Below are positions 1 to 64,000 of a stretch of 64,000 nucleotides of DNA, piece by piece; the first letter of the stretch is position 1, and each line of letters begins with the position of its first letter. A program made the position numbers and the translations under genes. The notes under the pieces are model-generated. The model ran no database searches and was not told the origin of the DNA. It was given only the letters and a program-made list of their open reading frames with translations. Origin of the DNA: Nitratireductor sp. GISD-1A_MAKvit (GTDB lineage: Bacteria > Pseudomonadota > Alphaproteobacteria > Rhizobiales > Rhizobiaceae); the NCBI RefSeq assembly GCF_040819555.1, contig NZ_CP161920.1, forward strand, positions 199,501 through 263,500. Reading direction: 5' to 3'.

Positions 1-768
1 GAGTGCCTCGTCTAGTGCCTCCCAGGTTTCCTGCTTGACCACGACTTCCCACAGGAAGGTGGGCTGATGAACGCCCGGCACGACGATATAGGGGGCCGCC
101 TCGTGGAAGCCTTCCGGCAGATTGCCTGAGGGCGGGCCCCATTCAATCGCATCGACGCCCTTGCGCTCCAGCAGTGTGTAGATTTCGCCCGGGGGCACAA
201 CGGTCGGCACCGCTTCGAAATAGTCGCGCATTACCTCGGCCCAGGGGCCGGATGTGCGGTATTTCAGCCCCTTGAGGTCGGCTGCGCTTTTAATCGGCTT
301 GTTGGCGTGCGCCATGATCTCGGATGAGCCGATGCCCACAACGAGCGACTTCAGGCCTTCTTCGGCACGGATCTCGGCGAGCTTTTCCTTGCCACCCTCT
401 TCAAAGATCCACGTGGAATAGGCCTCGGGCCCCATACCGCCCGGGAATCCGGCAAAGATCGCGTTCACCGGATCCTGATTGACCAGGTAGCTCGGGGTCG
501 AATGACCGGCCTCGACAATGCCGTCCTTGACGCCGTCATAGACCTGCAGCGCCGGTACAAGGATACCCGCGCCAAAGGGCTGGATCTCGACAGCACCATC
601 GGTCAGGAGATCCACATTGTCAGCAAAGCGCTCAAGGAAATTGACGTAAAACGGAGACCCCTCCGGCACGGATGTCGGAACACGCCAGGTCACTTCCTGC
701 GCCTGCGCACCAAACGCTGCAAACGCCACGGCCCCGACCAGGGCCAATCGTTTCAGGCTGAGAAACAT
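1..768 (-). CDS. TRAP transporter substrate-binding protein, DctP family (3' end outside window)
   Basis: Periplasmic solute receptor of a TRAP transporter; 256 residues are visible and the C-terminus runs off the left edge. The start ATG (766-768) follows a strong GGAGGAG ribosome site. Residues 1-23 form a signal peptide ending at AQA, and the mature chain opens with VTWRVPTSVPEGSPF. The family region RTSGPWAEVMRDYF and a later AIEWGPP segment fit the DctP fold, with resemblance to keto-acid/amino-acid binding members. It lies downstream of the ketoglutaric semialdehyde dehydrogenase gene and has its own upstream region carrying the GntR-type site at 850-859. I infer that it imports hydroxyproline or a related imino acid; the membrane subunits would be outside the window. 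Confidence 0.88.
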   Translation of the reverse strand, partial: MFLSLKRLALVGAVAFAAFGAQAQEVTWRVPTSVPEGSPFYVNFLERFADNVDLLTDGAVEIQPFGAGILVPALQVYDGVKDGIVEAGHSTPSYLVNQDPVNAIFAGFPGGMGPEAYSTWIFEEGGKEKLAEIRAEEGLKSLVVGIGSSEIMAHANKPIKSAADLKGLKYRTSGPWAEVMRDYFEAVPTVVPPGEIYTLLERKGVDAIEWGPPSGNLPEGFHEAAPYIVVPGVHQPTFLWEVVVKQETWEALDEAL

Positions 769-849
769 CTCAACTCCTCCAATTATATTTTTAATTACCC
801 GGTGAACCCGTCCGGGATGCACTCAAAATTTATACATCGCTCATTCTTC

Positions 850-859
850 ATGTCGACAA
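850..859. promoter_or_regulatory. Putative GntR (HypR-like) operator, site 1
   Basis: ATGTCGACAA lies upstream of the TRAP binding-protein gene. It matches ATGT-NN-ACAA, also seen at 5573-5582 and, with one change, at 4788-4797. GntR/FCD regulators are known to bind short GT-NN-AC palindromes. Regulation is inferred. Confidence 0.5.
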
Positions 860-989
860 AAAAAATAATTAAATCTTTTAAGCGGCTTTGCGCCTTTTTC
901 GCGGTCGGACCGCCCGCCCAAAAGGAAAGGCGCGGCGCGCCTCACCGCGTGCCACGCCTGACCACTGTTTCAGAGTCGGTGCCGTAGGA

Positions 990-2507
990 TCAGTCTCGCG
1001 CATCCTCCGGCAGAAGCGCCGCTGGCATGTTCTGGTAGCAGACCGGACGCAGGAAACGCCTGATCGACAGCGTCCCGACGCTGGTGGCGCCAAAATTCGT
1101 GCTTGCCGGATAAGGCCCTCCGTGAACCATGGAATCGACCACCTCGACCCCCGTCGGGAAGCCGTTCACGAGCAGCCTGCCCGCCTTGCGCTCCAGAACG
1201 GGCCGCAGGGCCTGGGCCACGGCAATGTCGGCATCGTCCATCTGAAGCGTCACGGTAAGCTGCCCTTCAAGCGCGCGGGCGATGGCCTCAATCTCTTTCG
1301 CGGAAGCGGCACGGACCAACAGCCCGAGCGGTCCGAAGACCTCATGATGCAATTGCGGATTTTCCAGGAAGTTCGCCGCTGAGGTCTCGAAAAGCGCGGG
1401 GGAAGCCTGGCGCCCCTCCGCCTCGGCCACCATGACGGGGCGCACTGCATCGCTTTGCGCGATCATTTCGCGTCCGGCATTGAAAGACCTTGCGATGCCA
1501 TCGGTCAGCATGACCTGTGCATCTACCTGCTTCAGCGCTTCAGCAGCCGCCTGAACAAATCGATCGGTCGCCTCGCCATCAATCGCTACCGCGATGCCGG
1601 GATTGGTGCAGAACTGCCCCGCTCCCATGGTGAGCGAGGCAGCCCAGCCGCGCCCGATTTCCTCGCCTCGCGCTTCGAGTGCCCTGGGAAGAACCAACAT
1701 TGGATTGACGGATCCCAGCTCGCCGAAAAACGGGATCGGCTCTGGCCGTGCAGCACAGAGATCGAACAGAGCGCGGCCACCTGCAAGGCTACCGGTAAAG
1801 CCGACCGCCTTGATCAGCGGGTGCTGAACGAGTGCCTGTCCCACGCTGCGGTCACCGCCCTGAACAAGCGAGAACACGCCGACCGGCATGTCGCATTTCT
1901 CGATGGCCGCCCTGATCGCCTCCGCGACGATCTCACCGGTTCCCGGATGCGCTTCGTGGCCCTTGACCACCACCGGGCAGCCAGCCGCCAGAGCGGCAGC
2001 TGTGTCCCCACCGGCGGTGGAGAATGCGAGCGGGAAATTGGACGCGCCGAACACGGCGACCGGGCCGATGGGACGCTGCACCATGACCAGTTCGGGCCGG
2101 GGGGCGGGCTGACGGTCCGGCATGGCCTTGTCATGGCGTCGGTCGAGATAATCCCCCTTTCGAATATGGTTTGCGAACAGGCGAAGCTGGCCGCAGGTGC
2201 GTCCGCGCTCTCCGTCAAGGCGTGCTGCCGGAAGGCCCGTCTCCTGTGTGCCGATCTCGGTAATATCGGCACCCCGGACTTCGATTTCGTCAGCGATGGT
2301 TTCGAGGAACCGGGCGCGTTCCTCACGGGAGCAGCCCGCATAAACCTCGAACGCCGCCTCGGCAGCCCTTACCGCGACGTCGACATGCTCCGCAGTGCCC
2401 ACCGCAAAACGGTGCGCTGGACCATCCGCCGGTGAAGTTTCGAAGGTCTTGCTGCCTGCAACCCATTCGCCGGCGATAAGGTGTCTTCCATGAGGTGCGA
2501 CGGGCAT
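990..2507 (-). CDS. 2,5-dioxovalerate (alpha-ketoglutaric semialdehyde) dehydrogenase
   Basis: NAD(P)-dependent aldehyde dehydrogenase expected to oxidise alpha-ketoglutaric semialdehyde to 2-oxoglutarate, the last step of hydroxyproline (and some sugar-acid) degradation. It has 505 residues. The Rossmann segment GASNFPLAF is near residue 154, the general-base glutamate is E263 in GELGSVNP, and the nucleophile is C300 in GQFCTNPG, a sequence typical of the KGSADH branch rather than of betaine-type enzymes. The start ATG at 2505-2507 is preceded by AGGAGGGAG; a longer in-frame start at 2555 lacks a ribosome site. It is transcribed divergently from the Ldh-family reductase gene across a palindromic promoter region, and the neighbouring hypD and GntR genes support the hydroxyproline assignment. 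Confidence 0.9.
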   Translation of the reverse strand: MPVAPHGRHLIAGEWVAGSKTFETSPADGPAHRFAVGTAEHVDVAVRAAEAAFEVYAGCSREERARFLETIADEIEVRGADITEIGTQETGLPAARLDGERGRTCGQLRLFANHIRKGDYLDRRHDKAMPDRQPAPRPELVMVQRPIGPVAVFGASNFPLAFSTAGGDTAAALAAGCPVVVKGHEAHPGTGEIVAEAIRAAIEKCDMPVGVFSLVQGGDRSVGQALVQHPLIKAVGFTGSLAGGRALFDLCAARPEPIPFFGELGSVNPMLVLPRALEARGEEIGRGWAASLTMGAGQFCTNPGIAVAIDGEATDRFVQAAAEALKQVDAQVMLTDGIARSFNAGREMIAQSDAVRPVMVAEAEGRQASPALFETSAANFLENPQLHHEVFGPLGLLVRAASAKEIEAIARALEGQLTVTLQMDDADIAVAQALRPVLERKAGRLLVNGFPTGVEVVDSMVHGGPYPASTNFGATSVGTLSIRRFLRPVCYQNMPAALLPEDARD

Positions 2508-2600
2508 GCGCTCCCTCCTTTTGCTTTGCGTTTCGGACAATTCAGGTGCGGGCAAGGGCCGCAGGGCATAAGCTGCACAGCGCTTGCAACCGCCTCTTCA

Positions 2601-2619
2601 TGCATACAATATGTATGCA
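2601..2619. promoter_or_regulatory. Palindrome between divergent dehydrogenase and reductase genes
   Basis: TGCATAC-AATAT-GTATGCA has perfect 7-base arms. It lies 94 bases upstream of the dehydrogenase start and 38 bases upstream of the reductase start. It contains ATGTATGCAA, one mismatch from the ATGT-NN-ACAA site seen at the other promoters of this cluster. It is probably the operator controlling both genes. Confidence 0.5.
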
Positions 2620-2656
2620 AAAACTCAACCCGGAGACCGGAGGAAAGGACAACTTC

Positions 2657-3686
2657 ATGACCGAAACCACGTTGGCCGTCGATGAGCTTGCACATCTCGT
2701 CGAGACCATCATGCTCAAGGGGGGGCTTTCCCCACTCCATGCCAGCGCTTTGACGCGGGTGATTGTGGCGGGTGAGCGCGATGCCTGCAAATCTCATGGC
2801 GTCTATCGAATTGAAGGGTGCCTGCGCACCATCAAGGCGGGCAAGGTCGTACCGGACGCAGAGCCAGAACTGGCGAGCGATGAAAGCGCCATTGTGCGCG
2901 TTGCGGCAAAGGGTGGCTTCGCAAACGCCGCATTTGAACTCGGTGCGCCGGTGCTGGCCGAAAAGGCCCGTCAATTCGGGGTCGCAGCCCTTGTCATCAA
3001 CGATTGTACCCATTTTTCGGCCCTGTGGCCCGAGATTGAGACATTGACCGCACATGGCGTTGCCGCCATGGCCATGTGCCCGAGCTATGCCAGCGTTTCT
3101 CCATCCGGCGGCAATGCGCCCCTGTTGGGCACCAACCCGTTTGCGTTCGGGTGGCCGCGGCGCGACACCACCCCTTACGTGTTCGATTTTGCCACCAGCG
3201 TTGCCGCGCGTGGAGAGATCGAGCTCTATCGCCGCGCTGGAAAGGCCCTGCCGGAAGGCTGGGCGATCGACAGGAACGGGAACCCCACGACAGACCCCGA
3301 AGCTGCGCTTGATGGGGCCATGCTTCCCTTTGGCGGCCACAAGGGATCGGCCATATCCACCATGATCGAACTGCTTGCCGGGATCATGATCGGCGACCTG
3401 ACGAGCCCGGAGGCGCTTGAAGCACTGGGAACCACGACCCTTGCACCAGCCCATGGCGAGCTGATTCTTGCCTTCGATCCGGCCCCGTTTCGCACAGGGA
3501 CGCAGCGGCGATCCCATGGCGCGTGCGGAGGCCCTGTTTGAGGCCATGGCCGGGCAGGGAGCAAGGCTGCCCTCTCAGCGCCGGTTTGCCGCGCGCGAAA
3601 AGGCGCTGTCGGAAGGCATTCACCTGACCGGTGAGGAGATGGCGCTTCTGGAACGTCTGCGAGAAAAAGGGCTCGACGCGGTCTGA
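2657..3686 (+). CDS. Ldh-family (malate/L-lactate dehydrogenase-like) reductase, HypS/DpkA type; frame broken near 3483
   Basis: Member of the NAD(P)H-dependent Ldh2/malate-lactate dehydrogenase family. In imino-acid pathways these enzymes reduce delta1-pyrroline-2-carboxylate or delta1-piperideine-2-carboxylate. The start ATG follows AGGAAAGGACAACTTC. Family signatures are the early RIEGCLRTIKAG, HFSALWPEIE, GTNPFAFGWPR near residue 158, and LPFGGHKGSAIS near residue 224. The frame runs to about residue 275, then shifts at CCCC 3483-3486; removing one C joins GELILAFDPA to RFAQGRSGDPMARAE and restores a normal 342-residue protein ending at 3686. It sits in the hydroxyproline cluster, divergent from the semialdehyde dehydrogenase. 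The break is more likely a base-calling error than decay, because the downstream part remains perfectly family-like. Confidence 0.82.
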
Positions 3687-3691
3687 TGGCA

Positions 3692-3718
3692 GGAGCCCTC
3701 CCGAAACGGGAGGGCTCC
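3692..3718. terminator. Bidirectional hairpin terminator
   Basis: GGAGCCCTCCC-GAAAC-GGGAGGGCTCC forms an 11-base-pair stem in the 40-base gap between the convergent reductase (ends 3686) and hypD (ends 3727) genes. No long U tract follows on either strand, so termination strength is uncertain. Confidence 0.7.
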
Positions 3719-3726
3719 CAGACCGA

Positions 3727-4689
3727 TCAGGCGGCGTATTTTGCGACCGCGCCTGGCAGCTTGCTCCAATTGCCGTACCAGTCGCGGAACAACCGGTACT
3801 GGGCCTCGGCATAACCGCGCTGGCTCTCGGACAAGGCATCCGTCTCGTTGAAATGCAGGCGGTATTCCTCGTCGCCGTTCATCACCATGAGATATTTGTA
3901 ATAGAGCACAAGATCTGCCCCTTCATCGAAGGACGACAGCACACCCAGCGCCGCATCGAGCTCGGCGGCGCGCTGCCGCGCTTCCGCATCGCCTGCCGCG
4001 GCCGCCTGGCTTAATGCAACGAGGTGCAGAACCTCGCGGGGAAACACATTGCCGATGCCGGTGATGGCGCCATCGGCACCGCAGTTGACGAAGCCATGAT
4101 AGACCGTGGTGTCGACGCCAATCATGAGCTTGATGTCGGGATCGCCGCTGGTGATGTTCTCCGCCGCGTAACGCAGATCGGCCGCACCGCCGAATTCCTT
4201 GAAGCCAACCAGATTGGAGTGTTCCGCGCGCAGTGCGAAGAACAGGTCAGCGCGGGTGGCAAAACCGTAATAGGGGCTGTTGTAGATGACCGCAGGCAGG
4301 TCGGGCGCAGCCGCAAGAATGGCCTTGAAGTGATCCTTCTGCGCTGCCGGTGAGCTGCCACGTGAGAGAACGCGCGGAATGACCATAAGGCCTTCTGCCC
4401 CGACCTCGGCTGCATGAGCAGCATGCGCGACGGCAATTTTGGTGTTCACGGCGCCAGTACCGACAATGACGGGAACGCCAGCGCCCACCAGCCGGGCAAC
4501 GCCTTCCATGCGCTCCTCGTCGGTGAGAAGAGGCCAGTCGCCCATGGAGCCGCAATAGACCACGGCGCGCATGCCCGTTTCGATCAGTTCCTTGCCCTTG
4601 CGTACAAGCGCATCGAAATCCGGGCTGCGATCAGCCTTGCAAGGGGTCATCAAGGCGGGAATGCATCCCGAGAAAATATGGTTGGTCAT
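3727..4689 (-). CDS. hypD: Delta1-pyrroline-4-hydroxy-2-carboxylate deaminase (DapA superfamily)
   Basis: Class I aldolase-fold enzyme of the DHDPS/NAL superfamily, 320 residues. HypD deaminates delta1-pyrroline-4-hydroxy-2-carboxylate to alpha-ketoglutaric semialdehyde in D-hydroxyproline breakdown. The Schiff-base lysine is K164 in VGFKEFGG and the conserved tyrosine is Y136 in VIYNSPYYG. YCGSMGDWPLLT and the C-terminal HFNETDALS stretch are, from memory, characteristic of rhizobial HypD rather than DapA or 5-keto-4-deoxyglucarate dehydratase. The ATG at 4687-4689 follows AAGGAGATCGGC; an in-frame ATG 15 bases upstream would place the ribosome site inside the coding region. The upstream gap holds the GntR-type site at 4788-4797. 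Confidence 0.88.
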   Translation of the reverse strand: MTNHIFSGCIPALMTPCKADRSPDFDALVRKGKELIETGMRAVVYCGSMGDWPLLTDEERMEGVARLVGAGVPVIVGTGAVNTKIAVAHAAHAAEVGAEGLMVIPRVLSRGSSPAAQKDHFKAILAAAPDLPAVIYNSPYYGFATRADLFFALRAEHSNLVGFKEFGGAADLRYAAENITSGDPDIKLMIGVDTTVYHGFVNCGADGAITGIGNVFPREVLHLVALSQAAAAGDAEARQRAAELDAALGVLSSFDEGADLVLYYKYLMVMNGDEEYRLHFNETDALSESQRGYAEAQYRLFRDWYGNWSKLPGAVAKYAA

Positions 4690-4787
4690 GCCGATCTCCT
4701 TCAAGTGCCCGAACCGATGCCCCGCCCGACATCAAGCGGCGGCGCTTCCCGATTGGGGTCGAGATCAAAATATCACTTGTATTTTTT

Positions 4788-4797
4788 TTGTCGACAC
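4788..4797. promoter_or_regulatory. Putative GntR operator, site 2
   Basis: TTGTCGACAC, next to a run of eight T residues, lies about 100 bases upstream of the hypD start and 3' of the GntR gene. It shares the TGTCGACA core with the site at 850-859. Confidence 0.45.
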
Positions 4798-4856
4798 AAA
4801 TTTATGCAAGCCGACATTGTCGCCTTCGATCGGAGGATCGCCGATGAACCGTTTGG

Positions 4857-5561
4857 CTAGAGCGCGACCTTCTGCCGGTGGTCTCGCGCAATCATGTTGC
4901 GGATTTGCTCGACGATCTGGTCAGCGTGCTCACTGGCCAGAATGTCGGCCTTTTCCACATCGCGTGCCGCGATGGCAGCGATCATGTCCTCATGCTCCAC
5001 GACATAGCGCTTGGGAAGCTGGTCGTTGAACGAGGAGTAATATAGCCGCAGAAGCCGGCGCCCTTCATCGAGCAATCTCAGAAACAGGCTTTCATAATAC
5101 GGATTACGGGCTGCGACGGCGATGGCGGCGTGAAACTCGCGATTGGTGGATATCATGGCCAGCGCGTCCTGCTCCTCAACGGCTTTGGCAAACTCTGCCT
5201 GGCGGGCGCGAATTGTCACCAGATCATCCGCCTGATGATTGCGCGCGGCGAGCCGCGTGGTCACGCGATACATCAGTGTCAGTGCATCGAAGAAGGTGTG
5301 CAGGTTCAGGAAATCGATGTTGGCGACCACCGTCGAGCGATTGGGCAGGGTTGTTACCAGTCCCTCGCCAGCGAGCCGCACAAGCGCCTCGCGAATGGGC
5401 GTGCGCGACATGGAAAGACGCTGCGCAAGCTGAATTTCATCAATCGGTGTACCGGGTGCAAGCGCCAGGTCCAGAATCTCATCCCGCAGAACATTGTAGA
5501 CAAACTGCACGCCGGAACCGCGCTTGCGTTCGGCGGGTTTGCGCGTGGCGGTTTCGGACAT
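4857..5561 (-). CDS. GntR-family transcriptional regulator with FCD domain (hydroxyproline regulator)
   Basis: DNA-binding regulator of 234 residues. The N-terminal winged helix spans about residues 18-85, with the typical LAQRLSMSRTPIREALVRLAGEGLV helix-turn-helix region. A C-terminal all-helical FCD effector domain covers about residues 90-225, including EFHAAIAVAARNPYY and a late EHADQI histidine that fits the FCD metal site. It lies in the middle of the hydroxyproline genes, oriented with hypD. A candidate operator is 12 bases upstream of its own start (5573-5582), suggesting autoregulation. Its likely effector is a hydroxyproline isomer or a pathway intermediate; this is inferred from context. 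Confidence 0.9.
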   Translation of the reverse strand: MSETATRKPAERKRGSGVQFVYNVLRDEILDLALAPGTPIDEIQLAQRLSMSRTPIREALVRLAGEGLVTTLPNRSTVVANIDFLNLHTFFDALTLMYRVTTRLAARNHQADDLVTIRARQAEFAKAVEEQDALAMISTNREFHAAIAVAARNPYYESLFLRLLDEGRRLLRLYYSSFNDQLPKRYVVEHEDMIAAIAARDVEKADILASEHADQIVEQIRNMIARDHRQKVAL

Positions 5562-6022
5562 GGCTGAACCTCATGTGTACAAGAAAAATACTGTTAGGAA
5601 TGAATGGGAGTGAACGTCAAGGGCGCGACGCATCCCTGCGTCCACGCCCTTTTCACCTGCGATGGATCAATTTCGAAATGCGATGCCCGCGTGTAATGAA
5701 ATATGGTTCTGCTCTCAGAGCTTAAAATAATGCAGATTGTCGTGCCCGGAAAAAGTCCGCGCAATCAATTAATTTCAATACAGCCGAGAAAAATGAGTTT
5801 TGGCTGGGGATATACCGGTGACCATGCATCCCGATGACCCGACCGGGATCGCGTCACCCGGTCTTGCATCGAGGTGCCCCGTTCCGATGGATCGCCAACG
5901 GAGAGTTTGCGACATGAACGGTTCCCCTCCACGCAGCGACGGAGGATGACAGGTGCTGGCGGGTCTGCCGGATGTGCGCATCTGCCTCGCCCGAGCGGTG
6001 GCGCAAATGCGGGCACCGGGTG
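5562..6022. other. Intergenic region upstream of the GntR gene, with a hairpin at 5619-5652
   Basis: There is no convincing gene in these 461 bases. Besides the operator at 5573-5582, positions 5619-5652 form a two-part stem (AAGGGCG...CGCCCTT outside, GACGCA...TGCGTC inside) followed by TTT on the plus strand, which resembles an intrinsic terminator. No plus-strand gene precedes it, so it may end a short unannotated transcript or be structural only. The rest, up to the permease stop at 6023, shows nothing I recognise. Confidence 0.4.
5573..5582. promoter_or_regulatory. Putative GntR operator, site 3 (autoregulatory)
   Basis: ATGTGTACAA lies just upstream of the GntR start codon (5561) and matches ATGT-NN-ACAA exactly, as does the site before the TRAP gene. 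Confidence 0.5.
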
Positions 6023-6886
6023 CTATTTGATCCCGGCCCGCATGAAGCTCTGAACGAACTGGCGCTGAAACAGAAGGAAGCCGATCAACAGCGGCCCGGA
6101 TGTTATCAGGGTTGCCGCATTGATGATGGACCACTCAATTCCACTGTCGGTGGTTGCGAAGATCGACAGACCGACTGTGAGAGGACGCGTCTCGGTGGAA
6201 GAAGTGATGATCAGCGGCCAGATGAAGTTGTTCCAGTGGTGCGAGACGGAAACCAGGCCAAACGCAAGCATGGTCGGTTTGGCGAGAGGCACGTAGACCC
6301 TCCACAGCAATCCGAGCAGCGTGCAACCCTCGATGCGTGCGGCTTCGTCCAGTTCTTTCGGGATGGTCTTGAATGTCTGACGCAGCAGGAAGATGGCGAA
6401 ACCGGAAGCGAAATAGGGAAGCCCGATCGCAAGGATCGTGTCGACCAGCCCAAGGGCGCTCATCGCCGCATAGTTTCGGACAATAAGGATATCCGGCATC
6501 ACCATGAGCTGAAGCAACACCAGCGAGAACAGAATGTTTTTTCCCGGGAACTCGAGCCGGGCAAAGGCAAAGCCGGCCAGGGTACACAGCACGAGCTGAG
6601 CGAAGAGGATCATGGTGACCAGCAGGATCGTGTTCACGAAATACCGTGCGAAGGGCGCCGCATTCCACGCCTCGATGAAATTTTCAAACGTGAGCGGGGC
6701 GAACAGATCGAAACGTGTCTCGTAGGCGGATGGATGAATTGCGGTCCAAACGGCGTAGAGAAGCGGAAGCAGCCAAACCAGGGCCAATGCCCAGGCACCA
6801 GCGACAAACAGCATGCGGTCGAAGCTGACCTTCCGCCCGGAAGAACCGGCGGAAACCTGTGTCCGTGCAATTGCGGTGGTGTTCAT
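6023..6886 (-). CDS. ABC transporter permease, UgpE/MalG type
   Basis: Inner-membrane permease of 287 residues in the carbohydrate uptake (CUT1) class. Six hydrophobic segments are visible, beginning with LFVAGAWALALVWLLPLLYAVW. The EAA loop that docks on the ATPase is EAARIEGCTLLGLLWRVYVPLAKP. The ATG at 6884-6886 overlaps the stop of the upstream permease (ATGA arrangement), showing translational coupling. It is the last gene of the operon ATPase - binding protein - permease - permease. The substrate is unknown; the linked phosphoesterase and SurE genes suggest a phosphorylated compound. Confidence 0.9.
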   Translation of the reverse strand: MNTTAIARTQVSAGSSGRKVSFDRMLFVAGAWALALVWLLPLLYAVWTAIHPSAYETRFDLFAPLTFENFIEAWNAAPFARYFVNTILLVTMILFAQLVLCTLAGFAFARLEFPGKNILFSLVLLQLMVMPDILIVRNYAAMSALGLVDTILAIGLPYFASGFAIFLLRQTFKTIPKELDEAARIEGCTLLGLLWRVYVPLAKPTMLAFGLVSVSHHWNNFIWPLIITSSTETRPLTVGLSIFATTDSGIEWSIINAATLITSGPLLIGFLLFQRQFVQSFMRAGIK

Positions 6887-7755
6887 CTGTAATGCACCCG
6901 ACGGTCGAGGAGAAAAAACTGGCCGATGCCGACAATTGCGAGGATGGCCACCATGACAACGGTGAGAGTTGCGGCGTAGGCAGTATCCCAGAAACGGAAG
7001 CCCTGATCGTAAATGTAGTAGAGCAACAGGATCGAAGCGTTGTTTGGCCCGCCCTGCGTCATGACAAAGACATGGTCGACCATGCGGAATGCGTTGATTG
7101 TGGCATTGACCGACACAAAGAGCGTGGTTGGCATGATCAACGGCCAGGTGACCCGCCAGAAGAAGACCCAGCTCGAAGCCCCTTCGAGCGCCGCCGCCTC
7201 GCGCAGGCTCTGCGGAATGGTCTGGAGCGCCGCGAGGAAGAAGATCATGAAGAACCCGGCCTGATTCCAGACCGTCACCGCGGTGATTGCATACAACGCC
7301 GTTGAGGGCTGCCCCACCCAGTTTACCGGGGGCAGTCCAAAAAGCCCGCGGATCTGATCGAAGAGGCCGAAACCCGGAAGATAGAAAAACAGCCAGATGT
7401 TGGCGACGGCAATCAGCGGCAGAACGGTCGGCGTGAAATACGCCATCCGAAGCACCCCCCGCCCGAGTATCCTGCGGGAAACGAACAGAGCCATGGACAG
7501 CGCCAGCGCGATCGAGGCCGGGATCGTTATCGCTGCGTAGATGGCGTTGTTGACCATCGCCTTGATGAAAACCGCATCGGTCAGCATTCGCCGGTAATTG
7601 TCGAGCCCGAGAAACACCGCGGGGCGCTGTCCACGCGGTGTGGACCAGAAGCTGTCGAGAACCGTCTGCACCGCCGGCAGATGCGTGAACCCGAAAAGCA
7701 ACAGCAGCGCAGGCATCAACAGGAGCCAGGCGTTTATCCACTCGCGTTTGATCAT
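6883..7755 (-). CDS. ABC transporter permease, UgpA/MalF type
   Basis: Inner-membrane permease of 290 residues, partner of the adjacent MalG-like protein. The EAA motif is EAAALEGASSWVFFWRVTWPLIMP near residue 205, and GPNNASILLLYYIYDQGF is typical of CUT1 MalF-type proteins. I chose the ATG at 7753-7755 (MIKREWINAW); an upstream in-frame ATG at 7800 lies within the hairpin at 7784-7810 and would add an arginine-rich tail atypical of the family. The stop overlaps the next gene by four bases. Confidence 0.88.
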   Translation of the reverse strand: MIKREWINAWLLLMPALLLLFGFTHLPAVQTVLDSFWSTPRGQRPAVFLGLDNYRRMLTDAVFIKAMVNNAIYAAITIPASIALALSMALFVSRRILGRGVLRMAYFTPTVLPLIAVANIWLFFYLPGFGLFDQIRGLFGLPPVNWVGQPSTALYAITAVTVWNQAGFFMIFFLAALQTIPQSLREAAALEGASSWVFFWRVTWPLIMPTTLFVSVNATINAFRMVDHVFVMTQGGPNNASILLLYYIYDQGFRFWDTAYAATLTVVMVAILAIVGIGQFFLLDRRVHYR

Positions 7756-7783
7756 GATCTGCGGCCTTTGGTGAGACAGGGCT

Positions 7784-7810
7784 CGGGGGCGGCCATTCAA
7801 GCCGCCCCCG
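7784..7810. terminator. Hairpin between binding-protein and permease genes
   Basis: CGGGGGCGGC-CATTCAA-GCCGCCCCCG has perfect 10-base arms in the gap after the binding-protein gene (ends 7819). There is no strong U tract, so it probably attenuates read-through or stabilises the upstream mRNA segment. Confidence 0.6.
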
Positions 7811-7818
7811 GCTTGTTC

Positions 7819-9102
7819 CTACTGACGATACAGTTTCAGAACGGCATCCGCTTCGCTCTGAGCATCCTTGAGGGCCTGCTCGGCGGACTTCTCGCCGACA
7901 ATCGCGGCCGCGATGGCGTCGTTCAGGATCTGACGCACGCGGGCGTTCTCATAGGTCGAGAACTCGGCAACTGCATGCTCGAGCTGGTTGCGGGCAACAA
8001 GAGCACCCGGCGCCTCCTGAACGTACTCCTTCATCTTTTCGGTTTCCCAGATGTCGGGACGTGGCGCCACATAACCGGTCGCGATTGACCATGTGGCCGC
8101 CTGTTCGGGAGCGGTCGCCCATTTCACGAAGTCGATGGCAGCACGCGTCGATTCCTCGTCATGCCCCTTGAAAAGAAAGAAATCACCGCCGCCTGTGGCA
8201 ACGCCATACTGCTTGTTTTTCGGCAGCATCGCGACACCGAGATCGAAGGTTGCATTGGTTCGAATGTTGGTAAGATTGCCGGTCGTGGTGATCGCCATCG
8301 CGGTCTCGCCATCAAGGAAAGCGCGCGGGGTGGCACCCCAGTCGACAACGCCCGGAGCCATGATTTCATGCTCTTTCGAAAGGTCGACGAAGAACTCGAG
8401 CGCCTCGATCACTTCCGGCTGATCGAAATAGGTTTCGGTGCCCTGCTCGTTCATGAGTTCAGCGCCGTTCGCGATGGCAAGCGCCTGGAAAGGCCAGTAG
8501 GGAAAGCCCGAGGACGGGATGCGAACTCCCCACTGGGTAACATTCCCGCTGTCATCGCGGAGTGTAAGTTTCTTGCCGGCCTCGACAAGCTCCTCCCAGG
8601 TGCTGGGTGGCGCTTCGGGATCAAGCCCCGCTTCCTTGAAGGCGTCCTTGTTGTAATACATGACCGGCGTGGACCGCTGGAAAGGAATGCCCCAGGTCTT
8701 GCCGTCCTTGTAGGTGTTCGCACGGAATGCGTCGTAGAAGCCCCCCACCCAGGTCTCGAGTTCATCCTCGGTCAGGTAGCTGTCCCATGCCTCAACGAGG
8801 CCTTCATCCTGAAGCATGAACACGTCCACGGCGGACAGGATGGCCAGATGCGGCGGGTTGCCACCGCGAGCCGCCGTGATGGCGCGGGTTGTCGTGTCGG
8901 CATAGCTGCCGGTGTAGATGGCGTTGATCTGAACGTCGGCGTTCTCGGCCATGTACTGTTCGGTCATTTCCTGGATGGTGTTCGCCGCATCTCCTCCGAC
9001 GGCAACTGGGAAATAGAGTTCGAGATCGACGGCAAGCGCCGTGGACATCGACAACGCCAGCATTGCACCGCAAAGCGACGACGTTTTCAGAAACTGTTTC
9101 AT
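7819..9102 (-). CDS. ABC transporter extracellular substrate-binding protein, UgpB-like (family 1)
   Basis: Periplasmic receptor of 427 residues. Residues 1-24 are a signal peptide ending in STALA, and the mature protein starts near VDLELYFPVAVGGD. The regions GGNPPHLAILSAVDVFML, GIPFQRSTPVMYYNKDAF and AFLDGETAMAITTTGNL match the UgpB/MalE fold, with the YNKDAFKEAGLDPEAPPSTWEEL signature of family 1 receptors. The ATG at 9100-9102 follows GGGAGGAGCATTCA; an earlier in-frame start at 9135 has no ribosome site. It lies between the ATPase gene and the two permease genes. UgpB-like receptors bind glycerol-3-phosphate or phosphodiesters, but the ligand cannot be read from sequence. Confidence 0.9.
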   Translation of the reverse strand: MKQFLKTSSLCGAMLALSMSTALAVDLELYFPVAVGGDAANTIQEMTEQYMAENADVQINAIYTGSYADTTTRAITAARGGNPPHLAILSAVDVFMLQDEGLVEAWDSYLTEDELETWVGGFYDAFRANTYKDGKTWGIPFQRSTPVMYYNKDAFKEAGLDPEAPPSTWEELVEAGKKLTLRDDSGNVTQWGVRIPSSGFPYWPFQALAIANGAELMNEQGTETYFDQPEVIEALEFFVDLSKEHEIMAPGVVDWGATPRAFLDGETAMAITTTGNLTNIRTNATFDLGVAMLPKNKQYGVATGGGDFFLFKGHDEESTRAAIDFVKWATAPEQAATWSIATGYVAPRPDIWETEKMKEYVQEAPGALVARNQLEHAVAEFSTYENARVRQILNDAIAAAIVGEKSAEQALKDAQSEADAVLKLYRQ

Positions 9103-9135
9103 TGAATGCTCCTCCCTGGATCGTTCTCGTTTCAC

Positions 9136-10137
9136 TTAATCAAGGCGTCGTCCGTCCGGACCGAACAGATGCGCGACCGTCTGTGGCCAGACCAGCCTGA
9201 TCGTGCCCTGTGGTGTCTTTGACCGCGCAGGCTGGCGAACAATCACCTTCGCATCGCCAATCCGGGCAGCCACAAGTTCATCCGCACCCAGATATTCCAC
9301 ACTCTCGACCACGGCCTCCACGCCTTCGTTTCCGAGCGTAATGTCTTCCGGACGCACGCCGATCAGACAGCCATCAGGCAACCGCTCATAACCATGCACG
9401 TGGTGGGCCGGGATGAGGTTCATCGGCGGCGTGCCGATGAACCTTGCGCAAAAGGTGGTGGCTGGACTGCTGTAGAGTTCGCGCGGGGACGCGATCTGCT
9501 CGATGCGCCCCTGGTTCATCACGACGATCTTGTCTGCCATTGTCATGGCTTCGACCTGATCGTGGGTCACGTAGACCATGGTCAGGCCCAGGCGCTGCTG
9601 CAACTCGCGAATTTCGACGCGCATGCTCGCACGCAACTTTGCATCGAGATTGGAAAGCGGCTCATCCATCAGACAAACCGGCGCTTCAGCCACAATGGCA
9701 CGGCCAAGGGCGACCCGCTGCTGCTGCCCGCCGGAGAGCTGGTTGGGCGTCCGATCGAGCAGTTCGCCCAGGTTGAGAATTTCACACGCCCGCTTCAGCC
9801 GGCGCTCGCGCTCGGCCGCATCAACGCGTCTCACCCGAAGGCCGAAGATGATGTTTTCCTTCACGGTCAGGTGGGGAAACAGCGCGTAGGACTGAAACAC
9901 CATGGCAACGCCATGATCGGCAGGCGAAGCATTCGTTACATCGCGACCGCTGATACGAATGGTGCCGGAACTGACTTCATCCAGCCCGGCAATCAGTCGC
10001 AGCGTTGTTGACTTGCCGCAGCCGGATGGCCCCAGCAACACGGTCAGCGTGCCCGGCTCCACCTCGAAGCTCACCTGGTGAACAGCATTCACCGTTCCCC
10101 ACCGCTTGCTGAGATCGCTGACCTGAATTCCCGACAT
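9136..10137 (-). CDS. ABC transporter ATP-binding protein, UgpC/MalK/MsmX type
   Basis: Cytoplasmic ATPase of 333 residues energising the adjacent importer. It has Walker A GPSGCGKST near residue 35, signature LSGGQQQR, Walker B VCLMDEP followed by the D-loop SNLDAKLR, and H-loop THDQ. The C-terminal region holds a TOBE/OB-like regulatory domain (IGVRPEDITLG). The ATG at 10135-10137 (MSGIQV) is chosen over an upstream in-frame start because GAGGATCGG precedes it. It is the first gene of the operon; its promoter region carries the TGAAC-N24-GTTCA element and is shared with the divergent phosphoesterase gene. Confidence 0.92.
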   Translation of the reverse strand: MSGIQVSDLSKRWGTVNAVHQVSFEVEPGTLTVLLGPSGCGKSTTLRLIAGLDEVSSGTIRISGRDVTNASPADHGVAMVFQSYALFPHLTVKENIIFGLRVRRVDAAERERRLKRACEILNLGELLDRTPNQLSGGQQQRVALGRAIVAEAPVCLMDEPLSNLDAKLRASMRVEIRELQQRLGLTMVYVTHDQVEAMTMADKIVVMNQGRIEQIASPRELYSSPATTFCARFIGTPPMNLIPAHHVHGYERLPDGCLIGVRPEDITLGNEGVEAVVESVEYLGADELVAARIGDAKVIVRQPARSKTPQGTIRLVWPQTVAHLFGPDGRRLD

Positions 10138-10214
10138 TTCCGATCCTCTGCCCCTCACCCGGAACCTGACCAGCATCGCCGGCAGGCACCTCCCGAATTC
10201 TCAATTCAAGCTAT

Positions 10215-10248
10215 TGAACTAATTCTTCGACGTCAATACAAATGTTCA
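10215..10248. promoter_or_regulatory. Putative SorC operator: TGAAC-N24-GTTCA (ABC operon / phosphoesterase promoter)
   Basis: TGAAC at 10215-10219 and GTTCA at 10244-10248 form an inverted pair separated by exactly 24 bases. The same arrangement occurs at 12043-12076 before the SorC gene. The site lies between the divergent ABC operon and phosphoesterase gene. Widely spaced half-sites suit tetrameric SorC-family regulators. Confidence 0.5.
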
Positions 10249-10305
10249 AAACTGGAATGCAGGTCAATCTCAAGGCCGCCTTCCCATTCAAAAAGGAGAT
10301 CTGAA

Positions 10306-11155
10306 ATGACCGCTTTCAGCATGCTTCATCTGTCCGACACACACCTGTCGGCGCGGATGAATCATTTTCGACGCAACAACGAACTCATGCTGGAAAGGCT
10401 GAAAGACGCTGATCACGATCTCATCATCCATACCGGCGACATCACGCTTGACGGCATTCGCCACGCGGACGATTTCGACTTCTGCCATTCGTTTTACAAG
10501 GGGCTGGACCGCGACATCCATTTCCTTCCCGGCAATCACGATGTCGGCGACAACCCGCGACTTTCCCGACCGGCCGGCGAAAACGGCAGCGCGATCGACG
10601 GGACCCGCATGGCTCGCTACCTCGCCCATTATGGCGAAGATCGCTGGGTGATCGATCGGGAACGCTGGCGCATTCTGGGCATCAATTCCCTGCTCATAGG
10701 CTCCGGCCCTGCCACGCGAGAGAGAGCAGAACGCGTGGGTGATGGAACAGCTGGCCGACCTCGGCGATCGTCATCTGGCACTGTTTAGCCATCAACCTTT
10801 TTTCATCGACGAGCCGGACCCGCTGGAACTCAGCTACTGGACCGTCGACCCCGAAGGCCGGGAGGGCCTGCGATTTCTGATGGAGCACCCCAATCTCAGG
10901 ATGATTGCGAGCGGGCACCTTCACCAGCAGAGGGCACGTGAGTATGGCCGGACCGGTCTCATCTGGTGCCCATCAATCGCCTTCACCACCCGTGAAGAAC
11001 TCGTGCCCGAGATGGGCGGCCAACGACAGGTCGGCTATCTCGAGCACATGTTCGAAGACGACGGAACGGTTGCGACGAGAATGTGCACGCACCCCGGGTT
11101 CGAAAACAGTCATCTCGATGACGTGATCAAGGTCGTCTACCCCTTCGCCGGATAG
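10306..11155 (+). CDS. Calcineurin-like metallophosphoesterase (CpdA/GpdQ-like, class III phosphodiesterase); frame broken near 10707
   Basis: Predicted dinuclear metal phosphoesterase. The ATG follows AAAAAGGAGATCTGAA. The metal ligands are all present: SDTH near residue 11, GDITLD near residue 43, GNHD near residue 76, the histidine of FSHQPFF, and GHLH near residue 205. This order matches cyclic-nucleotide phosphodiesterases and glycerophosphodiesterases of the GpdQ/CpdA group. The first frame runs to GSGP..., then is lost at CCC 10707-10709; deleting one C gives GSGLPREREQNAWVMEQLADLG and a 282-residue protein ending at 11155. There is no signal peptide, so it is likely cytoplasmic and acts on an imported phosphodiester. 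It is divergent from the ABC operon and next to surE, sharing the putative SorC operator. Confidence 0.82.
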
Positions 11156-11182
11156 ACGTCCGGTGCGGAGAATTCCGCGCGT

Positions 11183-11950
11183 TCAGGCCGGCTGGACGCG
11201 CGGCGCAGTCTCATTCTCCCAGAGCGCTGCGGCTGGAACGCTGCCCTGCCCCATCCAGTGTAGACAGGTTACGCTCGCGCTTCCGCTGTCGATCAGACTG
11301 TTTTCGTCACCATACTGGCTGGAATAATCCCGATCTGCCAATGGCTCGATGTCGGCGGAGTCCGCATCCTGACGATGAATAATGACGCGCTTGGCAACCT
11401 TGTCCCGCCCGATGCGCGCGGCACGCATGGGGGCCGGCAACTGGTGTGGGAGATTGACACTCAGCCAGTGTCCTTCATAAGCCCATTCGCTGCGCGTGCG
11501 CCAGAAACCTTCAATGCGATCTGCCAGCCATCGCAGCCCCGCTCCCTCAACCGGCCCGGCATCCCTCGGCATGGAAAACGCGATGCCCGGGATGCCAGCC
11601 AGCGAAGCCTCGCGGGCCACCGCCATCGTGCCGGAATAGGCAACATCCTCGGCAACGTTTCGCCCTTCGTTGATTCCCGAAAGAACCAGGTCGGGTGTTT
11701 CAGCCCCGTCGAAAACCCATTGCATGGCTGCAATAACGCAATCGGCAGGGGTTCCTGAACAGGCAAAGCGACGAGGCGAACGACGCTCTATGCGGAAACT
11801 GCGACGCAGCGTGATCGAATGACCATATCCGCTACGGTTTCCATTGGGAGCAATGGTCCAGACGTCATCGCTCAGCAGGGAGGCAGCGCGCTCCAGAACC
11901 GCCAGTCCCGGCGCATCGATACCGTCGTCGTTGGAAATCAGAATTCTCAC
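11183..11950 (-). CDS. surE: 5'/3'-nucleotidase SurE
   Basis: SurE-fold acid phosphatase of 255 residues that releases phosphate from nucleoside monophosphates and sometimes polyphosphate or sugar phosphates. The metal-binding SNDDGIDAPG is at residues 6-15, followed by APNGNRSGYGHSIT and GINEGRNVAEDVAYSGTMAVAREAS, all hallmark SurE segments. It is convergent with the phosphoesterase gene and divergent from the SorC gene, with the TGAAC-N24-GTTCA site in the shared promoter. Usual bacterial surE genes sit with pcm or serS housekeeping genes; this one is in a catabolic locus, so it may be a paralogue for nutrient dephosphorylation (inference). Confidence 0.9.
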   Translation of the reverse strand: MRILISNDDGIDAPGLAVLERAASLLSDDVWTIAPNGNRSGYGHSITLRRSFRIERRSPRRFACSGTPADCVIAAMQWVFDGAETPDLVLSGINEGRNVAEDVAYSGTMAVAREASLAGIPGIAFSMPRDAGPVEGAGLRWLADRIEGFWRTRSEWAYEGHWLSVNLPHQLPAPMRAARIGRDKVAKRVIIHRQDADSADIEPLADRDYSSQYGDENSLIDSGSASVTCLHWMGQGSVPAAALWENETAPRVQPA

Positions 11951-12042
11951 AGAAGAGCCCCCAGATCATGACATTCGCTCGCTGAAGACCCCGGTCAAGG
12001 TGATCCCCCCGCATTATCCACGGCGCGAGTTTAGTCCATTTT

Positions 12043-12076
12043 TGAACATTTATACTTCTTTACGATGTTTTGTTCA
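12043..12076. promoter_or_regulatory. Putative SorC operator: TGAAC-N24-GTTCA (surE / SorC promoter)
   Basis: TGAAC at 12043-12047 and GTTCA at 12072-12076 have the same half-sites and the same 24-base spacing as at 10215-10248. It lies between divergent surE (start 11950) and the SorC gene, ending just before ATG 12079. Confidence 0.5.
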
Positions 12077-12078
12077 TT

Positions 12079-13149
12079 ATGAAAAGTCCGATTGTGTGGT
12101 ATGAAGACGCACCATCCCCAGCAGCGCATTCTTCCAGAACGGGCAACAACGTCGTGACAGCCAGGAAAAAAACCAAACGGACCAGCTTTCAGGCCAATCA
12201 GGAGGAACTCAAACTCCGCTGCGCCTGGCTCTACTATGTCGAAGGAATGACCCAGGAACAGGTGGCTCACAATCTGGGCATAAGCCGCCTGAAGGTGCTG
12301 CGTCTGCTCGCGGCCACGCGCGAGGATGGGACTGTTCAGATCATCATCAATTCACAGGCTCAGTCTTCGCTCGCTCTCCAGCGCGCGCTGGAGAAGCACC
12401 TCGGGCTGTTCGAAGCGATCGTGGTTCCGTCATCCGATCAAAGTGAATCGACCATTGCCGGCGTGGTTGGATATGCTGCAGCCCGCTTTCTATCCGAACA
12501 GGTTTCCGACGGCCTGTCGGTCGGCGTCGGCTGGGGTGGCGCACTGCAGGCATGCATGCGGGCCCTTACCTGGCACGAAGTCTCGGACATGACTGTTGTG
12601 TCATTGCTGGGCGGCCTGACACGAGCCTCGGTTCACAACCCGTCTTCGGTGGCCTGGCGCCTGGCCGATTTCTATCAGGCCGAACTCTATCAGATCACCG
12701 CCCCCGTGTTCTTGCCCGACAACAGTCTCGTGACGGCGCTGTGGGATCAGGCCGATTTTCGTGCGCTGCGCGAGCGCGCCCGCTCCGTCGATATCGCTCT
12801 TTTCAGCGTAGGAGACCTGAGCGCGCAGGCATCGATCTTCAGGCGCGGCATCCTCAGCACCGATGATGCCAAAAGCCTGCGCGATAGCGGTGCGGTGGGA
12901 GATGTGCTCTGCCACTTCATCGACAAGACCGGTGAGGTCATCGACCATCCGGTCAACCGGCGTGTCATGGCAATCAACCCCACCGACCTGATGCAGGTCC
13001 CGAAAGTCGTGATTGCCTCGGGAGGCGTGAGGAAGGTTCAGGCAATTCGAGCCGGTCTGCTCGCCACCGGTGCGAGGGTGCTTATCACCGATGTTGCTGC
13101 GGCCAATGCCTTGCTGGAGCTGCCTGCAATTGAAAGGACGAGTTCCTGA
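12079..13149 (+). CDS. SorC-family sugar-binding transcriptional regulator (first of two)
   Basis: Regulator of about 356 residues. The N-terminal helix-turn-helix covers roughly residues 40-80 of this reading (LRCAWLYYVEGMTQEQVAHNLGIS, RLKVLRLL). A C-terminal SorC sugar-phosphate-binding domain follows (GVGWGGALQACMRAL, VVSLLGGLTR, IFRRGILSTDD, and a GGVRKVQAIRAGL segment near the end). The start is uncertain: no good ribosome site precedes ATG 12079, and GTG 12154 would also give a normal N-terminus. The operator-like element overlaps the presumed promoter, which suggests autoregulation. The linked genes imply a phosphorylated effector and control of the ABC/phosphoesterase/surE set. Confidence 0.88.
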   Translation: MKSPIVWYEDAPSPAAHSSRTGNNVVTARKKTKRTSFQANQEELKLRCAWLYYVEGMTQEQVAHNLGISRLKVLRLLAATREDGTVQIIINSQAQSSLALQRALEKHLGLFEAIVVPSSDQSESTIAGVVGYAAARFLSEQVSDGLSVGVGWGGALQACMRALTWHEVSDMTVVSLLGGLTRASVHNPSSVAWRLADFYQAELYQITAPVFLPDNSLVTALWDQADFRALRERARSVDIALFSVGDLSAQASIFRRGILSTDDAKSLRDSGAVGDVLCHFIDKTGEVIDHPVNRRVMAINPTDLMQVPKVVIASGGVRKVQAIRAGLLATGARVLITDVAAANALLELPAIERTSS

Positions 13150-13396
13150 GGGAGCCGGCAGAGCCGTTTCGTTCCACCACATTGTGCTCCGCACGGCCTG
13201 CGCCGCCGTAAAGTGTAGCGAAAGCTGCGCTTTGATGGAAAGCGGCTGATCCCGCATTGTCCGTGGTCGCCGCGTGTCCGCTACATTTCACGCGTTCCAC
13301 GACCATCCATACGATAGCGCGCTGGAGAGGCTGGCCAAAAGTTGCGGCTCTGCCGTTTCTGCCTTCCCCGGCGCGGAACGGCGACGCTTCGGGCGC

Positions 13397-14176
13397 TCAC
13401 ACGTCCTCTGCGGGCGGCTTTTTCGCGCCTGTCATGAGAGCGACCGCCTCCGACATCTCCACCTTCGCAGGATCGATGACACACAGGCGTTTTCCCAGCC
13501 GGTGAATATGAACCCGGTCGGCCACCTCGAAGACGTGGGGCATGTTGTGGCTGATGAGGATGATCGAAATGCCCCGCGCCCGGACATCCTTGATAAGGTC
13601 GATCACCTTCTGTGATTCCTTCACCCCCAGGGCCGCGGTAGGTTCATCGAGGATGACCACTTTCGAACCGAAGGTCACCGCGCGTGCGACGGCCACACCC
13701 TGTCTCTGGCCGCCTGAAAGCGTCTCCACGGGCTGCATGATGTTCTGGATTGTAAGGAGGCCCAGATCGCTCAGCTCCTTGCGGGCACGTTCGTTCATCT
13801 TCGCCTGATCGAGCATCCGAAAGACCGAGCCCAGAACCCCCGGCCTGCGCAACTCCCGCCCCATATAGATGTTTTCGGCGATTGAAAGCGACGGTGACAG
13901 AGCGAGGTCCTGATAAACGGTCTCGATGCCTGCGGAGCGGGCAGACTGGGGGTTTGTGAAGTGAACAGGCTGGCCGTCGAGAAAAATTTCCCCCGTGTCT
14001 GGGACGGTCGCGCCCGACAGCGCCTTGATGAGGGTGGATTTGCCAGCGCCATTGTCCCCGATGACGGCCAGAACCTCACCACGGCGCAGATCAAAATCCA
14101 CACCATTCATGGCCACGACCCGGCCATAACGTTTGAATAGATTGCGCGCGGAAAGGATGGTGGCTGAAGAACTCAT
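13397..14176 (-). CDS. Sugar ABC transporter ATP-binding protein, FrcA-like single-domain
   Basis: ATPase of 259 residues with one nucleotide-binding domain, as in FrcA, unlike the double-domain RbsA. It has Walker [13 protein letters not shown] near residue 37, signature LSGGQRQGVAVARAV, Walker B VVILDEPTAALG and H-loop SHNMPH. The ATG at 14174-14176 overlaps the permease stop by four bases. It is the last gene of the operon binding protein - permease - ATPase. The substrate is probably a pentose, hexose or polyol, given the linked xylulokinase and transketolase. Confidence 0.9.
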   Translation of the reverse strand: MSSSATILSARNLFKRYGRVVAMNGVDFDLRRGEVLAVIGDNGAGKSTLIKALSGATVPDTGEIFLDGQPVHFTNPQSARSAGIETVYQDLALSPSLSIAENIYMGRELRRPGVLGSVFRMLDQAKMNERARKELSDLGLLTIQNIMQPVETLSGGQRQGVAVARAVTFGSKVVILDEPTAALGVKESQKVIDLIKDVRARGISIILISHNMPHVFEVADRVHIHRLGKRLCVIDPAKVEMSEAVALMTGAKKPPAEDV

Positions 14177-15264
14177 CCGGCAATCCTCCTGGCCCACTGG
14201 TCAAAACCGACAGCGATGATGATCAGGGCACCGATCATGAGGTATGTCCATTGCGGATCGGTGCCGAGCATGCGTAGCCCAAGAGAGAACACACCGACGA
14301 TCAGCGCGCCGAACACACTGCCCAGTACGCTGCCGCGCCCTCCAAAAAGCGAGGTGCCACCGATCACCACGGCAGTGATCGATTCGATATTGGTGAATTG
14401 TCCCGCGGTTGGCGAAACGGAACCCAGCCGCCCGATCAGGGCCCAGCCGGCAATTGCACAGATCAAACCGGCGACCGTGTAAACCGAAATCAGCACTCCG
14501 CGGGTATTTATGCCTGCCAGTTGAGCGGCCACGGGGTCATCGCCCACGGCATAGACGTGACGCCCCCAGGCTGTCTTGTTCAGCACGAAATGTATGAACG
14601 CCGCCAGAAGCACCATAGCAATCACGCCATAGGTGAAAACGGCGCCGCCAATCCTGAAGCTTTCGCCAAAGAACTGGAGAATCGGCGCGTGTTCGGCGAG
14701 GTCCTGAGAGCGGATCGTTTCATTGGACGAATAGAGAAAATTGCTCGCAAGGACGATCTGCCACATTCCGAGCGTGACGATGAATGGTGGCAACCGCAAC
14801 AGTGAAACCAGCATACCGCTCACGGCACCACAAAACGCGCCGGTTGCCAGACCGATCGCCACCGCGACCTCTGCCGGTATCCCGTAACGAAACGTGCAGT
14901 GCCCCATCACCACGGATGAGAACACCATGATCGCACCAACCGACAGATCTATGCCGGCGGTGAGAATGACCAGCGTCTGAGCCACGGCGACAATGCCGAC
15001 AATCATCACCTGCTGCAGTATGAGGGTCAGCGCGAAGGCAGAGAAAAACTTTCCCCCCAGCAACAGTCCGAAGGCTGCAATGGCCAGGACAAGAACAAGC
15101 AGCGGAATCGCGGCCGGCTGTGCATGGACAAGGTTCTGAAACCGGTCGAGCAGTGTATGTCTGCCCCGGTCGAATGTCGTGAGATCGGCAAGTGGGTCTT
15201 TTTCGCGGTCCGCCATATCCGTCGAAACTGTTGCGCCTGCCGGCGTGGGTTCGTGCGATGTCAT
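14173..15264 (-). CDS. Sugar ABC transporter permease, FrcC/RbsC family
   Basis: Polytopic CUT2 permease of 363 residues with about 8-10 hydrophobic segments. It shows the family segments LVILTAGIDLSVGAIMVFSSVVMG, LPPFIVTLGMWQI and IGGTSLFGGRGSVLGSVFGALIVGV. About 45 hydrophilic residues precede the first membrane segment. The start is taken at the ATG 15262-15264 (MTSHEPTPAG), although the ribosome site is weak and a later ATG (MADREKDP) is possible. A strong hairpin (15295-15323) separates it from the binding-protein gene. Confidence 0.88.
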   Translation of the reverse strand: MTSHEPTPAGATVSTDMADREKDPLADLTTFDRGRHTLLDRFQNLVHAQPAAIPLLVLVLAIAAFGLLLGGKFFSAFALTLILQQVMIVGIVAVAQTLVILTAGIDLSVGAIMVFSSVVMGHCTFRYGIPAEVAVAIGLATGAFCGAVSGMLVSLLRLPPFIVTLGMWQIVLASNFLYSSNETIRSQDLAEHAPILQFFGESFRIGGAVFTYGVIAMVLLAAFIHFVLNKTAWGRHVYAVGDDPVAAQLAGINTRGVLISVYTVAGLICAIAGWALIGRLGSVSPTAGQFTNIESITAVVIGGTSLFGGRGSVLGSVFGALIVGVFSLGLRMLGTDPQWTYLMIGALIIIAVGFDQWARRIAG

Positions 15265-15294
15265 CAAGGTGTCTGCCGCCTGGGGTGTCTGGCC

Positions 15295-15323
15295 GTCACG
15301 CGGTTCGAACTGAACCGCGTGAC
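15295..15323. terminator. Hairpin between binding-protein and permease genes
   Basis: GTCACGCGGTTC-GAACT-GAACCGCGTGAC is a perfect 12-base-pair stem in the 82-base gap after the FrcB-like gene. It probably causes partial termination or mRNA stabilisation. Confidence 0.6.
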
Positions 15324-15346
15324 CATTTTGAGGGACGGGTCGGCCC

Positions 15347-16369
15347 TTAGCCCCAGCAGATCCCGGCAGCCTCTTCGGAGTTGATCGATTCCAGCCCGTC
15401 AACGGGTTCTTCCGTCACCAGGTTAACGCCTGTGTCGAAGAAATCCTTGCCCTCGGTCTTCTGGGGCTTCGTGCCGTTTTTCGCCCATTCAACGATGGCC
15501 TCGACACCGTGAGATGCCATGCGCAACGGATATTGCTGCGCGGTCGCATTGATGACCCCGTCCTTCACGTTCTTGACGCCCGGGCAGCCACCATCAACGG
15601 CCACCACCATGACATCGCCTTCCCGGCCAAGGGCCTTCAGCGCCTCATAGGCACCGGCTGCGGCAGGTTCGTTGATCGCGTAGACGACATTGATCATGGG
15701 ATCGATCTGCAGCAGATTCTCCATACCCGTGCGGCCGCCCTGTTCGCTTCCCTGCGAGACATCGTTGCCGACGATGCGGGAATCTTCTTCATCGCCCCAC
15801 TTGTTCGGATCTTCGAGATCGATGCCAAACCCTGTCAGGAACCCCTGATTGCGCAGGACTCCGACGCTCGACTGGCTTACCAGCCCGTTCAGCAGACCGA
15901 TCTTCGCATTCGCGGCCTCATCGCCAAGCGACGCCTTGGCCCATTTGCCGATGGCCTCGCCGGCAGCGAAATTGTCGGTGGCGAACGTGCCGTCGGCGGC
16001 ATCGATCGGATCAAGCGGCGTGTCCAGCGCTAACACCAGAATGCCGGCATCCTGCGCTTTCTTCACGGTCGGAACGATGCCACGCGTGTCAGACGGGGTA
16101 AGCATGATGCCGTTGACCCCGTCGGCAATGCACGCCTCGATGGCCGAGACCTGACTTTCGCTGTCACCGTCGATGCGCCCGGCGTAGCTCTTCAGCTCCA
16201 CGCCGAGCTCTTCCGCTTTCTGCATCGCACCGTTTTTCATGGCGACATAAAACGGATTGGTATCGGTCTTCGTGATCAGGCAGGCCGATATGTCAGCCGC
16301 CTGCGCATTCAAAGGGGCAAACGCAACCGCTGAAAACAGCGCCGCAATTCCAAGCTTCATCTTATTCAT
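15347..16369 (-). CDS. Sugar ABC transporter substrate-binding protein, FrcB-like (periplasmic-binding family 4)
   Basis: Periplasmic sugar receptor of 340 residues, with a signal peptide ending at AQAA near residue 25. The core follows the RbsB/FrcB fold: [50 protein letters not shown] and [21 protein letters not shown]. The ATG at 16367-16369 follows GGGAGGATCTGTG. It is the first gene of the frc-like operon, preceded by a promoter region with TTTGCA repeats and an AATTACAT palindrome. Confidence 0.9.
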
Positions 16370-16566
16370 CACAGATCCTCCCGGTTCATAAATGCAATGT
16401 CCGCAGCACTCACACCGCGCGCACCAGATCCGTGCTTCCGGACATTTTTCGCGACGGCAGGTCTTCCTCTTGTCTGCCAGGCTTCACGCTCCACCCGCCT
16501 GGAAACAGACCCGCCCGAGAAACGTCGAGCACTCTCTGGTTTCGCCATCCTAGATTAAATGGAAAT

Positions 16567-16605
16567 ATTTGCAACGAATTACATAAATGTAATTATTTGC
16601 ATTTA
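16567..16605. promoter_or_regulatory. Candidate operator of the frc-like operon: TTTGCA repeats flanking an AATTACAT palindrome
   Basis: ATTTGCAA (16567-16574) and ATTTGCATTTA (16595-16605) flank AATTACAT-AA-ATGTAATT (16577-16594, perfect 8-base arms). A similar TTGCAA...TTTGCATTTA pair lies upstream of transketolase at 21294-21331. It is a candidate site for the second SorC regulator. Confidence 0.4.
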
Positions 16606-17553
16606 GTATGCGTCTCGCAGCAGGGCTCGGGCCGTCGTTTCGTCGGTTGCCACAACGTTCACCAACTTCCCTCTCACAGCGGCATCAATGGCAGCCACCT
16701 TGCTTTCACCATAGGCGACACCGACGCGCATCGGAATCTGGACAAACTGGTCCAGGAAGATCGACAGGGTTCGCTCTTCGAGGCCGGATTTCAAAGCGCG
16801 CCCCTCACCATCGTAGAACCGCGCGCAGATGGTGCCGACTCCCCCCTGCTTCTCGATGTCGGCGAATTGCTGCCGTGTAAACAGCCCGTCGCGAACACTC
16901 GACGATGCCGCGTGCAGCGAGCCGATGCCAACAAGTGCCATGCTCATCGAGCTGTAAAGGCTATTGATGTCCTGGAAGGCATCGGTGCTTCTGAGTGTAA
17001 GCGCAATATCGCTGCTTTCCACCACGGCCGGCAACGGCAGAATGCGCGCCTTGGCATCAATGGCATCTGCGAATGCGCGGCAGATCTGTGCCGTGTGGGT
17101 TGGCTCCTCCGCCTTCCCTACGCCGCCAATCAATGTCACGACCTGATGATCCCGTGATTTGGCCCTTCGCATTTCGGCAGCGACAGAGGCCACGGTCTCG
17201 CCGTTGGAAACACCGATTATGTCGCCTCGATGCATGTTCTGCGAGAGAAACCGCGCACAGGCACTGCCCAGAACCCGGCTGGTCTCGGAAGCCCCGTACT
17301 TGTTGATGACCACAACGGCATCACGCAGGTGAAAAGCCTGAGACAGCTCTTTCTCGAGACTGGTGTCGCGATGGAGGTTTTCAGCCACCCGTATTTCGAC
17401 AATGCCGTGATCCATGGCGATCTGGAGATGGCGACTTACGGTCGCGACGGACACGCCAAGTTTCTCGGCAATCTCACTTTGAGAGAGACCCTGCTCATAA
17501 CGCATCTGGGCTATCTTGATGACGGTTGCTTCATTTCTTGGCGGGCGCGGCAT
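16603..17553 (-). CDS. SorC-family sugar-binding transcriptional regulator (second)
   Basis: Regulator of 316 residues. The N-terminal helix-turn-helix is IAQMRYEQGLSQSEIAEKLGVSVATVSRHLQIA at about residues 13-45. The SorC ligand domain has GVSNGETVASVAAEM, VVTLIGGVGKAEEPTH, LVGIGSLHAASSSVRDGLF and IPMRVGVAYGESKVAAIDAAVRG. The ATG at 17551-17553 (MPRPPRNE) follows CCGGAGTC. It lies downstream of the xylulokinase gene on the same strand and upstream of the importer genes. It is similar in architecture to, but clearly diverged from, the other SorC protein at 12-13 kb. Confidence 0.88.
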   Translation of the reverse strand: MPRPPRNEATVIKIAQMRYEQGLSQSEIAEKLGVSVATVSRHLQIAMDHGIVEIRVAENLHRDTSLEKELSQAFHLRDAVVVINKYGASETSRVLGSACARFLSQNMHRGDIIGVSNGETVASVAAEMRRAKSRDHQVVTLIGGVGKAEEPTHTAQICRAFADAIDAKARILPLPAVVESSDIALTLRSTDAFQDINSLYSSMSMALVGIGSLHAASSSVRDGLFTRQQFADIEKQGGVGTICARFYDGEGRALKSGLEERTLSIFLDQFVQIPMRVGVAYGESKVAAIDAAVRGKLVNVVATDETTARALLRDAY

Positions 17554-17635
17554 CACAGACTCCGGATCACTGAAGATGGTTGCCAGCCTGACCGTCTCAA
17601 ACCCGATCCTCCGGCGGTACCCTTCGGACTTAAAA

Positions 17636-19135
17636 TCAGGGGCCTGAAGATGCAAGTTTGGCAAACTCGGGCTTTAAAGCACGGTAGAGGGATCTGAACA
17701 TTTCCAACCGTGGCTGATAGGCGGCATGCAACCGGACATCCGGGACGAACCTGTGTCGCACCACCGGCGGTTTGAAATGCTCCGGAGAGATCGACGTCTG
17801 AAAAGCGCAACGCGCCAGACGTGCAGCGCCCAATGAAGGCCCCATCTCCGAAACATCGCTGGTTTCCAGCACGACGCCAAGAATGTTGGCGATCATCTGC
17901 GCCCAAAATGGCGATCGGGCACCGCCCCCGATGAGGGCAAATGATGCCGGTGACTTCCCGTCGCCACCCAGCACGTCCAACCCGTCTGCCAGAGAGAATG
18001 CGATAGCCTCCATCATGGCTTGCGCCAGGTGATGCGGTCGGGTCTCGGCAGACATACCAACAAAGGCCGCTCGCGCTGCCGCGTCGTTGTGAGGGGTGCG
18101 TTCACCTGCAAGATATGGCAGGGCAAGCACATCACACGGGCCGGCATAATGTGCTTCAACGGTCTGGAGCATCGCGCCCACACGCTCGTCATGGCCTGTC
18201 CAGCGGGCAACCGCTCCCAAGGCGCTTGCCCCGTTCAACACTGCCGCCATATTGAACCAGACACCTTCCAGCACATGGCAAAAGGAATGAACCGTGTGAG
18301 GTGTGTTGGGAGCGTAGGCCGTGTGGCTGGTCAACACCTGCGCCGAGGTTCCGATCGAGATCAACCCCTGCCGGGAGGAGACAGCGCCCACACCAGCCGC
18401 GCCCGCTGCAACGTCGCCGGCTCCAACTACCACCTGAACATCGTCGCGCATGTTCCAGCGCGAGGCCAGGTCGGCCTTGAGGACGCCCGCAATGGAAGCG
18501 GATTCACAGACTTCCGGGAATGCCAGCCGGCTCGCACCGCAAGCCTCGACAGCCTGTTTTGACCATTTTCGATGCCGTTCATCGAACAACCAGGAACCGG
18601 CGGCCTCGGAGGGGTCGGTCGCATGCTTCCCCACAAGCTTGAAGCGAAGATAGTCCTTGGGAAACGAAAGCCGCCTTGCACGTTGAAATGTTTCGGGCTC
18701 ATTTTCCGCGATCCAGGCCAGTTTCGGCCCCGTGAAACCAGCCATGGGAAGAACACCAAGCTGATCCGCCAGTTCCGGATGATCCGCATTCAGGCGCCCG
18801 GCGATCGCTGCCGCGCGCGAATCGTTCCAGAGGATCGCCGGACGGACCGGTTCGTCTGCCTCATCCAGCAGCAGGCAGGCGTGCATATGGCCTGAGAAGC
18901 CAATCGATCTGACGTCGGCGAGAAGGCGGGGTTTTTCGGCGGCAAGCTCGGCGAGCGCGTCGAACACGGCGTCCACCCAGTCGGCGGGATTTTGCTCCGA
19001 CCAGTCCGGACGCGGGTAATGTGTCCGGATCGGCCGGGTTGCAGAGAGCTGAACGCGTTCTGCCTCATCGACGATCAGCAGTTTTGCCGATGAGGTTCCC
19101 AGATCGATACCCAGATACATAGCGCCCGCATTCAA
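17636..19135 (-). CDS. xylB: Xylulokinase (FGGY carbohydrate kinase)
   Basis: ATP-dependent kinase of 499 residues, expected to phosphorylate D-xylulose (or a close ketopentose) to enter the pentose phosphate pathway. The N-terminal phosphate loop is YLGIDLGTSSAKLLIVD; SIGFSGHMHACLLLD and the C-terminal GGGARSPFWAQMIANILG are the two FGGY signature regions. The start is either 19135 (MNAGAMYLG) or the ATG at 19120; neither has a clear ribosome site. It lies between transketolase and the SorC regulator, in the same orientation, so a tkt-xylB-sorC operon is likely. The exact ketose is inferred from the paired transketolase. Confidence 0.85.
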   Translation of the reverse strand: MNAGAMYLGIDLGTSSAKLLIVDEAERVQLSATRPIRTHYPRPDWSEQNPADWVDAVFDALAELAAEKPRLLADVRSIGFSGHMHACLLLDEADEPVRPAILWNDSRAAAIAGRLNADHPELADQLGVLPMAGFTGPKLAWIAENEPETFQRARRLSFPKDYLRFKLVGKHATDPSEAAGSWLFDERHRKWSKQAVEACGASRLAFPEVCESASIAGVLKADLASRWNMRDDVQVVVGAGDVAAGAAGVGAVSSRQGLISIGTSAQVLTSHTAYAPNTPHTVHSFCHVLEGVWFNMAAVLNGASALGAVARWTGHDERVGAMLQTVEAHYAGPCDVLALPYLAGERTPHNDAAARAAFVGMSAETRPHHLAQAMMEAIAFSLADGLDVLGGDGKSPASFALIGGGARSPFWAQMIANILGVVLETSDVSEMGPSLGAARLARCAFQTSISPEHFKPPVVRHRFVPDVRLHAAYQPRLEMFRSLYRALKPEFAKLASSGP

Positions 19136-19203
19136 AGATTGACATCAGCCGGTGTGGGAAAGCCCCGTAGCGCGCGATTATCGCGGCACATGGCGCCGGC
19201 TTG

Positions 19204-21234
19204 TCAAGCCGACGCCCGTTCGCGCCTAGACCGGGCAAGCCGCTCCATGATCTGTCGCGCGATGGGCTCGACCGTCAGGCCTTTCTCTTCAAACACTTGC
19301 GGGCCGGGCGCCGACAGACCGAAATCATCGATCCCGATGGCCTGATCCCGATGGCCGACATACTGTGTCCATCCGAAACGCGAAGCGGCTTCTATCGAAA
19401 AGCGAACGGCATCTCCGAGAACATCCTGTTGATAGGCGCTGTCCTGCTCATCGAAACGTTCCCAGCAGGGCATGGAAACCACGGCGATCCGGTAGCCCTC
19501 CGCCTGCAGGACGTCCTTTACGGCGAGCGCAAGCGCGACTTCGGTGCCCGTGGCAAGCAGCGTTGCGTCACGCGGCCCCTCCGATGGCGAAAGCACGTAT
19601 CCGCCGCGCCTGGCGGGCATATGATCTTCAGCGACCGTCCGCACCTGCGGGGTCGCCTGTCTGGACACGATCATTGCCGCCGGACCATTCCGGTTTGCCG
19701 CATCATACCAGCACTCCAGAGCCTCGATGGCGTCCGCAGGGCGATACACGTTCAAGCCGGGGATGGCACGCAGAGAAGCCAGTTGCTCGATCGGCTGATG
19801 GGTCGGTCCATCCTCACCCACGCCGATGGAATCGTGACTGAAGAGGAACACGACGGGAAGCTGCATCAGGGCAGCAAGGCGCAATGAAGGCCGACAATAG
19901 TCGCTGAACGTCAGATATGTTCCGCCATAAGGGAAAACGCCTCCATGAGCCGCCATGCCGTTCATCACGGCGGCCATGGCGTGCTCGCGCACCCCATAGC
20001 TTACATGATTGCCTGAATAGTCGTTCGGAATGATCGGTCGCATGTTTTCGGCTGCAGACAGAACACTTCCCGTGAGATCGGCTGAACCGCCGACAAGCTC
20101 TTTCAGATCCTGAAGCAGGAGACCGCATGCACGCTGACTTGATTTGCGCACCGGCTCCCTGACCGGGTTGGCCACCAGATCCGCGATTGCCCCGGTGAAG
20201 TGCGCTTCAAGTTCATCCGGCCGCCGGCCCTCCATTGCCGCAGCGAACGCGTCTCCACGGCCAGACGCCGACAGGCGCTTCAACCAGTCATGTCGCAGGT
20301 CCCTGCTGCGCTGCCCGGCCAGACGCCACGCATCCAGTATGGGCTCGGGAATCTCGAACGCTGGCGCCTTCCAGCCCAGACCCGCTTTCAATCCGGCAAC
20401 CTCCTCGGCGCCCAGAGGCGCCCCGTGCGCCACCGACTTTCCTTCCTTGGTCGGCGCTCCATAACCGATGCGGGTGCGGGCAGCGATAAGCGTCGGTCTG
20501 TCACTTTTGGCTGCGAATGCGAATGCGTTCTCGATCTCTTCCATATCGTGGCCGTCGATGCGGATCGTGGCCCAGTTCGCCGCCTCGAAACGCTTGATGT
20601 GATCTTCCGATGTTGCGACGCTCGTTGCCCCGTCGATGGTCGTCGCATTGTCGTCGAAAACAAGGGTCAGCTTCGCAAGCCCCAGATGCCCGGCAAGAGA
20701 GATGGCCTCCTGCGCCACCCCTTCCATCAGACAGCCGTCTCCACAGAATGCATAGGTACGGTGATCAACCAGTTCGTCGCCGAAACGCCCGTTCAAAATG
20801 CGCTCGGCGAGCGCCATTCCAACCGCATTCGCGACGCCCTGGCCCAAGGGGCCGGTTGTCGTTTCCACCCCGCGGGGATGACGGAACTCGGGATGTCCGG
20901 CTGCGATGGAGCCGCGCTGGCGAAAACGTTTAATATCCTCAAGAGAGATGCCCGGGTACCCGGAAAGGTAAAGAAGCCCATACTGAAGCATGGACCCATG
21001 GCCGTTCGAAAGGACAAATCGGTCGCGATCATGCCAGTCGGGATCGGCGGCATCGAATTTGAGAACCCGGGTGAACAGAACACTGGCAAGGTCGGCCATG
21101 CCCAATGGCATCCCAGGGTGACCCGACTGGGCATTCTCCACCGCATCCACGGCAAGCATGCGCAGGGCGTTCGCCAAATCTCTCAAACACGTGCCATCTT
21201 TTATCACAGCGCCGTTCGCCGCATCCGCACCCAT
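19204..21234 (-). CDS. tkt: Transketolase
   Basis: Full-length single-chain transketolase of 676 residues, a thiamine-diphosphate enzyme moving two-carbon units between ketose and aldose phosphates. The thiamine-diphosphate/metal motif is CGDGCLMEGVAQEAISLAGHLGL followed by LTLVFDDN. The N-terminal NAQSGHPGMPLGMADLASVLF and the middle-domain THDSIGVGEDGPTHQPIEQL equivalent (FSHDSIGVGEDGPTHQ) are present. The ATG at 21232-21234 follows AGGGAGCTTAGCA; a TTG 18 bases upstream is less likely. Its position in a catabolic cluster suggests a dedicated paralogue handling xylulose-5-phosphate made by the adjacent kinase. Confidence 0.9.
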   Translation of the reverse strand: MGADAANGAVIKDGTCLRDLANALRMLAVDAVENAQSGHPGMPLGMADLASVLFTRVLKFDAADPDWHDRDRFVLSNGHGSMLQYGLLYLSGYPGISLEDIKRFRQRGSIAAGHPEFRHPRGVETTTGPLGQGVANAVGMALAERILNGRFGDELVDHRTYAFCGDGCLMEGVAQEAISLAGHLGLAKLTLVFDDNATTIDGATSVATSEDHIKRFEAANWATIRIDGHDMEEIENAFAFAAKSDRPTLIAARTRIGYGAPTKEGKSVAHGAPLGAEEVAGLKAGLGWKAPAFEIPEPILDAWRLAGQRSRDLRHDWLKRLSASGRGDAFAAAMEGRRPDELEAHFTGAIADLVANPVREPVRKSSQRACGLLLQDLKELVGGSADLTGSVLSAAENMRPIIPNDYSGNHVSYGVREHAMAAVMNGMAAHGGVFPYGGTYLTFSDYCRPSLRLAALMQLPVVFLFSHDSIGVGEDGPTHQPIEQLASLRAIPGLNVYRPADAIEALECWYDAANRNGPAAMIVSRQATPQVRTVAEDHMPARRGGYVLSPSEGPRDATLLATGTEVALALAVKDVLQAEGYRIAVVSMPCWERFDEQDSAYQQDVLGDAVRFSIEAASRFGWTQYVGHRDQAIGIDDFGLSAPGPQVFEEKGLTVEPIARQIMERLARSRRERASA

Positions 21235-21628
21235 TGCTAAGCTCCCTGGCAATCGAACAAGTGCCTGTTGGCGTATCTCATTTATGCATTCAATTGCAAG
21301 AAATTATTATTATCGCAAAAATTTGCATTTATTGCCGTATTGATGGCACGCGGTCGCCGCGGCCCGCAGACCCACTGCGTTTGGCCTCGGTTGGAAATCC
21401 AGTGTTCCTCGTGCGGGGCCTCATCGGCGGGCAGATCGCCATCGAGGGGCGTGCCTTTGGTCGCCAGAGGGAAAGGTGCATGCCGCGCATTGTCAGCCGG
21501 TCACGCCTGGCCAGTCGTGCCAATGTTATACCCTGATGCGATAAAACGCCGGCGGTTCGGCTCGAGATCGTCGCCCATGTCTTAGGTACAATCTGTTACC
21601 TATGTCTCCGGGCTGTACAGTGAAGAAT
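21235..21628. promoter_or_regulatory. Transketolase promoter region with SorC-type candidate site at 21294-21331
   Basis: AT-rich DNA just upstream of tkt contains TTGCAA, a 22-base spacer and TTTGCATTTA (21294-21331), resembling the frc promoter (21-base spacer). From 21350 to 21628 the sequence is GC-rich, with no gene or RNA that I can support. Confidence 0.35.
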
Positions 21629-21704
<76 letters not shown>

Positions 21705-21876
21705 ACACTCCGGCTTTCCGCCGGTCGCCGTCTCCGGCGAAGAGGTCCGGTGGGCCCGTCGGGCCAACCGTGTGCGGCTTCTAAACCCGCCCGGCGGGAA
21801 GATCAAGCCCCGATTTTCGCCTCTGCGTCATCTTGTGCCGCCGGCTGGGGAGATTCTTCCCGCAGATCCTGAAAAA

Positions 21877-22275
21877 TCAGGTCTCGTCGTCGTCGTCGCC
21901 AACGCCGATAAGGTCCTTCACGTCGTCATCGGCGTCGTCTTCCTCATCGTCAAGGAATGTGTCGTCATCGTCGCCGATATCGACATCGTCATCATCGTCG
22001 CCGTCGATATCGGGGATATCGGCCTTCTTGGGCGAAGCCACTTCTTCGTCAGCATCTTCGAGCGACACCACTTCAGCCGCAGCTTCCTCGCCGTCCAGCT
22101 CCTTTTCCTCCACGACCTCTTCTTCTTCGACAGTGGTATCTCCGCCTGCCTCGAAATAGTCGCGCGGATAGGTCTTGCCCGTATAGGGCGAGACGATCGG
22201 ATCCTTGTTCAGGTCGTAGAATTTACGGCCCGTCTCCGGGCAAACGCGTTTTGTTCCAAGTTCCGGTTTAGCCAC
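21877..22275 (-). CDS. TIGR02300 family protein (FYDLN acid domain)
   Basis: Small acidic protein of 132 residues, a conserved alphaproteobacterial family of unknown function. The N-terminal GTKRVCPETGRKFYDLNKDPIVSPYTGKTYPRDYF is the family signature, and a single cysteine is present there. The remainder is a low-complexity run rich in Asp and Glu, including DGDDDDDVDIGDDDD. It lies divergent to aroA, the usual rhizobial arrangement next to the aroA-cmk-rpsA group. No function is assigned. Confidence 0.92.
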   Translation of the reverse strand: MAKPELGTKRVCPETGRKFYDLNKDPIVSPYTGKTYPRDYFEAGGDTTVEEEEVVEEKELDGEEAAAEVVSLEDADEEVASPKKADIPDIDGDDDDDVDIGDDDDTFLDDEEDDADDDVKDLIGVGDDDDET

Positions 22276-22590
22276 CTTGCTGCCTCATCGTCTTGCGGTC
22301 GGCCCAGCCTGCGACGGCTCCATCGCGGCCGGCACCGGAAGCGCTTCCTGCCTTGTTGAAAATTTTGGTCCCCATAACGGCAAGTCACCTAGCTGTCAAA
22401 GCCTAATCCTCACCCTGGAGGAGTCTTTCTGCCGAAGGCGCTCCGTCTTTTCAACCCCAATAGGACAACCCCCATAACGTTCTTGCGTCAAGCAGGGGAT
22501 GACCGGCCATTCTCATCATGCTAGAGCCAGCGGAATAAATCCTCGAATAATCTGCCGGTCGGCAGAACGCCTATCATCAGGGACCAGACG
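22276..22590. other. Intergenic region between divergent TIGR02300 and aroA genes
   Basis: About 315 bases that should hold both promoters. I see no gene, repeat or clear regulatory palindrome in it. Confidence 0.4.
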
Positions 22591-23929
<1,339 letters not shown>

Positions 23930-23959
23930 CATTCGCATCAATTTAAGGGAGGACGCACA

Positions 23960-24664
23960 ATGAGCGCAGAGAAGGTGGCCATGATCATTGGCGGTGGCAG
24001 CGGCATGGGTGCCGCCGCCGCGCGCAAACTGGCGGAAAGCGGCTATCAGGTGGCCGTGATGTCGTCCTCCGGCAAGGGCGAGGCGCTCGGCAAAGAACTC
24101 GGTGGGCTGGGCTTCACCGGCTCCAACCTTTCCCCGGACGACCTCAAGCGCTTCACCGACGCAACGACGGAGCGTTTCGGCCGCATTGACGCGCTGGTGA
24201 ACGGCGCCGGCCACGGGCCGAAGGGTGATGTGCTCGATCTATCCGACGAGGACTGGCACCGCGGTATGGATTTCTACCTGCTCAACGTGGTGCGCGCCAC
24301 ACGGCTCGTCACACCCATCATGCAGGCGCAGAAATCGGGCTCCATCGTCAACATTTCCACCTACGCTACCTTCGAGCCGGAAGCGATGTTTCCCACATCA
24401 GGCGTGTTCCGCGCCGGGCTTGCCGCCTTCACAAAGCTTTTCTGCGACAAATATGCGGGCGAGAACCTGCGCATGAACAATGTGTTGCCGGGCTTCATCG
24501 ATTCCCTGCCCGAAAAGGAAGAGCGCCGCTCGCGCATTCCCATGGGCCGCTACGGCACGGTGGACGAGGTGGCCGAGCTCATCGCCTTTCTCGCTGACGA
24601 GAAATCCGGCTACATTACCGGCCAGAACATCCGTATCGATGGCGGCATCACGCGTTCGGTATGA
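23960..24664 (+). CDS. Short-chain dehydrogenase/reductase family protein lacking the catalytic YxxxK
   Basis: Rossmann-fold protein of 234 residues, preceded by TTAAGGGAGGACGCACA. The nucleotide-binding GGGSGMG is at residues 11-17 and the structural [11 protein letters not shown] near residue 83. Where active SDRs have Tyr-x-x-x-Lys, this protein reads SGVFR (in [17 protein letters not shown]), so both catalytic residues are replaced. The C-terminal [16 protein letters not shown] is typical of the family. It lies between aroA and cmk and overlaps the cmk start by four bases. From memory, similar proteins occur at this place in other Rhizobiales, so the degeneracy is probably conserved and the role may be non-catalytic. 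Function unknown. Confidence 0.85.
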
Positions 24665-25320
24665 CGGGCATGAGCGGCAAGCTGACCATCGCCATCGACG
24701 GGCCGGCCGCCTCCGGCAAGGGCACGCTCGCGCGGCGGCTGGCTGCGCACTACGGCCTGCGCCATCTCGACACCGGGCTTACCTATCGCGGTGTTGCAAG
24801 GGCGCTGCTTGATACCGGCCAGCCGCTCGACGATGAGCCGATTGCCGAAAAGGCCGCGCGCGCGCTCGATCTGGGCGCGCTCGACCGGACCGTGCTTTCC
24901 GAGCATGGCACCGGCGAAGCGGCCTCGAAAGTGGCGGTGATGCCATTGGTACGCACCGCGCTCGTCGAAAAACAGCGCGCCTTCGCCGCCGCTCCACCCG
25001 GCGCGGTTCTGGACGGGCGCGACATCGGCACGGTGGTGTGCCCCGACGCCGATGTAAAGCTCTATGTAATCGCGAGCGCGGAGGTGCGCGCCATGCGCCG
25101 CTGGCGCGAAATCCTGGACAATGGCGGCAGCGCCGACCATGCGCAGATCCTTGCCGATATCGAACGCCGCGACGCCCGCGACATGGGCCGGGAAGACAGT
25201 CCGCTGAGGCCCGCAGAAGATGCGCACTTGCTCGATACGAGTGAAATGGATATAGAAACGGCGTTTCAGGCTGCCTGCACGCTGGTCGATGCCAGACTGG
25301 CTGCCCGAAACGAAGACTGA
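24661..25320 (+). CDS. cmk: (d)CMP kinase
   Basis: Cytidylate kinase of 219 residues, phosphorylating CMP and dCMP with ATP. The P-loop is [11 protein letters not shown] near residues 12-22, followed by the substrate region [35 protein letters not shown] and the arginine-rich lid RRWREIL, with [27 protein letters not shown], are typical. The start ATG overlaps the SDR stop. It is followed by rpsA, the common cmk-rpsA order. Confidence 0.95.
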
Positions 25321-25480
25321 AAGTCAGAACTGAAGGAACCGTCTGCCACGCATTCTTTGCGCCGGATCTGCCGCTTCACGCGGCGCCAGAGCGATCCGCT
25401 CGGATGCATGACCGACAAACGCAACACGAACCACCGGCGCTTGGCCCCGCTTGAAAGACAGGGGCTTTTCAGGAGCATCA

Positions 25481-27188
25481 ATGTCAGAACTCAATCCGTC
25501 TCGCGATGATTTCGCGAGCCTTCTCGAAGAATCCTTTTCCGAACGCGACGCCGCAGAAGGCTCCGTTGTAAAGGGTCTCGTCACCGCCATTGAAAAAGAC
25601 ATGGCGATCGTCGATGTCGGCCTCAAGGTCGAGGGCCGCGTGCCGCTGAAGGAATTCGGCGCGAAGGGCAAGGAATCCGATCTCAAGGTCGGCGACGAAG
25701 TCGAGGTCTATGTCGAGCGCATCGAAAACGCGCTTGGCGAAGCCATGCTGAGCCGCGAGAAGGCACGCCGCGAGGAAAGCTGGGTCAAGCTGGAAGCGAA
25801 GTTCAACGCCGGCGAGCGCGTCGAAGGCTTCATCTTCAACCAGGTCAAGGGCGGTTTCACCGTCGATCTGGACGGCGCCGTGGCCTTCCTGCCGCGTTCG
25901 CAGGTGGACATTCGTCCGATCCGCGACGTCACCCCGCTCATGCACACCCCGCAGCCCTTTGAAATCCTCAAGATGGACAAGCGCCGCGGCAACATCGTCG
26001 TGTCCCGCCGCACGGTTCTCGAAGAGAGCCGCGCCGAGCAGCGCTCCGAGATCGTCCAGAACCTCGAAGAGGGTCAGGTGGTCGAAGGCGTGGTCAAGAA
26101 CATCACCGATTACGGTGCGTTCGTGGACCTGGGCGGCATCGACGGCCTGCTGCACGTGACCGACATGGCATGGCGCCGTGTCAACCATCCGACCGAGATT
26201 CTCAACATCGGTCAGACGGTCAAGGTGCAGATCATCCGCATCAACCAGGAAACCCACCGCATCTCGCTGGGCATGAAGCAGCTCGAGGCCGATCCGTGGG
26301 ACGGCATCGGCGGCAAGTACCCGCTTGGCAAGAAGGTTCTAGGCCGCGTCACCAACATCACCGACTACGGTGCGTTTGTGGAGCTGGAGCCGGGCATCGA
26401 AGGCCTGATCCACGTTTCGGAAATGTCCTGGACGAAGAAGAACGTTCATCCGGGCAAGATCCTCTCCACCACGCAGGAAGTCGAAGTGGTGGTGCTGGAA
26501 GTGGATCCGGTCAAGCGCCGCATCTCGCTCGGCCTCAAGCAGACGCTCGAGAATCCGTGGGAGGCATTCGCCCGCAATCACACCGTCGGCTCCGTTGTCG
26601 AGGGCGAGGTCAAGAACAAGACCGAGTTCGGCCTGTTCATCGGTCTCGATGGCGATGTGGACGGCATGGTTCACCTTTCCGATCTCGACTGGAACCGTCC
26701 GGGCGAGCAGGTGATCGAGGAGTACAACCGTGGCGACATGGTGAAGGCTCAGGTTCTCGACGTGGACGTCGACAAGGAGCGCATCTCGCTCGGCATCAAG
26801 CAGCTTGGCCATGACGCCATTGGCGAGGGCCGCCGCTTCCGGCGAGCTGCGCAAGGGCGCCGTGGTGACCTGTGAAGTGACCGACGTGAAGGACGGTGGC
26901 CTTGAGGTTCGCCTGGTCGATCACGATGTCGAAAGCTTCATCAAGCGTTCCGACCTGTCGCGTGACCGTGCCGAGCAGCGCCCCGAGCGCTTCTCCGTCG
27001 GCCAGAAGGTGGACGCCCGCGTCACCGTCTTCGACAAGAAGACCCGCCGCATCAGCGTCTCGATCAAGGCTCTGGAGATCGCGGAAGAGAAGGAAGCCGT
27101 GGCACAGTTCGGTTCCACCGACTCCGGCGCCTCTCTCGGCGACATCCTCGGCGCAGCCCTGAAGAACAAGGGCGGCGACGACGAATAA
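25481..27188 (+). CDS. rpsA: 30S ribosomal protein S1; frame broken at 26827-26829
   Basis: Essential ribosomal protein that brings mRNA to the 30S subunit. The ATG at 25481 opens MSELNPSRDDFASLLEESF. Six S1 (OB-fold) repeats are visible once the break is repaired, among them GQVVEGVVKNITDYGAFVDLGGIDGLLHVTDMAW and the closely similar next repeat. The frame is lost near the end at GGG 26827-26829; removing one G gives KQLGHDAIGEAAASGELRKGAVVTCEV and a 568-residue product with the usual ending. As sequenced, the last repeat would be replaced by a short tail. An essential gene in otherwise perfect condition points to an error in the sequence rather than a true mutation. Confidence 0.93.
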
Positions 27189-27216
27189 GCCACTGGGCTT
27201 TTTCGGATGAGAAATG

Positions 27217-27250
27217 AAAACCCCGCCGGCGCGATCCGGTGGGGTTTTTT
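27217..27250 (+). terminator. Rho-independent terminator of rpsA
   Basis: AAAACCCC-G-CCGG ... CCGG-T-GGGGTTTT forms a long stem and ends in TTTTTT, about 30 bases after the rpsA stop. Confidence 0.85.
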
Positions 27251-27610
27251 GATGATGGGGGGGCCTTAGGTTAGCAGGCGGATTCACCTTTGACGATTCT
27301 AGCGGCTGCCGTTTGCTGTGCCAGAATATGTCTGATTACGGATGAACACCGGTCAACCGGATGATAGCAAACATCTGGCAGCTATGCGGACAGAGCGGTC
27401 GTTTGATTCTTGCAGAAGAATGACTGCTTCATGTGGTTCGCGACTGTAGCAAAAAACACTAGGGGCGGAATGCGCTCATTTTCTGCGACGGCAACGCGCA
27501 CAGAGGAAGTGTTGAAACCGGACCTAGAGTTGCGGATCGGCTTAGATGTCGAAATCATATACAAATGCTTTGATCTACGACCTCTAGACGCATAACGACT
27601 AGGAACAACA
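27251..27610. other. AT-richer intergenic region with repeat copy GCAGCTATGCGGACA (27378-27392)
   Basis: The composition changes here relative to the core genes on either side. No gene is convincing; short open frames on both strands lack ribosome sites and family features. The 15-base element at 27378-27392 recurs with one mismatch at 28643-28657, so the two copies flank the DUF5677 gene. Confidence 0.4.
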
Positions 27611-28537
27611 ATGACCAACGCCTCAGACGATCAGGATCATCCTGTTCTCAATGCCTTCAATGAGATTGAGAAGCCCTTGGTCAATGAAGTAGACACTGCA
27701 AAGTTCACCGATGAGGATGACTTCAACCGGCTGGGAGTGTCGTTACTCATCGAGGCGGGCAGCTACGTTTGCATCGCCGCAAACACGCTTGGTGAGAATG
27801 AAAAATGGGATCGAGACACGGCCGCAATAGGTGGAAACATGGTCCGACTCTACAAGATGATTTCGGGTGTTCTGGATCAAACAACCCAGCGACGGCGTGA
27901 TACGAGCTTTATTTTCGCACGTTTGGTTTTCGAAACGGTCGTGACAATACGTTACCTCATAAAACACTTTAGTCCTGATCTGGTTGCTTCTTACGTAAAG
28001 AACTCCTTCAAGCATGAGGTCAAACTGCGAAGGAAGATAGAGCAAAACATCGCGGCACGTGGTGGAGTAATTTTGCCGATCGAAGATCGCATGATGAAGT
28101 CGATTGATCGTTCGTTTGCGAGTGCTGGCGTCAATCCAAGTGACCTAAGCGAATATAGGGAAAGAAACTGGGGCGCGCGAAACCTCTACGAGAAGGCGGA
28201 GGACCTGGGGATGGACGATGCGTATTTAGGCGCGTTCTCCGGACCGTCACAAGCCGTGCATGGCGCTTGGGGAGACATCTACTCACACTGCCTTCAGACC
28301 GATGGCGATGAGTTGTTTTCACCGAACATTGAATGGGGCTACCCACGCCCACAATTGATTACTGCTACAGCAAGTCTGAGTCTGTTCGCTGTAAACGATT
28401 ATTTTGGGTTTGTTTGCGGTCCAGATTTGCAAGAAGTGGTACAAGGTCACCTAAGTGATTTAGCAACTCGATTGGATGCTTTTAACCGGGCACACGAAGC
28501 ATACCTTGCACCGAAGGAATGGCCCAGAATCCGCTAA
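27611..28537 (+). CDS. DUF5677-like hypothetical protein
   Basis: Predicted soluble, mostly helical protein of 308 residues. The core RRRDTSFIFARLVFETVVTIRYLIKHF followed by a conserved-looking RNWGARNLYEKAEDLGM and a SQAVHGAWGDIYSH histidine segment resembles DUF5677 proteins, which are scattered among bacterial accessory regions; biochemical function is unknown to me. ATG 27611 has only a weak AGGAACAAC ahead of it. Codon use is visibly more AT-rich than in rpsA or the nucleoside cluster, and the gene is flanked by an imperfect 15-base direct repeat. Acquisition by transfer is likely. Confidence 0.7.
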   Translation: MTNASDDQDHPVLNAFNEIEKPLVNEVDTAKFTDEDDFNRLGVSLLIEAGSYVCIAANTLGENEKWDRDTAAIGGNMVRLYKMISGVLDQTTQRRRDTSFIFARLVFETVVTIRYLIKHFSPDLVASYVKNSFKHEVKLRRKIEQNIAARGGVILPIEDRMMKSIDRSFASAGVNPSDLSEYRERNWGARNLYEKAEDLGMDDAYLGAFSGPSQAVHGAWGDIYSHCLQTDGDELFSPNIEWGYPRPQLITATASLSLFAVNDYFGFVCGPDLQEVVQGHLSDLATRLDAFNRAHEAYLAPKEWPRIR

Positions 28538-28642
28538 GGATATGCAGACTTGAGACGGGGCCGCTTCACGCCTTCTCCAGTAAGGGTCGGCGGCCGGGTT
28601 TAGCCCTTGGTCTTGCCGAAAAACGTCGGCTGTATGCACCTA

Positions 28643-28657
28643 GCAGCTATTCGGACA
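28643..28657. repeat. Imperfect direct repeat copy 2 flanking the DUF5677 insert
   Basis: GCAGCTATTCGGACA matches 27378-27392 at 14 of 15 bases in the same orientation. The stretch 28538-28784 around it contains no gene that I can support; it reads like degraded or non-coding DNA. Confidence 0.4.
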
Positions 28658-28784
28658 AGTTGCAGCATTCGTAAATTTGGGCTCACAGCAGACGTTCGCT
28701 GCTATAAGGTTTGAGTGGGCGCGATGAGATCGAAAGCGGGCACGATGGCCAGCGAAGCAGATTGTATTCAGCCCCCGCTCGCCC

Positions 28785-28988
28785 TCACCAATGCGGTGGC
28801 TTGGTCACGGGCACATCGCCCGCCGTCTGCTCTTCCAGCTCCATGAAACGCTCCGAGAGCCTCTCGAGCTTCTTCTTCAGCGCTTCCGTCTCGCGCCACT
28901 GGCGCGTCAACTCGGCGGAAAGCTCTTCGATGGTCTTTTCCTGCTCGGCGGCCAGGATTTCCAGCTTCGTGATGCGGTCTTCGCTCAT
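28785..28988 (-). CDS. slyX: SlyX family protein
   Basis: Small coiled-coil protein of 67 residues. The heptad-rich MSEDRITKLEILAAEQEKTI region leads into a leucine/glutamate coiled coil and ends in the proline-rich family tail KPPHW. The start is the ATG at 28986-28988. The function of SlyX is not established. It lies between the DUF5677 insert and the divergent nucleoside transporter operon. Confidence 0.85.
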   Translation of the reverse strand: MSEDRITKLEILAAEQEKTIEELSAELTRQWRETEALKKKLERLSERFMELEEQTAGDVPVTKPPHW

Positions 28989-29168
28989 GGCGCGTTTCTT
29001 TCTGCGGTTTCGGTGCATTCTCGCCCACGGAAATTGACAAGCAAGGCCTGATTTGTCGAGAGTGAATGACGGTTCCTTTCGCCGTGCCCCTCCCGCGCCG
29101 GTTGGCAGGCGGCGGGCCCGCGTGATAGGAATTTGACCAAACGATAAAAACGGGGAAGCGGGCCGCCG

Positions 29169-30702
29169 ATGGCTGAAACGGCAATCGAGCTCAAGGGCAT
29201 CAGCAAGAGCTTTGGCGCGGTTCATGCAAACCGCAACATCGATCTGAAAATCGAGGCCGGGACAATCCACGGCATCATCGGCGAAAACGGGGCCGGCAAA
29301 TCGACCCTGATGTCGATCCTCTATGGCTTCTATCAGGGCCGATCGCGGGCAGATCCATGTGGGCGGCAAAAAGGCCGCGATCAACACGCCGAGCGACGCC
29401 ATCGCGCTGGGCATCGGCATGGTGCATCAGCACTTCATGCTGGTGCAGAATTTCTCCGTGCTGGAAAACGTGATCCTGGGGGCGGAAGGCGAGGCGCTGC
29501 TCAACACCTCCATCGCCAAGGCGCGCTCGGAGCTGGAGCGGCTGGAACGCGACTATGGGCTGGAGGTGGACCCCGACGCCATCATCGAGGATCTGCCGGT
29601 GGGCCTGCAGCAGCGGGTGGAAATCCTCAAGGCGCTCTATCGCGGCGCGGACATTCTGATCCTCGACGAGCCGACCGGCGTTTTGACGCCGGCAGAGGCG
29701 GACCATTTGTTCCGCATTCTGGAGCAGCTCAAGGAAGAGGGCAAAACCATCATCCTCATCACCCACAAGCTGCGCGAGATCATGGCGATCACCGACAATG
29801 TCTCGGTCATGCGGCAGGGCACGATGGTGGCAACCCGCAAGACCGCCGAGACAAGCGTGGAGGAGCTGGCCGAGCTGATGGTCGGCAGGCGCGTGCTGCT
29901 TCAGGTGGAAAAGGGCGAGGCAAGCCCCGGCGACGTGCTGCTTTCGGTGCGCAATCTCACCGTGAAGGATTCCCGCGGCGTTACCATGGTCGACAATGTG
30001 TCGCTCGATGTGCGCGCGGGCGAGATCGTCGGCATTGCCGGCGTGGCGGGCAACGGGCAGTCGCAGCTTCTCGATGCCGTTACGGGCGTGCGCAGGGCCG
30101 TTTCCGGCACGGTGACGCTGGATGGCGAGCCGGTGGACCTGACCGGCGCGGCAGACCCCGCAGACCTGCGCGCGCGCGGCATGGCCCATGTGCCCGAAGA
30201 CCGGCACCATGTGGGGCTTGTTCTGCCGTTCGAGGAAAACGAGAACGCCATGCTTGGCTATCACCGGCAGGATAAATACCTCAACGGCCCCTTTCTCAAC
30301 ATCGAGGCGATCCGCGCCGATGCGCGCGAGAAGATTGAGAAATACGACATCCGCCCGCCCGACTGCCGGCTGAAGACGGCCAATTTCTCCGGCGGCAACC
30401 AGCAGAAGATCGTGCTGGCGCGCGAGATGGAACAGAACCCCAAGGTGCTGATCGTCGGCCAGCCGACGCGCGGCGTGGATGTGGGCGCCATCGAGTTCAT
30501 TCACAAACGGCTGATCGACATGCGTGATCAGGGCAAGGCGGTGCTTCTGGTCTCAGTGGAGCTTGATGAAATCCGCTCGCTCTCCGACCGCATCCTGGTC
30601 ATGTTCGCCGGTCGCGTGGTGGGCGAGCGCGGACCCGAGGCCAGCGAAGGCGAGCTTGGCCTGCTCATGGCCGGCGTCGAGGAAAAGGAGGCGGCGGAAT
30701 GA
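29169..30702 (+). CDS. Nucleoside ABC transporter ATP-binding protein (NupA/YufO type, two domains); frame broken at 29336-29338
   Basis: Double-NBD ATPase of the BmpA-linked purine/pyrimidine nucleoside importer class. The first domain has Walker [15 protein letters not shown] near residue 38. The frame breaks right after YGFYQ at GGG 29336-29338; removing one G gives [18 protein letters not shown] and a 510-residue protein. The first signature is replaced by the variant [15 protein letters not shown] usual in this family, with Walker [16 protein letters not shown]. The second domain has [14 protein letters not shown] and [15 protein letters not shown]. It overlaps the next permease gene by four bases. 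It is first in an operon with two permeases, cdd, PNP and deoA, so nucleosides are the likely cargo. Confidence 0.88.
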
Positions 30703-31838
30703 GTGCGCCTTATGCGAAACTGCCCGCTTGGGCCGATTACGGGCTGATCCCGCTCATCAATCTCGCCGTCGCCTTTCTGGTGGCCGGACTGGTGGTGATG
30801 CTGGTTGGTGAAAATCCGTTACGCGCTGCCGCCATTCTGGTGGAAGGCGCGCTCGGGGGCGGGCAGAGCATCGCCTACACGCTTTACTACGCCACAAGCT
30901 TCATCTTCACCGGGCTTGCCGTGGCCGTCGCCTTCCATTGCAGCCTGTTCAACATTGGCGGCGAGGGACAGGCCTATGTGGGCGGGCTCGGCGTTGCCGT
31001 GGTCTGTCTCGCCTTCGACAGTATCCTGCCCTGGTGGCTGGTGTTTCCCATGGCCATCATTGGCGCGGCGCTGTTCGGCGCGGCGTGGGCCTTCATCCCG
31101 GCCTATTTTCAGGCAAAGCGCGGCTCGCACATCGTCATCACCACGATCATGTTCAATTTCATCGCCGCAAGCCTGATGGTCTATCTGCTGGTAAACGTCT
31201 TGAAACCCGCCGGCGCGCAGGCTCCGCAGACCCGCAATTTTCTCGAAGGCGGGCAATTGCCCAAGCTCAACTGGGCACTGGAGGCGCTGGGCTTTTCCGT
31301 ACGCTCGGCGCCGTTCAACCTTTCGTTTCTTCTGGCGCTTCTTGCGGCCTTTCTGGTGTGGGTGCTGATCTGGCGCACGCGGCTCGGCTATGAAATCCGC
31401 ATGCGCGGTTTCAGCCCCAAGGCGGCGCGCTATGCCGGCGTGAGCGAAACGAAGATCATCATCGTCACCATGCTGATTTCCGGCGCGCTCGCCGGCATGA
31501 TGGCGCTCAACCCGGTGATGGGCGACCAGAACCGCCTGCAGATCGATTTCGTTACCGGGGCGGGTTTTGTCGGCATCGCCGTGGCGCTGATGGGACGTTC
31601 GCATCCGGCGGGCATCGTTCCGGCGGCCATCCTGTTCGGCATGCTCTATCAGGGTGGGGCCGAACTTGCCTTTGAGATGCCCAACATCTCGCGCGACATG
31701 ATCGTCATCATTCAGGGGCTCGTCATCCTGTTCGCCGGCGCACTGGAGCATATGTTCCGGCCTTCGATACAGGCGCTTTTCGCCAGCCTCAGCCCGCGCT
31801 CGGCGGGTGTCGAAGCACGGCAGGGAGAGGGTGGCTGA
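30699..31838 (+). CDS. Nucleoside ABC transporter permease (NupB/YufP type)
   Basis: Polytopic membrane protein of 379 residues in the BPD_transp_2 family. The segments HCSLFNIGGEGQAYVGGLGVAVV and GFSPKAARYAGVSETKIIIVTMLISGALAGMMAL are characteristic, and about nine hydrophobic stretches are visible. The start ATG overlaps the ATPase stop (ATGA). It forms the transport channel together with the next permease. Confidence 0.9.
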   Translation: MSAPYAKLPAWADYGLIPLINLAVAFLVAGLVVMLVGENPLRAAAILVEGALGGGQSIAYTLYYATSFIFTGLAVAVAFHCSLFNIGGEGQAYVGGLGVAVVCLAFDSILPWWLVFPMAIIGAALFGAAWAFIPAYFQAKRGSHIVITTIMFNFIAASLMVYLLVNVLKPAGAQAPQTRNFLEGGQLPKLNWALEALGFSVRSAPFNLSFLLALLAAFLVWVLIWRTRLGYEIRMRGFSPKAARYAGVSETKIIIVTMLISGALAGMMALNPVMGDQNRLQIDFVTGAGFVGIAVALMGRSHPAGIVPAAILFGMLYQGGAELAFEMPNISRDMIVIIQGLVILFAGALEHMFRPSIQALFASLSPRSAGVEARQGEGG

Positions 31839-31839
31839 G

Positions 31840-32811
31840 ATGGATTTCTTTCAATCCGTGATCCTGGTGTTCGATTCCACCGTGCGGCTTTCCATCCCCC
31901 TGCTTCTGGCCGCGCTTGCGGGGCTCTATTCCGAGCGCTCGGGCGTTTTCGACATCGGCCTTGAAGGAAAAATGCTGGCCGGCGCCTTTGCCGCGGCTGC
32001 GGCGGCCGCCGTCACCGGCTCGGCCTGGGCCGGGCTTGGCGCGGCAATGCTGGTTTCGATTTTTCTGGCGCTGGTGCACGGGTTTGCATCGATCACCCAT
32101 CGCGGCAACCAGATCGTCTCCGGTGTGGCCATAAATTTCATTGCCGCAGGCTCCACCGTCATTCTGGGGCAGGCGTGGTTTCGCCAGGGCGGGCGCACCC
32201 CTTCCCTGCCCGGCGAAGCGCGTTTTGGCGCTCTGGATCTCCCCTTTGTCGAGACCATCCGGGATGTACCTTTCCTCGGGTTTGTCTATGCGGAGCTTCT
32301 CTCGGGGCACTCCCTTCTCGTCTATGCGGCCTTTCTGCTCGTACCCTTCACATGGTGGGTGCTGTTTCGCACGCGCTTCGGCCTGCGCCTGCGGGCCGTG
32401 GGCGAAAACCCGGCAGCCGTGGATACCGCCGGCATTTCGGTTTCCTGGCTGCGCTACCGCGCTGTCATCTGCACGGGCATTCTCACCGGCATGGCAGGCG
32501 CCTATCTTTCGATCGCACAGAATGCCGGTTTCGTGAAAGACATGACGGCGGGGCGCGGCTTCATCGCGCTGGCCGCGCTCATTTTCGCCAAATGGAAGCC
32601 CGTCCCGGTCATGTTTGCCTGTCTTCTGTTCGGTTTCCTCGATGCATTTGCCATCCGGATCCAGGGCACACCGCTGCCCTTCATCGGGCGGGTTCCGGTG
32701 CAGTTCATGCAGGCTCTGCCCTATATTCTCACCGTGGTGCTTCTGGCCGGCTTCATCGGCAAGGCCGTGCCACCCCGGGCCGGGGGTGTGCCCTATGTGA
32801 AGGAGCGGTGA
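31840..32811 (+). CDS. Nucleoside ABC transporter permease (NupC/YufQ type)
   Basis: Second membrane subunit, 323 residues, with about eight hydrophobic stretches. LYSERSGVFDIGLEGKMLAGAFAA, ASITHRGNQIVSGVAINFIAAG and LRAVGENPAAVDTAGISV are hallmarks of this nucleoside importer subgroup. The ATG at 31840 is preceded by GGGAGAGG and lies just after the first permease stop. Its stop overlaps the cdd start (TGATG). Confidence 0.9.
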   Translation: MDFFQSVILVFDSTVRLSIPLLLAALAGLYSERSGVFDIGLEGKMLAGAFAAAAAAAVTGSAWAGLGAAMLVSIFLALVHGFASITHRGNQIVSGVAINFIAAGSTVILGQAWFRQGGRTPSLPGEARFGALDLPFVETIRDVPFLGFVYAELLSGHSLLVYAAFLLVPFTWWVLFRTRFGLRLRAVGENPAAVDTAGISVSWLRYRAVICTGILTGMAGAYLSIAQNAGFVKDMTAGRGFIALAALIFAKWKPVPVMFACLLFGFLDAFAIRIQGTPLPFIGRVPVQFMQALPYILTVVLLAGFIGKAVPPRAGGVPYVKER

Positions 32812-33206
32812 TGAGCGCGAAAGAGCTGTTCTCAGCCGCCAGCGCGGCGATGCAGAAAGCCTATGCCCCCTATTCGCGCTTTCCGGTGGGGGCTGCGGTC
32901 AAAACGGAAGAAGGCGCGATCCATGCAGGCTGCAACATCGAGAACGCCTCCTATCCCGAAGGCTGGTGCGCCGAAACCACGGCTCTTGGTCATCTGATCA
33001 TGGCCGGGGGTGGCCGCGTGAGCGAAATTGCGGTGGTGGCGGAACAGATGCCGAAGATCATGCCCTGCGGCGGTTGCCGCCAGCGGCTCGCGGAGTTCGT
33101 CACGGAGGACGCGGTGCTGCATCTGTGCGATACCACCGGTGTTCTGGAGACAGTTCCCTTTTCAGCGGTTTTTCCGCGCGGATTCAGCTTTGAGGATGGC
33201 AAATGA
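32811..33206 (+). CDS. cdd: Cytidine deaminase
   Basis: Zinc enzyme of 131 residues converting cytidine and deoxycytidine to uridine forms. The substrate region YAPYSRFPVGAAV is near residues 18-30; zinc ligands and the catalytic glutamate lie in WCAETTAL (CAE) and MPCGGCRQ (PCxxC). It is translationally coupled to the permease before it and overlaps PNP by four bases, consistent with uptake followed by salvage. Confidence 0.95.
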   Translation: MSAKELFSAASAAMQKAYAPYSRFPVGAAVKTEEGAIHAGCNIENASYPEGWCAETTALGHLIMAGGGRVSEIAVVAEQMPKIMPCGGCRQRLAEFVTEDAVLHLCDTTGVLETVPFSAVFPRGFSFEDGK

Positions 33207-34009
33207 AGGAAGCGGTCGATCTTTTGACCGAACGGCTCAACGGCCTTGCACCGCGGCTTGCACTGGTGCTCGGCTCCGGCCTCGGCGATCTGGTGAACGA
33301 CGTCGAAAACCCCGTGCGGATTTCCTATGCGGAGCTTCCGGGTTTCCCCAGAAGCGGCGTGACAGGCCATGCCGGCGAGATCGTCGCGGGCAGGCTTTCG
33401 GGCACGCCCGTTCTCATGCTTGCCGGCCGTGCCCACTACTATGAGCATGGCGATCCGGCAGCCATGCGCCCCGCGCTCGAAACATTATGGGGCATTGGCA
33501 TCACGCAGCTCATCCTCACAAACGCGGCGGGCTCCCTGCGCGAAGACATGCCCCCCGGTTCTGTGATGCTGATCGAGGATCATATCAACTTTTCCGGCGC
33601 CAACCCGCTGATTGGCGAGGGCAGCGAACGCCGCTTCGTCGGCATGAGCGAAGCCTATGATGCAGGATTGCGCGCCAGCCTGGAAAAGGCAGCCGGGGAA
33701 ACGGGAACGCTTTTACACAGGGGCGTCTATATGTGGTTTTCAGGCCCGACCTTCGAAACACCTGCCGAAATCCGCATGGCGCGCATACTGGGCGCGGATG
33801 CGGTGGGCATGTCCACGGTTCCCGAGGTCATTCTCTCACGCTATCTCGGCCTGCGTGTCGCGGCCTGTTCGGTCATTACCAATCTGGGGGCTGGCATGAG
33901 TTCCGGAGAGCTTTCACACCAGGAAACCAAGGACATGGCGCCCGTCGGGGGCAAGCGCCTTGCGACGATCCTCGCGCAGCTGTGTGCCGATGGCCTGCCG
34001 GCCGGCTGA
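33203..34009 (+). CDS. punA: Purine-nucleoside phosphorylase (trimeric, PunA/XapA type)
   Basis: Phosphorolytic enzyme of 268 residues releasing purine base and (deoxy)ribose-1-phosphate. The phosphate site LVLGSGLGDLV is near residue 21, and MLAGRAHYYEHGDP, LILTNAAGSLREDMPPGSVMLIEDHIN and VYMWFSGPTFETPAEIRMARILGADAVGMSTVPEVI are family signatures of the low-molecular-weight class. It lies between cdd and deoA in the same operon. Confidence 0.92.
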   Translation: MKEAVDLLTERLNGLAPRLALVLGSGLGDLVNDVENPVRISYAELPGFPRSGVTGHAGEIVAGRLSGTPVLMLAGRAHYYEHGDPAAMRPALETLWGIGITQLILTNAAGSLREDMPPGSVMLIEDHINFSGANPLIGEGSERRFVGMSEAYDAGLRASLEKAAGETGTLLHRGVYMWFSGPTFETPAEIRMARILGADAVGMSTVPEVILSRYLGLRVAACSVITNLGAGMSSGELSHQETKDMAPVGGKRLATILAQLCADGLPAG

Positions 34010-34013
34010 TGGC

Positions 34014-35337
34014 ATGATGCTCCCCCAGGAAATCATCCGTCGCAAACGGAACCGAGAAGCGCTCACCGGTGATGAGATTGCCGAGTTTGTGTATGGGCTT
34101 GCGCATGACACCTGGAGCGAGGGCCAGATTGCAGCACTTGCAATGGCCATCTACCTGAACGGCATGGAGCCGGCAGAAGGCGCAGCCCTGACGCTGGCCA
34201 TGCGCGATTCTGGAACCGTTCTCGACTGGTCCGATCTACCCGGCCCCGTTACAGACAAGCATTCCACGGGTGGCGTGGGCGACAATGTTTCGCTCATGCT
34301 CGCCCCCATCGTCGCGGCCTGCGGCGCGTTTGTGCCGATGATTTCCGGACGCGGCCTCGGCCACACCGGTGGCACGCTCGACAAGATGGATTCCATTCCA
34401 GGCTACACCAGCCAGCCGAGTGAGCGGCAGTTCGCCGATACGGTTCGCCAGACTGGATGTGCGATCATTGGCCAGACTGCGGATCTCGCACCTGCCGACA
34501 GACGTTTTTATGCCGTCCGCGACGTGACGGGAACGGTGGAATCGATCCCGCTCATCACTGCGTCAATTCTGTCCAAGAAGCTCGCTGCGGGGCTTTCTTC
34601 GCTGGTTCTGGATGTAAAATCGGGCAATGGCGCGTTTATGGGAGATGCGCGCGCCGCCCGCAAGCTCGCCGAGAATCTTGTGCGCGTGGCCGGCGAGGCG
34701 GGCCTTTCATCCACCGCGCTCGTGACAGACATGAACGAGCCACTGGCGTCGGCCGCCGGCAACGCCGTCGAGGTTGCCAATGCCGTGGATTTTCTGACGG
34801 CCAAGAAACGGGGGCGCCGGCTGGAAGGCGTGACCCTCGCACTGGCCGGCGAAATGCTGCAGGCATCCGGCATTGCGGCAACCACGCGTGAGGCCTTCGA
34901 CAGGGTGCTTGAAGCGCTCGAAAGCGGCCGCGCGGCCGAGACATTCGGAAGAATGGTTTCCGCGCTCGGGGGCCCACCGGACTTCATTGAAAAAGCGGCC
35001 GATTATCTGCCACGAGCAACAGTGAATGCCCCGGTTCTGGCGGATGAAGACGGGTTTGTCGGCGCAATCGATGCACGAGCCATCGGCATTTGCGTGATCG
35101 AACTGGGAGGCGGAAGGCGCGTCGCGGATGACCGGATCGACCATTCGGTGGGTCTTTCCGGGCTGCTTCCCGTCGGGGCCGAAATCAGACGCGGCGAACC
35201 GCTTTGCATGGTTCACGCAGCCTCCACCGACGCGGCCCGAGCGGGCGGCAGAAGCGGTGCGGAAAGCCTATGGCGTTGTTGGTGAGAAACCGCGCGCAAG
35301 AAAAACCATCCTTCGGCGCGTGACGGCACACCCTTAA
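34014..35337 (+). CDS. deoA: Thymidine phosphorylase; frame broken at 35236-35238
   Basis: Pyrimidine-nucleoside phosphorylase cleaving thymidine to thymine and deoxyribose-1-phosphate. The start is ATG 34014 or 34017 (MMLPQEIIRRKRN). The phosphate/substrate signature is KHSTGGVGDNVSLMLAPIVAACG, followed by MISGRGLGHTGGTLDKMDSIPG. The frame is lost near the C-terminus at CCC 35236-35238; deleting one C gives ASTDAAERAAEAVRKAYGVVGE and a stop at 35335-35337, total 440 residues. As sequenced it would end early with a short foreign tail. It is the last gene of the nucleoside operon. Confidence 0.9.
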
Positions 35338-35378
35338 GGTCGGAAACGCCACCGGGGATGTCGGAGTTATCGTACCGC

Positions 35379-35945
35379 TTACTGTTCCATGACAAGCGCC
35401 TGGTCTTCCACGCCAAAGCGTGAAAGGCGGCCAAGAAAGCTCATACCGATGAGTACATTGTCGAGCGCGCTGTCATCCAGCACCACCGCCTCGACGTCTT
35501 CCACGAAGATGCGGCCGATCTGCAGGCTCTCAAGCGTGACCGCTGCAGCCTTCACCCTTCCGTTGGCGGTATTCACTTCATATTTGAAATCCGAAGCGGA
35601 GAGCTTCGCGCCGATCCGGCGTGCCGTATCCCTGTTGACTGCAACGTAGGTGGCACCGGTGTCGATCATCGCCGGCATCTTGCGCCCGTTGATCCTGAAC
35701 TGCCCCACATAGTGCCCGGTTCTGTCAGCCTGAATGCTGACCTTCCTGCCAACCAACACGGAGGTGGTGCCTCGCGAGAGCTTTTCTCCTGCCGGCGCTG
35801 CCGCCATTTTTGCAGGTTCGGCAGCATCCCGTCCGAGGGCGATTTGCATAAGCCCGCGATAGAAATCCGGGTTGCTTTCATAGAGGGCGGGAACACTTCC
35901 CGCAGCTCCAATCAACACACCGAGCATGATCATCTTGCGAAACAT
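35379..35945 (-). CDS. TIGR02281 family retropepsin-like aspartic protease (clan AA)
   Basis: Predicted membrane-anchored aspartic protease of 188 residues. An N-terminal hydrophobic segment (MIMLGVLIGAAGSVPAL) is followed by a linker, then a retropepsin-like domain with the active-site motif MIDTGATYVAVNRDTARR and the later VLIGMSFLGRL equivalent of the second loop. The ATG 35943-35945 is chosen because it starts immediately before the membrane segment; an in-frame start at 35978 is possible. It is convergent with deoA. The cellular target is unknown. Confidence 0.85.
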   Translation of the reverse strand: MFRKMIMLGVLIGAAGSVPALYESNPDFYRGLMQIALGRDAAEPAKMAAAPAGEKLSRGTTSVLVGRKVSIQADRTGHYVGQFRINGRKMPAMIDTGATYVAVNRDTARRIGAKLSASDFKYEVNTANGRVKAAAVTLESLQIGRIFVEDVEAVVLDDSALDNVLIGMSFLGRLSRFGVEDQALVMEQ

Positions 35946-36041
35946 GGGCCAATTCCAACTTGAGGTCGGGTTGACCATAGGCAGCGCAGGCGATCATTGG
36001 TTTAATGACCGGGATAACCTTATCGCTTGGTTAAGCTTGCG

Positions 36042-36671
36042 TTACTTCGTTCCATACATGCGATCGCCGGCATCTCCCAGACCCGGCACGATGTAGCCCT
36101 TTTCATTCAGGCACTCATCGATCGAAGCGGTGAAAATGGGGACATCCGGATGGGATTTGCGGAAATTCTCAACCCCCTCGGGTGCTGCCAGAAGGCACAG
36201 GAAGCGCAGATTGGTTGCACCGCGCTCCTTCAGCTTGTCCACTGCGGCAATCGCAGAATTTGCAGTTGCCAGCATGGGATCGACAACAATGACCAGGCGG
36301 TCGCCCAGATCGCTCGGTGCTTTGAAAAAATATTCAACAGCCTCAAGCGTTTCATGATCGCGATACATGCCCACATGTGCCACACGCGCGGCCGGGACCA
36401 GGTCGAGCATGCCATCGAGAAGCCCGTTGCCCGCGCGCAGCACCGAGGCAAACACCAGCTTCTTGCCTTCCAGTGTGGGAGAATCGATGGGTTGAAGCGG
36501 GGTTTCGATGCGTCTCGTCGTCAGGTCCAGATCACGCGTAACTTCGTAGCAGAGTAAAAGTGAAATCTCGCGCAGAAGACGCCGAAACCCCGCAGTCGAG
36601 GTTTCCTTGTCTCGCATGATGGTGAGCTTGTGCTGGACAAGCGGATGGTCAACGACGGTCACGCCCTGCAT
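36042..36671 (-). CDS. upp: Uracil phosphoribosyltransferase
   Basis: Salvage enzyme of 209 residues making UMP from uracil and [25 protein letters not shown] at the N-terminus is a family hallmark, the PRPP loop is [15 protein letters not shown] near residue 130, and the uracil-binding [18 protein letters not shown] closes the protein. It lies on the opposite strand to the nucleoside operon, together with the deaminase gene upstream. Confidence 0.95.
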
Positions 36672-36743
36672 GTTGTGTTCCCCGGAAGCTGGTTCGTTGC
36701 CTGTGATTGTAACGTCAGGACCTTGATGCGCATACCGGAAGCC

Positions 36744-37724
36744 TCATTGAGCCACAGTTTTGTCGCCCATGGCCTCGAGCAGCGCTGCCCGCGTCGCCGC
36801 ATCGATGAACGCGGCCTCTATTGCCGTACGGGTGAAAGCGGCAAGCGCTGCATCGTCAAAGCCGAAAACCTCTTGCGCCACCTCATATTCATTGCCGATC
36901 GATGTGTGGAAATGGGGTGGATCGTCCGAATTGAGCGTCACGCGGCAGCCGGCCTCTACCAGAGCCGGCAGGGGGTGGCGGGCGAAATCGGGAAAGACCT
37001 TCAAAACGATGTTGGAGACCGGACAGACTTCCAGCACGGTCCCTTCATCTGCCAGTCGGCGAACCAGGTCGGGATTTTCAATCGCGCGCACGCCATGGCC
37101 GATGCGCGCGGGGCGGATGTGATTCAGCGCGGCCTCCACACTCTCCCATCCGCCGAACTCGCCGGCATGCACCGTCAGCCCGAGCCCCGCCTCGCGGGCA
37201 ATATCAAAGGCAGGTGCAAAGTCCCGAACATTGCCAAACCGCTCATCCCCCGCCATGCCGAAACCGGTCACCAGAGGATGCCCGCATGCGACCGCGAACC
37301 GCGCCGCGTCTTCCACCGCTGCCGCGCCAAAGTGGCGAACACCGGTGACCACAATGCGCCCGGTTATGCCGGTGGCGGCCTGTGCACGCGCTATGCCTTC
37401 GCCGAGCGCATTCGTATAGGCGATACGGGACAGGCCGGCGCGTTCGGCATGATCCGGAGAAATGAGTATCTCGGAATAGATCGCGCCCTCGCGCGCCAGC
37501 GACGTGAGATAGTCTTCTGCCAGGAGAGCGTAATCCTCCTCCGAACGAAAAAGACTCGCGGCGGCATCATAGGCTGCAAGAAAGCTGGTGAAGTCGGTCC
37601 AGTGATAGGCACCGTCACGCAGAAAGTCCGATGTATCGACACCATATTTGCGCGCCTGCGTCATTATAAGAGCAGGTGACGCAGCACCTTCGATATGGCA
37701 GTGAATTTCTGCTTTGGGAACCAT
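36744..37724 (-). CDS. add: Adenosine deaminase family protein
   Basis: Amidohydrolase of 326 residues. Metal ligands are in [11 protein letters not shown] at the N-terminus, [10 protein letters not shown] near residue 195 with its histidine, and [17 protein letters not shown] near residue 273. The proton-shuttle glutamate is in HAGEFGG. SDDPP rather than the classical TDDP also occurs in adenine deaminases, so adenine could be the true substrate. Placement next to upp and the nucleoside cluster supports a purine salvage role. Confidence 0.88.
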
Positions 37725-37831
37725 GGGTGCTCCAATCTCGTATGCCTGCGGCGCGGCTGTTCATCGCGCTTTTGACAATAGCGCCGGAAGCGTCGATGGG
37801 CTATGGTCGCCTCGATTTCGAAAGGGTGACA

Positions 37832-38608
37832 ATGTCCGATCAGCGTACCACCGCCGAAGGCGGTATGGAGACAGCGTTTGGTTTTCGTCAGGTGGACGAG
37901 AACGAGAAGCAGGGTCTGGTCAATTCCGTGTTTCATCGCGTGGCCAAACGATATGACGTGATGAACGATCTGATGTCCGCCGGGCTGCACCGCGCCTGGA
38001 AGGACGCGATGATCTCCTGGCTTGCACCATCCAGAAAACCGGGATACCGCGCGCTTGATGTCGCGGGGGGTACAGGCGACATCGCCTTTCGCATTGTTGA
38101 GGCGTCGCACAGAAACGCGGCAGTCACCGTGCTCGACATCAACGGCTCGATGCTTGAGGTGGGGCACGACCGCGCCGAGAAGAAGGGCATCGCCGACAAT
38201 CTGACCTTCGTTGAAGCCAATGCCGAGGAACTTCCTTTCGAGGACAACAGTTTCGACGCCTATACGATTGCCTTTGGCATCCGCAACGTTCCGCATATCG
38301 ACCGCGCGCTTTGCGAAGCCTATCGCGTGCTCAAGCCTGGCGGACGTTTCATGTGTCTGGAATTTTCCGATGTGGAGATGCCAATTCTCGACAAGGTTTA
38401 TGAGAGCTGGTCCTTCCACGCCATCCCACGCATCGGACAGGCGGTCACGGGCGATGGCGAACCCTATCGCTATCTGGTCGAATCGATCCGCAAGTTTCCA
38501 AACCAGCAGAACTTTGCCGCGATGATCACCGATGCCGGCTTTTCGCGCGTCACCTGGCGCAATTACACGGGCGGGATCGCTTCGCTGCATTCCGGCTGGA
38601 AGATTTGA
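37832..38608 (+). CDS. ubiE: Ubiquinone/menaquinone C-methyltransferase
   Basis: SAM-dependent methyltransferase of 258 residues for ubiquinone (and menaquinone) synthesis. UbiE signatures are [18 protein letters not shown] near residue 42, the SAM loop [13 protein letters not shown] near residue 75, and the terminal [16 protein letters not shown] and [16 protein letters not shown]. The ATG at 37832 follows AAAGGGTGACA. It lies directly upstream of ubiB, 10 bases apart, a standard rhizobial pair. Confidence 0.95.
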
Positions 38609-38618
38609 CGGCATATAT

Positions 38619-40196
38619 ATGAGTATTGTTGGCGCATATCTCCGGCTGGCCCGCGCGGGCTGGATATTGGTTCGCGAAGGCGTCGTGGCCGCAATGCCCG
38701 GCGATCAGCTGGAAGGCATGCCTCGTCTCGGTTGGCGCGTGGCGAAACTGATGTCGCGCCGCCGGAATGCCAGACGCGACCGTCCCGAGCGGCTGGCGCA
38801 GGCGGTGAACCGGCTCGGCCCTTCCTATGTGAAGCTCGGTCAGTTTCTTGCGACCCGCCCGGACGTCGTTGGCCACGACATGGCGCACGACCTTTCCAGC
38901 CTGCAGGATCGGATGGACACCTTTCCTGAAACACAGGCACGTGCGGCCATCGAGAGTTCTCTTGGACTGCCGGTTGAAAAACTTTTCACCACGTTTGATG
39001 GCCCTGTCGCCGCAGCCTCCATCGCACAGGTGCACGAGGCCTGGGTCGAGACAGATGGCAGCGAACCGAAGAAGGTCGCGGTAAAGGTCATTCGTCCAGG
39101 TGTGCGTCGTCGTTTCCAGAATGACCTTGAGAGCTACTTCCTGGCAGCGCAGCTGCAGGAGCGCTTCATACCCTCCACCCGCCGACTGAAACCGGTGAAG
39201 GTCGCTGAGACTCTGGCGCAGGTGACGAAAATCGAAATGGACCTGCGCCTTGAGGCGGCTGCCATTTCGGAGATTCACGAAAACACCAGGGACGACCCCG
39301 GTTTTCGCGTTCCCGCCGTCGACTGGCAGCGCACCGGCCGCGATGTCATGACCCTGGAATGGGTCAACGGCACCAAGATGTCGAACATCGAAGCGTTGCG
39401 CGATGCCGGGCACGATCTCGAAGCTTTGGCGCGGACCTTAATCCAGTCTTTTCTGCGCCACACGCTGCGCGACGGATTTTTCCACGCGGACATGCACCCG
39501 GGCAACCTGTTCGTCGAAGACGATGGCACGGTGGTGGCTGTCGACTTTGGCATTACCGGTCGCATTGGGCGCAAGGAGCGACACTTCCTCGCCGAAATTC
39601 TGTACGGCTTTATCACGCGCGACTTTCGCCGCGTGGCCGAGGTCCACTTTGAAGCCGGCTATGTTCCTGCTCATCACGATGTTGCAGCATTTGCCCAGGC
39701 ATTGCGCGCCATCGGCGAACCGATCCACGGACAGTCGGCCGAAACCATCTCGATGGCGCGCCTGCTGACACTTCTCTTCGAAGTGACCGAGCTTTTCGAC
39801 ATGCAGACACGGCCCGAGCTTCTTCTGCTGCAGAAGACCATGGTCGTGGTCGAAGGCGTGGCCCGCACACTCGATCCACACTTCAACATGTGGAAGACAG
39901 CCGAGCCCGTCGTATCCGACTGGATTGCCGCGAACCTCGGCCCGCGCGGAATCCTGAATGACGCGCGCGACGGTTTGGGGGCGATCCTGTCACTGGCGCG
40001 CCAGGCGCCGGAGCTCGCGGCACGCACCGAGCGCCTCTCCCGCGAGATCGATGCAATGGCGCAGAAGGGTCTGCGGTTTGATGCCGAGACTGCAGAGGCC
40101 ATCGGAAGGGCCGAAGCACGTCATTCTCGAGGTGGTCGCGCGGCACTTTGGGTCATTGCTGCTGCGCTTGCTGTCATCGCGTGGCAAATTTCCTGA
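38619..40196 (+). CDS. ubiB: Ubiquinone biosynthesis kinase-like protein UbiB (ABC1/ADCK family)
   Basis: Atypical protein-kinase-like ATPase of 525 residues needed for ubiquinone synthesis. The family-defining KxGQ motif is YVKLGQFLATRPDV near residue 71; the nucleotide-binding lysine lies in KVAVKVIRPGV; HADMHPGNLFV and VAVDFGITGRI provide the catalytic and metal positions. A C-terminal hydrophobic helix (ALWVIAAALAVIAWQI) anchors it in the membrane. The start ATG 38619 is chosen because it begins the family-like MSIVGAYLRLARAGW. Confidence 0.93.
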   Translation: MSIVGAYLRLARAGWILVREGVVAAMPGDQLEGMPRLGWRVAKLMSRRRNARRDRPERLAQAVNRLGPSYVKLGQFLATRPDVVGHDMAHDLSSLQDRMDTFPETQARAAIESSLGLPVEKLFTTFDGPVAAASIAQVHEAWVETDGSEPKKVAVKVIRPGVRRRFQNDLESYFLAAQLQERFIPSTRRLKPVKVAETLAQVTKIEMDLRLEAAAISEIHENTRDDPGFRVPAVDWQRTGRDVMTLEWVNGTKMSNIEALRDAGHDLEALARTLIQSFLRHTLRDGFFHADMHPGNLFVEDDGTVVAVDFGITGRIGRKERHFLAEILYGFITRDFRRVAEVHFEAGYVPAHHDVAAFAQALRAIGEPIHGQSAETISMARLLTLLFEVTELFDMQTRPELLLLQKTMVVVEGVARTLDPHFNMWKTAEPVVSDWIAANLGPRGILNDARDGLGAILSLARQAPELAARTERLSREIDAMAQKGLRFDAETAEAIGRAEARHSRGGRAALWVIAAALAVIAWQIS

Positions 40197-40595
40197 GCTT
40201 CACCTGTCACTGAAAGCAAAAACCTGCTGGCAACGCTGGGGGTAGACAGCACCGCTGCGCTGCAGCGCTGGCTAATTCGATCATTGCCTCCCACTCGGCT
40301 AGACTGCAATGACAGCAATGCTAGCAGACAGCACATAAGTCACCGTTTCAAATAGCTTTTCTACGGCTATGATGTGTGAATAAAGCGCTGAGCGCACTGA
40401 CAGCGTCGCAGACGATAGGATATGAGCACACACAAGGAGCAGTTCAGTATCAGAGCACGCCGGCGCCCCGACACACCCGCGCACCCCGCATCGCTGACCG
40501 CAGTGCTAGCAATGACAGCACTGAACCGGTGAGCTGCAACGGGGAAATGCAGTCGATGCTGTCAAATTTGCCGGCTCATCGTTTCGGAGCAATAA
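40197..40595. promoter_or_regulatory. Intergenic region before vapBC with inverted repeat at 40501-40523
   Basis: No gene is seen. CAGTGCT-N9-AGCACTG (40501-40523) has perfect 7-base arms and lies 72 bases upstream of vapB. The related words GCAATGACAGCA and GCTAGCA recur at 40307-40326. VapB antitoxins usually autorepress through inverted repeats, so this is a plausible operator. Confidence 0.4.
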
Positions 40596-40853
40596 ATGGC
40601 GACCCTGACAATCAGGAATGTGGATGAGAAGGTTCGGCGCGCGTTGAGAAGGCGCGCAGCCGAGAACGACACATCGATGGAAGAAGAGGTCAGACGCATC
40701 CTGGCGGCCAGCGTTCGCACCCCTGAAGAGATCGCTCTCAGTCGCGATAGCTTCCAGCGCGCAAAGGTCCTCAAGACAATTTCCATCAGGCCTATCGGTG
40801 ACTTCGACCTTAAAGCCATAAGCGATGAGATATGGAATGGCCGTACATTGTGA
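40596..40853 (+). CDS. vapB: Antitoxin, FitA/VapB-like ribbon-helix-helix protein
   Basis: Small DNA-binding antitoxin of 85 residues. MATLTIRNVDEKVRRALRRR followed by SMEEEVRRILAAS is the FitA-type ribbon-helix-helix fold. The C-terminal tail (about residues 50-85) should occupy the toxin. It overlaps the toxin gene by 17 bases, normal for toxin-antitoxin pairs. Confidence 0.9.
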   Translation: MATLTIRNVDEKVRRALRRRAAENDTSMEEEVRRILAASVRTPEEIALSRDSFQRAKVLKTISIRPIGDFDLKAISDEIWNGRTL

Positions 40854-41281
40854 GTCAAAATTCGTAATCGATACGTCAGCATTGATCGCTGTTCTGAACG
40901 GCGGTCCCGACATCGAAGCGCTCTGCGAGGCTCTGGAAAAAGCCGAGCGGATCGTCATCAGCAGCACGACCACGTTTGAAGCGCACTATGTCGCCAAGCA
41001 TATTTCCCTGATTGACGGCACTTCGCGTCTCAATGCCCTGTTGTCCGTGCTTGCTCCTGAAACAATCGACTTCGATGATCGGCAATTGACCATCGCGAGG
41101 AAGGGCCTATGCGATCTATGGTCCCGGAACGGGCCACAGGGCGGGACTGAATATCGGCGACTGCTTTGCCTATGCACTGGCCAGAGCGGTTAATCTGCCA
41201 TTGCTTTTCATGGGTGATGATTTCATTCATACAGATATCGAGCCCGCCATCAGGCTGTCCGAGGAGAGCGTTTCCGCATGA
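40837..41281 (+). CDS. vapC: PIN-domain toxin VapC; frame broken at 41103-41105
   Basis: Predicted PIN-domain ribonuclease that would cleave RNA when not bound by VapB. The N-terminal VIDTSALIAVLNG carries the first acidic residue; E in the TTTFEAHYV segment and D in the later [12 protein letters not shown] complete the site. The frame is lost at GGG 41103-41105; removing one G gives [32 protein letters not shown] and a 147-residue protein whose stop overlaps the coaBC start. As sequenced the last acidic residue is missing, so the toxin would be dead. ATG 40837 is the start closest to the PIN core. Confidence 0.82.
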
Positions 41282-42522
41282 AAGCCACGCCGCAGACTTT
41301 GCAGGCATCGCGCATCCTGCTTTTGATCGGAGGCGGGATTGCCGCCTACAAATGCCTCGACCTGATCCGACGCCTGCGCGAACGTGGCGCCAGTGTGCGC
41401 TGTGTTATGACCAGGGCCGCTCAGGAGTTCATCACGCCGCTTTCGGTCGGGGCCTTGACCGCAGACCATGTCTTCACCGACCTGTTCGATCGTCAGGCGG
41501 AACATGATGTCGGCCACATCCGTCTCTCCCGCGAATCCGATCTGCTCATCGTCGCACCCGCGACGGCAGACCTGATGGCGAAGCTCGCCACGGGCCAGTC
41601 CAATGATCTTGCCTCGACGATTCTGCTTGCAACGGACAAACCGGTGCTGATGGCGCCTGCCATGAATCCACGCATGTGGGAACACAGCGCGACACAGCGG
41701 AATCTCGCTACGCTGCAGAAGGACGGCGTGGCATTTGTCGGCCCCAATCGAGGCGAGATGGCCGAGAGCGGCGAGGCTGGCGAAGGCCGCATGGCCGAAC
41801 CGCTGGAGATCGTCGCAGCGGTCGAAGATCTGGTCGGGGGTGGCGAGAAGCCACTTGCCGGACGCAAGGTGATCGTCACCTCCGGACCCACCCACGAGAT
41901 CATCGACCCTGTCCGCTACATTGCAAACCGCTCATCCGGCAAACAGGGACACGCCATCGCGGCCGCACTTGCCAGGCTGGGCGCGTCGGTCCATCTCGTA
42001 TCCGGCCCGGTGTCCATCCCCGACCCGAGAGGTGTCGTGACCACGCATGTGGAAACGGCCCGCCAGATGCGTGAAGCGGTGGAAGCCTCCCTCCCCGCGG
42101 ACGCAGGCGTCTTTGTCGCGGCCGTCGCCGACTGGCGTCCAGCCGTCGAGACGGCCGAGAAAATCAAGAAGAAACCTGGAGAGGGGCCCCCGACGCTCGA
42201 ACTCACTGAAAATCCCGACATCCTCGCCGGCATCGGTCATCACGAAAAGCGCCCCGAACTTGTCATCGGCTTCGCAGCAGAAACACAGGACCTGTTCAAG
42301 AATGCGCGCGCCAAGCTGAACAAGAAAGGTGCCGACATCATTGTCGCCAACGACGTGTCGCACGATAGCGGCGTCGGCCCCGGGGGCGTGATGGGTGGTG
42401 ACAGCAACAGTGTAATCATCGTCAGCCAGGACGGACACGATGAATGGCCTGAAATGAGCAAGGACGACGTGGCCGAACGTCTCGCTCAGCTGATCGCGGA
42501 TCGGCTCGGGACGGAAAAATGA
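41278..42522 (+). CDS. coaBC: Bifunctional phosphopantothenoylcysteine decarboxylase / phosphopantothenate-cysteine ligase
   Basis: Coenzyme A biosynthesis enzyme of 414 residues. The N-terminal flavoprotein half has LLIGGGIAAYKCLDLIRRL and APAMNPRMWEH; the C-terminal ligase half has VTSGPTHEIIDPVRYIANRSSGKQGHAIA near residue 205 and later KIKKKPGEGPPTLELTENPDIL. The ATG at 41278 overlaps the vapC stop, and the stop overlaps the following acetyltransferase start by four bases. Confidence 0.95.
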   Translation: MKATPQTLQASRILLLIGGGIAAYKCLDLIRRLRERGASVRCVMTRAAQEFITPLSVGALTADHVFTDLFDRQAEHDVGHIRLSRESDLLIVAPATADLMAKLATGQSNDLASTILLATDKPVLMAPAMNPRMWEHSATQRNLATLQKDGVAFVGPNRGEMAESGEAGEGRMAEPLEIVAAVEDLVGGGEKPLAGRKVIVTSGPTHEIIDPVRYIANRSSGKQGHAIAAALARLGASVHLVSGPVSIPDPRGVVTTHVETARQMREAVEASLPADAGVFVAAVADWRPAVETAEKIKKKPGEGPPTLELTENPDILAGIGHHEKRPELVIGFAAETQDLFKNARAKLNKKGADIIVANDVSHDSGVGPGGVMGGDSNSVIIVSQDGHDEWPEMSKDDVAERLAQLIADRLGTEK

Positions 42523-43043
42523 CCTCGCCGACTCCGATACTGGAAACGGACCGCCTTTTATTGCGTGCACATCGCGTGAGCGATTTCGACAGTTTCGCAC
42601 ATCTGTGGTCACTGCCTGAGCCAACACGTTTTACCTCGGGCAAGCCGCTCACCCGCGAGGAGGCCTGGCGGCGCCTCGCCATGCATCGCGGCATGTGGGA
42701 CCTGATGGGCTTCGGGTACTTCGCGGTCACGGAGAAGACCTCGGGTGCATTCCTCGGCGATGCGGGCGTGCAGGAATGTCATCGCAACATCGCCCCCTCG
42801 GTCACGGGCACGCTGGAGGCCGGCTGGGTCTTCCTGCCAGAAGCGCACGGCAGAGGCTATGCAAAGGAAGCCATGGAAGCAGTGTTTTCCTGGTGCTCGC
42901 AGGCACACCCAGGCAAGGCCGTTACCTGCATCATCGACGATGAGAACACTTCGTCACGAAAGCTCGCAGCGCGCCTTGGTTTTGTTGAAAAGGCTCGCAC
43001 CCGATACAAGGATCGCCCGACAATCGTCTTCTGGCGTGGCTAG
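42519..43043 (+). CDS. GNAT family N-acetyltransferase (RimJ/RimL-like)
   Basis: Acetyltransferase of 174 residues. LETDRLLLRAHRVSDFDSFAHLW is the typical N-terminus, and the acetyl-CoA loop region is AGWVFLPEAHGRGYAKEAMEAVF near residue 95, followed by NTSSRKLAARLGFVE. The substrate is unknown; many relatives modify protein N-termini or small amines. It is translationally coupled to coaBC. Confidence 0.88.
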   Translation: MTSPTPILETDRLLLRAHRVSDFDSFAHLWSLPEPTRFTSGKPLTREEAWRRLAMHRGMWDLMGFGYFAVTEKTSGAFLGDAGVQECHRNIAPSVTGTLEAGWVFLPEAHGRGYAKEAMEAVFSWCSQAHPGKAVTCIIDDENTSSRKLAARLGFVEKARTRYKDRPTIVFWRG

Positions 43044-43175
43044 ACCACCGAACCACGCGCAACGGAAACGCCGCCAATTGTCTCCAATAAGTGAACAGCG
43101 CGTCTTCGCTGTTGCGGGTGTCATGACCGCACGCACGGCCTATCTTTGCTGCAAGCAACAGATGGAGAGACGATC

Positions 43176-44093
43176 ATGTCCATTCGTCCCGTAAAGCAGA
43201 TTTCGCAAGCCCAGCCCACGATGGAAGGTGCCGGGGTTCGCCTTGACCGCGCATTCGGCTTCGGCGATCCCAAGCTCGCCGACCCATTCCTTCTGCTCGA
43301 TGACTTCCGCAACGACCGGCCGGAGGACTATCAGGCAGGATTTCCCTGGCATCCACATCGCGGCATTGAAACGATCACCTATGTGTTGGCGGGCAGCGTC
43401 GATCACGCCGACAGTCTCGGCAATGCCGGCTCGCTCGGTGCCGGCGACGTGCAATGGATGACGGCGGGAAGCGGTATCCTGCACCAGGAAATGCCGCATG
43501 GCGACAAACTGGGTCATATGCACGGGTTCCAGCTCTGGGCCAACCTGCCCTCAAGCGAGAAGATGACAACGCCGCGCTATCAGGATGTAAAGGCCGGCGA
43601 CATTCCCGAAGTGATTGACGATGACGGTACGCGGGTGCGTGTCGTGGTCGGCGAATTCTGGGGCAAGCGCGGCCCTGTCGACGGCATCGCCGCCGATCCG
43701 CAATATCTCGATGTCTGGGTACCGCCGGGCAAGCGCAAGGTCCTGCCCGTCGACACCTACCGCAGCGCCTTCGCCTACATATTCGAAGGCTCCGGCACAT
43801 TCCGCGACGCCTCGCGGCCATTCGGCGTGCTGGTGGAGAAGGAGGTTGCCGGTGAGGAACTGCATCTGCGCGACATGAGTGGCGACCGCACGTTGGTCGT
43901 TTTCGACACCGGCGACGAGGTGGTGGTGCAGGCCGGCGAACGGGGCATCCGCTTCCTGCTTGTTTCGGGCAAACCCATCCAGGAGCCTGTCGCCTGGCAT
44001 GGTCCCATCGTCATGAACACGCGTCAGGAGCTGATGCAGGCGTTCAGCGAACTGAACGCCGGCACCTTCATCCGCGAGAACGCGAAAAGCTGA
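43176..44093 (+). CDS. Pirin family protein
   Basis: Bicupin of 305 residues. Metal ligands are expected in FPWHPHRGIETITYVLAGSVDH and GSGILHQEMP in the first cupin; the second cupin from about residue 190 lacks a clear ligand set, as usual. Pirins are iron-binding; some show quercetin-dioxygenase activity. The ATG at 43176 follows GGAGAGACGATC. No operon partner is evident. Confidence 0.92.
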   Translation: MSIRPVKQISQAQPTMEGAGVRLDRAFGFGDPKLADPFLLLDDFRNDRPEDYQAGFPWHPHRGIETITYVLAGSVDHADSLGNAGSLGAGDVQWMTAGSGILHQEMPHGDKLGHMHGFQLWANLPSSEKMTTPRYQDVKAGDIPEVIDDDGTRVRVVVGEFWGKRGPVDGIAADPQYLDVWVPPGKRKVLPVDTYRSAFAYIFEGSGTFRDASRPFGVLVEKEVAGEELHLRDMSGDRTLVVFDTGDEVVVQAGERGIRFLLVSGKPIQEPVAWHGPIVMNTRQELMQAFSELNAGTFIRENAKS

Positions 44094-44125
44094 AACCGGA
44101 ATGGGGCGGCGCAACCCGCGCCGCC

Positions 44126-44518
44126 TCACCGGGCCTCGAATATCTGAACGAGGTTCCCGCAGCCATCCTCGAAGAGCGCGGTGACCGGGCAATCCATCAC
44201 CTGTTTCGGCTCTCCGCGAAAGCGCACCCCCAGCGCGGTCAGGCGCGCATGCTCCGCGCGGACGTCGTCCGAGGCGAAAGTGACTGCCGGCAAACCCGCA
44301 TCGTAAACCGCCTTTTGATAGGTGCGCGCAAAGTCATAGCCCATCGGTTCGAGAAGAAGCTCCGTGCCGTCCCCGTCGCCGGGTGAGGTCACCGTCAGCC
44401 AGCGCGCATCGCCAATCGGGAAATCCTGCTTCTTCCCGAAGCCGAGCACTTCCGTATAGAATTTTTCGGCCTTGTCCTGATCCTCAACGAGGACGCTCAT
44501 CAAAGCAATTTTGAGCAT
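44126..44518 (-). CDS. VOC/glyoxalase family protein
   Basis: Vicinal-oxygen-chelate fold protein of 130 residues, with MLKIALMSVLVEDQDKAEKFYTEVLGF at the start and TALFEDGCGNLVQIFEA at the end, giving the usual duplicated beta-alpha-beta-beta-beta plan. The substrate is unknown. The start at 44518 lies 7 bases after the stop of the preceding glyoxalase gene, so it is the last gene of the ArsR-SRPBCC-VOC-VOC operon. Confidence 0.88.
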   Translation of the reverse strand: MLKIALMSVLVEDQDKAEKFYTEVLGFGKKQDFPIGDARWLTVTSPGDGDGTELLLEPMGYDFARTYQKAVYDAGLPAVTFASDDVRAEHARLTALGVRFRGEPKQVMDCPVTALFEDGCGNLVQIFEAR

Positions 44519-44525
44519 GCCGACC

Positions 44526-44936
44526 TCACCAACTGCCGGATTTGCGGTCAACCAGATGGATGATCTGTGCGGGGCTCGATATCCAGAAACCGTCGAAATT
44601 TTCGCCCAGCGGTTCGATCTCGTCACAACGGGTGATGCCTGCTTCTTCAAGTCGAGCGGCAGCAGATTGCGTATCGTCGGTAACGATCTCCAGCCAGAGC
44701 TCCGACTGGCTCATGCCCGGCGTCTTGTCGATCCAGAGCTGGTTGGCCCCGAAGCGGAAACCCACAGCGGGAAGAAGCTCCTCGATCTGCTCCATGCCCA
44801 GAACATCCCGGTAGAAACGCACCGTCTCTTCAAACTGATGCGGAGGCACCTTCATGGCGATGTTGCGCCCGCCGGCGAGTTTTGGTGCGGCGTCGGGCTC
44901 GGCGCTGGTTTCAGGCAATGTTGCGGAAACACTCAT
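44526..44936 (-). CDS. VOC/glyoxalase family protein
   Basis: Protein of 136 residues with a VOC fold: NIAMKVPPHQFEETVRFYRDVLGM, then GANQLWIDKTPGMSQSELWLEIVTDD and a C-terminal NFDGFWISSPAQIIHLVD. The ATG at 44934-44936 follows AAGGAGGATGAC. It is distinct from the next VOC protein, so the two are not a recent duplication. Confidence 0.88.
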   Translation of the reverse strand: MSVSATLPETSAEPDAAPKLAGGRNIAMKVPPHQFEETVRFYRDVLGMEQIEELLPAVGFRFGANQLWIDKTPGMSQSELWLEIVTDDTQSAAARLEEAGITRCDEIEPLGENFDGFWISSPAQIIHLVDRKSGSW

Positions 44937-44970
44937 GTCATCCTCCTTGGTGCCGATAGTGGCAGGGGTT

Positions 44971-45519
44971 TCACTGCTGGTTGAAGCGCGCAGCATATGC
45001 CGCCTCGAGCGCAGCAATCTGCGACCAGAAGTGCGGTGACTTCTGGCCCTCGAGCACCGCTTCCAGAACAGCCAGATGCGCATGCCAGCCACCGGAAACG
45101 TTGATCATCTCGCCCCGATCGGCGAGGCGCTTGTGCGTGACCACGAGGAGAACCTTTTCTCCCTCGGGGAAAAGCTCGAACTCAACCTGGCTTCCAGCGC
45201 CGTCTCCCGGCCAGGTCATGGAAAGAAACCGCGGTGGATCCCAGGCGAGGATCTTTCCTTCGGAAACGAAGCCCTTCTCGTTCATCTCCCGGTAACGCGC
45301 GGGCGGGTCTTCGTCGGTGAATTCGGAATGGCGGAAGAGCAGTGTTGCCGAACCTCCAGCACGAGGCTCCATCTCTCCGCCTGCCAGCCATTGCCGTCGT
45401 TTTTCTGCTTCGGTCAGATAGGACCAGATCCTTTCCATCGGCCCCGGAAGAAGCCTTTCGAAACGAACCTCATCGGGTGCCGTGGGAACTCCAAAGTCAC
45501 TTTCATCGGCCTGTCTCAT
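44971..45519 (-). CDS. SRPBCC (AHSA1-like) domain protein
   Basis: Start-like hydrophobic-cavity protein of 182 residues. FERLLPGPMERIWSYLTEAEKRRQWLAGG is the AHSA1 N-terminal signature, and GWHAHLAVLEAVLEGQ closes the fold. Such genes commonly follow an ArsR regulator, as here. Ligand and role are unknown. Confidence 0.9.
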   Translation of the reverse strand: MRQADESDFGVPTAPDEVRFERLLPGPMERIWSYLTEAEKRRQWLAGGEMEPRAGGSATLLFRHSEFTDEDPPARYREMNEKGFVSEGKILAWDPPRFLSMTWPGDGAGSQVEFELFPEGEKVLLVVTHKRLADRGEMINVSGGWHAHLAVLEAVLEGQKSPHFWSQIAALEAAYAARFNQQ

Positions 45520-45560
45520 CGTCTTCCTTTCATGGGGTGCGATTTGTGCGGGACGCTTTG

Positions 45561-45916
45561 TCAGTCCTTCCCGGCGTCGTGCTGACGATCCTCCCTTTCC
45601 AGAATCGCCTGCAATGCATCGAGCCGATCTGTCCAGAAGCGCTCATAATAGCGGAACCACGCATGCGCTTCGGCAAGGCGCGCAGCTTCCAGCCGACAAT
45701 AATGGGTGCGGCCTTCCACCCGCCGGCTGACGAGGGCCCCGCCCCCTCCAGAACTTTCACATGTTTGGAAGCGCCGGCCAGCGACATGTCGAAGGGCTTC
45801 GCCAGGTGAGACACACTTTGCTCGCCGTTCGACAAACGATGCAGCATGGCGCGCCGTGTCGGATCCGACAGGGCATGGAAAACGGCATCAAGATGAGGAG
45901 AAATATGCTCAACCAT
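45561..45916 (-). CDS. ArsR-family transcriptional regulator; frame broken at 45734-45746
   Basis: Winged-helix repressor of the SdpR-like group usually paired with AHSA1-type genes. DAVFHALSDPTRRAMLHRLSNGEQSVSHLAKPFDMSLAGASKHVKVLEGAG is intact, then the frame is lost. On the coding strand GCGGGGCCCTC should read GCGGGCCTC, so two extra bases (one G, one C) are present; repair gives GLVSRRVEGRTHYCRLEAARL and a 117-residue protein ending at 45561. No metal-binding cysteines of the ArsR/SmtB type are seen. Confidence 0.82.
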
Positions 45917-45924
45917 TCGGTTTA

Positions 45925-45961
45925 ACTATCAGTCGCAGACAAGATAGTCAACCGATTGGTT
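45925..45961. promoter_or_regulatory. Inverted repeats upstream of the ArsR operon
   Basis: ACTATC (45925-45930) pairs with GATAGT (45943-45948), directly followed by AACCGATTGGTT (45950-45961). The block starts 8 bases upstream of the ArsR start and is a likely autoregulatory operator. Confidence 0.45.
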
Positions 45962-45985
45962 TATTGTTCGCGATGAGCTGAAAAA

Positions 45986-46336
45986 TCAGTTTCTTGCGGT
46001 GCAGGACACCGGTTCCGCGCCGTCACCCTTCATCAGATCATAGAGGTCTGCATCGTCGCCCTTGGTCCACCAGACATATGGACCGCCTGCGTATTTCGCT
46101 CCAGAGGCGGCAAGAACGTTGCTCATCACCACCGGGCCGCCGTCAAGCACGACGACGGCAAGCGAATTGTCTTCGACATTATAATAGGTCACGTCGATAT
46201 CGCCGTCCGGGCAAGCATAGGTAACCGCGACGGTCTCTACGCTTTCCGCATCGGGGAGATCGATCTCCAGCGTTGCCGCACTGGTAGCGGAACCCACTGC
46301 GAGGAGGGCGATGAGTGACAGGGCGGGGCGGCGCAT
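45986..46336 (-). CDS. MliC-family lysozyme inhibitor
   Basis: Secreted protein of 116 residues with a signal peptide (MRRPALSLIALLAVGSATSA). VAVTYACPDGDIDVTYYN and SGAKYAGGPYVWWTKGDDADLY match the MliC/PliC beta-barrel, including the SGxxY inhibitory loop that enters the lysozyme active site. Two cysteines, in ACPDG and SCTARN, could form the usual disulfide. No lipobox is evident, so it is probably periplasmic rather than a lipoprotein. Confidence 0.85.
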   Translation of the reverse strand: MRRPALSLIALLAVGSATSAATLEIDLPDAESVETVAVTYACPDGDIDVTYYNVEDNSLAVVVLDGGPVVMSNVLAASGAKYAGGPYVWWTKGDDADLYDLMKGDGAEPVSCTARN

Positions 46337-46425
46337 GGCGGACTCCAGAAACGGTTTCAGACAGAATCATGAGACCGTGACAGCGTGTCGATTTGAAGAC
46401 AAGGCCGGCCGGGCGCGCAAAAGAA

Positions 46426-46456
46426 AAGCCCCGGAGCGAGCACGCTTCCGGGGCTT
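46426..46456 (-). terminator. Terminator of the peroxiredoxin gene
   Basis: On the minus strand AAGCCCCGGAAGCG-TGCT-CGCTCCGGGGCTT (one bulged base) is followed by TTCTTTT, 20 bases after the peroxiredoxin stop. Confidence 0.8.
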
Positions 46457-46476
46457 GGTTCATGGGTTGTCCCGCG

Positions 46477-47136
46477 TTAGCCGGCAGGCTGCTTGGTCTT
46501 GCGCAGATAGGGCAGGATCGTCTCGAACGAACCGAAACGCTTTTCCGCATCCTCATTGGAAACGGCGGGTGTGATGATCACATCCTCACCCTGCTGCCAG
46601 TTGGCAGGTGTCGCCACCTGATGCTTTGCAGTGAGCTGAATGGAATCGATCGCGCGCAGGATCTCTGCAAAATTGCGACCCGTGGTCATCGGGTAGGTGA
46701 GCACGAGCTTGATCTTCTTGTCCGGCCCAACGACATAAACCGAACGCACGGTGGCGTTGTCGGCGGCAGTGCGGCCATCGGAGCTTTCCCCCGCATCTGC
46801 CGGCAGCATGTCATAGAGCTTTGCGACCTTGAGATCCTTGTCGCCGATCATCGGATAATCGACAGCATGGCCCGTGGCTTTCTTGATGTCATCCTTCCAG
46901 CGCACATGGTCCTCGACCGGGTCGACCGAAATGCCGATGATCTTGGTGTTGCGCTTCTCGAACTCGTCCTCGAGCCCCGCCATCGTGCCGAGCTCGGTCG
47001 TGCAGACAGGCGTAAAATCCTTGGGATGGCTGAAAAGAACGGCCCAGCCATCGCCGATCCAGTCATGGAAATTGATCGTACCGTGCGTGGTCTCGGCGCT
47101 GAAATCCGGCGCAGTGTCGTTGATGCGAAGGCTCAT
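46477..47136 (-). CDS. 1-Cys peroxiredoxin (Prx6 family)
   Basis: Thiol peroxidase of 219 residues. The peroxidatic cysteine is C45 in DFTPVCTTELG, and no second cysteine occurs anywhere in the chain, so it is a true 1-Cys type needing an external reductant. The Prx6-specific C-terminal part YPMTTGRNFAEILRAIDSIQLT and ATPANWQQGEDVIITP is present. The ATG at 47134-47136 follows AGGAGGAGAGAACG. Confidence 0.93.
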   Translation of the reverse strand: MSLRINDTAPDFSAETTHGTINFHDWIGDGWAVLFSHPKDFTPVCTTELGTMAGLEDEFEKRNTKIIGISVDPVEDHVRWKDDIKKATGHAVDYPMIGDKDLKVAKLYDMLPADAGESSDGRTAADNATVRSVYVVGPDKKIKLVLTYPMTTGRNFAEILRAIDSIQLTAKHQVATPANWQQGEDVIITPAVSNEDAEKRFGSFETILPYLRKTKQPAG

Positions 47137-47323
47137 CGTTCTCTCCTCCTGGGTGAGATGAAACGCAATTGGTTTTCCTGACGGTGCAGGATAGACACCC
47201 CACACACGCAGATGAACCTCATCTAGGCGCTATTTGAGCCGCTCGCCTGGAATTTCATTTCCTAAAGACAGCCGGAAGCGAAAAATCTTCCCTCTCAGGA
47301 AGACTCTCTGCAAATCCCCTCAC

Positions 47324-48914
47324 TCAGGCTGCCTTGCGGGTCTGATAGTCCTTGACCGTGGCAAAACGGATCGCCTTCCAGCGGTCTGCCTCATAGTTCA
47401 GACCGAACTCGTGCGGCGCGAGGAAAACCGGATCATCGTCGAGATCGCGGGCGATGTCGCCACGGTGCGCGTTGATGAAGCGATCCACCTCATCCGGCTC
47501 TTCGGACGAGATCCAGCGGCACACGCTGAACCGCGCCATCTCGAAATCCACGGGAAGCGAATATTCGATCTTCAGTCGCTCCTTGAGCACATCAAGTTGC
47601 AGCGCGCCAACGACGCCGACAATGGCGGGCGATCCGTCTTCCGGCGTGAAAAGCTGCACGACGCCCTCTTCTGCCATCTGCTGCAGAGCTTCTCTCAGCT
47701 TCTTGGCTTTCATGGCATCGCCAAGCCGGACGCGGCGCAGGATTTCCGGCGCGAAATTGGGCACCCCACGGAACAGAAGCTCCTCGCCCTCGGTCAACGT
47801 GTCGCCGATGCGCAGCGTGCCATGATTGGGGATACCCACCACGTCACCGGCAAAGGCCTCGTCTGCAGTGATGCGGCTTTTCGCAAAGAAAAACTGCGGG
47901 GCGGAAAGACTGATCGGCTTGCCGGTGCGCACCAGCTTGGCTTTCATGCCACGCTGTAGTCTGCCCGAGCACACGCGTACAAACGCGATGCGGTCGCGGT
48001 GGTTTGGGTCCATGTTGGCCTGGATCTTGAAAACGAAAGAGGTCATCTTTTCCTCCGTCGCTTCCACCCTGCGCGAATCCGCATCCTGTGCGCGCGGCGC
48101 GGGGGCCGAAGGCGCCCAGCGCCTCGATCAGATCGCGCACACCGAAATTGCGCAGTGCCGATCCGAAATAGACCGGGGTGAGGTGCCCTTCGCGGAAGGC
48201 CTGCATGTCGAACGGACGGCAGGCTTCCTTGCCGAGCTGCATCTCCTCCACCAGCATGTCGCGCTCATGCTCCGGCAGGAGCCCGGCAACGGCGTCGGAT
48301 TCCGGTCCGTTTACGGCGATGGGCTCCACATCGTCATCGGAGCGACGCATCGTGTTGTTGGCGAGATTGTAGGTGCCGACAAAGCTCTTGCCCCGACCGA
48401 TGGGCCAGGTGATGGGTGCCGTATCGAGCGCGAGCTTTTGTTCGATCTCATCGAGAATCTCGAACGGGTCGCGGCTTTCCCGGTCCATCTTGTTGACGAA
48501 GGTGACGATCGGAATATCACGCAGGCGGCAAACCTCGAACAGTTTCAGCGTGCGCGGCTCGATGCCCTTGGCCGCATCGATGACCATGATCGCGCTGTCG
48601 ACCGCCGTCAGCGTGCGATAGGTATCGTCGGCAAAATCTTCGTGGCCCGGCGTGTCGAGCAGGTTGAAGACGTGATCGCCATATTCGAAGGTCATCACCG
48701 AGGTGACAACGGAAATGCCGCGTTCGCGCTCGATGTTCATCCAGTCCGAACGCGTCTGCACGCGGTTCTTCTTCGCCTTCACCTCGCCGGCGAGCTGAAT
48801 GGCGCCGCCGAAAAGAAGCAGCTTTTCGGTCAGCGTGGTCTTGCCCGCATCCGGGTGCGAAATGATTGCAAAGGTGCGGCGGCGCGACACCGCATCGGCG
48901 ATTTTGTCGGTCAT
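47324..48914 (-). CDS. prfC: Peptide chain release factor 3; frame broken at 48101-48105
   Basis: Translational GTPase of 529 residues (after repair) that recycles RF1/RF2. Start ATG 48912-48914 gives [20 protein letters not shown]. GTPase motifs are [28 protein letters not shown] and [10 protein letters not shown]. The frame fails at GGGGG 48101-48105 (CCCCC on the coding strand); removing one C gives [24 protein letters not shown] and rejoins the well-conserved C-terminal domains ([24 protein letters not shown]). As sequenced the protein would lack domains II and III. Confidence 0.92.
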
Positions 48915-49115
48915 CTTGATATGGTTTTCCTGAAGCCGGGCGCTTGTAACAAGCAGCAGGGCGCGTGTCGAACAGAAAGTGGATGAGCCACGACCCACAT
49001 AATGGTGAAGAGATGCGACTGCCAGCCACACCGCGGTTGAATTCATCGACAAAACGGGCCAGACGGAAAGGGTCGTGATCGTCGCCCCCCGGATTGCAGC
49101 GCACAGGATCAAGCC

Positions 49116-49601
49116 ATGACCAACACCTTTTCCTCCATGCCCGTCATCGGTCCCAATGTGGGCATTGTCCGCCTGCCTCATGGCGAGGATTTGCCCCTGC
49201 CAGTTTATGAGACCGCTGCCGCCGCCGGCATGGATCTGCGCGCCGCCGTGCCGGAAGACCGCCGCATCGTGCTGCTTCCGGGCAGGCGGGCGCTCGTTCC
49301 CACCGGGTTCATCCTCGAACTGCCGGAAGGTTTTGAAGGGCAGGTGCGGCCGCGTTCGGGCCTTGCACTCAAGCACGGCATCACATGTCTCAACGCACCC
49401 GGCACCATCGACGCGGACTATCGCGGTGAGGTTCAGGTTCTGCTCGTCAACCACGGTGATGACGACTTCGCCATCACGCGCGGCCTCCGGATAGCCCAGC
49501 TCGTGATCGCCCCGGTGGTGCAGGTCAGGCTGGAAGAACGCAGCCATGCCGGCAGCACTGCGCGCGGCTCCGGCGGGTTCGGTTCGACGGGAACCGCCTG
49601 A
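49116..49601 (+). CDS. dut: dUTP diphosphatase
   Basis: Trimeric dUTPase of 161 residues. All five motifs are visible: [49 protein letters not shown] and the glycine-rich [10 protein letters not shown] at the C-terminus. It hydrolyses dUTP to dUMP and pyrophosphate. It is divergent from prfC. Confidence 0.96.
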
Positions 49602-49836
49602 CACCTGCCAGCGCCAACACCGGCGCTTTGCGGGCGCCCTATACTTTTGTCTAAGGGACGCGGGTCAATTGCCAGAGCCTGGGGGCTTGCGCGCGAATTC
49701 CTGTGCGATTATCGGCTTTCGCAGGCCCTTCGCCCTGTTGCCGGTCGCTTTCCGGTTGGCAAAAGGGCGCGGTTGTCTACAGTCAGTGTCAGCGCAGGCA
49801 AGTGCGCCTGCGGATCAGCCATATTGCGGAGGAGAC

Positions 49837-50796
49837 ATGATGTTAAATGCAAGCAGGAAGTATCTCGCGGCCGGTGCCGTGGCGTTGTCGCTGGGCCTGG
49901 CACCCGCCGGCGCCATGGCGCAGGATTTCATCAATGTGCTGACCGGTGGCACTTCGGGCGTTTATTATCCGCTCGGTTCTCAGCTTTCCAAGATCTACGG
50001 CGAAAACATCGACGGCGTGCGCACGCAGGTGCAGTCGACCAAGGCATCGGTCGAGAACCTGAACCTGTTGCAGCAGGGCCGTGGCGAAATTGCTTTCGCG
50101 CTCGGCGATTCCGTCAAATCGGCCTGGGAAGGCGATGCGGAAGCGGGCTTCAGCAAGAAACTCGACAAGCTGCGCGCCATCGCCGCGATCTATCCCAACT
50201 ACATCCAGATCGTCGCTTCGCAGGAATCCGGCATCAAGGAGTTCAACGACCTTAAAGGCAAAGGCCTTTCGGTCGGTGCGCCGAAATCCGGTACCGAACT
50301 CAACGCCCAGCGCATCTTTGGCGCCATGGACATGAGCTATGACGATCTCGGCAAGACCGAGTATCTTCCGTTCGGTGAGTCCGTCGAGCTGATCAAGAAC
50401 CGTCAGCTGGATGCAACCCTCCAGTCGGCCGGCCTCGGCGTTGCTTCCATCAAGGATCTCGCTCTCTCGCTTCCCGTAACCATCGTGTCCGTGCCCAACA
50501 GCGTTGCCGAGACGCTCGGTGCTCCTTTCATTGCCGCCACCATTCCCGCCGGCACCTATGAGGGCCAGAGCGAGGATGTGCCGACACTGGCCATCACCAA
50601 CATTCTGGTCACCCATTCGGACGTTTCCGACGAAGTGGCCTACCAGATGACCAAACAGCTCTTCGAAAACCTCGACGACATGGTGGCCGCTCACGCCGCC
50701 GCCAAGGCGATCTCGGCGGAAAACGGCCCGAAGGGTCTTCCGCTTCCTCTGCATCCCGGTGCTGAGCGCTATTACAAAGAAAACGGTCTGCTCTAG
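49837..50796 (+). CDS. TAXI family TRAP transporter solute-binding subunit
   Basis: Periplasmic receptor of 319 residues with a signal peptide ending in GAMAQ. FINVLTGGTSGVYYPLGSQLSKIY is the TAXI N-terminal signature; VQSTKASVENLNLLQQGRGEIAFALGDSV and YPNYIQIVASQESGIKEFNDLKGKGLSVGAPKSGTELNA follow. The start is ATG 49837 or the adjacent 49840, after GCGGAGGAGAC. It is followed by a structured leader, the fused membrane component and a DUF1850 protein. The ligand is unknown; TAXI systems often carry dicarboxylates, glutamate or related acids. Confidence 0.92.
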   Translation: MMLNASRKYLAAGAVALSLGLAPAGAMAQDFINVLTGGTSGVYYPLGSQLSKIYGENIDGVRTQVQSTKASVENLNLLQQGRGEIAFALGDSVKSAWEGDAEAGFSKKLDKLRAIAAIYPNYIQIVASQESGIKEFNDLKGKGLSVGAPKSGTELNAQRIFGAMDMSYDDLGKTEYLPFGESVELIKNRQLDATLQSAGLGVASIKDLALSLPVTIVSVPNSVAETLGAPFIAATIPAGTYEGQSEDVPTLAITNILVTHSDVSDEVAYQMTKQLFENLDDMVAAHAAAKAISAENGPKGLPLPLHPGAERYYKENGLL

Positions 50797-50807
50797 TCCA
50801 ATAAGCA

Positions 50808-50907
50808 AAGGCCCCGTCCATCGACGGGGCCTTCCTGCCACGCTCCTGCACGGGGTGTGACAGGAAGGCCCGGAATGTCGAGCCCTCCCGCATGCATCGC
50901 GCGGGAG
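50808..50907 (+). promoter_or_regulatory. Structured intercistronic leader with mutually exclusive hairpins
   Basis: Three stems lie between the binding-protein and permease genes: AAGGCCCCGTC/GACGGGGCCTT (50808-50833), GGGCCTTCCTG/CAGGAAGGCCC (50827-50871) and CTCCCGC/GCGGGAG (50885-50907). The first two share bases 50827-50833 and cannot form together. The first resembles a terminator without a strong U tract; it probably lowers permease expression relative to the receptor. Confidence 0.55.
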
Positions 50908-50956
50908 CGGACAATCGGCAAGGCCCTGACGCGTAGCATGGGAAGCGGAGCGCCCG

Positions 50957-53074
50957 ATGAGCAATACCCAATCCGGTCAGCCGGCAATTCCGGTTGAGGC
51001 TGAGATGCATGACCATACGCATGGTGAATTCGGAACCGACGGCATCGGCCGGCTGCTGTTCTGGATCGCGGTCATTTTCTCGCTCTACCAGATTGCAACC
51101 GCCGCGCATGTGATCAGCCTGCCGAGCCAGGTGGTCCGCGCCTTCCACGTCGGTTTTCTGACGCTGCTGGTTTTCCCGCTGGTGGCTCAGGCGCGTGACA
51201 GCGCCCCCATGATCAAGGCGCTTGCCTGGGCGCTGGCGCTCGCCGGCGTGGCCGTCGCACTCTATCAGTACATTGAGTACAAGCCGCTGCTCCTGCGGGC
51301 CGGCGACCCCTTACCGCTCGATATCGTCTTCGGTGTGATCGCGCTCGTCACCGTTTTTGCCGCCGCCTATGTGCTCATGGGGCCGGCGCTGCCGATCATC
51401 TCCGGCGCGTTTCTCGCCTACTGCCTGTTCGGCCAATACCTGCCCTCCCCGCTCAACCATCGCGGCTACGATTTCAGCCAGGTCATCGACCACATGGCCT
51501 ATGGGACGGAGGGCATTTACGGCATCCCGATCTATGTATCGGCGACCTATATCTTTTTGTTCATCCTGTTCGGCTCCTTTCTGGAACGTGCCGGCATGAT
51601 CAAACTCTTCACCGACGTGTCGCTCGGTCTTGTTGGCCATGCGCGCGGCGGTGCTGCCAAGGTGTCGGTCATCTCGTCTGGCCTGATGGGCACGATCTCC
51701 GGTTCCGGCGTTGCCAATGTGGTCACCACCGGCCAGTTCACCATCCCGCTAATGAAGCGCTTCGGCTATCGCGCGGCCTTTGCCGGCGGCGTGGAATCCA
51801 CCGCCTCCATGGGCGGGCAGATCATGCCGCCCGTGATGGGCGCGGTGGCGTTCATCATGGCCGAGACGCTGGGCGTGGAATATTACGAAGTGGTCAAGGC
51901 CGCGATTATCCCAGCCGTGCTCTACTTCGCCTCGGCCTTCTGGATGGTGCATCTGGAGGCCGGCAAATACGGGCTGCATGGCCTGCCGCGGTCCGAGCTA
52001 CCTTCCGCACGCAATGCGTTGAAGAAGGGCTGGCACCTCATCCTGCCGCTGGCGGTGCTGGTCTATCTGCTGTTCACGGGATACACACCGCTTTTCGCCG
52101 GCACGATCGGCCTTTCACTGACGGTGCTTCTTATCCTCGGCGGCTCGGTAGCGCTCGGCCTTCCCGGCCAGGTGCTGCGGGTGATCTTCTGGGTCGGCCT
52201 CGGCCTGGTGGCGGCGAGCTTTTTCAGCTACGGCATCACGGTCATCCTCATTGCAGCCCTCGCCCTGATCCTCGCCAACCTGTTTGTCGATGGCGGGCGC
52301 AGGACACTCATTGTCTGTCGGGATTCACTCGCTGAAGGTGCCAAGACGGCACTTCCCGTCGGCGTGGCCTGCGCGGTGGTCGGCATCATCATCGGAACCA
52401 TGACACTGACAGGTGTTGCAAACACATTCGGCCAGTTCATCGTGTCGGTGGGCGAGACGAGCCTGTTCCTCTCGCTCGTTCTCACCATGATAACCTGCAT
52501 CGTGCTGGGCATGGGCATCCCCACCATTCCGAACTACATCATTACATCCTCGATTGCCGGACCGGCGCTTCTGGCGCTCGGCGTTCCGCTGATCGTCAGC
52601 CACATGTTCGTGTTCTATTTCGGCATTCTGGCGGATCTGACGCCGCCCGTGGCGCTCGCCTGCTTCGCAGCCGGCCCCATCGCCAGGGAGAACGGCCTCA
52701 AAATTTCCATGGAGGCGATCAAGGTGGCTGCCGCCGGTTTCGTCATCCCCTTCATGGCCGTCTATACGCCCGCCCTGATGCTGCAGGACGGAGGACCGCT
52801 CGCGGAAGCCTGGGGCTATTATCCGGCGGTCGCCTATATCGTTTTCAAGGCGCTGCTCGCCATCGCACTCTGGGGCGCGGCAGTCATCGGCTTCCTGCGT
52901 ACCAAACTCTCCATCTGGGAGCGGGTTCTCGCAGCTGCCGCAGCCTTCACGCTTATTGCCGCGCTTCCCGTCACCGATGAGTTGGGCTTCGGGCTGGCAG
53001 CGATTTTTCTCGGCCTTCACTGGTATCGCACCCGCGCTGCGCAGGCTCCAGCGGATACGAAGGCCGGCACATGA
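50957..53074 (+). CDS. TRAP transporter fused permease (DctQM, 4TM/12TM)
   Basis: Integral membrane protein of 705 residues joining the small (DctQ) and large (DctM) subunits, as usual for TAXI systems. About 16-18 hydrophobic segments are visible. The DctM core is seen in SSGLMGTISGSGVANVVTTGQFTIPLMKRFGY and ESTASMGGQIMPPVMGAVAFIMAE, with LGMGIPTIPNYIITSSIAGPAL and DLTPPVALACFAAGPIA in the second half. The stop overlaps the DUF1850 start (ATGA). Confidence 0.93.
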   Translation: MSNTQSGQPAIPVEAEMHDHTHGEFGTDGIGRLLFWIAVIFSLYQIATAAHVISLPSQVVRAFHVGFLTLLVFPLVAQARDSAPMIKALAWALALAGVAVALYQYIEYKPLLLRAGDPLPLDIVFGVIALVTVFAAAYVLMGPALPIISGAFLAYCLFGQYLPSPLNHRGYDFSQVIDHMAYGTEGIYGIPIYVSATYIFLFILFGSFLERAGMIKLFTDVSLGLVGHARGGAAKVSVISSGLMGTISGSGVANVVTTGQFTIPLMKRFGYRAAFAGGVESTASMGGQIMPPVMGAVAFIMAETLGVEYYEVVKAAIIPAVLYFASAFWMVHLEAGKYGLHGLPRSELPSARNALKKGWHLILPLAVLVYLLFTGYTPLFAGTIGLSLTVLLILGGSVALGLPGQVLRVIFWVGLGLVAASFFSYGITVILIAALALILANLFVDGGRRTLIVCRDSLAEGAKTALPVGVACAVVGIIIGTMTLTGVANTFGQFIVSVGETSLFLSLVLTMITCIVLGMGIPTIPNYIITSSIAGPALLALGVPLIVSHMFVFYFGILADLTPPVALACFAAGPIARENGLKISMEAIKVAAAGFVIPFMAVYTPALMLQDGGPLAEAWGYYPAVAYIVFKALLAIALWGAAVIGFLRTKLSIWERVLAAAAAFTLIAALPVTDELGFGLAAIFLGLHWYRTRAAQAPADTKAGT

Positions 53075-53430
53075 GCATATGCGTTGTGGCAGGAGGAAAG
53101 GCGCTCACCCTTGCGGCTGCGCTTTTCACCCTGTCATGGACGCATTCGGTGGAGAAAATCCGCTGGGAGGAAGACTGGCGCGCAACGCCCGCCGGGCTGA
53201 AGATTGTCGAAGCGCGCGTTCAGGGGTCAGGAGCGGGCATGGAGCCGCCGCCTGATGCGAGCTTCGCCGCTGGCTGGTGGCGGTATAGCCCGTCTCTCCC
53301 TGCGCAATCCGAGCTTGTCCTGGCAGCCTCTGGCACCACGGGCTCCGGCTGGCGGCTATGCGCCGCCGGAACATGCCACGAGCTCGGCGCCGAAAGCGGC
53401 AAACCCGTAACCGTCAGATACTGTGAATAA
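53071..53430 (+). CDS. DUF1850 domain protein (TAXI-TRAP accessory)
   Basis: Small protein of 119 residues with an N-terminal hydrophobic segment (KALTLAAALFTLSWTHSVEKIRWEEDW) and a two-cysteine C-terminal part. WTHSVEKIRWEEDWRATPAGLKIVEARVQGSGAGMEPPPDA is the DUF1850 signature. DUF1850 genes regularly accompany TAXI permeases; their role is unknown. It is translationally coupled to the permease. Confidence 0.88.
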   Translation: MSICVVAGGKALTLAAALFTLSWTHSVEKIRWEEDWRATPAGLKIVEARVQGSGAGMEPPPDASFAAGWWRYSPSLPAQSELVLAASGTTGSGWRLCAAGTCHELGAESGKPVTVRYCE

Positions 53431-53436
53431 GTGGCG

Positions 53437-53571
53437 TCAGGCTGCTGTGGGGGAGCCACCGCCACGCTTCTGGCAGGCTGGGCCGGGACCACGCATGTAG
53501 TGGCGCTCGGGATGGTAGCGCGGGGCAATGAAATCGCGAAGAACGACGATAAGGCGAGTGAGCAAGGCCAT
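53437..53571 (-). CDS. Possible small basic protein (44 residues)
   Basis: Reading from ATG 53569-53571 gives MALLTRLIVVLRDFIAPRYH followed by a proline/glycine-rich basic tail ending PTAA. The hydrophobic-amphipathic start and the non-random composition look gene-like, but there is no strong ribosome site and I do not recognise a family. Confidence 0.3.
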   Translation of the reverse strand: MALLTRLIVVLRDFIAPRYHPERHYMRGPGPACQKRGGGSPTAA

Positions 53572-53659
53572 GGGTCATATCCAACCGGTGGCGGCTCCTC
53601 CAAAACCGCCTGTGTGAATTATCGTGACATAACTACACGCACGAAGTGAACGCTCCGTG

Positions 53660-53708
53660 AATGCCGGTCGGATTTCGCCGGCATTTGTGCCGCTTTGATG
53701 GCACAAAT
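53660..53708. terminator. Paired hairpins downstream of the M42 peptidase gene
   Basis: AATGCCGG/CCGGCATT (53660-53685) overlaps ATTTGTGCC/GGCACAAAT (53683-53708). They lie after the peptidase stop (minus strand, 53784) in a stretch (53572-53783) with no gene. Confidence 0.5.
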
Positions 53709-53783
53709 CGGGTCTTGCTGCGGAAGGGCGCGCAATGTGGCTGCCGCGCCACAGCTCAGCTGGGCGCGGCACGGCCTGGGGGC

Positions 53784-54830
53784 TTAGTTTTCGCCGAGAT
53801 AGGCAACGATGATGTCGAGCGCGGCCTGAAGGTCGTTGCGATCGATCATTTCGGTCACGGTGTGGATGTAGCGGGTGCCCACCACGATGCCCACAGCCCG
53901 CGCGCCAGCGGCCGCCTGCTGGGCTGCAGCGCCGTCCTGACCGCCTCGGGCCAGAATCGTGCGCTGGTAGGGGATCGCCTTTTTCTTCGCCAGTTGCTCG
54001 ACCTCGCGCACCAGCGCCTGATCGGCGATGAAGGAGGAATCCTTCACATGAAGGCCAAACCCCTCTCCCTGCTTCGTCACCGCCTCGTGCTCGCCGATTC
54101 CCGGCGTGTCACATGAGAGCGTGGTGTCGATGCCCAGACCGATATCGGGTTTGACCGCATAGGCGGCCGTGCGCGCGCCGCGCAACCCAACTTCTTCCTG
54201 AGCGGTAAAGGCCACATGGATTTCGCATGCATGCTTTTCACCCGCTTCTTCCAGCGTGCGTATCGCCTCGATACCAAGCCAGCAGGCGACGCGATTGTCG
54301 AGCGCCTTGGAGACGAATTTTTCTCCCATTTCCAGGAACGGCTCGTCCATCACCACGAAGTCGCCGACCTGCACCAGATCGCGCGCCTTTTCGCCAAGCC
54401 CCATGTCGACGATAAAATCGCCGGGTTCCGGCACCTTCTTGCGCTCTTCCGCACTCTGGATGTGGATCGGCTTGCCGGCGGGGTTCATCACACCCTTGTA
54501 ATCGCCGCTCTCGGTGCAGACGAGCACGCGGCGTGAGAACAGGTTGCGCGGATCGAAGCCACCCACCGGGTCGAGATGGAGGAAACCCTTCTCCGTCACA
54601 TGGGTCACGAGAAAAGCGATCTCGTCCATATGGCACAGAAGCATGATCTTGAGCGGGTCGCCCTTCGCCTTCTGGCGTGGCTTGCGCACGCAGAGCAGCG
54701 ACCCCATCGGGTCGGTCCGCACCTCGTCGAACAGACCTTCGATCTCTTTCTCGATAAGGGCGCGAACGCGCGTTTCGTGGCCCGGCGCGCCTGGCGTTTC
54801 ACAGAGCCTGCGCAGCAATTCGGTGTTCAT
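53784..54830 (-). CDS. M42 family metallopeptidase (aminopeptidase/endoglucanase-like)
   Basis: Cytosolic dizinc peptidase of 348 residues. Metal and catalytic residues are H67 and D69 in LLCHMDEIAF, the bridging aspartate in KALDNRVACWLG, the Glu pair in FTAQEEVGLRGARTA, D in LGIDTTLS, and a late histidine in TRYIHTVTEMI. The order fits TET/FrvX-type aminopeptidases; some relatives are annotated as cellulases without support. No signal peptide. Confidence 0.93.
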   Translation of the reverse strand: MNTELLRRLCETPGAPGHETRVRALIEKEIEGLFDEVRTDPMGSLLCVRKPRQKAKGDPLKIMLLCHMDEIAFLVTHVTEKGFLHLDPVGGFDPRNLFSRRVLVCTESGDYKGVMNPAGKPIHIQSAEERKKVPEPGDFIVDMGLGEKARDLVQVGDFVVMDEPFLEMGEKFVSKALDNRVACWLGIEAIRTLEEAGEKHACEIHVAFTAQEEVGLRGARTAAYAVKPDIGLGIDTTLSCDTPGIGEHEAVTKQGEGFGLHVKDSSFIADQALVREVEQLAKKKAIPYQRTILARGGQDGAAAQQAAAGARAVGIVVGTRYIHTVTEMIDRNDLQAALDIIVAYLGEN

Positions 54831-54929
54831 CGGTGTCCCCGGCTGAGCTTCGTTGGAATCATTCGTGAAGCGCGACCATGGCGCAAAGCGGCGCAGAAGG
54901 AAACGGCCACATTTCCGTTTCGCACTGGC

Positions 54930-55614
54930 TCAGGCGTCGCGCAGTAGCCGCTCGAAGGCTGCGCGCCCAGGCGGGGTAAAGCGGATTACGCGGCTGTTCT
55001 TTTCCCGCCGCACCCAATGCAGCACCATAAACCGGTCGAGAATCCCGGCTCCCAGACTTCCTGCCAGATGAGAACGCCGCACGCTCCAGTCCAGGCAGGA
55101 GCGACATACCGGGCGGCGCTTCCCGCGCATCGCCTCAATGTCGAGACCGAAATCGCTGAAGAACCCGGCCCCCTTGTTCGTGAGGTTCACGTCGTCTCCA
55201 TCGAGGGCGATGAAACCGCGCCCGGCAAAGGCGTCGAACATGGCAACGCCCGCCTCGCCCGCCAGATGGTCGTAGCAGATGCGGGCTTCGCGCATGGCCG
55301 TGTCACGCGGTCCGGGCAACACCTTGCGCGGCCCAAGCTCCGCAGCCACCCCCATGATCGATTCGAGCATGCCTGCGACCTGATGACCTGCCAGCGCATA
55401 GTAGCGGTGGCGGCCCCTGCCGCGTCATGCGCAGCAAGCCGCCATCTGACAGCTTGGCTAGATGCGCACTGGCTGTTGGCAAAGAGACACCGGCTTCCAT
55501 CGCCAGCTCACTGGTCGTGAGGGCCGTGCCCCCCATCAATGCTGCCAGCATATTGGCGCGCGCCGGGTCGCCGACGAGGCTTGCGGTCTGGGCGAGATCC
55601 GTTCCTGCTTTCAT
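54930..55614 (-). CDS. ArsR-family winged-helix regulator; frame broken at 55414-55417
   Basis: Regulator of 227 residues after repair. The N-terminal DNA-binding part reads LVGDPARANMLAALMGGTALTTSELAMEAGVSLPTASAHLAKLSDGGLL. The frame is lost at CCCC 55414-55417 (GGGG on the coding strand); removing one base gives RQGRHRYYALAGHQVAGMLESIMG and rejoins a C-terminal domain with CRSCLDWSVRRSHLAGSLGAGIL. The C-terminal cysteine pair (CRSC) could bind metal or sense redox state, which is an inference. It is divergent from the NIPSNAP/ABM gene pair, which it may control. Confidence 0.82.
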
Positions 55615-55730
55615 GGTTCGACCGTTACCAAACTATGGCTCCTCCACAAGCGCTATCCTCATATCACCATCGAAATCGACGCAAAACTTCCATGCTCATC
55701 GAAGCATGCTGGCAGGAAAGGCCTCTACCC

Positions 55731-56063
55731 GTGACCATCACGTGTTTCATCCGCTACGAGATCGACCCGTTTAAACGGGACGCTTTCGAGGAATATTCCC
55801 GCAACTGGGGGCAGGCGATCCCGCGCGCCGGCGTCGATCTCATCGGTTATTTCGCACCGCATGAGGGGTCGGCGACGACCGCCTATGGTGTCTACAATGT
55901 CGACAGTCTCGTAGCCTACGAGGCTTATCGGGCACGGCTTGCGGCGAGCCCCGAAGGTCGCGCAAACTACGAGTTCGCAAAGCGCGAGCGTTTCATTCTC
56001 AGGGAGGATCGTATGTTCCTGAAACGCGCTTCGGCACCCCACGCCGACCGGATGCGGCCATGA
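55731..56063 (+). CDS. NIPSNAP family protein
   Basis: Dimeric alpha-beta barrel protein of 110 residues. TCFIRYEIDPFKRDAFEEYSRNWGQAIPRAGVDLIGYFAPHEGS is the NIPSNAP signature, and YEAYRARLAASPEGR closes the fold. It begins with GTG after AGGAAAGG. The stop overlaps the start of the next monooxygenase-like gene. Function unknown; paired with an ABM-domain protein. Confidence 0.85.
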   Translation: MTITCFIRYEIDPFKRDAFEEYSRNWGQAIPRAGVDLIGYFAPHEGSATTAYGVYNVDSLVAYEAYRARLAASPEGRANYEFAKRERFILREDRMFLKRASAPHADRMRP

Positions 56064-56407
56064 TCGCGGTCATCTTTGAAGTTGAGCCTGCAGCCGGCAA
56101 ACGTGACGCCTATCTCGGCATCGCAGCCGATCTGCGCCCGCTTCTTGACAGGATCGACGGCTTCATTTCCATCGAACGTTTCCAGAGCCTCAACGACGAA
56201 AACCGCGTTCTCTCGCTCTCGTTCTGGCGCGACGAGGAAGCGGTCAAGGCCTGGCGCAACACGGAGGAACACAGGCAGGCTCAACGTGCGGGCCGGAACG
56301 GGGTCTTTGCCTTCTATCGCCTGCGCATCGCCCATGTCCTGCGCGATTACGGCATGGCCGAGCGCGCGGAAGCCCCGGAGGACAGCCGCGCGCTGCTTGA
56401 CGCATGA
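56060..56407 (+). CDS. Antibiotic biosynthesis monooxygenase (ABM) domain protein
   Basis: Ferredoxin-like alpha-beta protein of 115 residues: MIAVIFEVEPAAGKRDAYLG, DGFISIERFQSLNDENRVLSLSFWRDEEAVKAWRNTEEHR. The NxxNxxHW-like haem-degradation triad of IsdG is not evident, so it is more likely a general ABM protein. It is translationally coupled to the NIPSNAP gene and convergent with mbfA, 6 bases away. Confidence 0.88.
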   Translation: MIAVIFEVEPAAGKRDAYLGIAADLRPLLDRIDGFISIERFQSLNDENRVLSLSFWRDEEAVKAWRNTEEHRQAQRAGRNGVFAFYRLRIAHVLRDYGMAERAEAPEDSRALLDA

Positions 56408-56413
56408 GCGGCG

Positions 56414-57397
56414 TCAGGCATTGCCGATGAGCATGCCCGCGGCAAACACGAGAGCGCCGCCAAGCACCACCTGGAAGGTGGCGCGGCTCCACGGGGTCTC
56501 CATGTAGCGGTTCTGGATCCAGGCGATCGCCCACAGCTCGATGAAAACGATGATGAACGCGATGATCGTCGCGGTCCAGAAATGCGGGATCAGATAGGGC
56601 AGGGCATGGCCGAGGCCGCCGACGGTCGTCATGATGCCCGTTGCGAGACCGCGCTTGATCGGTGAACCGCGCCCCGAGATAACGCCATCGTCGGAAGCCA
56701 CTTCCGTGAACCCCATGGAAATGCCGGCGCCGATGGACGCGGCAAGACCGACGAGGAAGGTCTGCCATGTGTCGCCCGTGGCAAATGCGGCAGCGAAAAT
56801 GGGTGCAAGCGTCGAGACCGAGCCGTCCATGAGGCCTGCAAGGCCAGGCTGCACATAGGTGAGGATAAACTGCCTGCGCTCGGTCTGCTCTTCCTCGGCG
56901 CGCTCATCCTCACCCAGGTGTTTTTCCGAAAGCCGGTGCGCCAGAGATTCATGCGTCTTTTCGGCGACGGCCAGATCTCCAAGCAGTTTGCGGATGCCGG
57001 CGTCTCCGGTGCGCTTGGCCGCTTCCACGTAGAAGCGATGCGCCTGCTCTTCCATCTGCTCCGCCTGCAAACGCACCGTTTCGAGCCCCAGCGGCCGCAC
57101 CAGCCAGTCGGGTTTGCGCTCGTAATAGCCGCGCACATGCTCGCGGCGAATGAGAGGAATGCGTTCACCGAAGCGCTCCCGGTGCGCCTCGATCAGTGCC
57201 GCACGGTGAGCATCTTCTTCCTCGGCCATCTCGTCGAACACGGCTGCCGAATGCGGGTATTCGTCACGCAGGCCATCGGCATAAGCACGATAGATGCGGG
57301 CATCATCCTCTTCCGATGATATCGCAAGTGCGAGAATTTCCTGTTCGTTCAGCGAGGAAAACTGCCGGCGGGAGGAACCGAAGAAGCGTGAGAACAT
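56414..57397 (-). CDS. mbfA: Membrane-bound ferritin-like iron exporter MbfA
   Basis: Fusion of an N-terminal rubrerythrin/ferritin-like domain (about residues 15-165) and a C-terminal CCC1/VIT1-type membrane domain; 327 residues. Di-iron carboxylates are seen in ISSEEDDARIYRAYAD, EMAEEEDAHRAALIE, EQMEEQAHRFYVEA and AVAEKTHESLAHRL. The membrane half has GLAGLMDGSVSTLAPIFAAAFATG and four further hydrophobic stretches. MbfA of rhizobia exports iron and protects against iron and peroxide stress under Irr control. Two Irr-type boxes lie directly upstream. Confidence 0.92.
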   Translation of the reverse strand: MFSRFFGSSRRQFSSLNEQEILALAISSEEDDARIYRAYADGLRDEYPHSAAVFDEMAEEEDAHRAALIEAHRERFGERIPLIRREHVRGYYERKPDWLVRPLGLETVRLQAEQMEEQAHRFYVEAAKRTGDAGIRKLLGDLAVAEKTHESLAHRLSEKHLGEDERAEEEQTERRQFILTYVQPGLAGLMDGSVSTLAPIFAAAFATGDTWQTFLVGLAASIGAGISMGFTEVASDDGVISGRGSPIKRGLATGIMTTVGGLGHALPYLIPHFWTATIIAFIIVFIELWAIAWIQNRYMETPWSRATFQVVLGGALVFAAGMLIGNA

Positions 57398-57415
57398 GGC
57401 GGGAGCAATCCGTTG

Positions 57416-57432
57416 TTTAGAATTATTCTAAG
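57416..57432. promoter_or_regulatory. Irr box (iron control element) 1 upstream of mbfA
   Basis: TTTAGAATTATTCTAAG matches the rhizobial ICE consensus TTTAGAA-NNN-TTCTAAA at all but the last base. It lies 19 bases upstream of the mbfA start. Confidence 0.8.
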
Positions 57433-57461
57433 ATATGCACCAACATCCCTGCCGTCAATAA

Positions 57462-57478
57462 TTTGGAATGCTTCTAAA
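57462..57478. promoter_or_regulatory. Irr box (iron control element) 2 upstream of mbfA
   Basis: TTTGGAATGCTTCTAAA is one mismatch from TTTAGAA-NNN-TTCTAAA. It lies 46 bases further upstream than box 1, centre to centre. Confidence 0.75.
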
Positions 57479-57489
57479 CAAAGAGGTGT

Positions 57490-58623
57490 TTAATCCAGCG
57501 TTCGGCGGAACCGCATCAGTGCGAACGCGGCGTAGACCAGGATAAAAGCGGCAAGAACCCCCGTCTCGAATGCGACTGCCGGCAGATCCGCACCTTTGAG
57601 CATGATGGCGCGCACCACGCGCAGGAAATGGGTGAGCGGAAAGGTCTCCCCCAGCCATTGCGCCCATTCGGGCATGCCGCGAAACGGAAACATGAAGCCG
57701 GACAAAAGGATGGAGGGCAGAAAGAAGAAGAAGGTGAGCTGCATGGCCTGCATCTGCGTGCGCGCGACCGTGGAGATCGTGTAGCCGAGCACAACGAGTG
57801 CCAGAACGAATACCAGTACCGCCGTCAGAAGCAGCCACAGGCTGCCGATGAAGGGCACGCCGAACAGCAGTTTCGCGGCCCCAAGGATCACCGCCACCTG
57901 CACGGCTCCCACCACCAGATAGGGCAGTACTTTTCCAAGCATGATCTCCAGTGGGCTTGCTGGCATGGCGAGCAGGTTTTCCATCGTGCCGCGCTCGCGT
58001 TCGCGGGTGAGCGCGATGGATGTCATCATCACCATGGTCATCTGCAGGATGACGCCGAGCAGACCCGGCACGATGTTGTATTGCGAGATGCCTTCGGGGT
58101 TGTAGCGGCGGTGGACGATCACCTCGAGCCGGTCAGCCGGTTTTGCCTCGGAAGCCGACACGCCGCGCTCGCGCAAAAGCGCTTCCGAAGCAACCGTTCC
58201 GAGCGTGGAAATGGCCCCGGATGCCACCGACGGATCGGTCGCATCCGCCTCGATCAGGATCTGCGGCCGCTGCCCCCGGTCGACACGGCGGGCGAAATCC
58301 GACGGAATGGTTACGACGAAGACCACCGCGCCGCTGGCCATGAGCTGCTCGGCCTCCGCCGCACTCTCCACCACATGATCGAAGCGGTAATAGTTGGTGT
58401 TTTCAAGCGCCGAGACCATCGCCCGGCTATAGTGGTCCTGACTGAGAGAGACGAGTGCGGCCGGAAGAGCCTTGGGATCGGAATTGATCGCAAATCCGAA
58501 AAGCACGAGCTGCATCAGCGGCACGCCCAGCATCATGCCGAAGGTGATGCGGTCACGCCGCATCTGGATGAACTCCTTGATCAGCAAGGCAGCAAGCCGG
58601 CTGAACGAGAAAAAGCCACTCAT
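57490..58623 (-). CDS. ABC-2 type transport permease (YhhJ/YbhR-like)
   Basis: Efflux permease of 377 residues. The N-terminal membrane helix follows KEFIQMRRDRITFGMMLGVPLMQLVLFGFAIN; a large periplasmic domain of about 140 residues comes next, then five C-terminal helices with RERERGTMENLLAMPASPLEIMLGKVLPYL. It is coupled by overlap to the ATPase gene. It is the last gene of the TetR-adaptor-ATPase-permease operon. Confidence 0.9.
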   Translation of the reverse strand: MSGFFSFSRLAALLIKEFIQMRRDRITFGMMLGVPLMQLVLFGFAINSDPKALPAALVSLSQDHYSRAMVSALENTNYYRFDHVVESAAEAEQLMASGAVVFVVTIPSDFARRVDRGQRPQILIEADATDPSVASGAISTLGTVASEALLRERGVSASEAKPADRLEVIVHRRYNPEGISQYNIVPGLLGVILQMTMVMMTSIALTRERERGTMENLLAMPASPLEIMLGKVLPYLVVGAVQVAVILGAAKLLFGVPFIGSLWLLLTAVLVFVLALVVLGYTISTVARTQMQAMQLTFFFFLPSILLSGFMFPFRGMPEWAQWLGETFPLTHFLRVVRAIMLKGADLPAVAFETGVLAAFILVYAAFALMRFRRTLD

Positions 58624-59537
58624 TGCATGTTGTCCGTGGAATTGGCCATGAACTGGATGAACACATCCTCAAGGCTCGTTTCGCCGCGTGATACGCTCAC
58701 GCCCTCGCGCCCGTCGAGGTCCTTCAACGCCGCCTTCAGCGCGTCTTCATCCGATCCCACCACATGAAGGCTTGCGCCAAAGGGCGCCACCTGCTCCACG
58801 CCGGGCCGCTCCCGCAGTTCGGCGGCCAGCTTCTCCAGCTTCGGCCCGTCAACGAGATAGGTGACGAGCCCGGCGTCGCGCACCACATCGGCCACGGACC
58901 CCGTGGCCAGCATGGTGCCGTAGGATATGTAAGAGATGCGGTGGCAGCGCTCGGCCTCATCCATGTAGTGGGTGGAGACCAGAACCGTCAGCCCATCGGC
59001 GGCGAGCCGGTGGATCTCGTCCCAGAAATCGCGTCGCGCCTTCGGATCGACACCCGCCGTCGGTTCATCCAGCAGGAGAAGTTTCGGCTGATGCATGATG
59101 CAGGCTGCCAGCGCCAGCCGCTGCTTCCAGCCGCCCGAAAGCGTGCCCGCCAGCTGGTTTCGGCGCGAAGAAAGGCCCAGATCCTCGAGCGTCCGGTCCA
59201 CATGCGCGCCCACCGGTTTCAGATCATAGAGCCTTGCGACAAAGGCCAGGTTTTCCGCTATGGTCAGGTCTTCATAGAAGGAGAAGCGCTGGGTCATGTA
59301 GCCGACTTCGCGCTTGATCTTCAGGCCTTCGCTTCGCAGGTTGAACCCGAGGACCGTGCCATCGCCCTCGTCCGGCGTCAGAAGCCCGCACATGATGCGG
59401 ATGGTCGTCGTTTTGCCAGACCCGTTCGGACCGAGAAAGCCAACGATCTCGCCTTTCGCCACCTGCATTGTCACATTGTTGACGACCGTCTTGTCGCCAA
59501 AGCGCTTCACCAGGCCGTGGACATCTATCGCGTTCAT
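58620..59537 (-). CDS. ABC-2 type efflux ATP-binding protein (YbhF-like, single domain)
   Basis: ATPase of 305 residues: Walker A GPNGSGKTTTIRIM near residue 36, signature LSGGWKQRLALA, Walker B LLLLDEPTAGVDPKARR and H-loop STHYMDEAERC. The signature GGWKQR is typical of the YbhF/YhiH group, but here there is only one nucleotide-binding domain, whereas E. coli YbhF has two. Start ATG 59535-59537 overlaps the adaptor stop. Confidence 0.9.
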   Translation of the reverse strand: MNAIDVHGLVKRFGDKTVVNNVTMQVAKGEIVGFLGPNGSGKTTTIRIMCGLLTPDEGDGTVLGFNLRSEGLKIKREVGYMTQRFSFYEDLTIAENLAFVARLYDLKPVGAHVDRTLEDLGLSSRRNQLAGTLSGGWKQRLALAACIMHQPKLLLLDEPTAGVDPKARRDFWDEIHRLAADGLTVLVSTHYMDEAERCHRISYISYGTMLATGSVADVVRDAGLVTYLVDGPKLEKLAAELRERPGVEQVAPFGASLHVVGSDEDALKAALKDLDGREGVSVSRGETSLEDVFIQFMANSTDNMQ

Positions 59538-60487
59538 GGCGCGTCGGCTTTCAGCCGCACATCCACGATCTGCCCCGGTTGCAGGCTCCGGGCGCTTCCT
59601 TCCGGCCTCGCCTCGACCAGATAGACAAGCTTCTGCCGCGTCTCCAACGAGTAGATTACCGGCGGCGTGAACTCGGGCTCCGGCGAGATATAGGAGATGC
59701 GTGCCGTCAACCCCGGCGCACAACCATCGCAGTTCACGGCCAGAAGCGCATCGGGTTGAAGGCTGGAGAATACTGCTTCCGGCACGTAGACCTTCAGCTT
59801 CACCCCGTCTTCGGGCAGCAGCGAGACGACCGGCGCCGAGGGTCCTGCCACATCGCCGGCACTGCGGATCACATCATCGATCCGACCGGCCACGGGCGCG
59901 GTGATGGCGCGCTCGGCGAGGCGCCAGCGCGCCTGTTCCAGTGCGGCCTTCATCTGGTCGCGGCGCCTGGCTGCGGCCTTGATCGCCTCTGCGCGGGCCG
60001 GCAATCTTGCCACCGACAGATTTGCCTCGGCCTGGCCAACCCGCGTATCCGCCAGTTCCTTCGCCGTACGCGCCTTGTCGAGCTCGGCCTGTGTGGCGAT
60101 GCCGCGACGGGAGAGATCTTCAGTGCGCGAAAGCACGCGGCCCGCTTCCGCCGCCTCAGCCTTCGCAGAAGCAAGAGCGGCCTCCAGAACGGCGATCTCT
60201 TCGGGTCGCTTCGGCTCCTTGAGGTCGGCAAGCTGGGCTTCCGCTTCCGCCAGCCCCGCCTCAGCCTGCCGCACGGCAATGCGTGCGTCCATATCGTCCA
60301 TTCTTGCGACCGTGGCCCCGGCTTTCACAAGAGTGCCGCGCCGAACCGGAACGGTGCTCAATTGCCCAACCTCCGTGGGCGCAAGCAACACATACTCCCC
60401 CTCGACATAGCCAACTGCCAGCGGCTCGGCGGAGCCACAGCCGGAAATCAGACCGGCCATCAACGGAATGGCGCAGAAAATGCTCAT
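59534..60487 (-). CDS. HlyD-family periplasmic adaptor (YbhG-like), putative lipoprotein
   Basis: Membrane-fusion protein of 317 residues. The N-terminus ends in LISGCGS, a plausible lipobox with Cys17. A biotinyl-lipoyl half (VPVRRGTLVKAGATVARMDD) is followed by a coiled-coil hairpin (about residues 75-165) and the second lipoyl and barrel parts (ITAPVAGRIDDVIRSAGDVAG). It links the inner-membrane ABC exporter to an outer-membrane channel that is not encoded here. Confidence 0.9.
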   Translation of the reverse strand: MSIFCAIPLMAGLISGCGSAEPLAVGYVEGEYVLLAPTEVGQLSTVPVRRGTLVKAGATVARMDDMDARIAVRQAEAGLAEAEAQLADLKEPKRPEEIAVLEAALASAKAEAAEAGRVLSRTEDLSRRGIATQAELDKARTAKELADTRVGQAEANLSVARLPARAEAIKAAARRRDQMKAALEQARWRLAERAITAPVAGRIDDVIRSAGDVAGPSAPVVSLLPEDGVKLKVYVPEAVFSSLQPDALLAVNCDGCAPGLTARISYISPEPEFTPPVIYSLETRQKLVYLVEARPEGSARSLQPGQIVDVRLKADAP

Positions 60488-61185
60488 GCCCTTTCCTTTC
60501 CGCGCATTCTCGCTGCGAGTATGGCGTCGAGGTTGCTGCCGGCTATCGCCGTGATCGCTGTTGCCTCACGCGGTCCGATCTCGTTCCAGCCCATGCGGCG
60601 CTGCACAGCCTCGCTTGCAATACGGAAATAGACGAGCTGACCGATCAGCGTGAACACGGTAAGCCGTGTCTCGTCGCTCTCCGCCGGCTCGCCGGTCGCC
60701 GCTTCCCAGACTGCACAGAGGCGCCTGTGTACCGGGGCGAAGATGCCATCATAAATCCGGTCGAGAGCAACCGTGGGATGGGAAAGCTCCCGCAGCACGA
60801 ACCTGACGATCAGACCGGCTTCGGGCCGCGCGGCAATGAACCCGGTCATCGTCTCCAGGACCTGTGTCAAAACGCCATGCGCTTCTGCCTGCGTCAGTGA
60901 AACCGCATCGACAGCCTTCAAATCCAGCGCACTCCCGGCAATTTCACCCAGAAGCTCGACAATGTAATCGGCACACGCAGCGTGCAGCCCCTCCTTGCCG
61001 CCGAAGTGATAGGAAATCGAGCCGATATTGGCCTGGGCCGCGCCCGCAATTTCTCGCGTGGTCGTCCCTTCGAACCCCTTTTCCCCGAACAGCTTCAACC
61101 CAGCCCGGATAAGGGAAAGCCGCGTGTGCTCCGCCGAAGAAAGCCGCGCTGCGGCACCTTGCATCTTGTCATCGTTCCACATCAT
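60484..61185 (-). CDS. TetR-family regulator with DUF1956 C-terminal domain (CecR-like)
   Basis: Repressor of 233 residues. The helix-turn-helix is GLKLFGEKGFEGTTTREIAGAAQANIGSISYHFGGKEGL at about residues 30-70. The C-terminal domain resembles DUF1956 of CecR (YbiH), which controls the ybhGFSR exporter in E. coli. It is the first gene of the exporter operon and has a palindrome 9 bases upstream of its start (61195-61214). Confidence 0.9.
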   Translation of the reverse strand: MMWNDDKMQGAAARLSSAEHTRLSLIRAGLKLFGEKGFEGTTTREIAGAAQANIGSISYHFGGKEGLHAACADYIVELLGEIAGSALDLKAVDAVSLTQAEAHGVLTQVLETMTGFIAARPEAGLIVRFVLRELSHPTVALDRIYDGIFAPVHRRLCAVWEAATGEPAESDETRLTVFTLIGQLVYFRIASEAVQRRMGWNEIGPREATAITAIAGSNLDAILAARMRGKERA

Positions 61186-61194
61186 GCGCCTGTT

Positions 61195-61214
61195 TTAATC
61201 AATCGTTTGATTAA
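61195..61214. promoter_or_regulatory. TetR operator palindrome
   Basis: TTAATCAA-TCGT-TTGATTAA has perfect 8-base arms and lies just upstream of the TetR start (61185). It probably autoregulates the efflux operon and could also affect the divergent YiiX-like gene. Confidence 0.75.
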
Positions 61215-61368
61215 TGTCAATGCTGGACGCATTACGGAAAGTGCAGGAACCAGTGCAACAGAGGCACGCTGTGATTGCGGCATAATTGCCGGCATCAAGC
61301 CGTTTGCCCGAAGCGACAAAACCTCTAAGTTCGACCTGCCATTGATCGAGAATCGCGAACGGGAACGC

Positions 61369-62178
61369 ATGAGCGAGAAAACCAGCACCCTGCTCGACCG
61401 TTTCGGCCGCTTCCTGGCCCGGCGGCTGCAAAGCGAATCCTCGGGCTATCAGCCCTACACGCCGTCAGACCCAGAGACATTGCACCGCACGCTTCAACCT
61501 GGAGACATTCTCCTGATTGAAGGCAATCAGCGCATCTCGGCTGCAATCAAATATCTCACTCAATCCACCTGGAGCCACGCTGCGCTTTACGTCGGGGATG
61601 CTCTGCCTGAGCCCGAAGACGGTTCGGAGCGCCCCCGACTGGTCGAGGTAATCCTGGGAGATGGATGCATCGCTGTCCCGCTGTCCAAATACAAGACCTA
61701 CAACACGCGCATCTGCCGCGCGAGCGGGCTTACGCCCGACGACCGAAACATCATCGTCAACTTCATGATCGGGAAGCTGGGCCTCCATTACGACATGCGC
61801 AATATCTTCGATCTAATGCGCTATTTCCTGCCGACACCGCCCGTGCCCGTGCGCTGGCGAAGGCGTATGATCTCCATTGGCTCAGGCGACCCGACCCGCG
61901 CGATCTGCTCGTCGCTCATTGCGCAGGCATTTCAGAAGGTCAGCTATCCGATCCTGCCCGAGATCAGCCGGGAGAAGGGGCACGCCTCGGCCGAATCCAC
62001 CTATTCGCGACAGGAGATCCTGCACATCCGGCACCATAGCCTCTTCACCCCGCGCGATTTCGACCTGTCTCCCTATTTCGCCATCGTCAAGCCAACGCTC
62101 GCTTTCGGCTTCGACTACAAATCACTGACCTGGGCCAAGCCGCAGAGTTCCGAACCCGGTGCGGAAAACAGGGGGTAG
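61369..62178 (+). CDS. YiiX-like permuted papain-fold hydrolase
   Basis: Protein of 269 residues of the permuted NlpC/P60-like (YiiX/YebB) family. The histidine comes first, in STWSHAALYVGD near residue 65, and the nucleophile cysteine later, in RAICSSLIAQAF near residue 182, which is the circularly permuted order. There is no signal peptide. Start ATG 61369 has a weak ribosome site. It is followed after 5 bases by an antiporter gene. Members may cleave amide or acyl bonds in lipids or peptides; the substrate is unknown. Confidence 0.82.
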   Translation: MSEKTSTLLDRFGRFLARRLQSESSGYQPYTPSDPETLHRTLQPGDILLIEGNQRISAAIKYLTQSTWSHAALYVGDALPEPEDGSERPRLVEVILGDGCIAVPLSKYKTYNTRICRASGLTPDDRNIIVNFMIGKLGLHYDMRNIFDLMRYFLPTPPVPVRWRRRMISIGSGDPTRAICSSLIAQAFQKVSYPILPEISREKGHASAESTYSRQEILHIRHHSLFTPRDFDLSPYFAIVKPTLAFGFDYKSLTWAKPQSSEPGAENRG

Positions 62179-62183
62179 CGATA

Positions 62184-63392
62184 ATGGGGGCACATCTGGC
62201 ACTGGCGCTTCTCTTTGCCGCTTTCACGGCCTACTCACTCGTTTCGCGAAAGCTTGACGCTTCAGTGCTCTCCGGCCCAATGCTTTTCACCGCGCTGGGC
62301 TATGGCTTTTATCACACGGACACATCGTTCCTCTCCGCGCTCGACAAGTCGGTGGTCGAGTTCCTCGCCACGTCTACGCTCGCGATCATTCTCTTCCGGG
62401 ACGCCGCGAACATCCGCATTTCAAGCGTAATGGCCGAGCGCGCGACCGCCTTTCTATCCATCCGGCTCCTGTTCATCGGCATTCCGCTCACCATCATTGC
62501 CGGCACCGCCCTTGGGATGTCTCTCTTCCCAACGCTTGGCATTTTCGGTGCCCTGGTGCTCGCGATCGTACTGACTCCGACCGATGCGGCACTGGCACAG
62601 CCCGTGTTCGGAAATGACGGCTTGCCCGAAATCGAACGCGAGGCGCTGGACGTGGAAAGCGGTCTCAATGACGGCCTGTGCCTGCCGCTGCTTCTGATCG
62701 CACTGGCGCTGGCCGCCGACACCGGCAGCGGAGAAGGCATGGCCGGGCACGCGACCTTCTTCCTTAAACAGGTGGTTTTCGGCCCGCTTGTCGGACTGGC
62801 GATTGGCTATCTTGGCGCGGCAGCGGCAGCGCTTGCCTTTGCACACGGGATTTCCAACCCCGCCGGACGCACTCCCATAATGGTGGGCCTGGCCGGACTG
62901 GCCTATCTGGGCGCCGAACTGGCCGGCGGAAACGGATTTCTTGCCGCTTTCGCAGCCGGATTGGCGTTTGGATGGCGCCTGCCCGCTGAAACAGTGGCGA
63001 AAGCGAGCAATTTCGCCATGACCGAAGGCTCGATCCTGACAAATCTCACCTTTTTTCTGTTTGGGGCAGCCATGCTGCCGCAGGCTCTGGAAGCGACCTC
63101 CATGCCGGCACTTTTTTATGCAGGTCTCAGCCTCACCGCCATTCGCATTTTTCCCGTCTTCATCGCAATGCTGGGAACCCGGACAAACGCTCGCGCCCGG
63201 CTATTCGTAGGCTGGTTCGGACCGCGTGGCCTTGCGTCCGTTCTTTATCTCATTCTTGTGGTCGACCAGTCCGGCTTCGACGTGGCGGAGGCAATCACCA
63301 ACATTGCCGTTTTCACGATCCTTCTGTCTGTCATCCTGCATGGCGTGTCGGCGCCTTTCGCACAGAAGGCATTTTTCCCCGATCGGTCCTGA
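62184..63392 (+). CDS. Cation:proton antiporter (CPA1/NhaP-like)
   Basis: Polytopic antiporter of 402 residues with about 12 hydrophobic segments. LVLAIVLTPTDAALAQPVFG near residue 130 and LDVESGLNDGLCLPLLL (the ND motif) are the ion-binding signatures of the CPA1 family; WFGPRGLASVLYLILV is a conserved late helix. It probably exchanges Na+ or K+ for H+. It is likely co-transcribed with the YiiX-like gene. Confidence 0.92.
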   Translation: MGAHLALALLFAAFTAYSLVSRKLDASVLSGPMLFTALGYGFYHTDTSFLSALDKSVVEFLATSTLAIILFRDAANIRISSVMAERATAFLSIRLLFIGIPLTIIAGTALGMSLFPTLGIFGALVLAIVLTPTDAALAQPVFGNDGLPEIEREALDVESGLNDGLCLPLLLIALALAADTGSGEGMAGHATFFLKQVVFGPLVGLAIGYLGAAAAALAFAHGISNPAGRTPIMVGLAGLAYLGAELAGGNGFLAAFAAGLAFGWRLPAETVAKASNFAMTEGSILTNLTFFLFGAAMLPQALEATSMPALFYAGLSLTAIRIFPVFIAMLGTRTNARARLFVGWFGPRGLASVLYLILVVDQSGFDVAEAITNIAVFTILLSVILHGVSAPFAQKAFFPDRS

Positions 63393-63522
63393 CCCCGTTC
63401 ACCGCCCGCTCCAGAAGATGTGACCGGCGCCAGTCTCGCCGGGATATATCCCGCGCCCTATACTCCTGGTGTTGAATGCCGTCGGGGTGCGGCGTGTGCC
63501 CCGGCCGACCCGGAGGCCTGAA

Positions 63523-64000
63523 ATGTCGGATTTTCATGTCGTGGCTGGCACAGACAAGACCCTTTCCCTGCCGGCAGTTCGCAAGATAACCACGTCGGAT
63601 GTGATTGATGCGCTGGGGCGCGGGCTCGATGATTTCTGGCAGAAACCTTCGCACTATGCCTTCCTGTGCCTCATCTATCCGCTGGTCGGAGTTGTGCTGA
63701 TCTACTGGGCATCAGGCGCAAACGCACTGCCTCTTCTCTTTCCACTGGCATCGGGCTTTGCACTGCTCGGTCCATTCGCAGCCATCGGTCTTTATGAAAT
63801 CAGTCGCAGGCGCGAGGCGGGCCTCGAAACCTCATGGCGGCATGCTCTGGCAGTGCGCAAATCGCCTGCGATACCGGCAATCCTGGCTGTCGGCGCCATG
63901 CTGTTTGCAATCTTCCTGACGTGGCTTCTGGTCGCGCAGGGGCTTTATGTTCGCCTGCTTGGGCCCGAGCCACCCACATCAATCACGCAATTCTTTCAAA
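63523..64000 (+). CDS. DUF2189 domain membrane protein (3' end outside window)
   Basis: First 159 residues of a membrane protein. LPAVRKITTSDVIDALGRGLDDFWQKPSHYAFLCLIYPLVGVVLIYW and ALLGPFAAIGLYEISRRREAG are the DUF2189 signature. At least three hydrophobic stretches are visible. The start ATG follows CGGAGGCCTGAA. Function unknown; it continues beyond the right edge. Confidence 0.88.
   Translation, partial: MSDFHVVAGTDKTLSLPAVRKITTSDVIDALGRGLDDFWQKPSHYAFLCLIYPLVGVVLIYWASGANALPLLFPLASGFALLGPFAAIGLYEISRRREAGLETSWRHALAVRKSPAIPAILAVGAMLFAIFLTWLLVAQGLYVRLLGPEPPTSITQFFQ

Follow-up and report, generated by a model that had tools for sequence, protein, structure and literature searches.

The window, a 64,000-nt stretch of DNA, contains ten loci at which an open frame is broken by extra bases. 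The host is a marine bacterium, a Nitratireductor. The ten loci are given below in window coordinates; unless otherwise stated, each has one surplus base at a GGCC site:

3483..3486, no strand assigned: break in the frame of a gene that in genome G001 lies on the minus strand
10707..10709, plus strand: gene for a calcineurin-like metallophosphoesterase (PF00149)
22649..22652, plus strand: aroA, close to its 5' end
26827..26829, plus strand: rpsA (ribosomal protein S1), ahead of the last S1 repeat
29336..29338, plus strand: gene resembling an ABC-transporter ATPase, named from its sequence without a family call
35236..35238, plus strand: deoA (pyrimidine nucleoside phosphorylase; PF07831), close to its 3' end
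41103..41105, plus strand: gene for a small protein (141 aa in its G002 version)
45734..45746, minus strand: gene for a regulator of the ArsR type (PF12840, PF01022), with two surplus bases around GGCC
48101..48105, minus strand: prfC (peptide chain release factor 3)
55414..55417, no strand assigned: interior of a long unnamed open frame

The sequence-only reading had described ten breaks here, with one surplus base at each and two at 45734-45746, and had proposed a comparison with homologous proteins. That comparison bore it out, the frame of homology shifting at all ten loci, by +1 at nine and by +2 at 45734-45746. Jumps were placed at 3483, 26828, 29337, 41101, 48098 and 55416, and the aroA jump at C2:222151 (window 22651). 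The jump at 10707 (frame 1 to 2) was shown by a Rhizobium metallophosphoesterase homologue, and that at 35236 (frame 3 to 1) by deoA of G001 and G002; an ArsR-like G001 protein placed a two-base jump (frame -1 to -3) at 45734-45746. At 3483..3486 a jump was also seen with plus-strand open frames from G002 and G008, five relatives supported the rpsA jump, four that at 41103..41105, and a G006 protein that at 55414. The word GGCC, present in all ten sites, does not figure in that reading's account.

The window DNA was also aligned against five genomes of the same genus. An extra base was supported at 3483 by two of the three relatives covering it, at 22649 by four of five, and at 26827, 29336, 48101 and 55414 by all five. 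Altogether 26 single-base differences were supported, six of them at loci listed above and one (41101) beside a seventh. The remaining 19, of which nine are insertions and ten deletions, resemble the ordinary divergence of sequences that are 80-85% identical, and none of the nine insertions has a GGGCC/GGCCC flank. Since DNA-level indel calling is by itself noisy at this identity, protein frame jumps were used instead.

On the genome scale, 350 of 626 open frames of the congener G002 were matched, covering 349.7 kb of the strain's genome; a first protein filter had lost 338 of 698 relative open frames, and the later filter was looser. Of 45 frame events, 34 fell at GGGCC/GGCCC, where 3.3% would be expected by chance (p = 3.8e-41). 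By direction of shift, the motif was present at 33 of 40 +1 events, at the single +2 event and at none of four minus events, leaving seven +1 events without it. When the scan was mirrored, with G002 as the genome searched, 19 of 26 events were -1, and 14 of these affected 13 genes already listed for motif events in the forward scan, which puts the extra base in the present genome. At least 34 of 2,905 GGCC sites were hit (1.2%). The true run was just two G in 20 of the 34 events; by true run lengths of 2, 3 and 4 there were 20, 11 and 3 events at about 4,933, 715 and 152 oriented sites. The favoured 5' neighbour was A (16/20) and the favoured 3' neighbour G.

A reference-free scan gave the same picture. 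Its first setting yielded too few sites, and four settings were then run, giving +1 events in the strain's genome at 58/816, 21/333, 64/869 and 34/492 GGGCC-type runs, against 113/6,461, 32/2,665, 175/6,744 and 81/3,874 runs lacking that flank. In G002 the GGGCC-type counts were 9/693, 2/420, 15/708 and 9/530. Thus GGGCC was in excess under all four settings in the strain, and not in G002; the smaller contig gave 5/20. Across the sampled genome the error shows specificity for the word GGCC, which suggests a property of that word in the DNA of this strain.

Genes hit elsewhere include pgi, dnaJ, glk, pckA, aroE, nuoC, lon and hppA; for these, as for rpsA, aroA and prfC, the intact copy in a congener scores above the NCBIfam cut-off. 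Frame jumps were also found within the dnd genes, one in dndB and two in dndD, each at GGCC.

These dnd genes belong to a DNA phosphorothioation system. The strain encodes DndA (a DndA/IscS cysteine desulfurase), DndB, DndC, DndD (in three pieces) and DndE, which together qualify as a Dnd system, with dndB and dndD frame-broken in the assembly. Proteins encoded next to dnd matched, under their PADLOC names, PbeA (strongly, 4e-271), PbeC-like (weakly, 4e-16) and Orf5 (strongly, 3e-223); a 157-aa neighbour had no profile hit, and PbeB and PbeD were not identified at the locus. The specificity loop of DndC, GYPAPRPKFRW, contains R-P-K and places the protein in the GpsGCC class, an Arg-Xxx-Lys/Arg loop being tied to GpsGCC in section 2.6 of PMC12193691. 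DndC is accordingly predicted from its loop to phosphorothioate GpsGCC, making GGCC its predicted target. Among ten genomes of the genus, a DndC above cut-off occurred in this one only, and in none of the nine congeners.

That the extra bases are artefacts of the assembly is near certain, and the ten genes are most likely intact in the living cell. The errors are concentrated at one word in one strain, as for modification-induced consensus error in long reads. We consider it probable, though unproven, that the consensus of long reads went wrong where GGCC carried phosphorothioate, with Dnd responsible. Counting against this are the missing or weak signature in two other R-P-K genomes, the seven +1 events without the motif, the 5' preference for A, and the different, mostly substitution-type errors at GGCC in P. 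aeruginosa, all described in this account. An active DndC would modify a minority of GGCC sites, giving GpsGCC, and the 1.2% of sites hit is in line with the partial occupancy of phosphorothioate motifs. The sequencing was probably of native DNA on a long-read platform, where sulfur at the error sites would disturb the signal so that an extra G was called, or an extra C where the other strand is concerned; with enough reads in agreement, the error would enter the consensus. Because GGCC is the predicted Dnd target, a chemical mark on the DNA may have left an inadvertent record of itself in the errors of the assembly.

The sequence-only reading had attributed the breaks to systematic homopolymer over-calling. 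It is true that the added base lengthens a G or C run and that longer true runs are hit more often, but the compared sequence has 8,176 G/C runs at least three bases long, of which only 915 (11%) carry a GGGCC/GGCCC flank, against 34 of 45 jumps (p about 1e-23). Run length without regard to neighbours does not account for 21/333 flanked runs against 32/2,665 unflanked ones, nor for the 20 of 34 events at a true run of two G; generic over-calling by the platform is already disfavoured, and we give it very little chance. Somewhat less improbable, yet still unlikely, is a methylated base at GGCC, set by an unrecognised m5C or m4C methyltransferase, that disturbs basecalling while Dnd is a bystander. 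Methylation is a known source of long-read errors at specific motifs, and M.HaeIII methylates GGCC (PMC7461809). The families covered were PF00145 and PF01555. No PF00145 C5 methyltransferase was matched in this genome, although 10 of 14 control genomes were positive, and C5 methylation was therefore set aside. Two PF01555 enzymes were found, of which one, matched in 9/9 genomes searched, we take to be CcrM-like (GANTC), while the other carries a DPPY motif, typical of adenine methylation. Moreover, methylation of target sites is usually near complete, whereas about 1% of GGCC sites were hit.

Real mutation, whether by gene decay, hypermutation or slippage at modified GGCC, is highly improbable. 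Modification of the backbone might in principle cause mutations, but a free-living cell would have had pgi, lon, dnaJ, aroE, nuoC, glk, rpsA, aroA and others hit at once, which makes this explanation untenable; there is a single type of lesion at a single word, and the breaks in dndB and dndD would probably have ended the modification. The earlier argument was that a living cell could not lose rpsA; the break in that gene, after about 450 of about 570 codons, costs only the last S1 repeat, so that the case for artefact rests on the whole set of genes and not on rpsA alone. Programmed ribosomal frameshifting at the GGCC sites would explain why both halves of each protein are conserved in two frames, but the same proteins lie in one frame in relatives, with uninterrupted orthologues, and the sites are spread over unrelated genes with GGCC as their sole common feature; we find it scarcely credible. 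In dismissing both decay and frameshifting the sequence-only reading was right, and the breaks are almost certainly errors in the assembled sequence.

The scan for an excess of errors at GGCC was extended to other genomes. In two R-P-K genomes, scored from deposited assemblies of unspecified platform and polishing, G280 (two contigs) had no GGGCC excess (27/888 vs 115/4,091; 3/218 vs 29/1,018; 9/417 vs 76/1,975) and an Arthrobacter StoSoilB13 replicon was weakly suggestive (17/411 vs 55/2,757, p = 0.012; 7/247 vs 29/1,798, p = 0.19; 19/329 vs 60/2,159, p = 0.007). Stretches of 50 kb from Nonomuraea (0/38) and Massilia (1/29) were too small, and the scan left zero scorable sites in Streptomyces xanthii. 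A DndC on one P. aeruginosa plasmid has the GGCC-class loop R-N-R. In E. coli, of the GAAC/GTTC class, dndC-dndD DNA was found in 204 of 5,426 genomes.

The chances are slightly better than even that Dnd phosphorothioation leaves its trace, at base resolution, as false GGCC insertions in deposited assemblies. If so, the word at which frame errors cluster would reveal that dnd is active and where the sulfur lies, and if Dnd is causal such errors would be free data on a poorly mapped backbone modification. Extrapolation from 34 per 350 kb gives about 400 false insertions in this genome; where Dnd is active and an assembly was built on native long reads with no further polishing, a genome may contain hundreds of false pseudogenes at one word, essential genes and the dnd genes themselves included.

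Among the literature matches listed, some of them as the best 20 of 1,480, 10 of 97 and 12 of 43, there was no report linking Dnd phosphorothioation to assembly insertions. Related errors are described in P. aeruginosa, where nanopore quality drops at 2.0-2.4% of GGCC in two of ten isolates, PA068 and PA188; these drops hold nearly all residual errors, no methylation was found to explain them, and the authors suggest overcorrection by methylation-aware models (PMC12345217). As in our strain, the errors are strain-specific and affect a small share of GGCC; unlike ours, they are mostly G-to-A substitutions rather than insertions, and the platform is known. The passages of PMC12345217 drawn on here mention neither phosphorothioation nor dnd, which, if the reading proposed above is true, could explain these GGCC errors and, if Dnd is causal, would give those met in nanopore typing a testable cause. 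In Salmonella, phosphorothioates raise nanopore errors near the modified motif (PMC9069010), although there the motif is GAAC/GTTC and the errors are at read level, whereas in our strain the word is GGCC and the insertions are in the assembly consensus.

With the antiviral DndCDEA-PbeABCD systems (PMC6459918) our locus shares PbeA, PbeC-like and Orf5 beside dnd, but the archaeal system studied there protects GATC, unlike the GGCC predicted here. The GpsGCC systems of S. lividans and Pseudomonas fluorescens Pf0-1 differ from ours, a predicted member of that class, in that our partner genes are Pbe-type by HMM. They resemble it in having DndA-E genes, a GGCC target (predicted in our case) and a small share of target sites affected. 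The S. lividans context has been described as CGGCC or GGCCG; our 5' preference is for A and not C, while the 3' G agrees, and the DndC loop of S. lividans has the same R-P-K as that of our strain.

The Nitratireductor sp. GISD-1A_MAKvit genome has two contigs: one of 3,844,019 bases (C2), whose positions 199,501-263,500 form the window, and a smaller one of 271,704 bases. Nitratireductor is an environmental genus, and the closest named genomes by aroA were Nitratireductor sp. pb3 (98%) and N. aquibiodomus (96%). The ten genes that the sequence-only reading had described as broken by extra bases in G or C runs were checked against five genomes of the genus, as DNA and as protein, and two difficult sites were also compared with further homologues. 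A frame jump was found at the given place in all ten, of +1 at nine and +2 at one. When viewed with their flanks, all ten sites contained GGCC with its G or C side lengthened, a feature that reading had overlooked. At the two-base site (window 45734-45746), and at a second two-base event at C2:44,677, the G and C sides of one GGCC palindrome both seem lengthened, as though both strands were affected. A visibly A+T-richer open frame of 308 amino acids, perhaps an insertion, lies between rpsA and an ABC-transporter-like operon (window 27611-28537).

Frame jumps beyond the window were sought in two regions with counterparts in the congener G002, 633.5 kb out of 833.5 kb of sequence considered, where 350 of 626 G002 open frames were matched, covering 349.7 kb. 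Against these frames 45 events were found, namely 40 of +1, one of +2 and four minus shifts, and the word GGGCC or GGCCC marked the junction in 33 of the +1 events, in the +2 event and in none of the minus shifts. The word occurs in 3.3% of random contexts of the same length (p 3.8e-41 for the observed junctions) and flanks 915 of all 8,176 G/C runs (p 1.3e-23). The mirror scan, using the strain's own frames against G002, gave 26 events (19 of -1, six of +1, one of +2); 14 of the 19 fell in 13 genes also on the forward motif list, and the word was absent from all seven plus events. Seven +1 events of the forward comparison, including that at C2:2,564,342, had junctions lacking the word, and some of these may stem from ordinary divergence or from effects at gene starts. 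In a second approach, which needed no reference genome, codon usage was scored to either side of every G/C run of three or more bases at four settings. At one setting, 21 of 333 GGGCC-type runs jumped +1, compared with 2 of 420 in G002, the figures for other G/C runs being 32 of 2,665 and 21 of 3,588; the remaining three settings agreed. GGGCC had the highest +1 rate among twelve flank classes, ranking in the middle in G002, and the smaller contig was also affected (5 of 20).

Of the 2,905 GGCC sites within the matched sequence, at least 34 (1.2%) were affected. By true run length, the affected oriented sites were 20 of ~4,933 with two Gs, 11 of ~715 with three and 3 of ~152 with four. The 5' neighbour was A at 16 of the 20 two-G sites (4.9 expected) and the 3' neighbour was G at 14 (7.4 expected), while a 3' A occurred at none of the 31 tabulated affected sites. 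Intact congener copies of 28 of the 34 motif-broken genes, the other six being left out, were searched against NCBIfam. Eighteen matched a family at 1e-20, and 13 passed the curated cut-off: pgi, the formate dehydrogenase alpha subunit, aroA, rpsA, prfC, dnaJ, glk, pckA, aroE, nuoC, lon, hppA and ampH. Those matching below it were phoH-like, ctaA-like, dppB-like, a sensor kinase and a murein transglycosylase; ten copies had no NCBIfam match. It is not credible that one type of lesion at one word damaged this whole gene set at once in a living cell. The argument from rpsA by itself would be weaker, because the break there costs the protein no more than its final S1 repeat. We regard the ten breaks as good as certain to be artefacts.

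No C5 cytosine methyltransferase was found in this genome by PF00145, which was positive in 10 of 14 control genomes. Of two PF01555 enzymes, the one not shared with relatives as a strong match has a DPPY motif, typical of adenine methylation. This gene (C2:955,739-956,509) perhaps sits on a mobile element, and the adjoining frames resemble, by eye, a signal peptidase and a replication protein. The genome also encodes a Dnd DNA phosphorothioation system:

C2 ~2,750,000-2,756,250: dnd cluster (DndA, DndB, DndC, DndD, DndE)
C2:2,743,400-2,756,250: Dnd island, dndABCDE with adjoining PbeA, PbeC-like protein, Orf5 and PDC-S01-type protein

Among ten same-genus genomes only this one has a DndC over the family cut-off, G001 having a shorter DndC-like match (C1:1,137,839-1,138,660; 233.7 bits against a cut-off of 290.4). 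Strong dndD pieces were likewise confined to it among ten genomes searched, G005 and G012 matching weakly. Across the class, 9 of 385 genomes matched DndC at 1e-60; the specificity loop could be read by the pattern used in five of these nine, being R-P-K in GISD-1A_MAKvit (GYPAPRPKFRW), G280 and G094 and different in two. According to PMC12193691 (section 2.6), this loop is Arg-Xxx-Lys/Arg in bacteria modified at GpsGCC, Thr-Arg-Ser in GAAC/GTTC bacteria and Thr-Gln-Asn or Asn-Gln-Thr in GATC bacteria. By this rule the DndC loop predicts GGCC, which is also the word at the assembly errors; the two were arrived at independently.

Compared with an intact Massilia dnd operon, the frame jumped once in dndB and twice in dndD, at GGGGGCC, in a stretch with GGCCC and at CAGGGCCG. 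Within the DNA fetched, dndB, dndC and dndD were each in a single frame in the R-P-K genomes G280, G094, G547, G636 and G902, the last with one TGA within its DndC match, and in the actinobacteria Arthrobacter (R-P-K) and Nonomuraea (K-P-K). Real breaks in dndB and dndD would probably mean a non-functional Dnd system; read as artefacts, they are consistent with a working one. Dnd phosphorothioation at GGCC is the likely cause of the extra bases and the best-supported explanation. Against it, G280, an R-P-K genome of only two contigs, showed no GGGCC excess at three codon-usage settings; that assembly may have been polished with short reads or come from a different platform, its Dnd system may be silent, or the hypothesis may be wrong. 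On the Arthrobacter replicon (StoSoilB13) the excess was weak, with p values of 0.012, 0.19 and 0.007 at three settings. If confirmed, this consensus-insertion signature would be a new, practically useful form of modification-induced sequencing error.

Phosphorothioate sites are generally partly occupied (PMC9521924, PMC8053081), and nanopore errors are increased near them (PMC9069010). Among ten P. aeruginosa isolates, two had almost all of their remaining nanopore errors at GGCC; quality dropped at 1,716 of 70,459 sites in one (46 errors) and at 1,646 of 83,098 in the other (25 errors), and no methylation accounted for the errors (PMC12345217). The authors suggested overcorrection by methylation-aware models, and the portion of that paper available does not mention phosphorothioation or dnd. 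Since no drop was apparent in the other eight isolates, GGCC is not intrinsically hard for that workflow. A DndC on a P. aeruginosa plasmid (NZ_CP133095.1:49712-51121) has the loop R-N-R, of the GGCC class by the rule in PMC12193691, and is relevant to these unexplained errors. Counting against the Dnd explanation, substitutions make up most of the P. aeruginosa errors, whereas those of GISD-1A_MAKvit are inserted bases. For S. lividans, d(GpsG) in GGCC is reported at a frequency of 471 per million nucleotides, the context being given as CGGCC or GGCCG (PMC6186775). The GISD-1A_MAKvit DndC shares the R-P-K loop reported for S. lividans DndC (PMC12193691); a further point against the Dnd explanation is that the preference for a 5' A at the affected GISD-1A_MAKvit sites differs from the S. 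lividans context.
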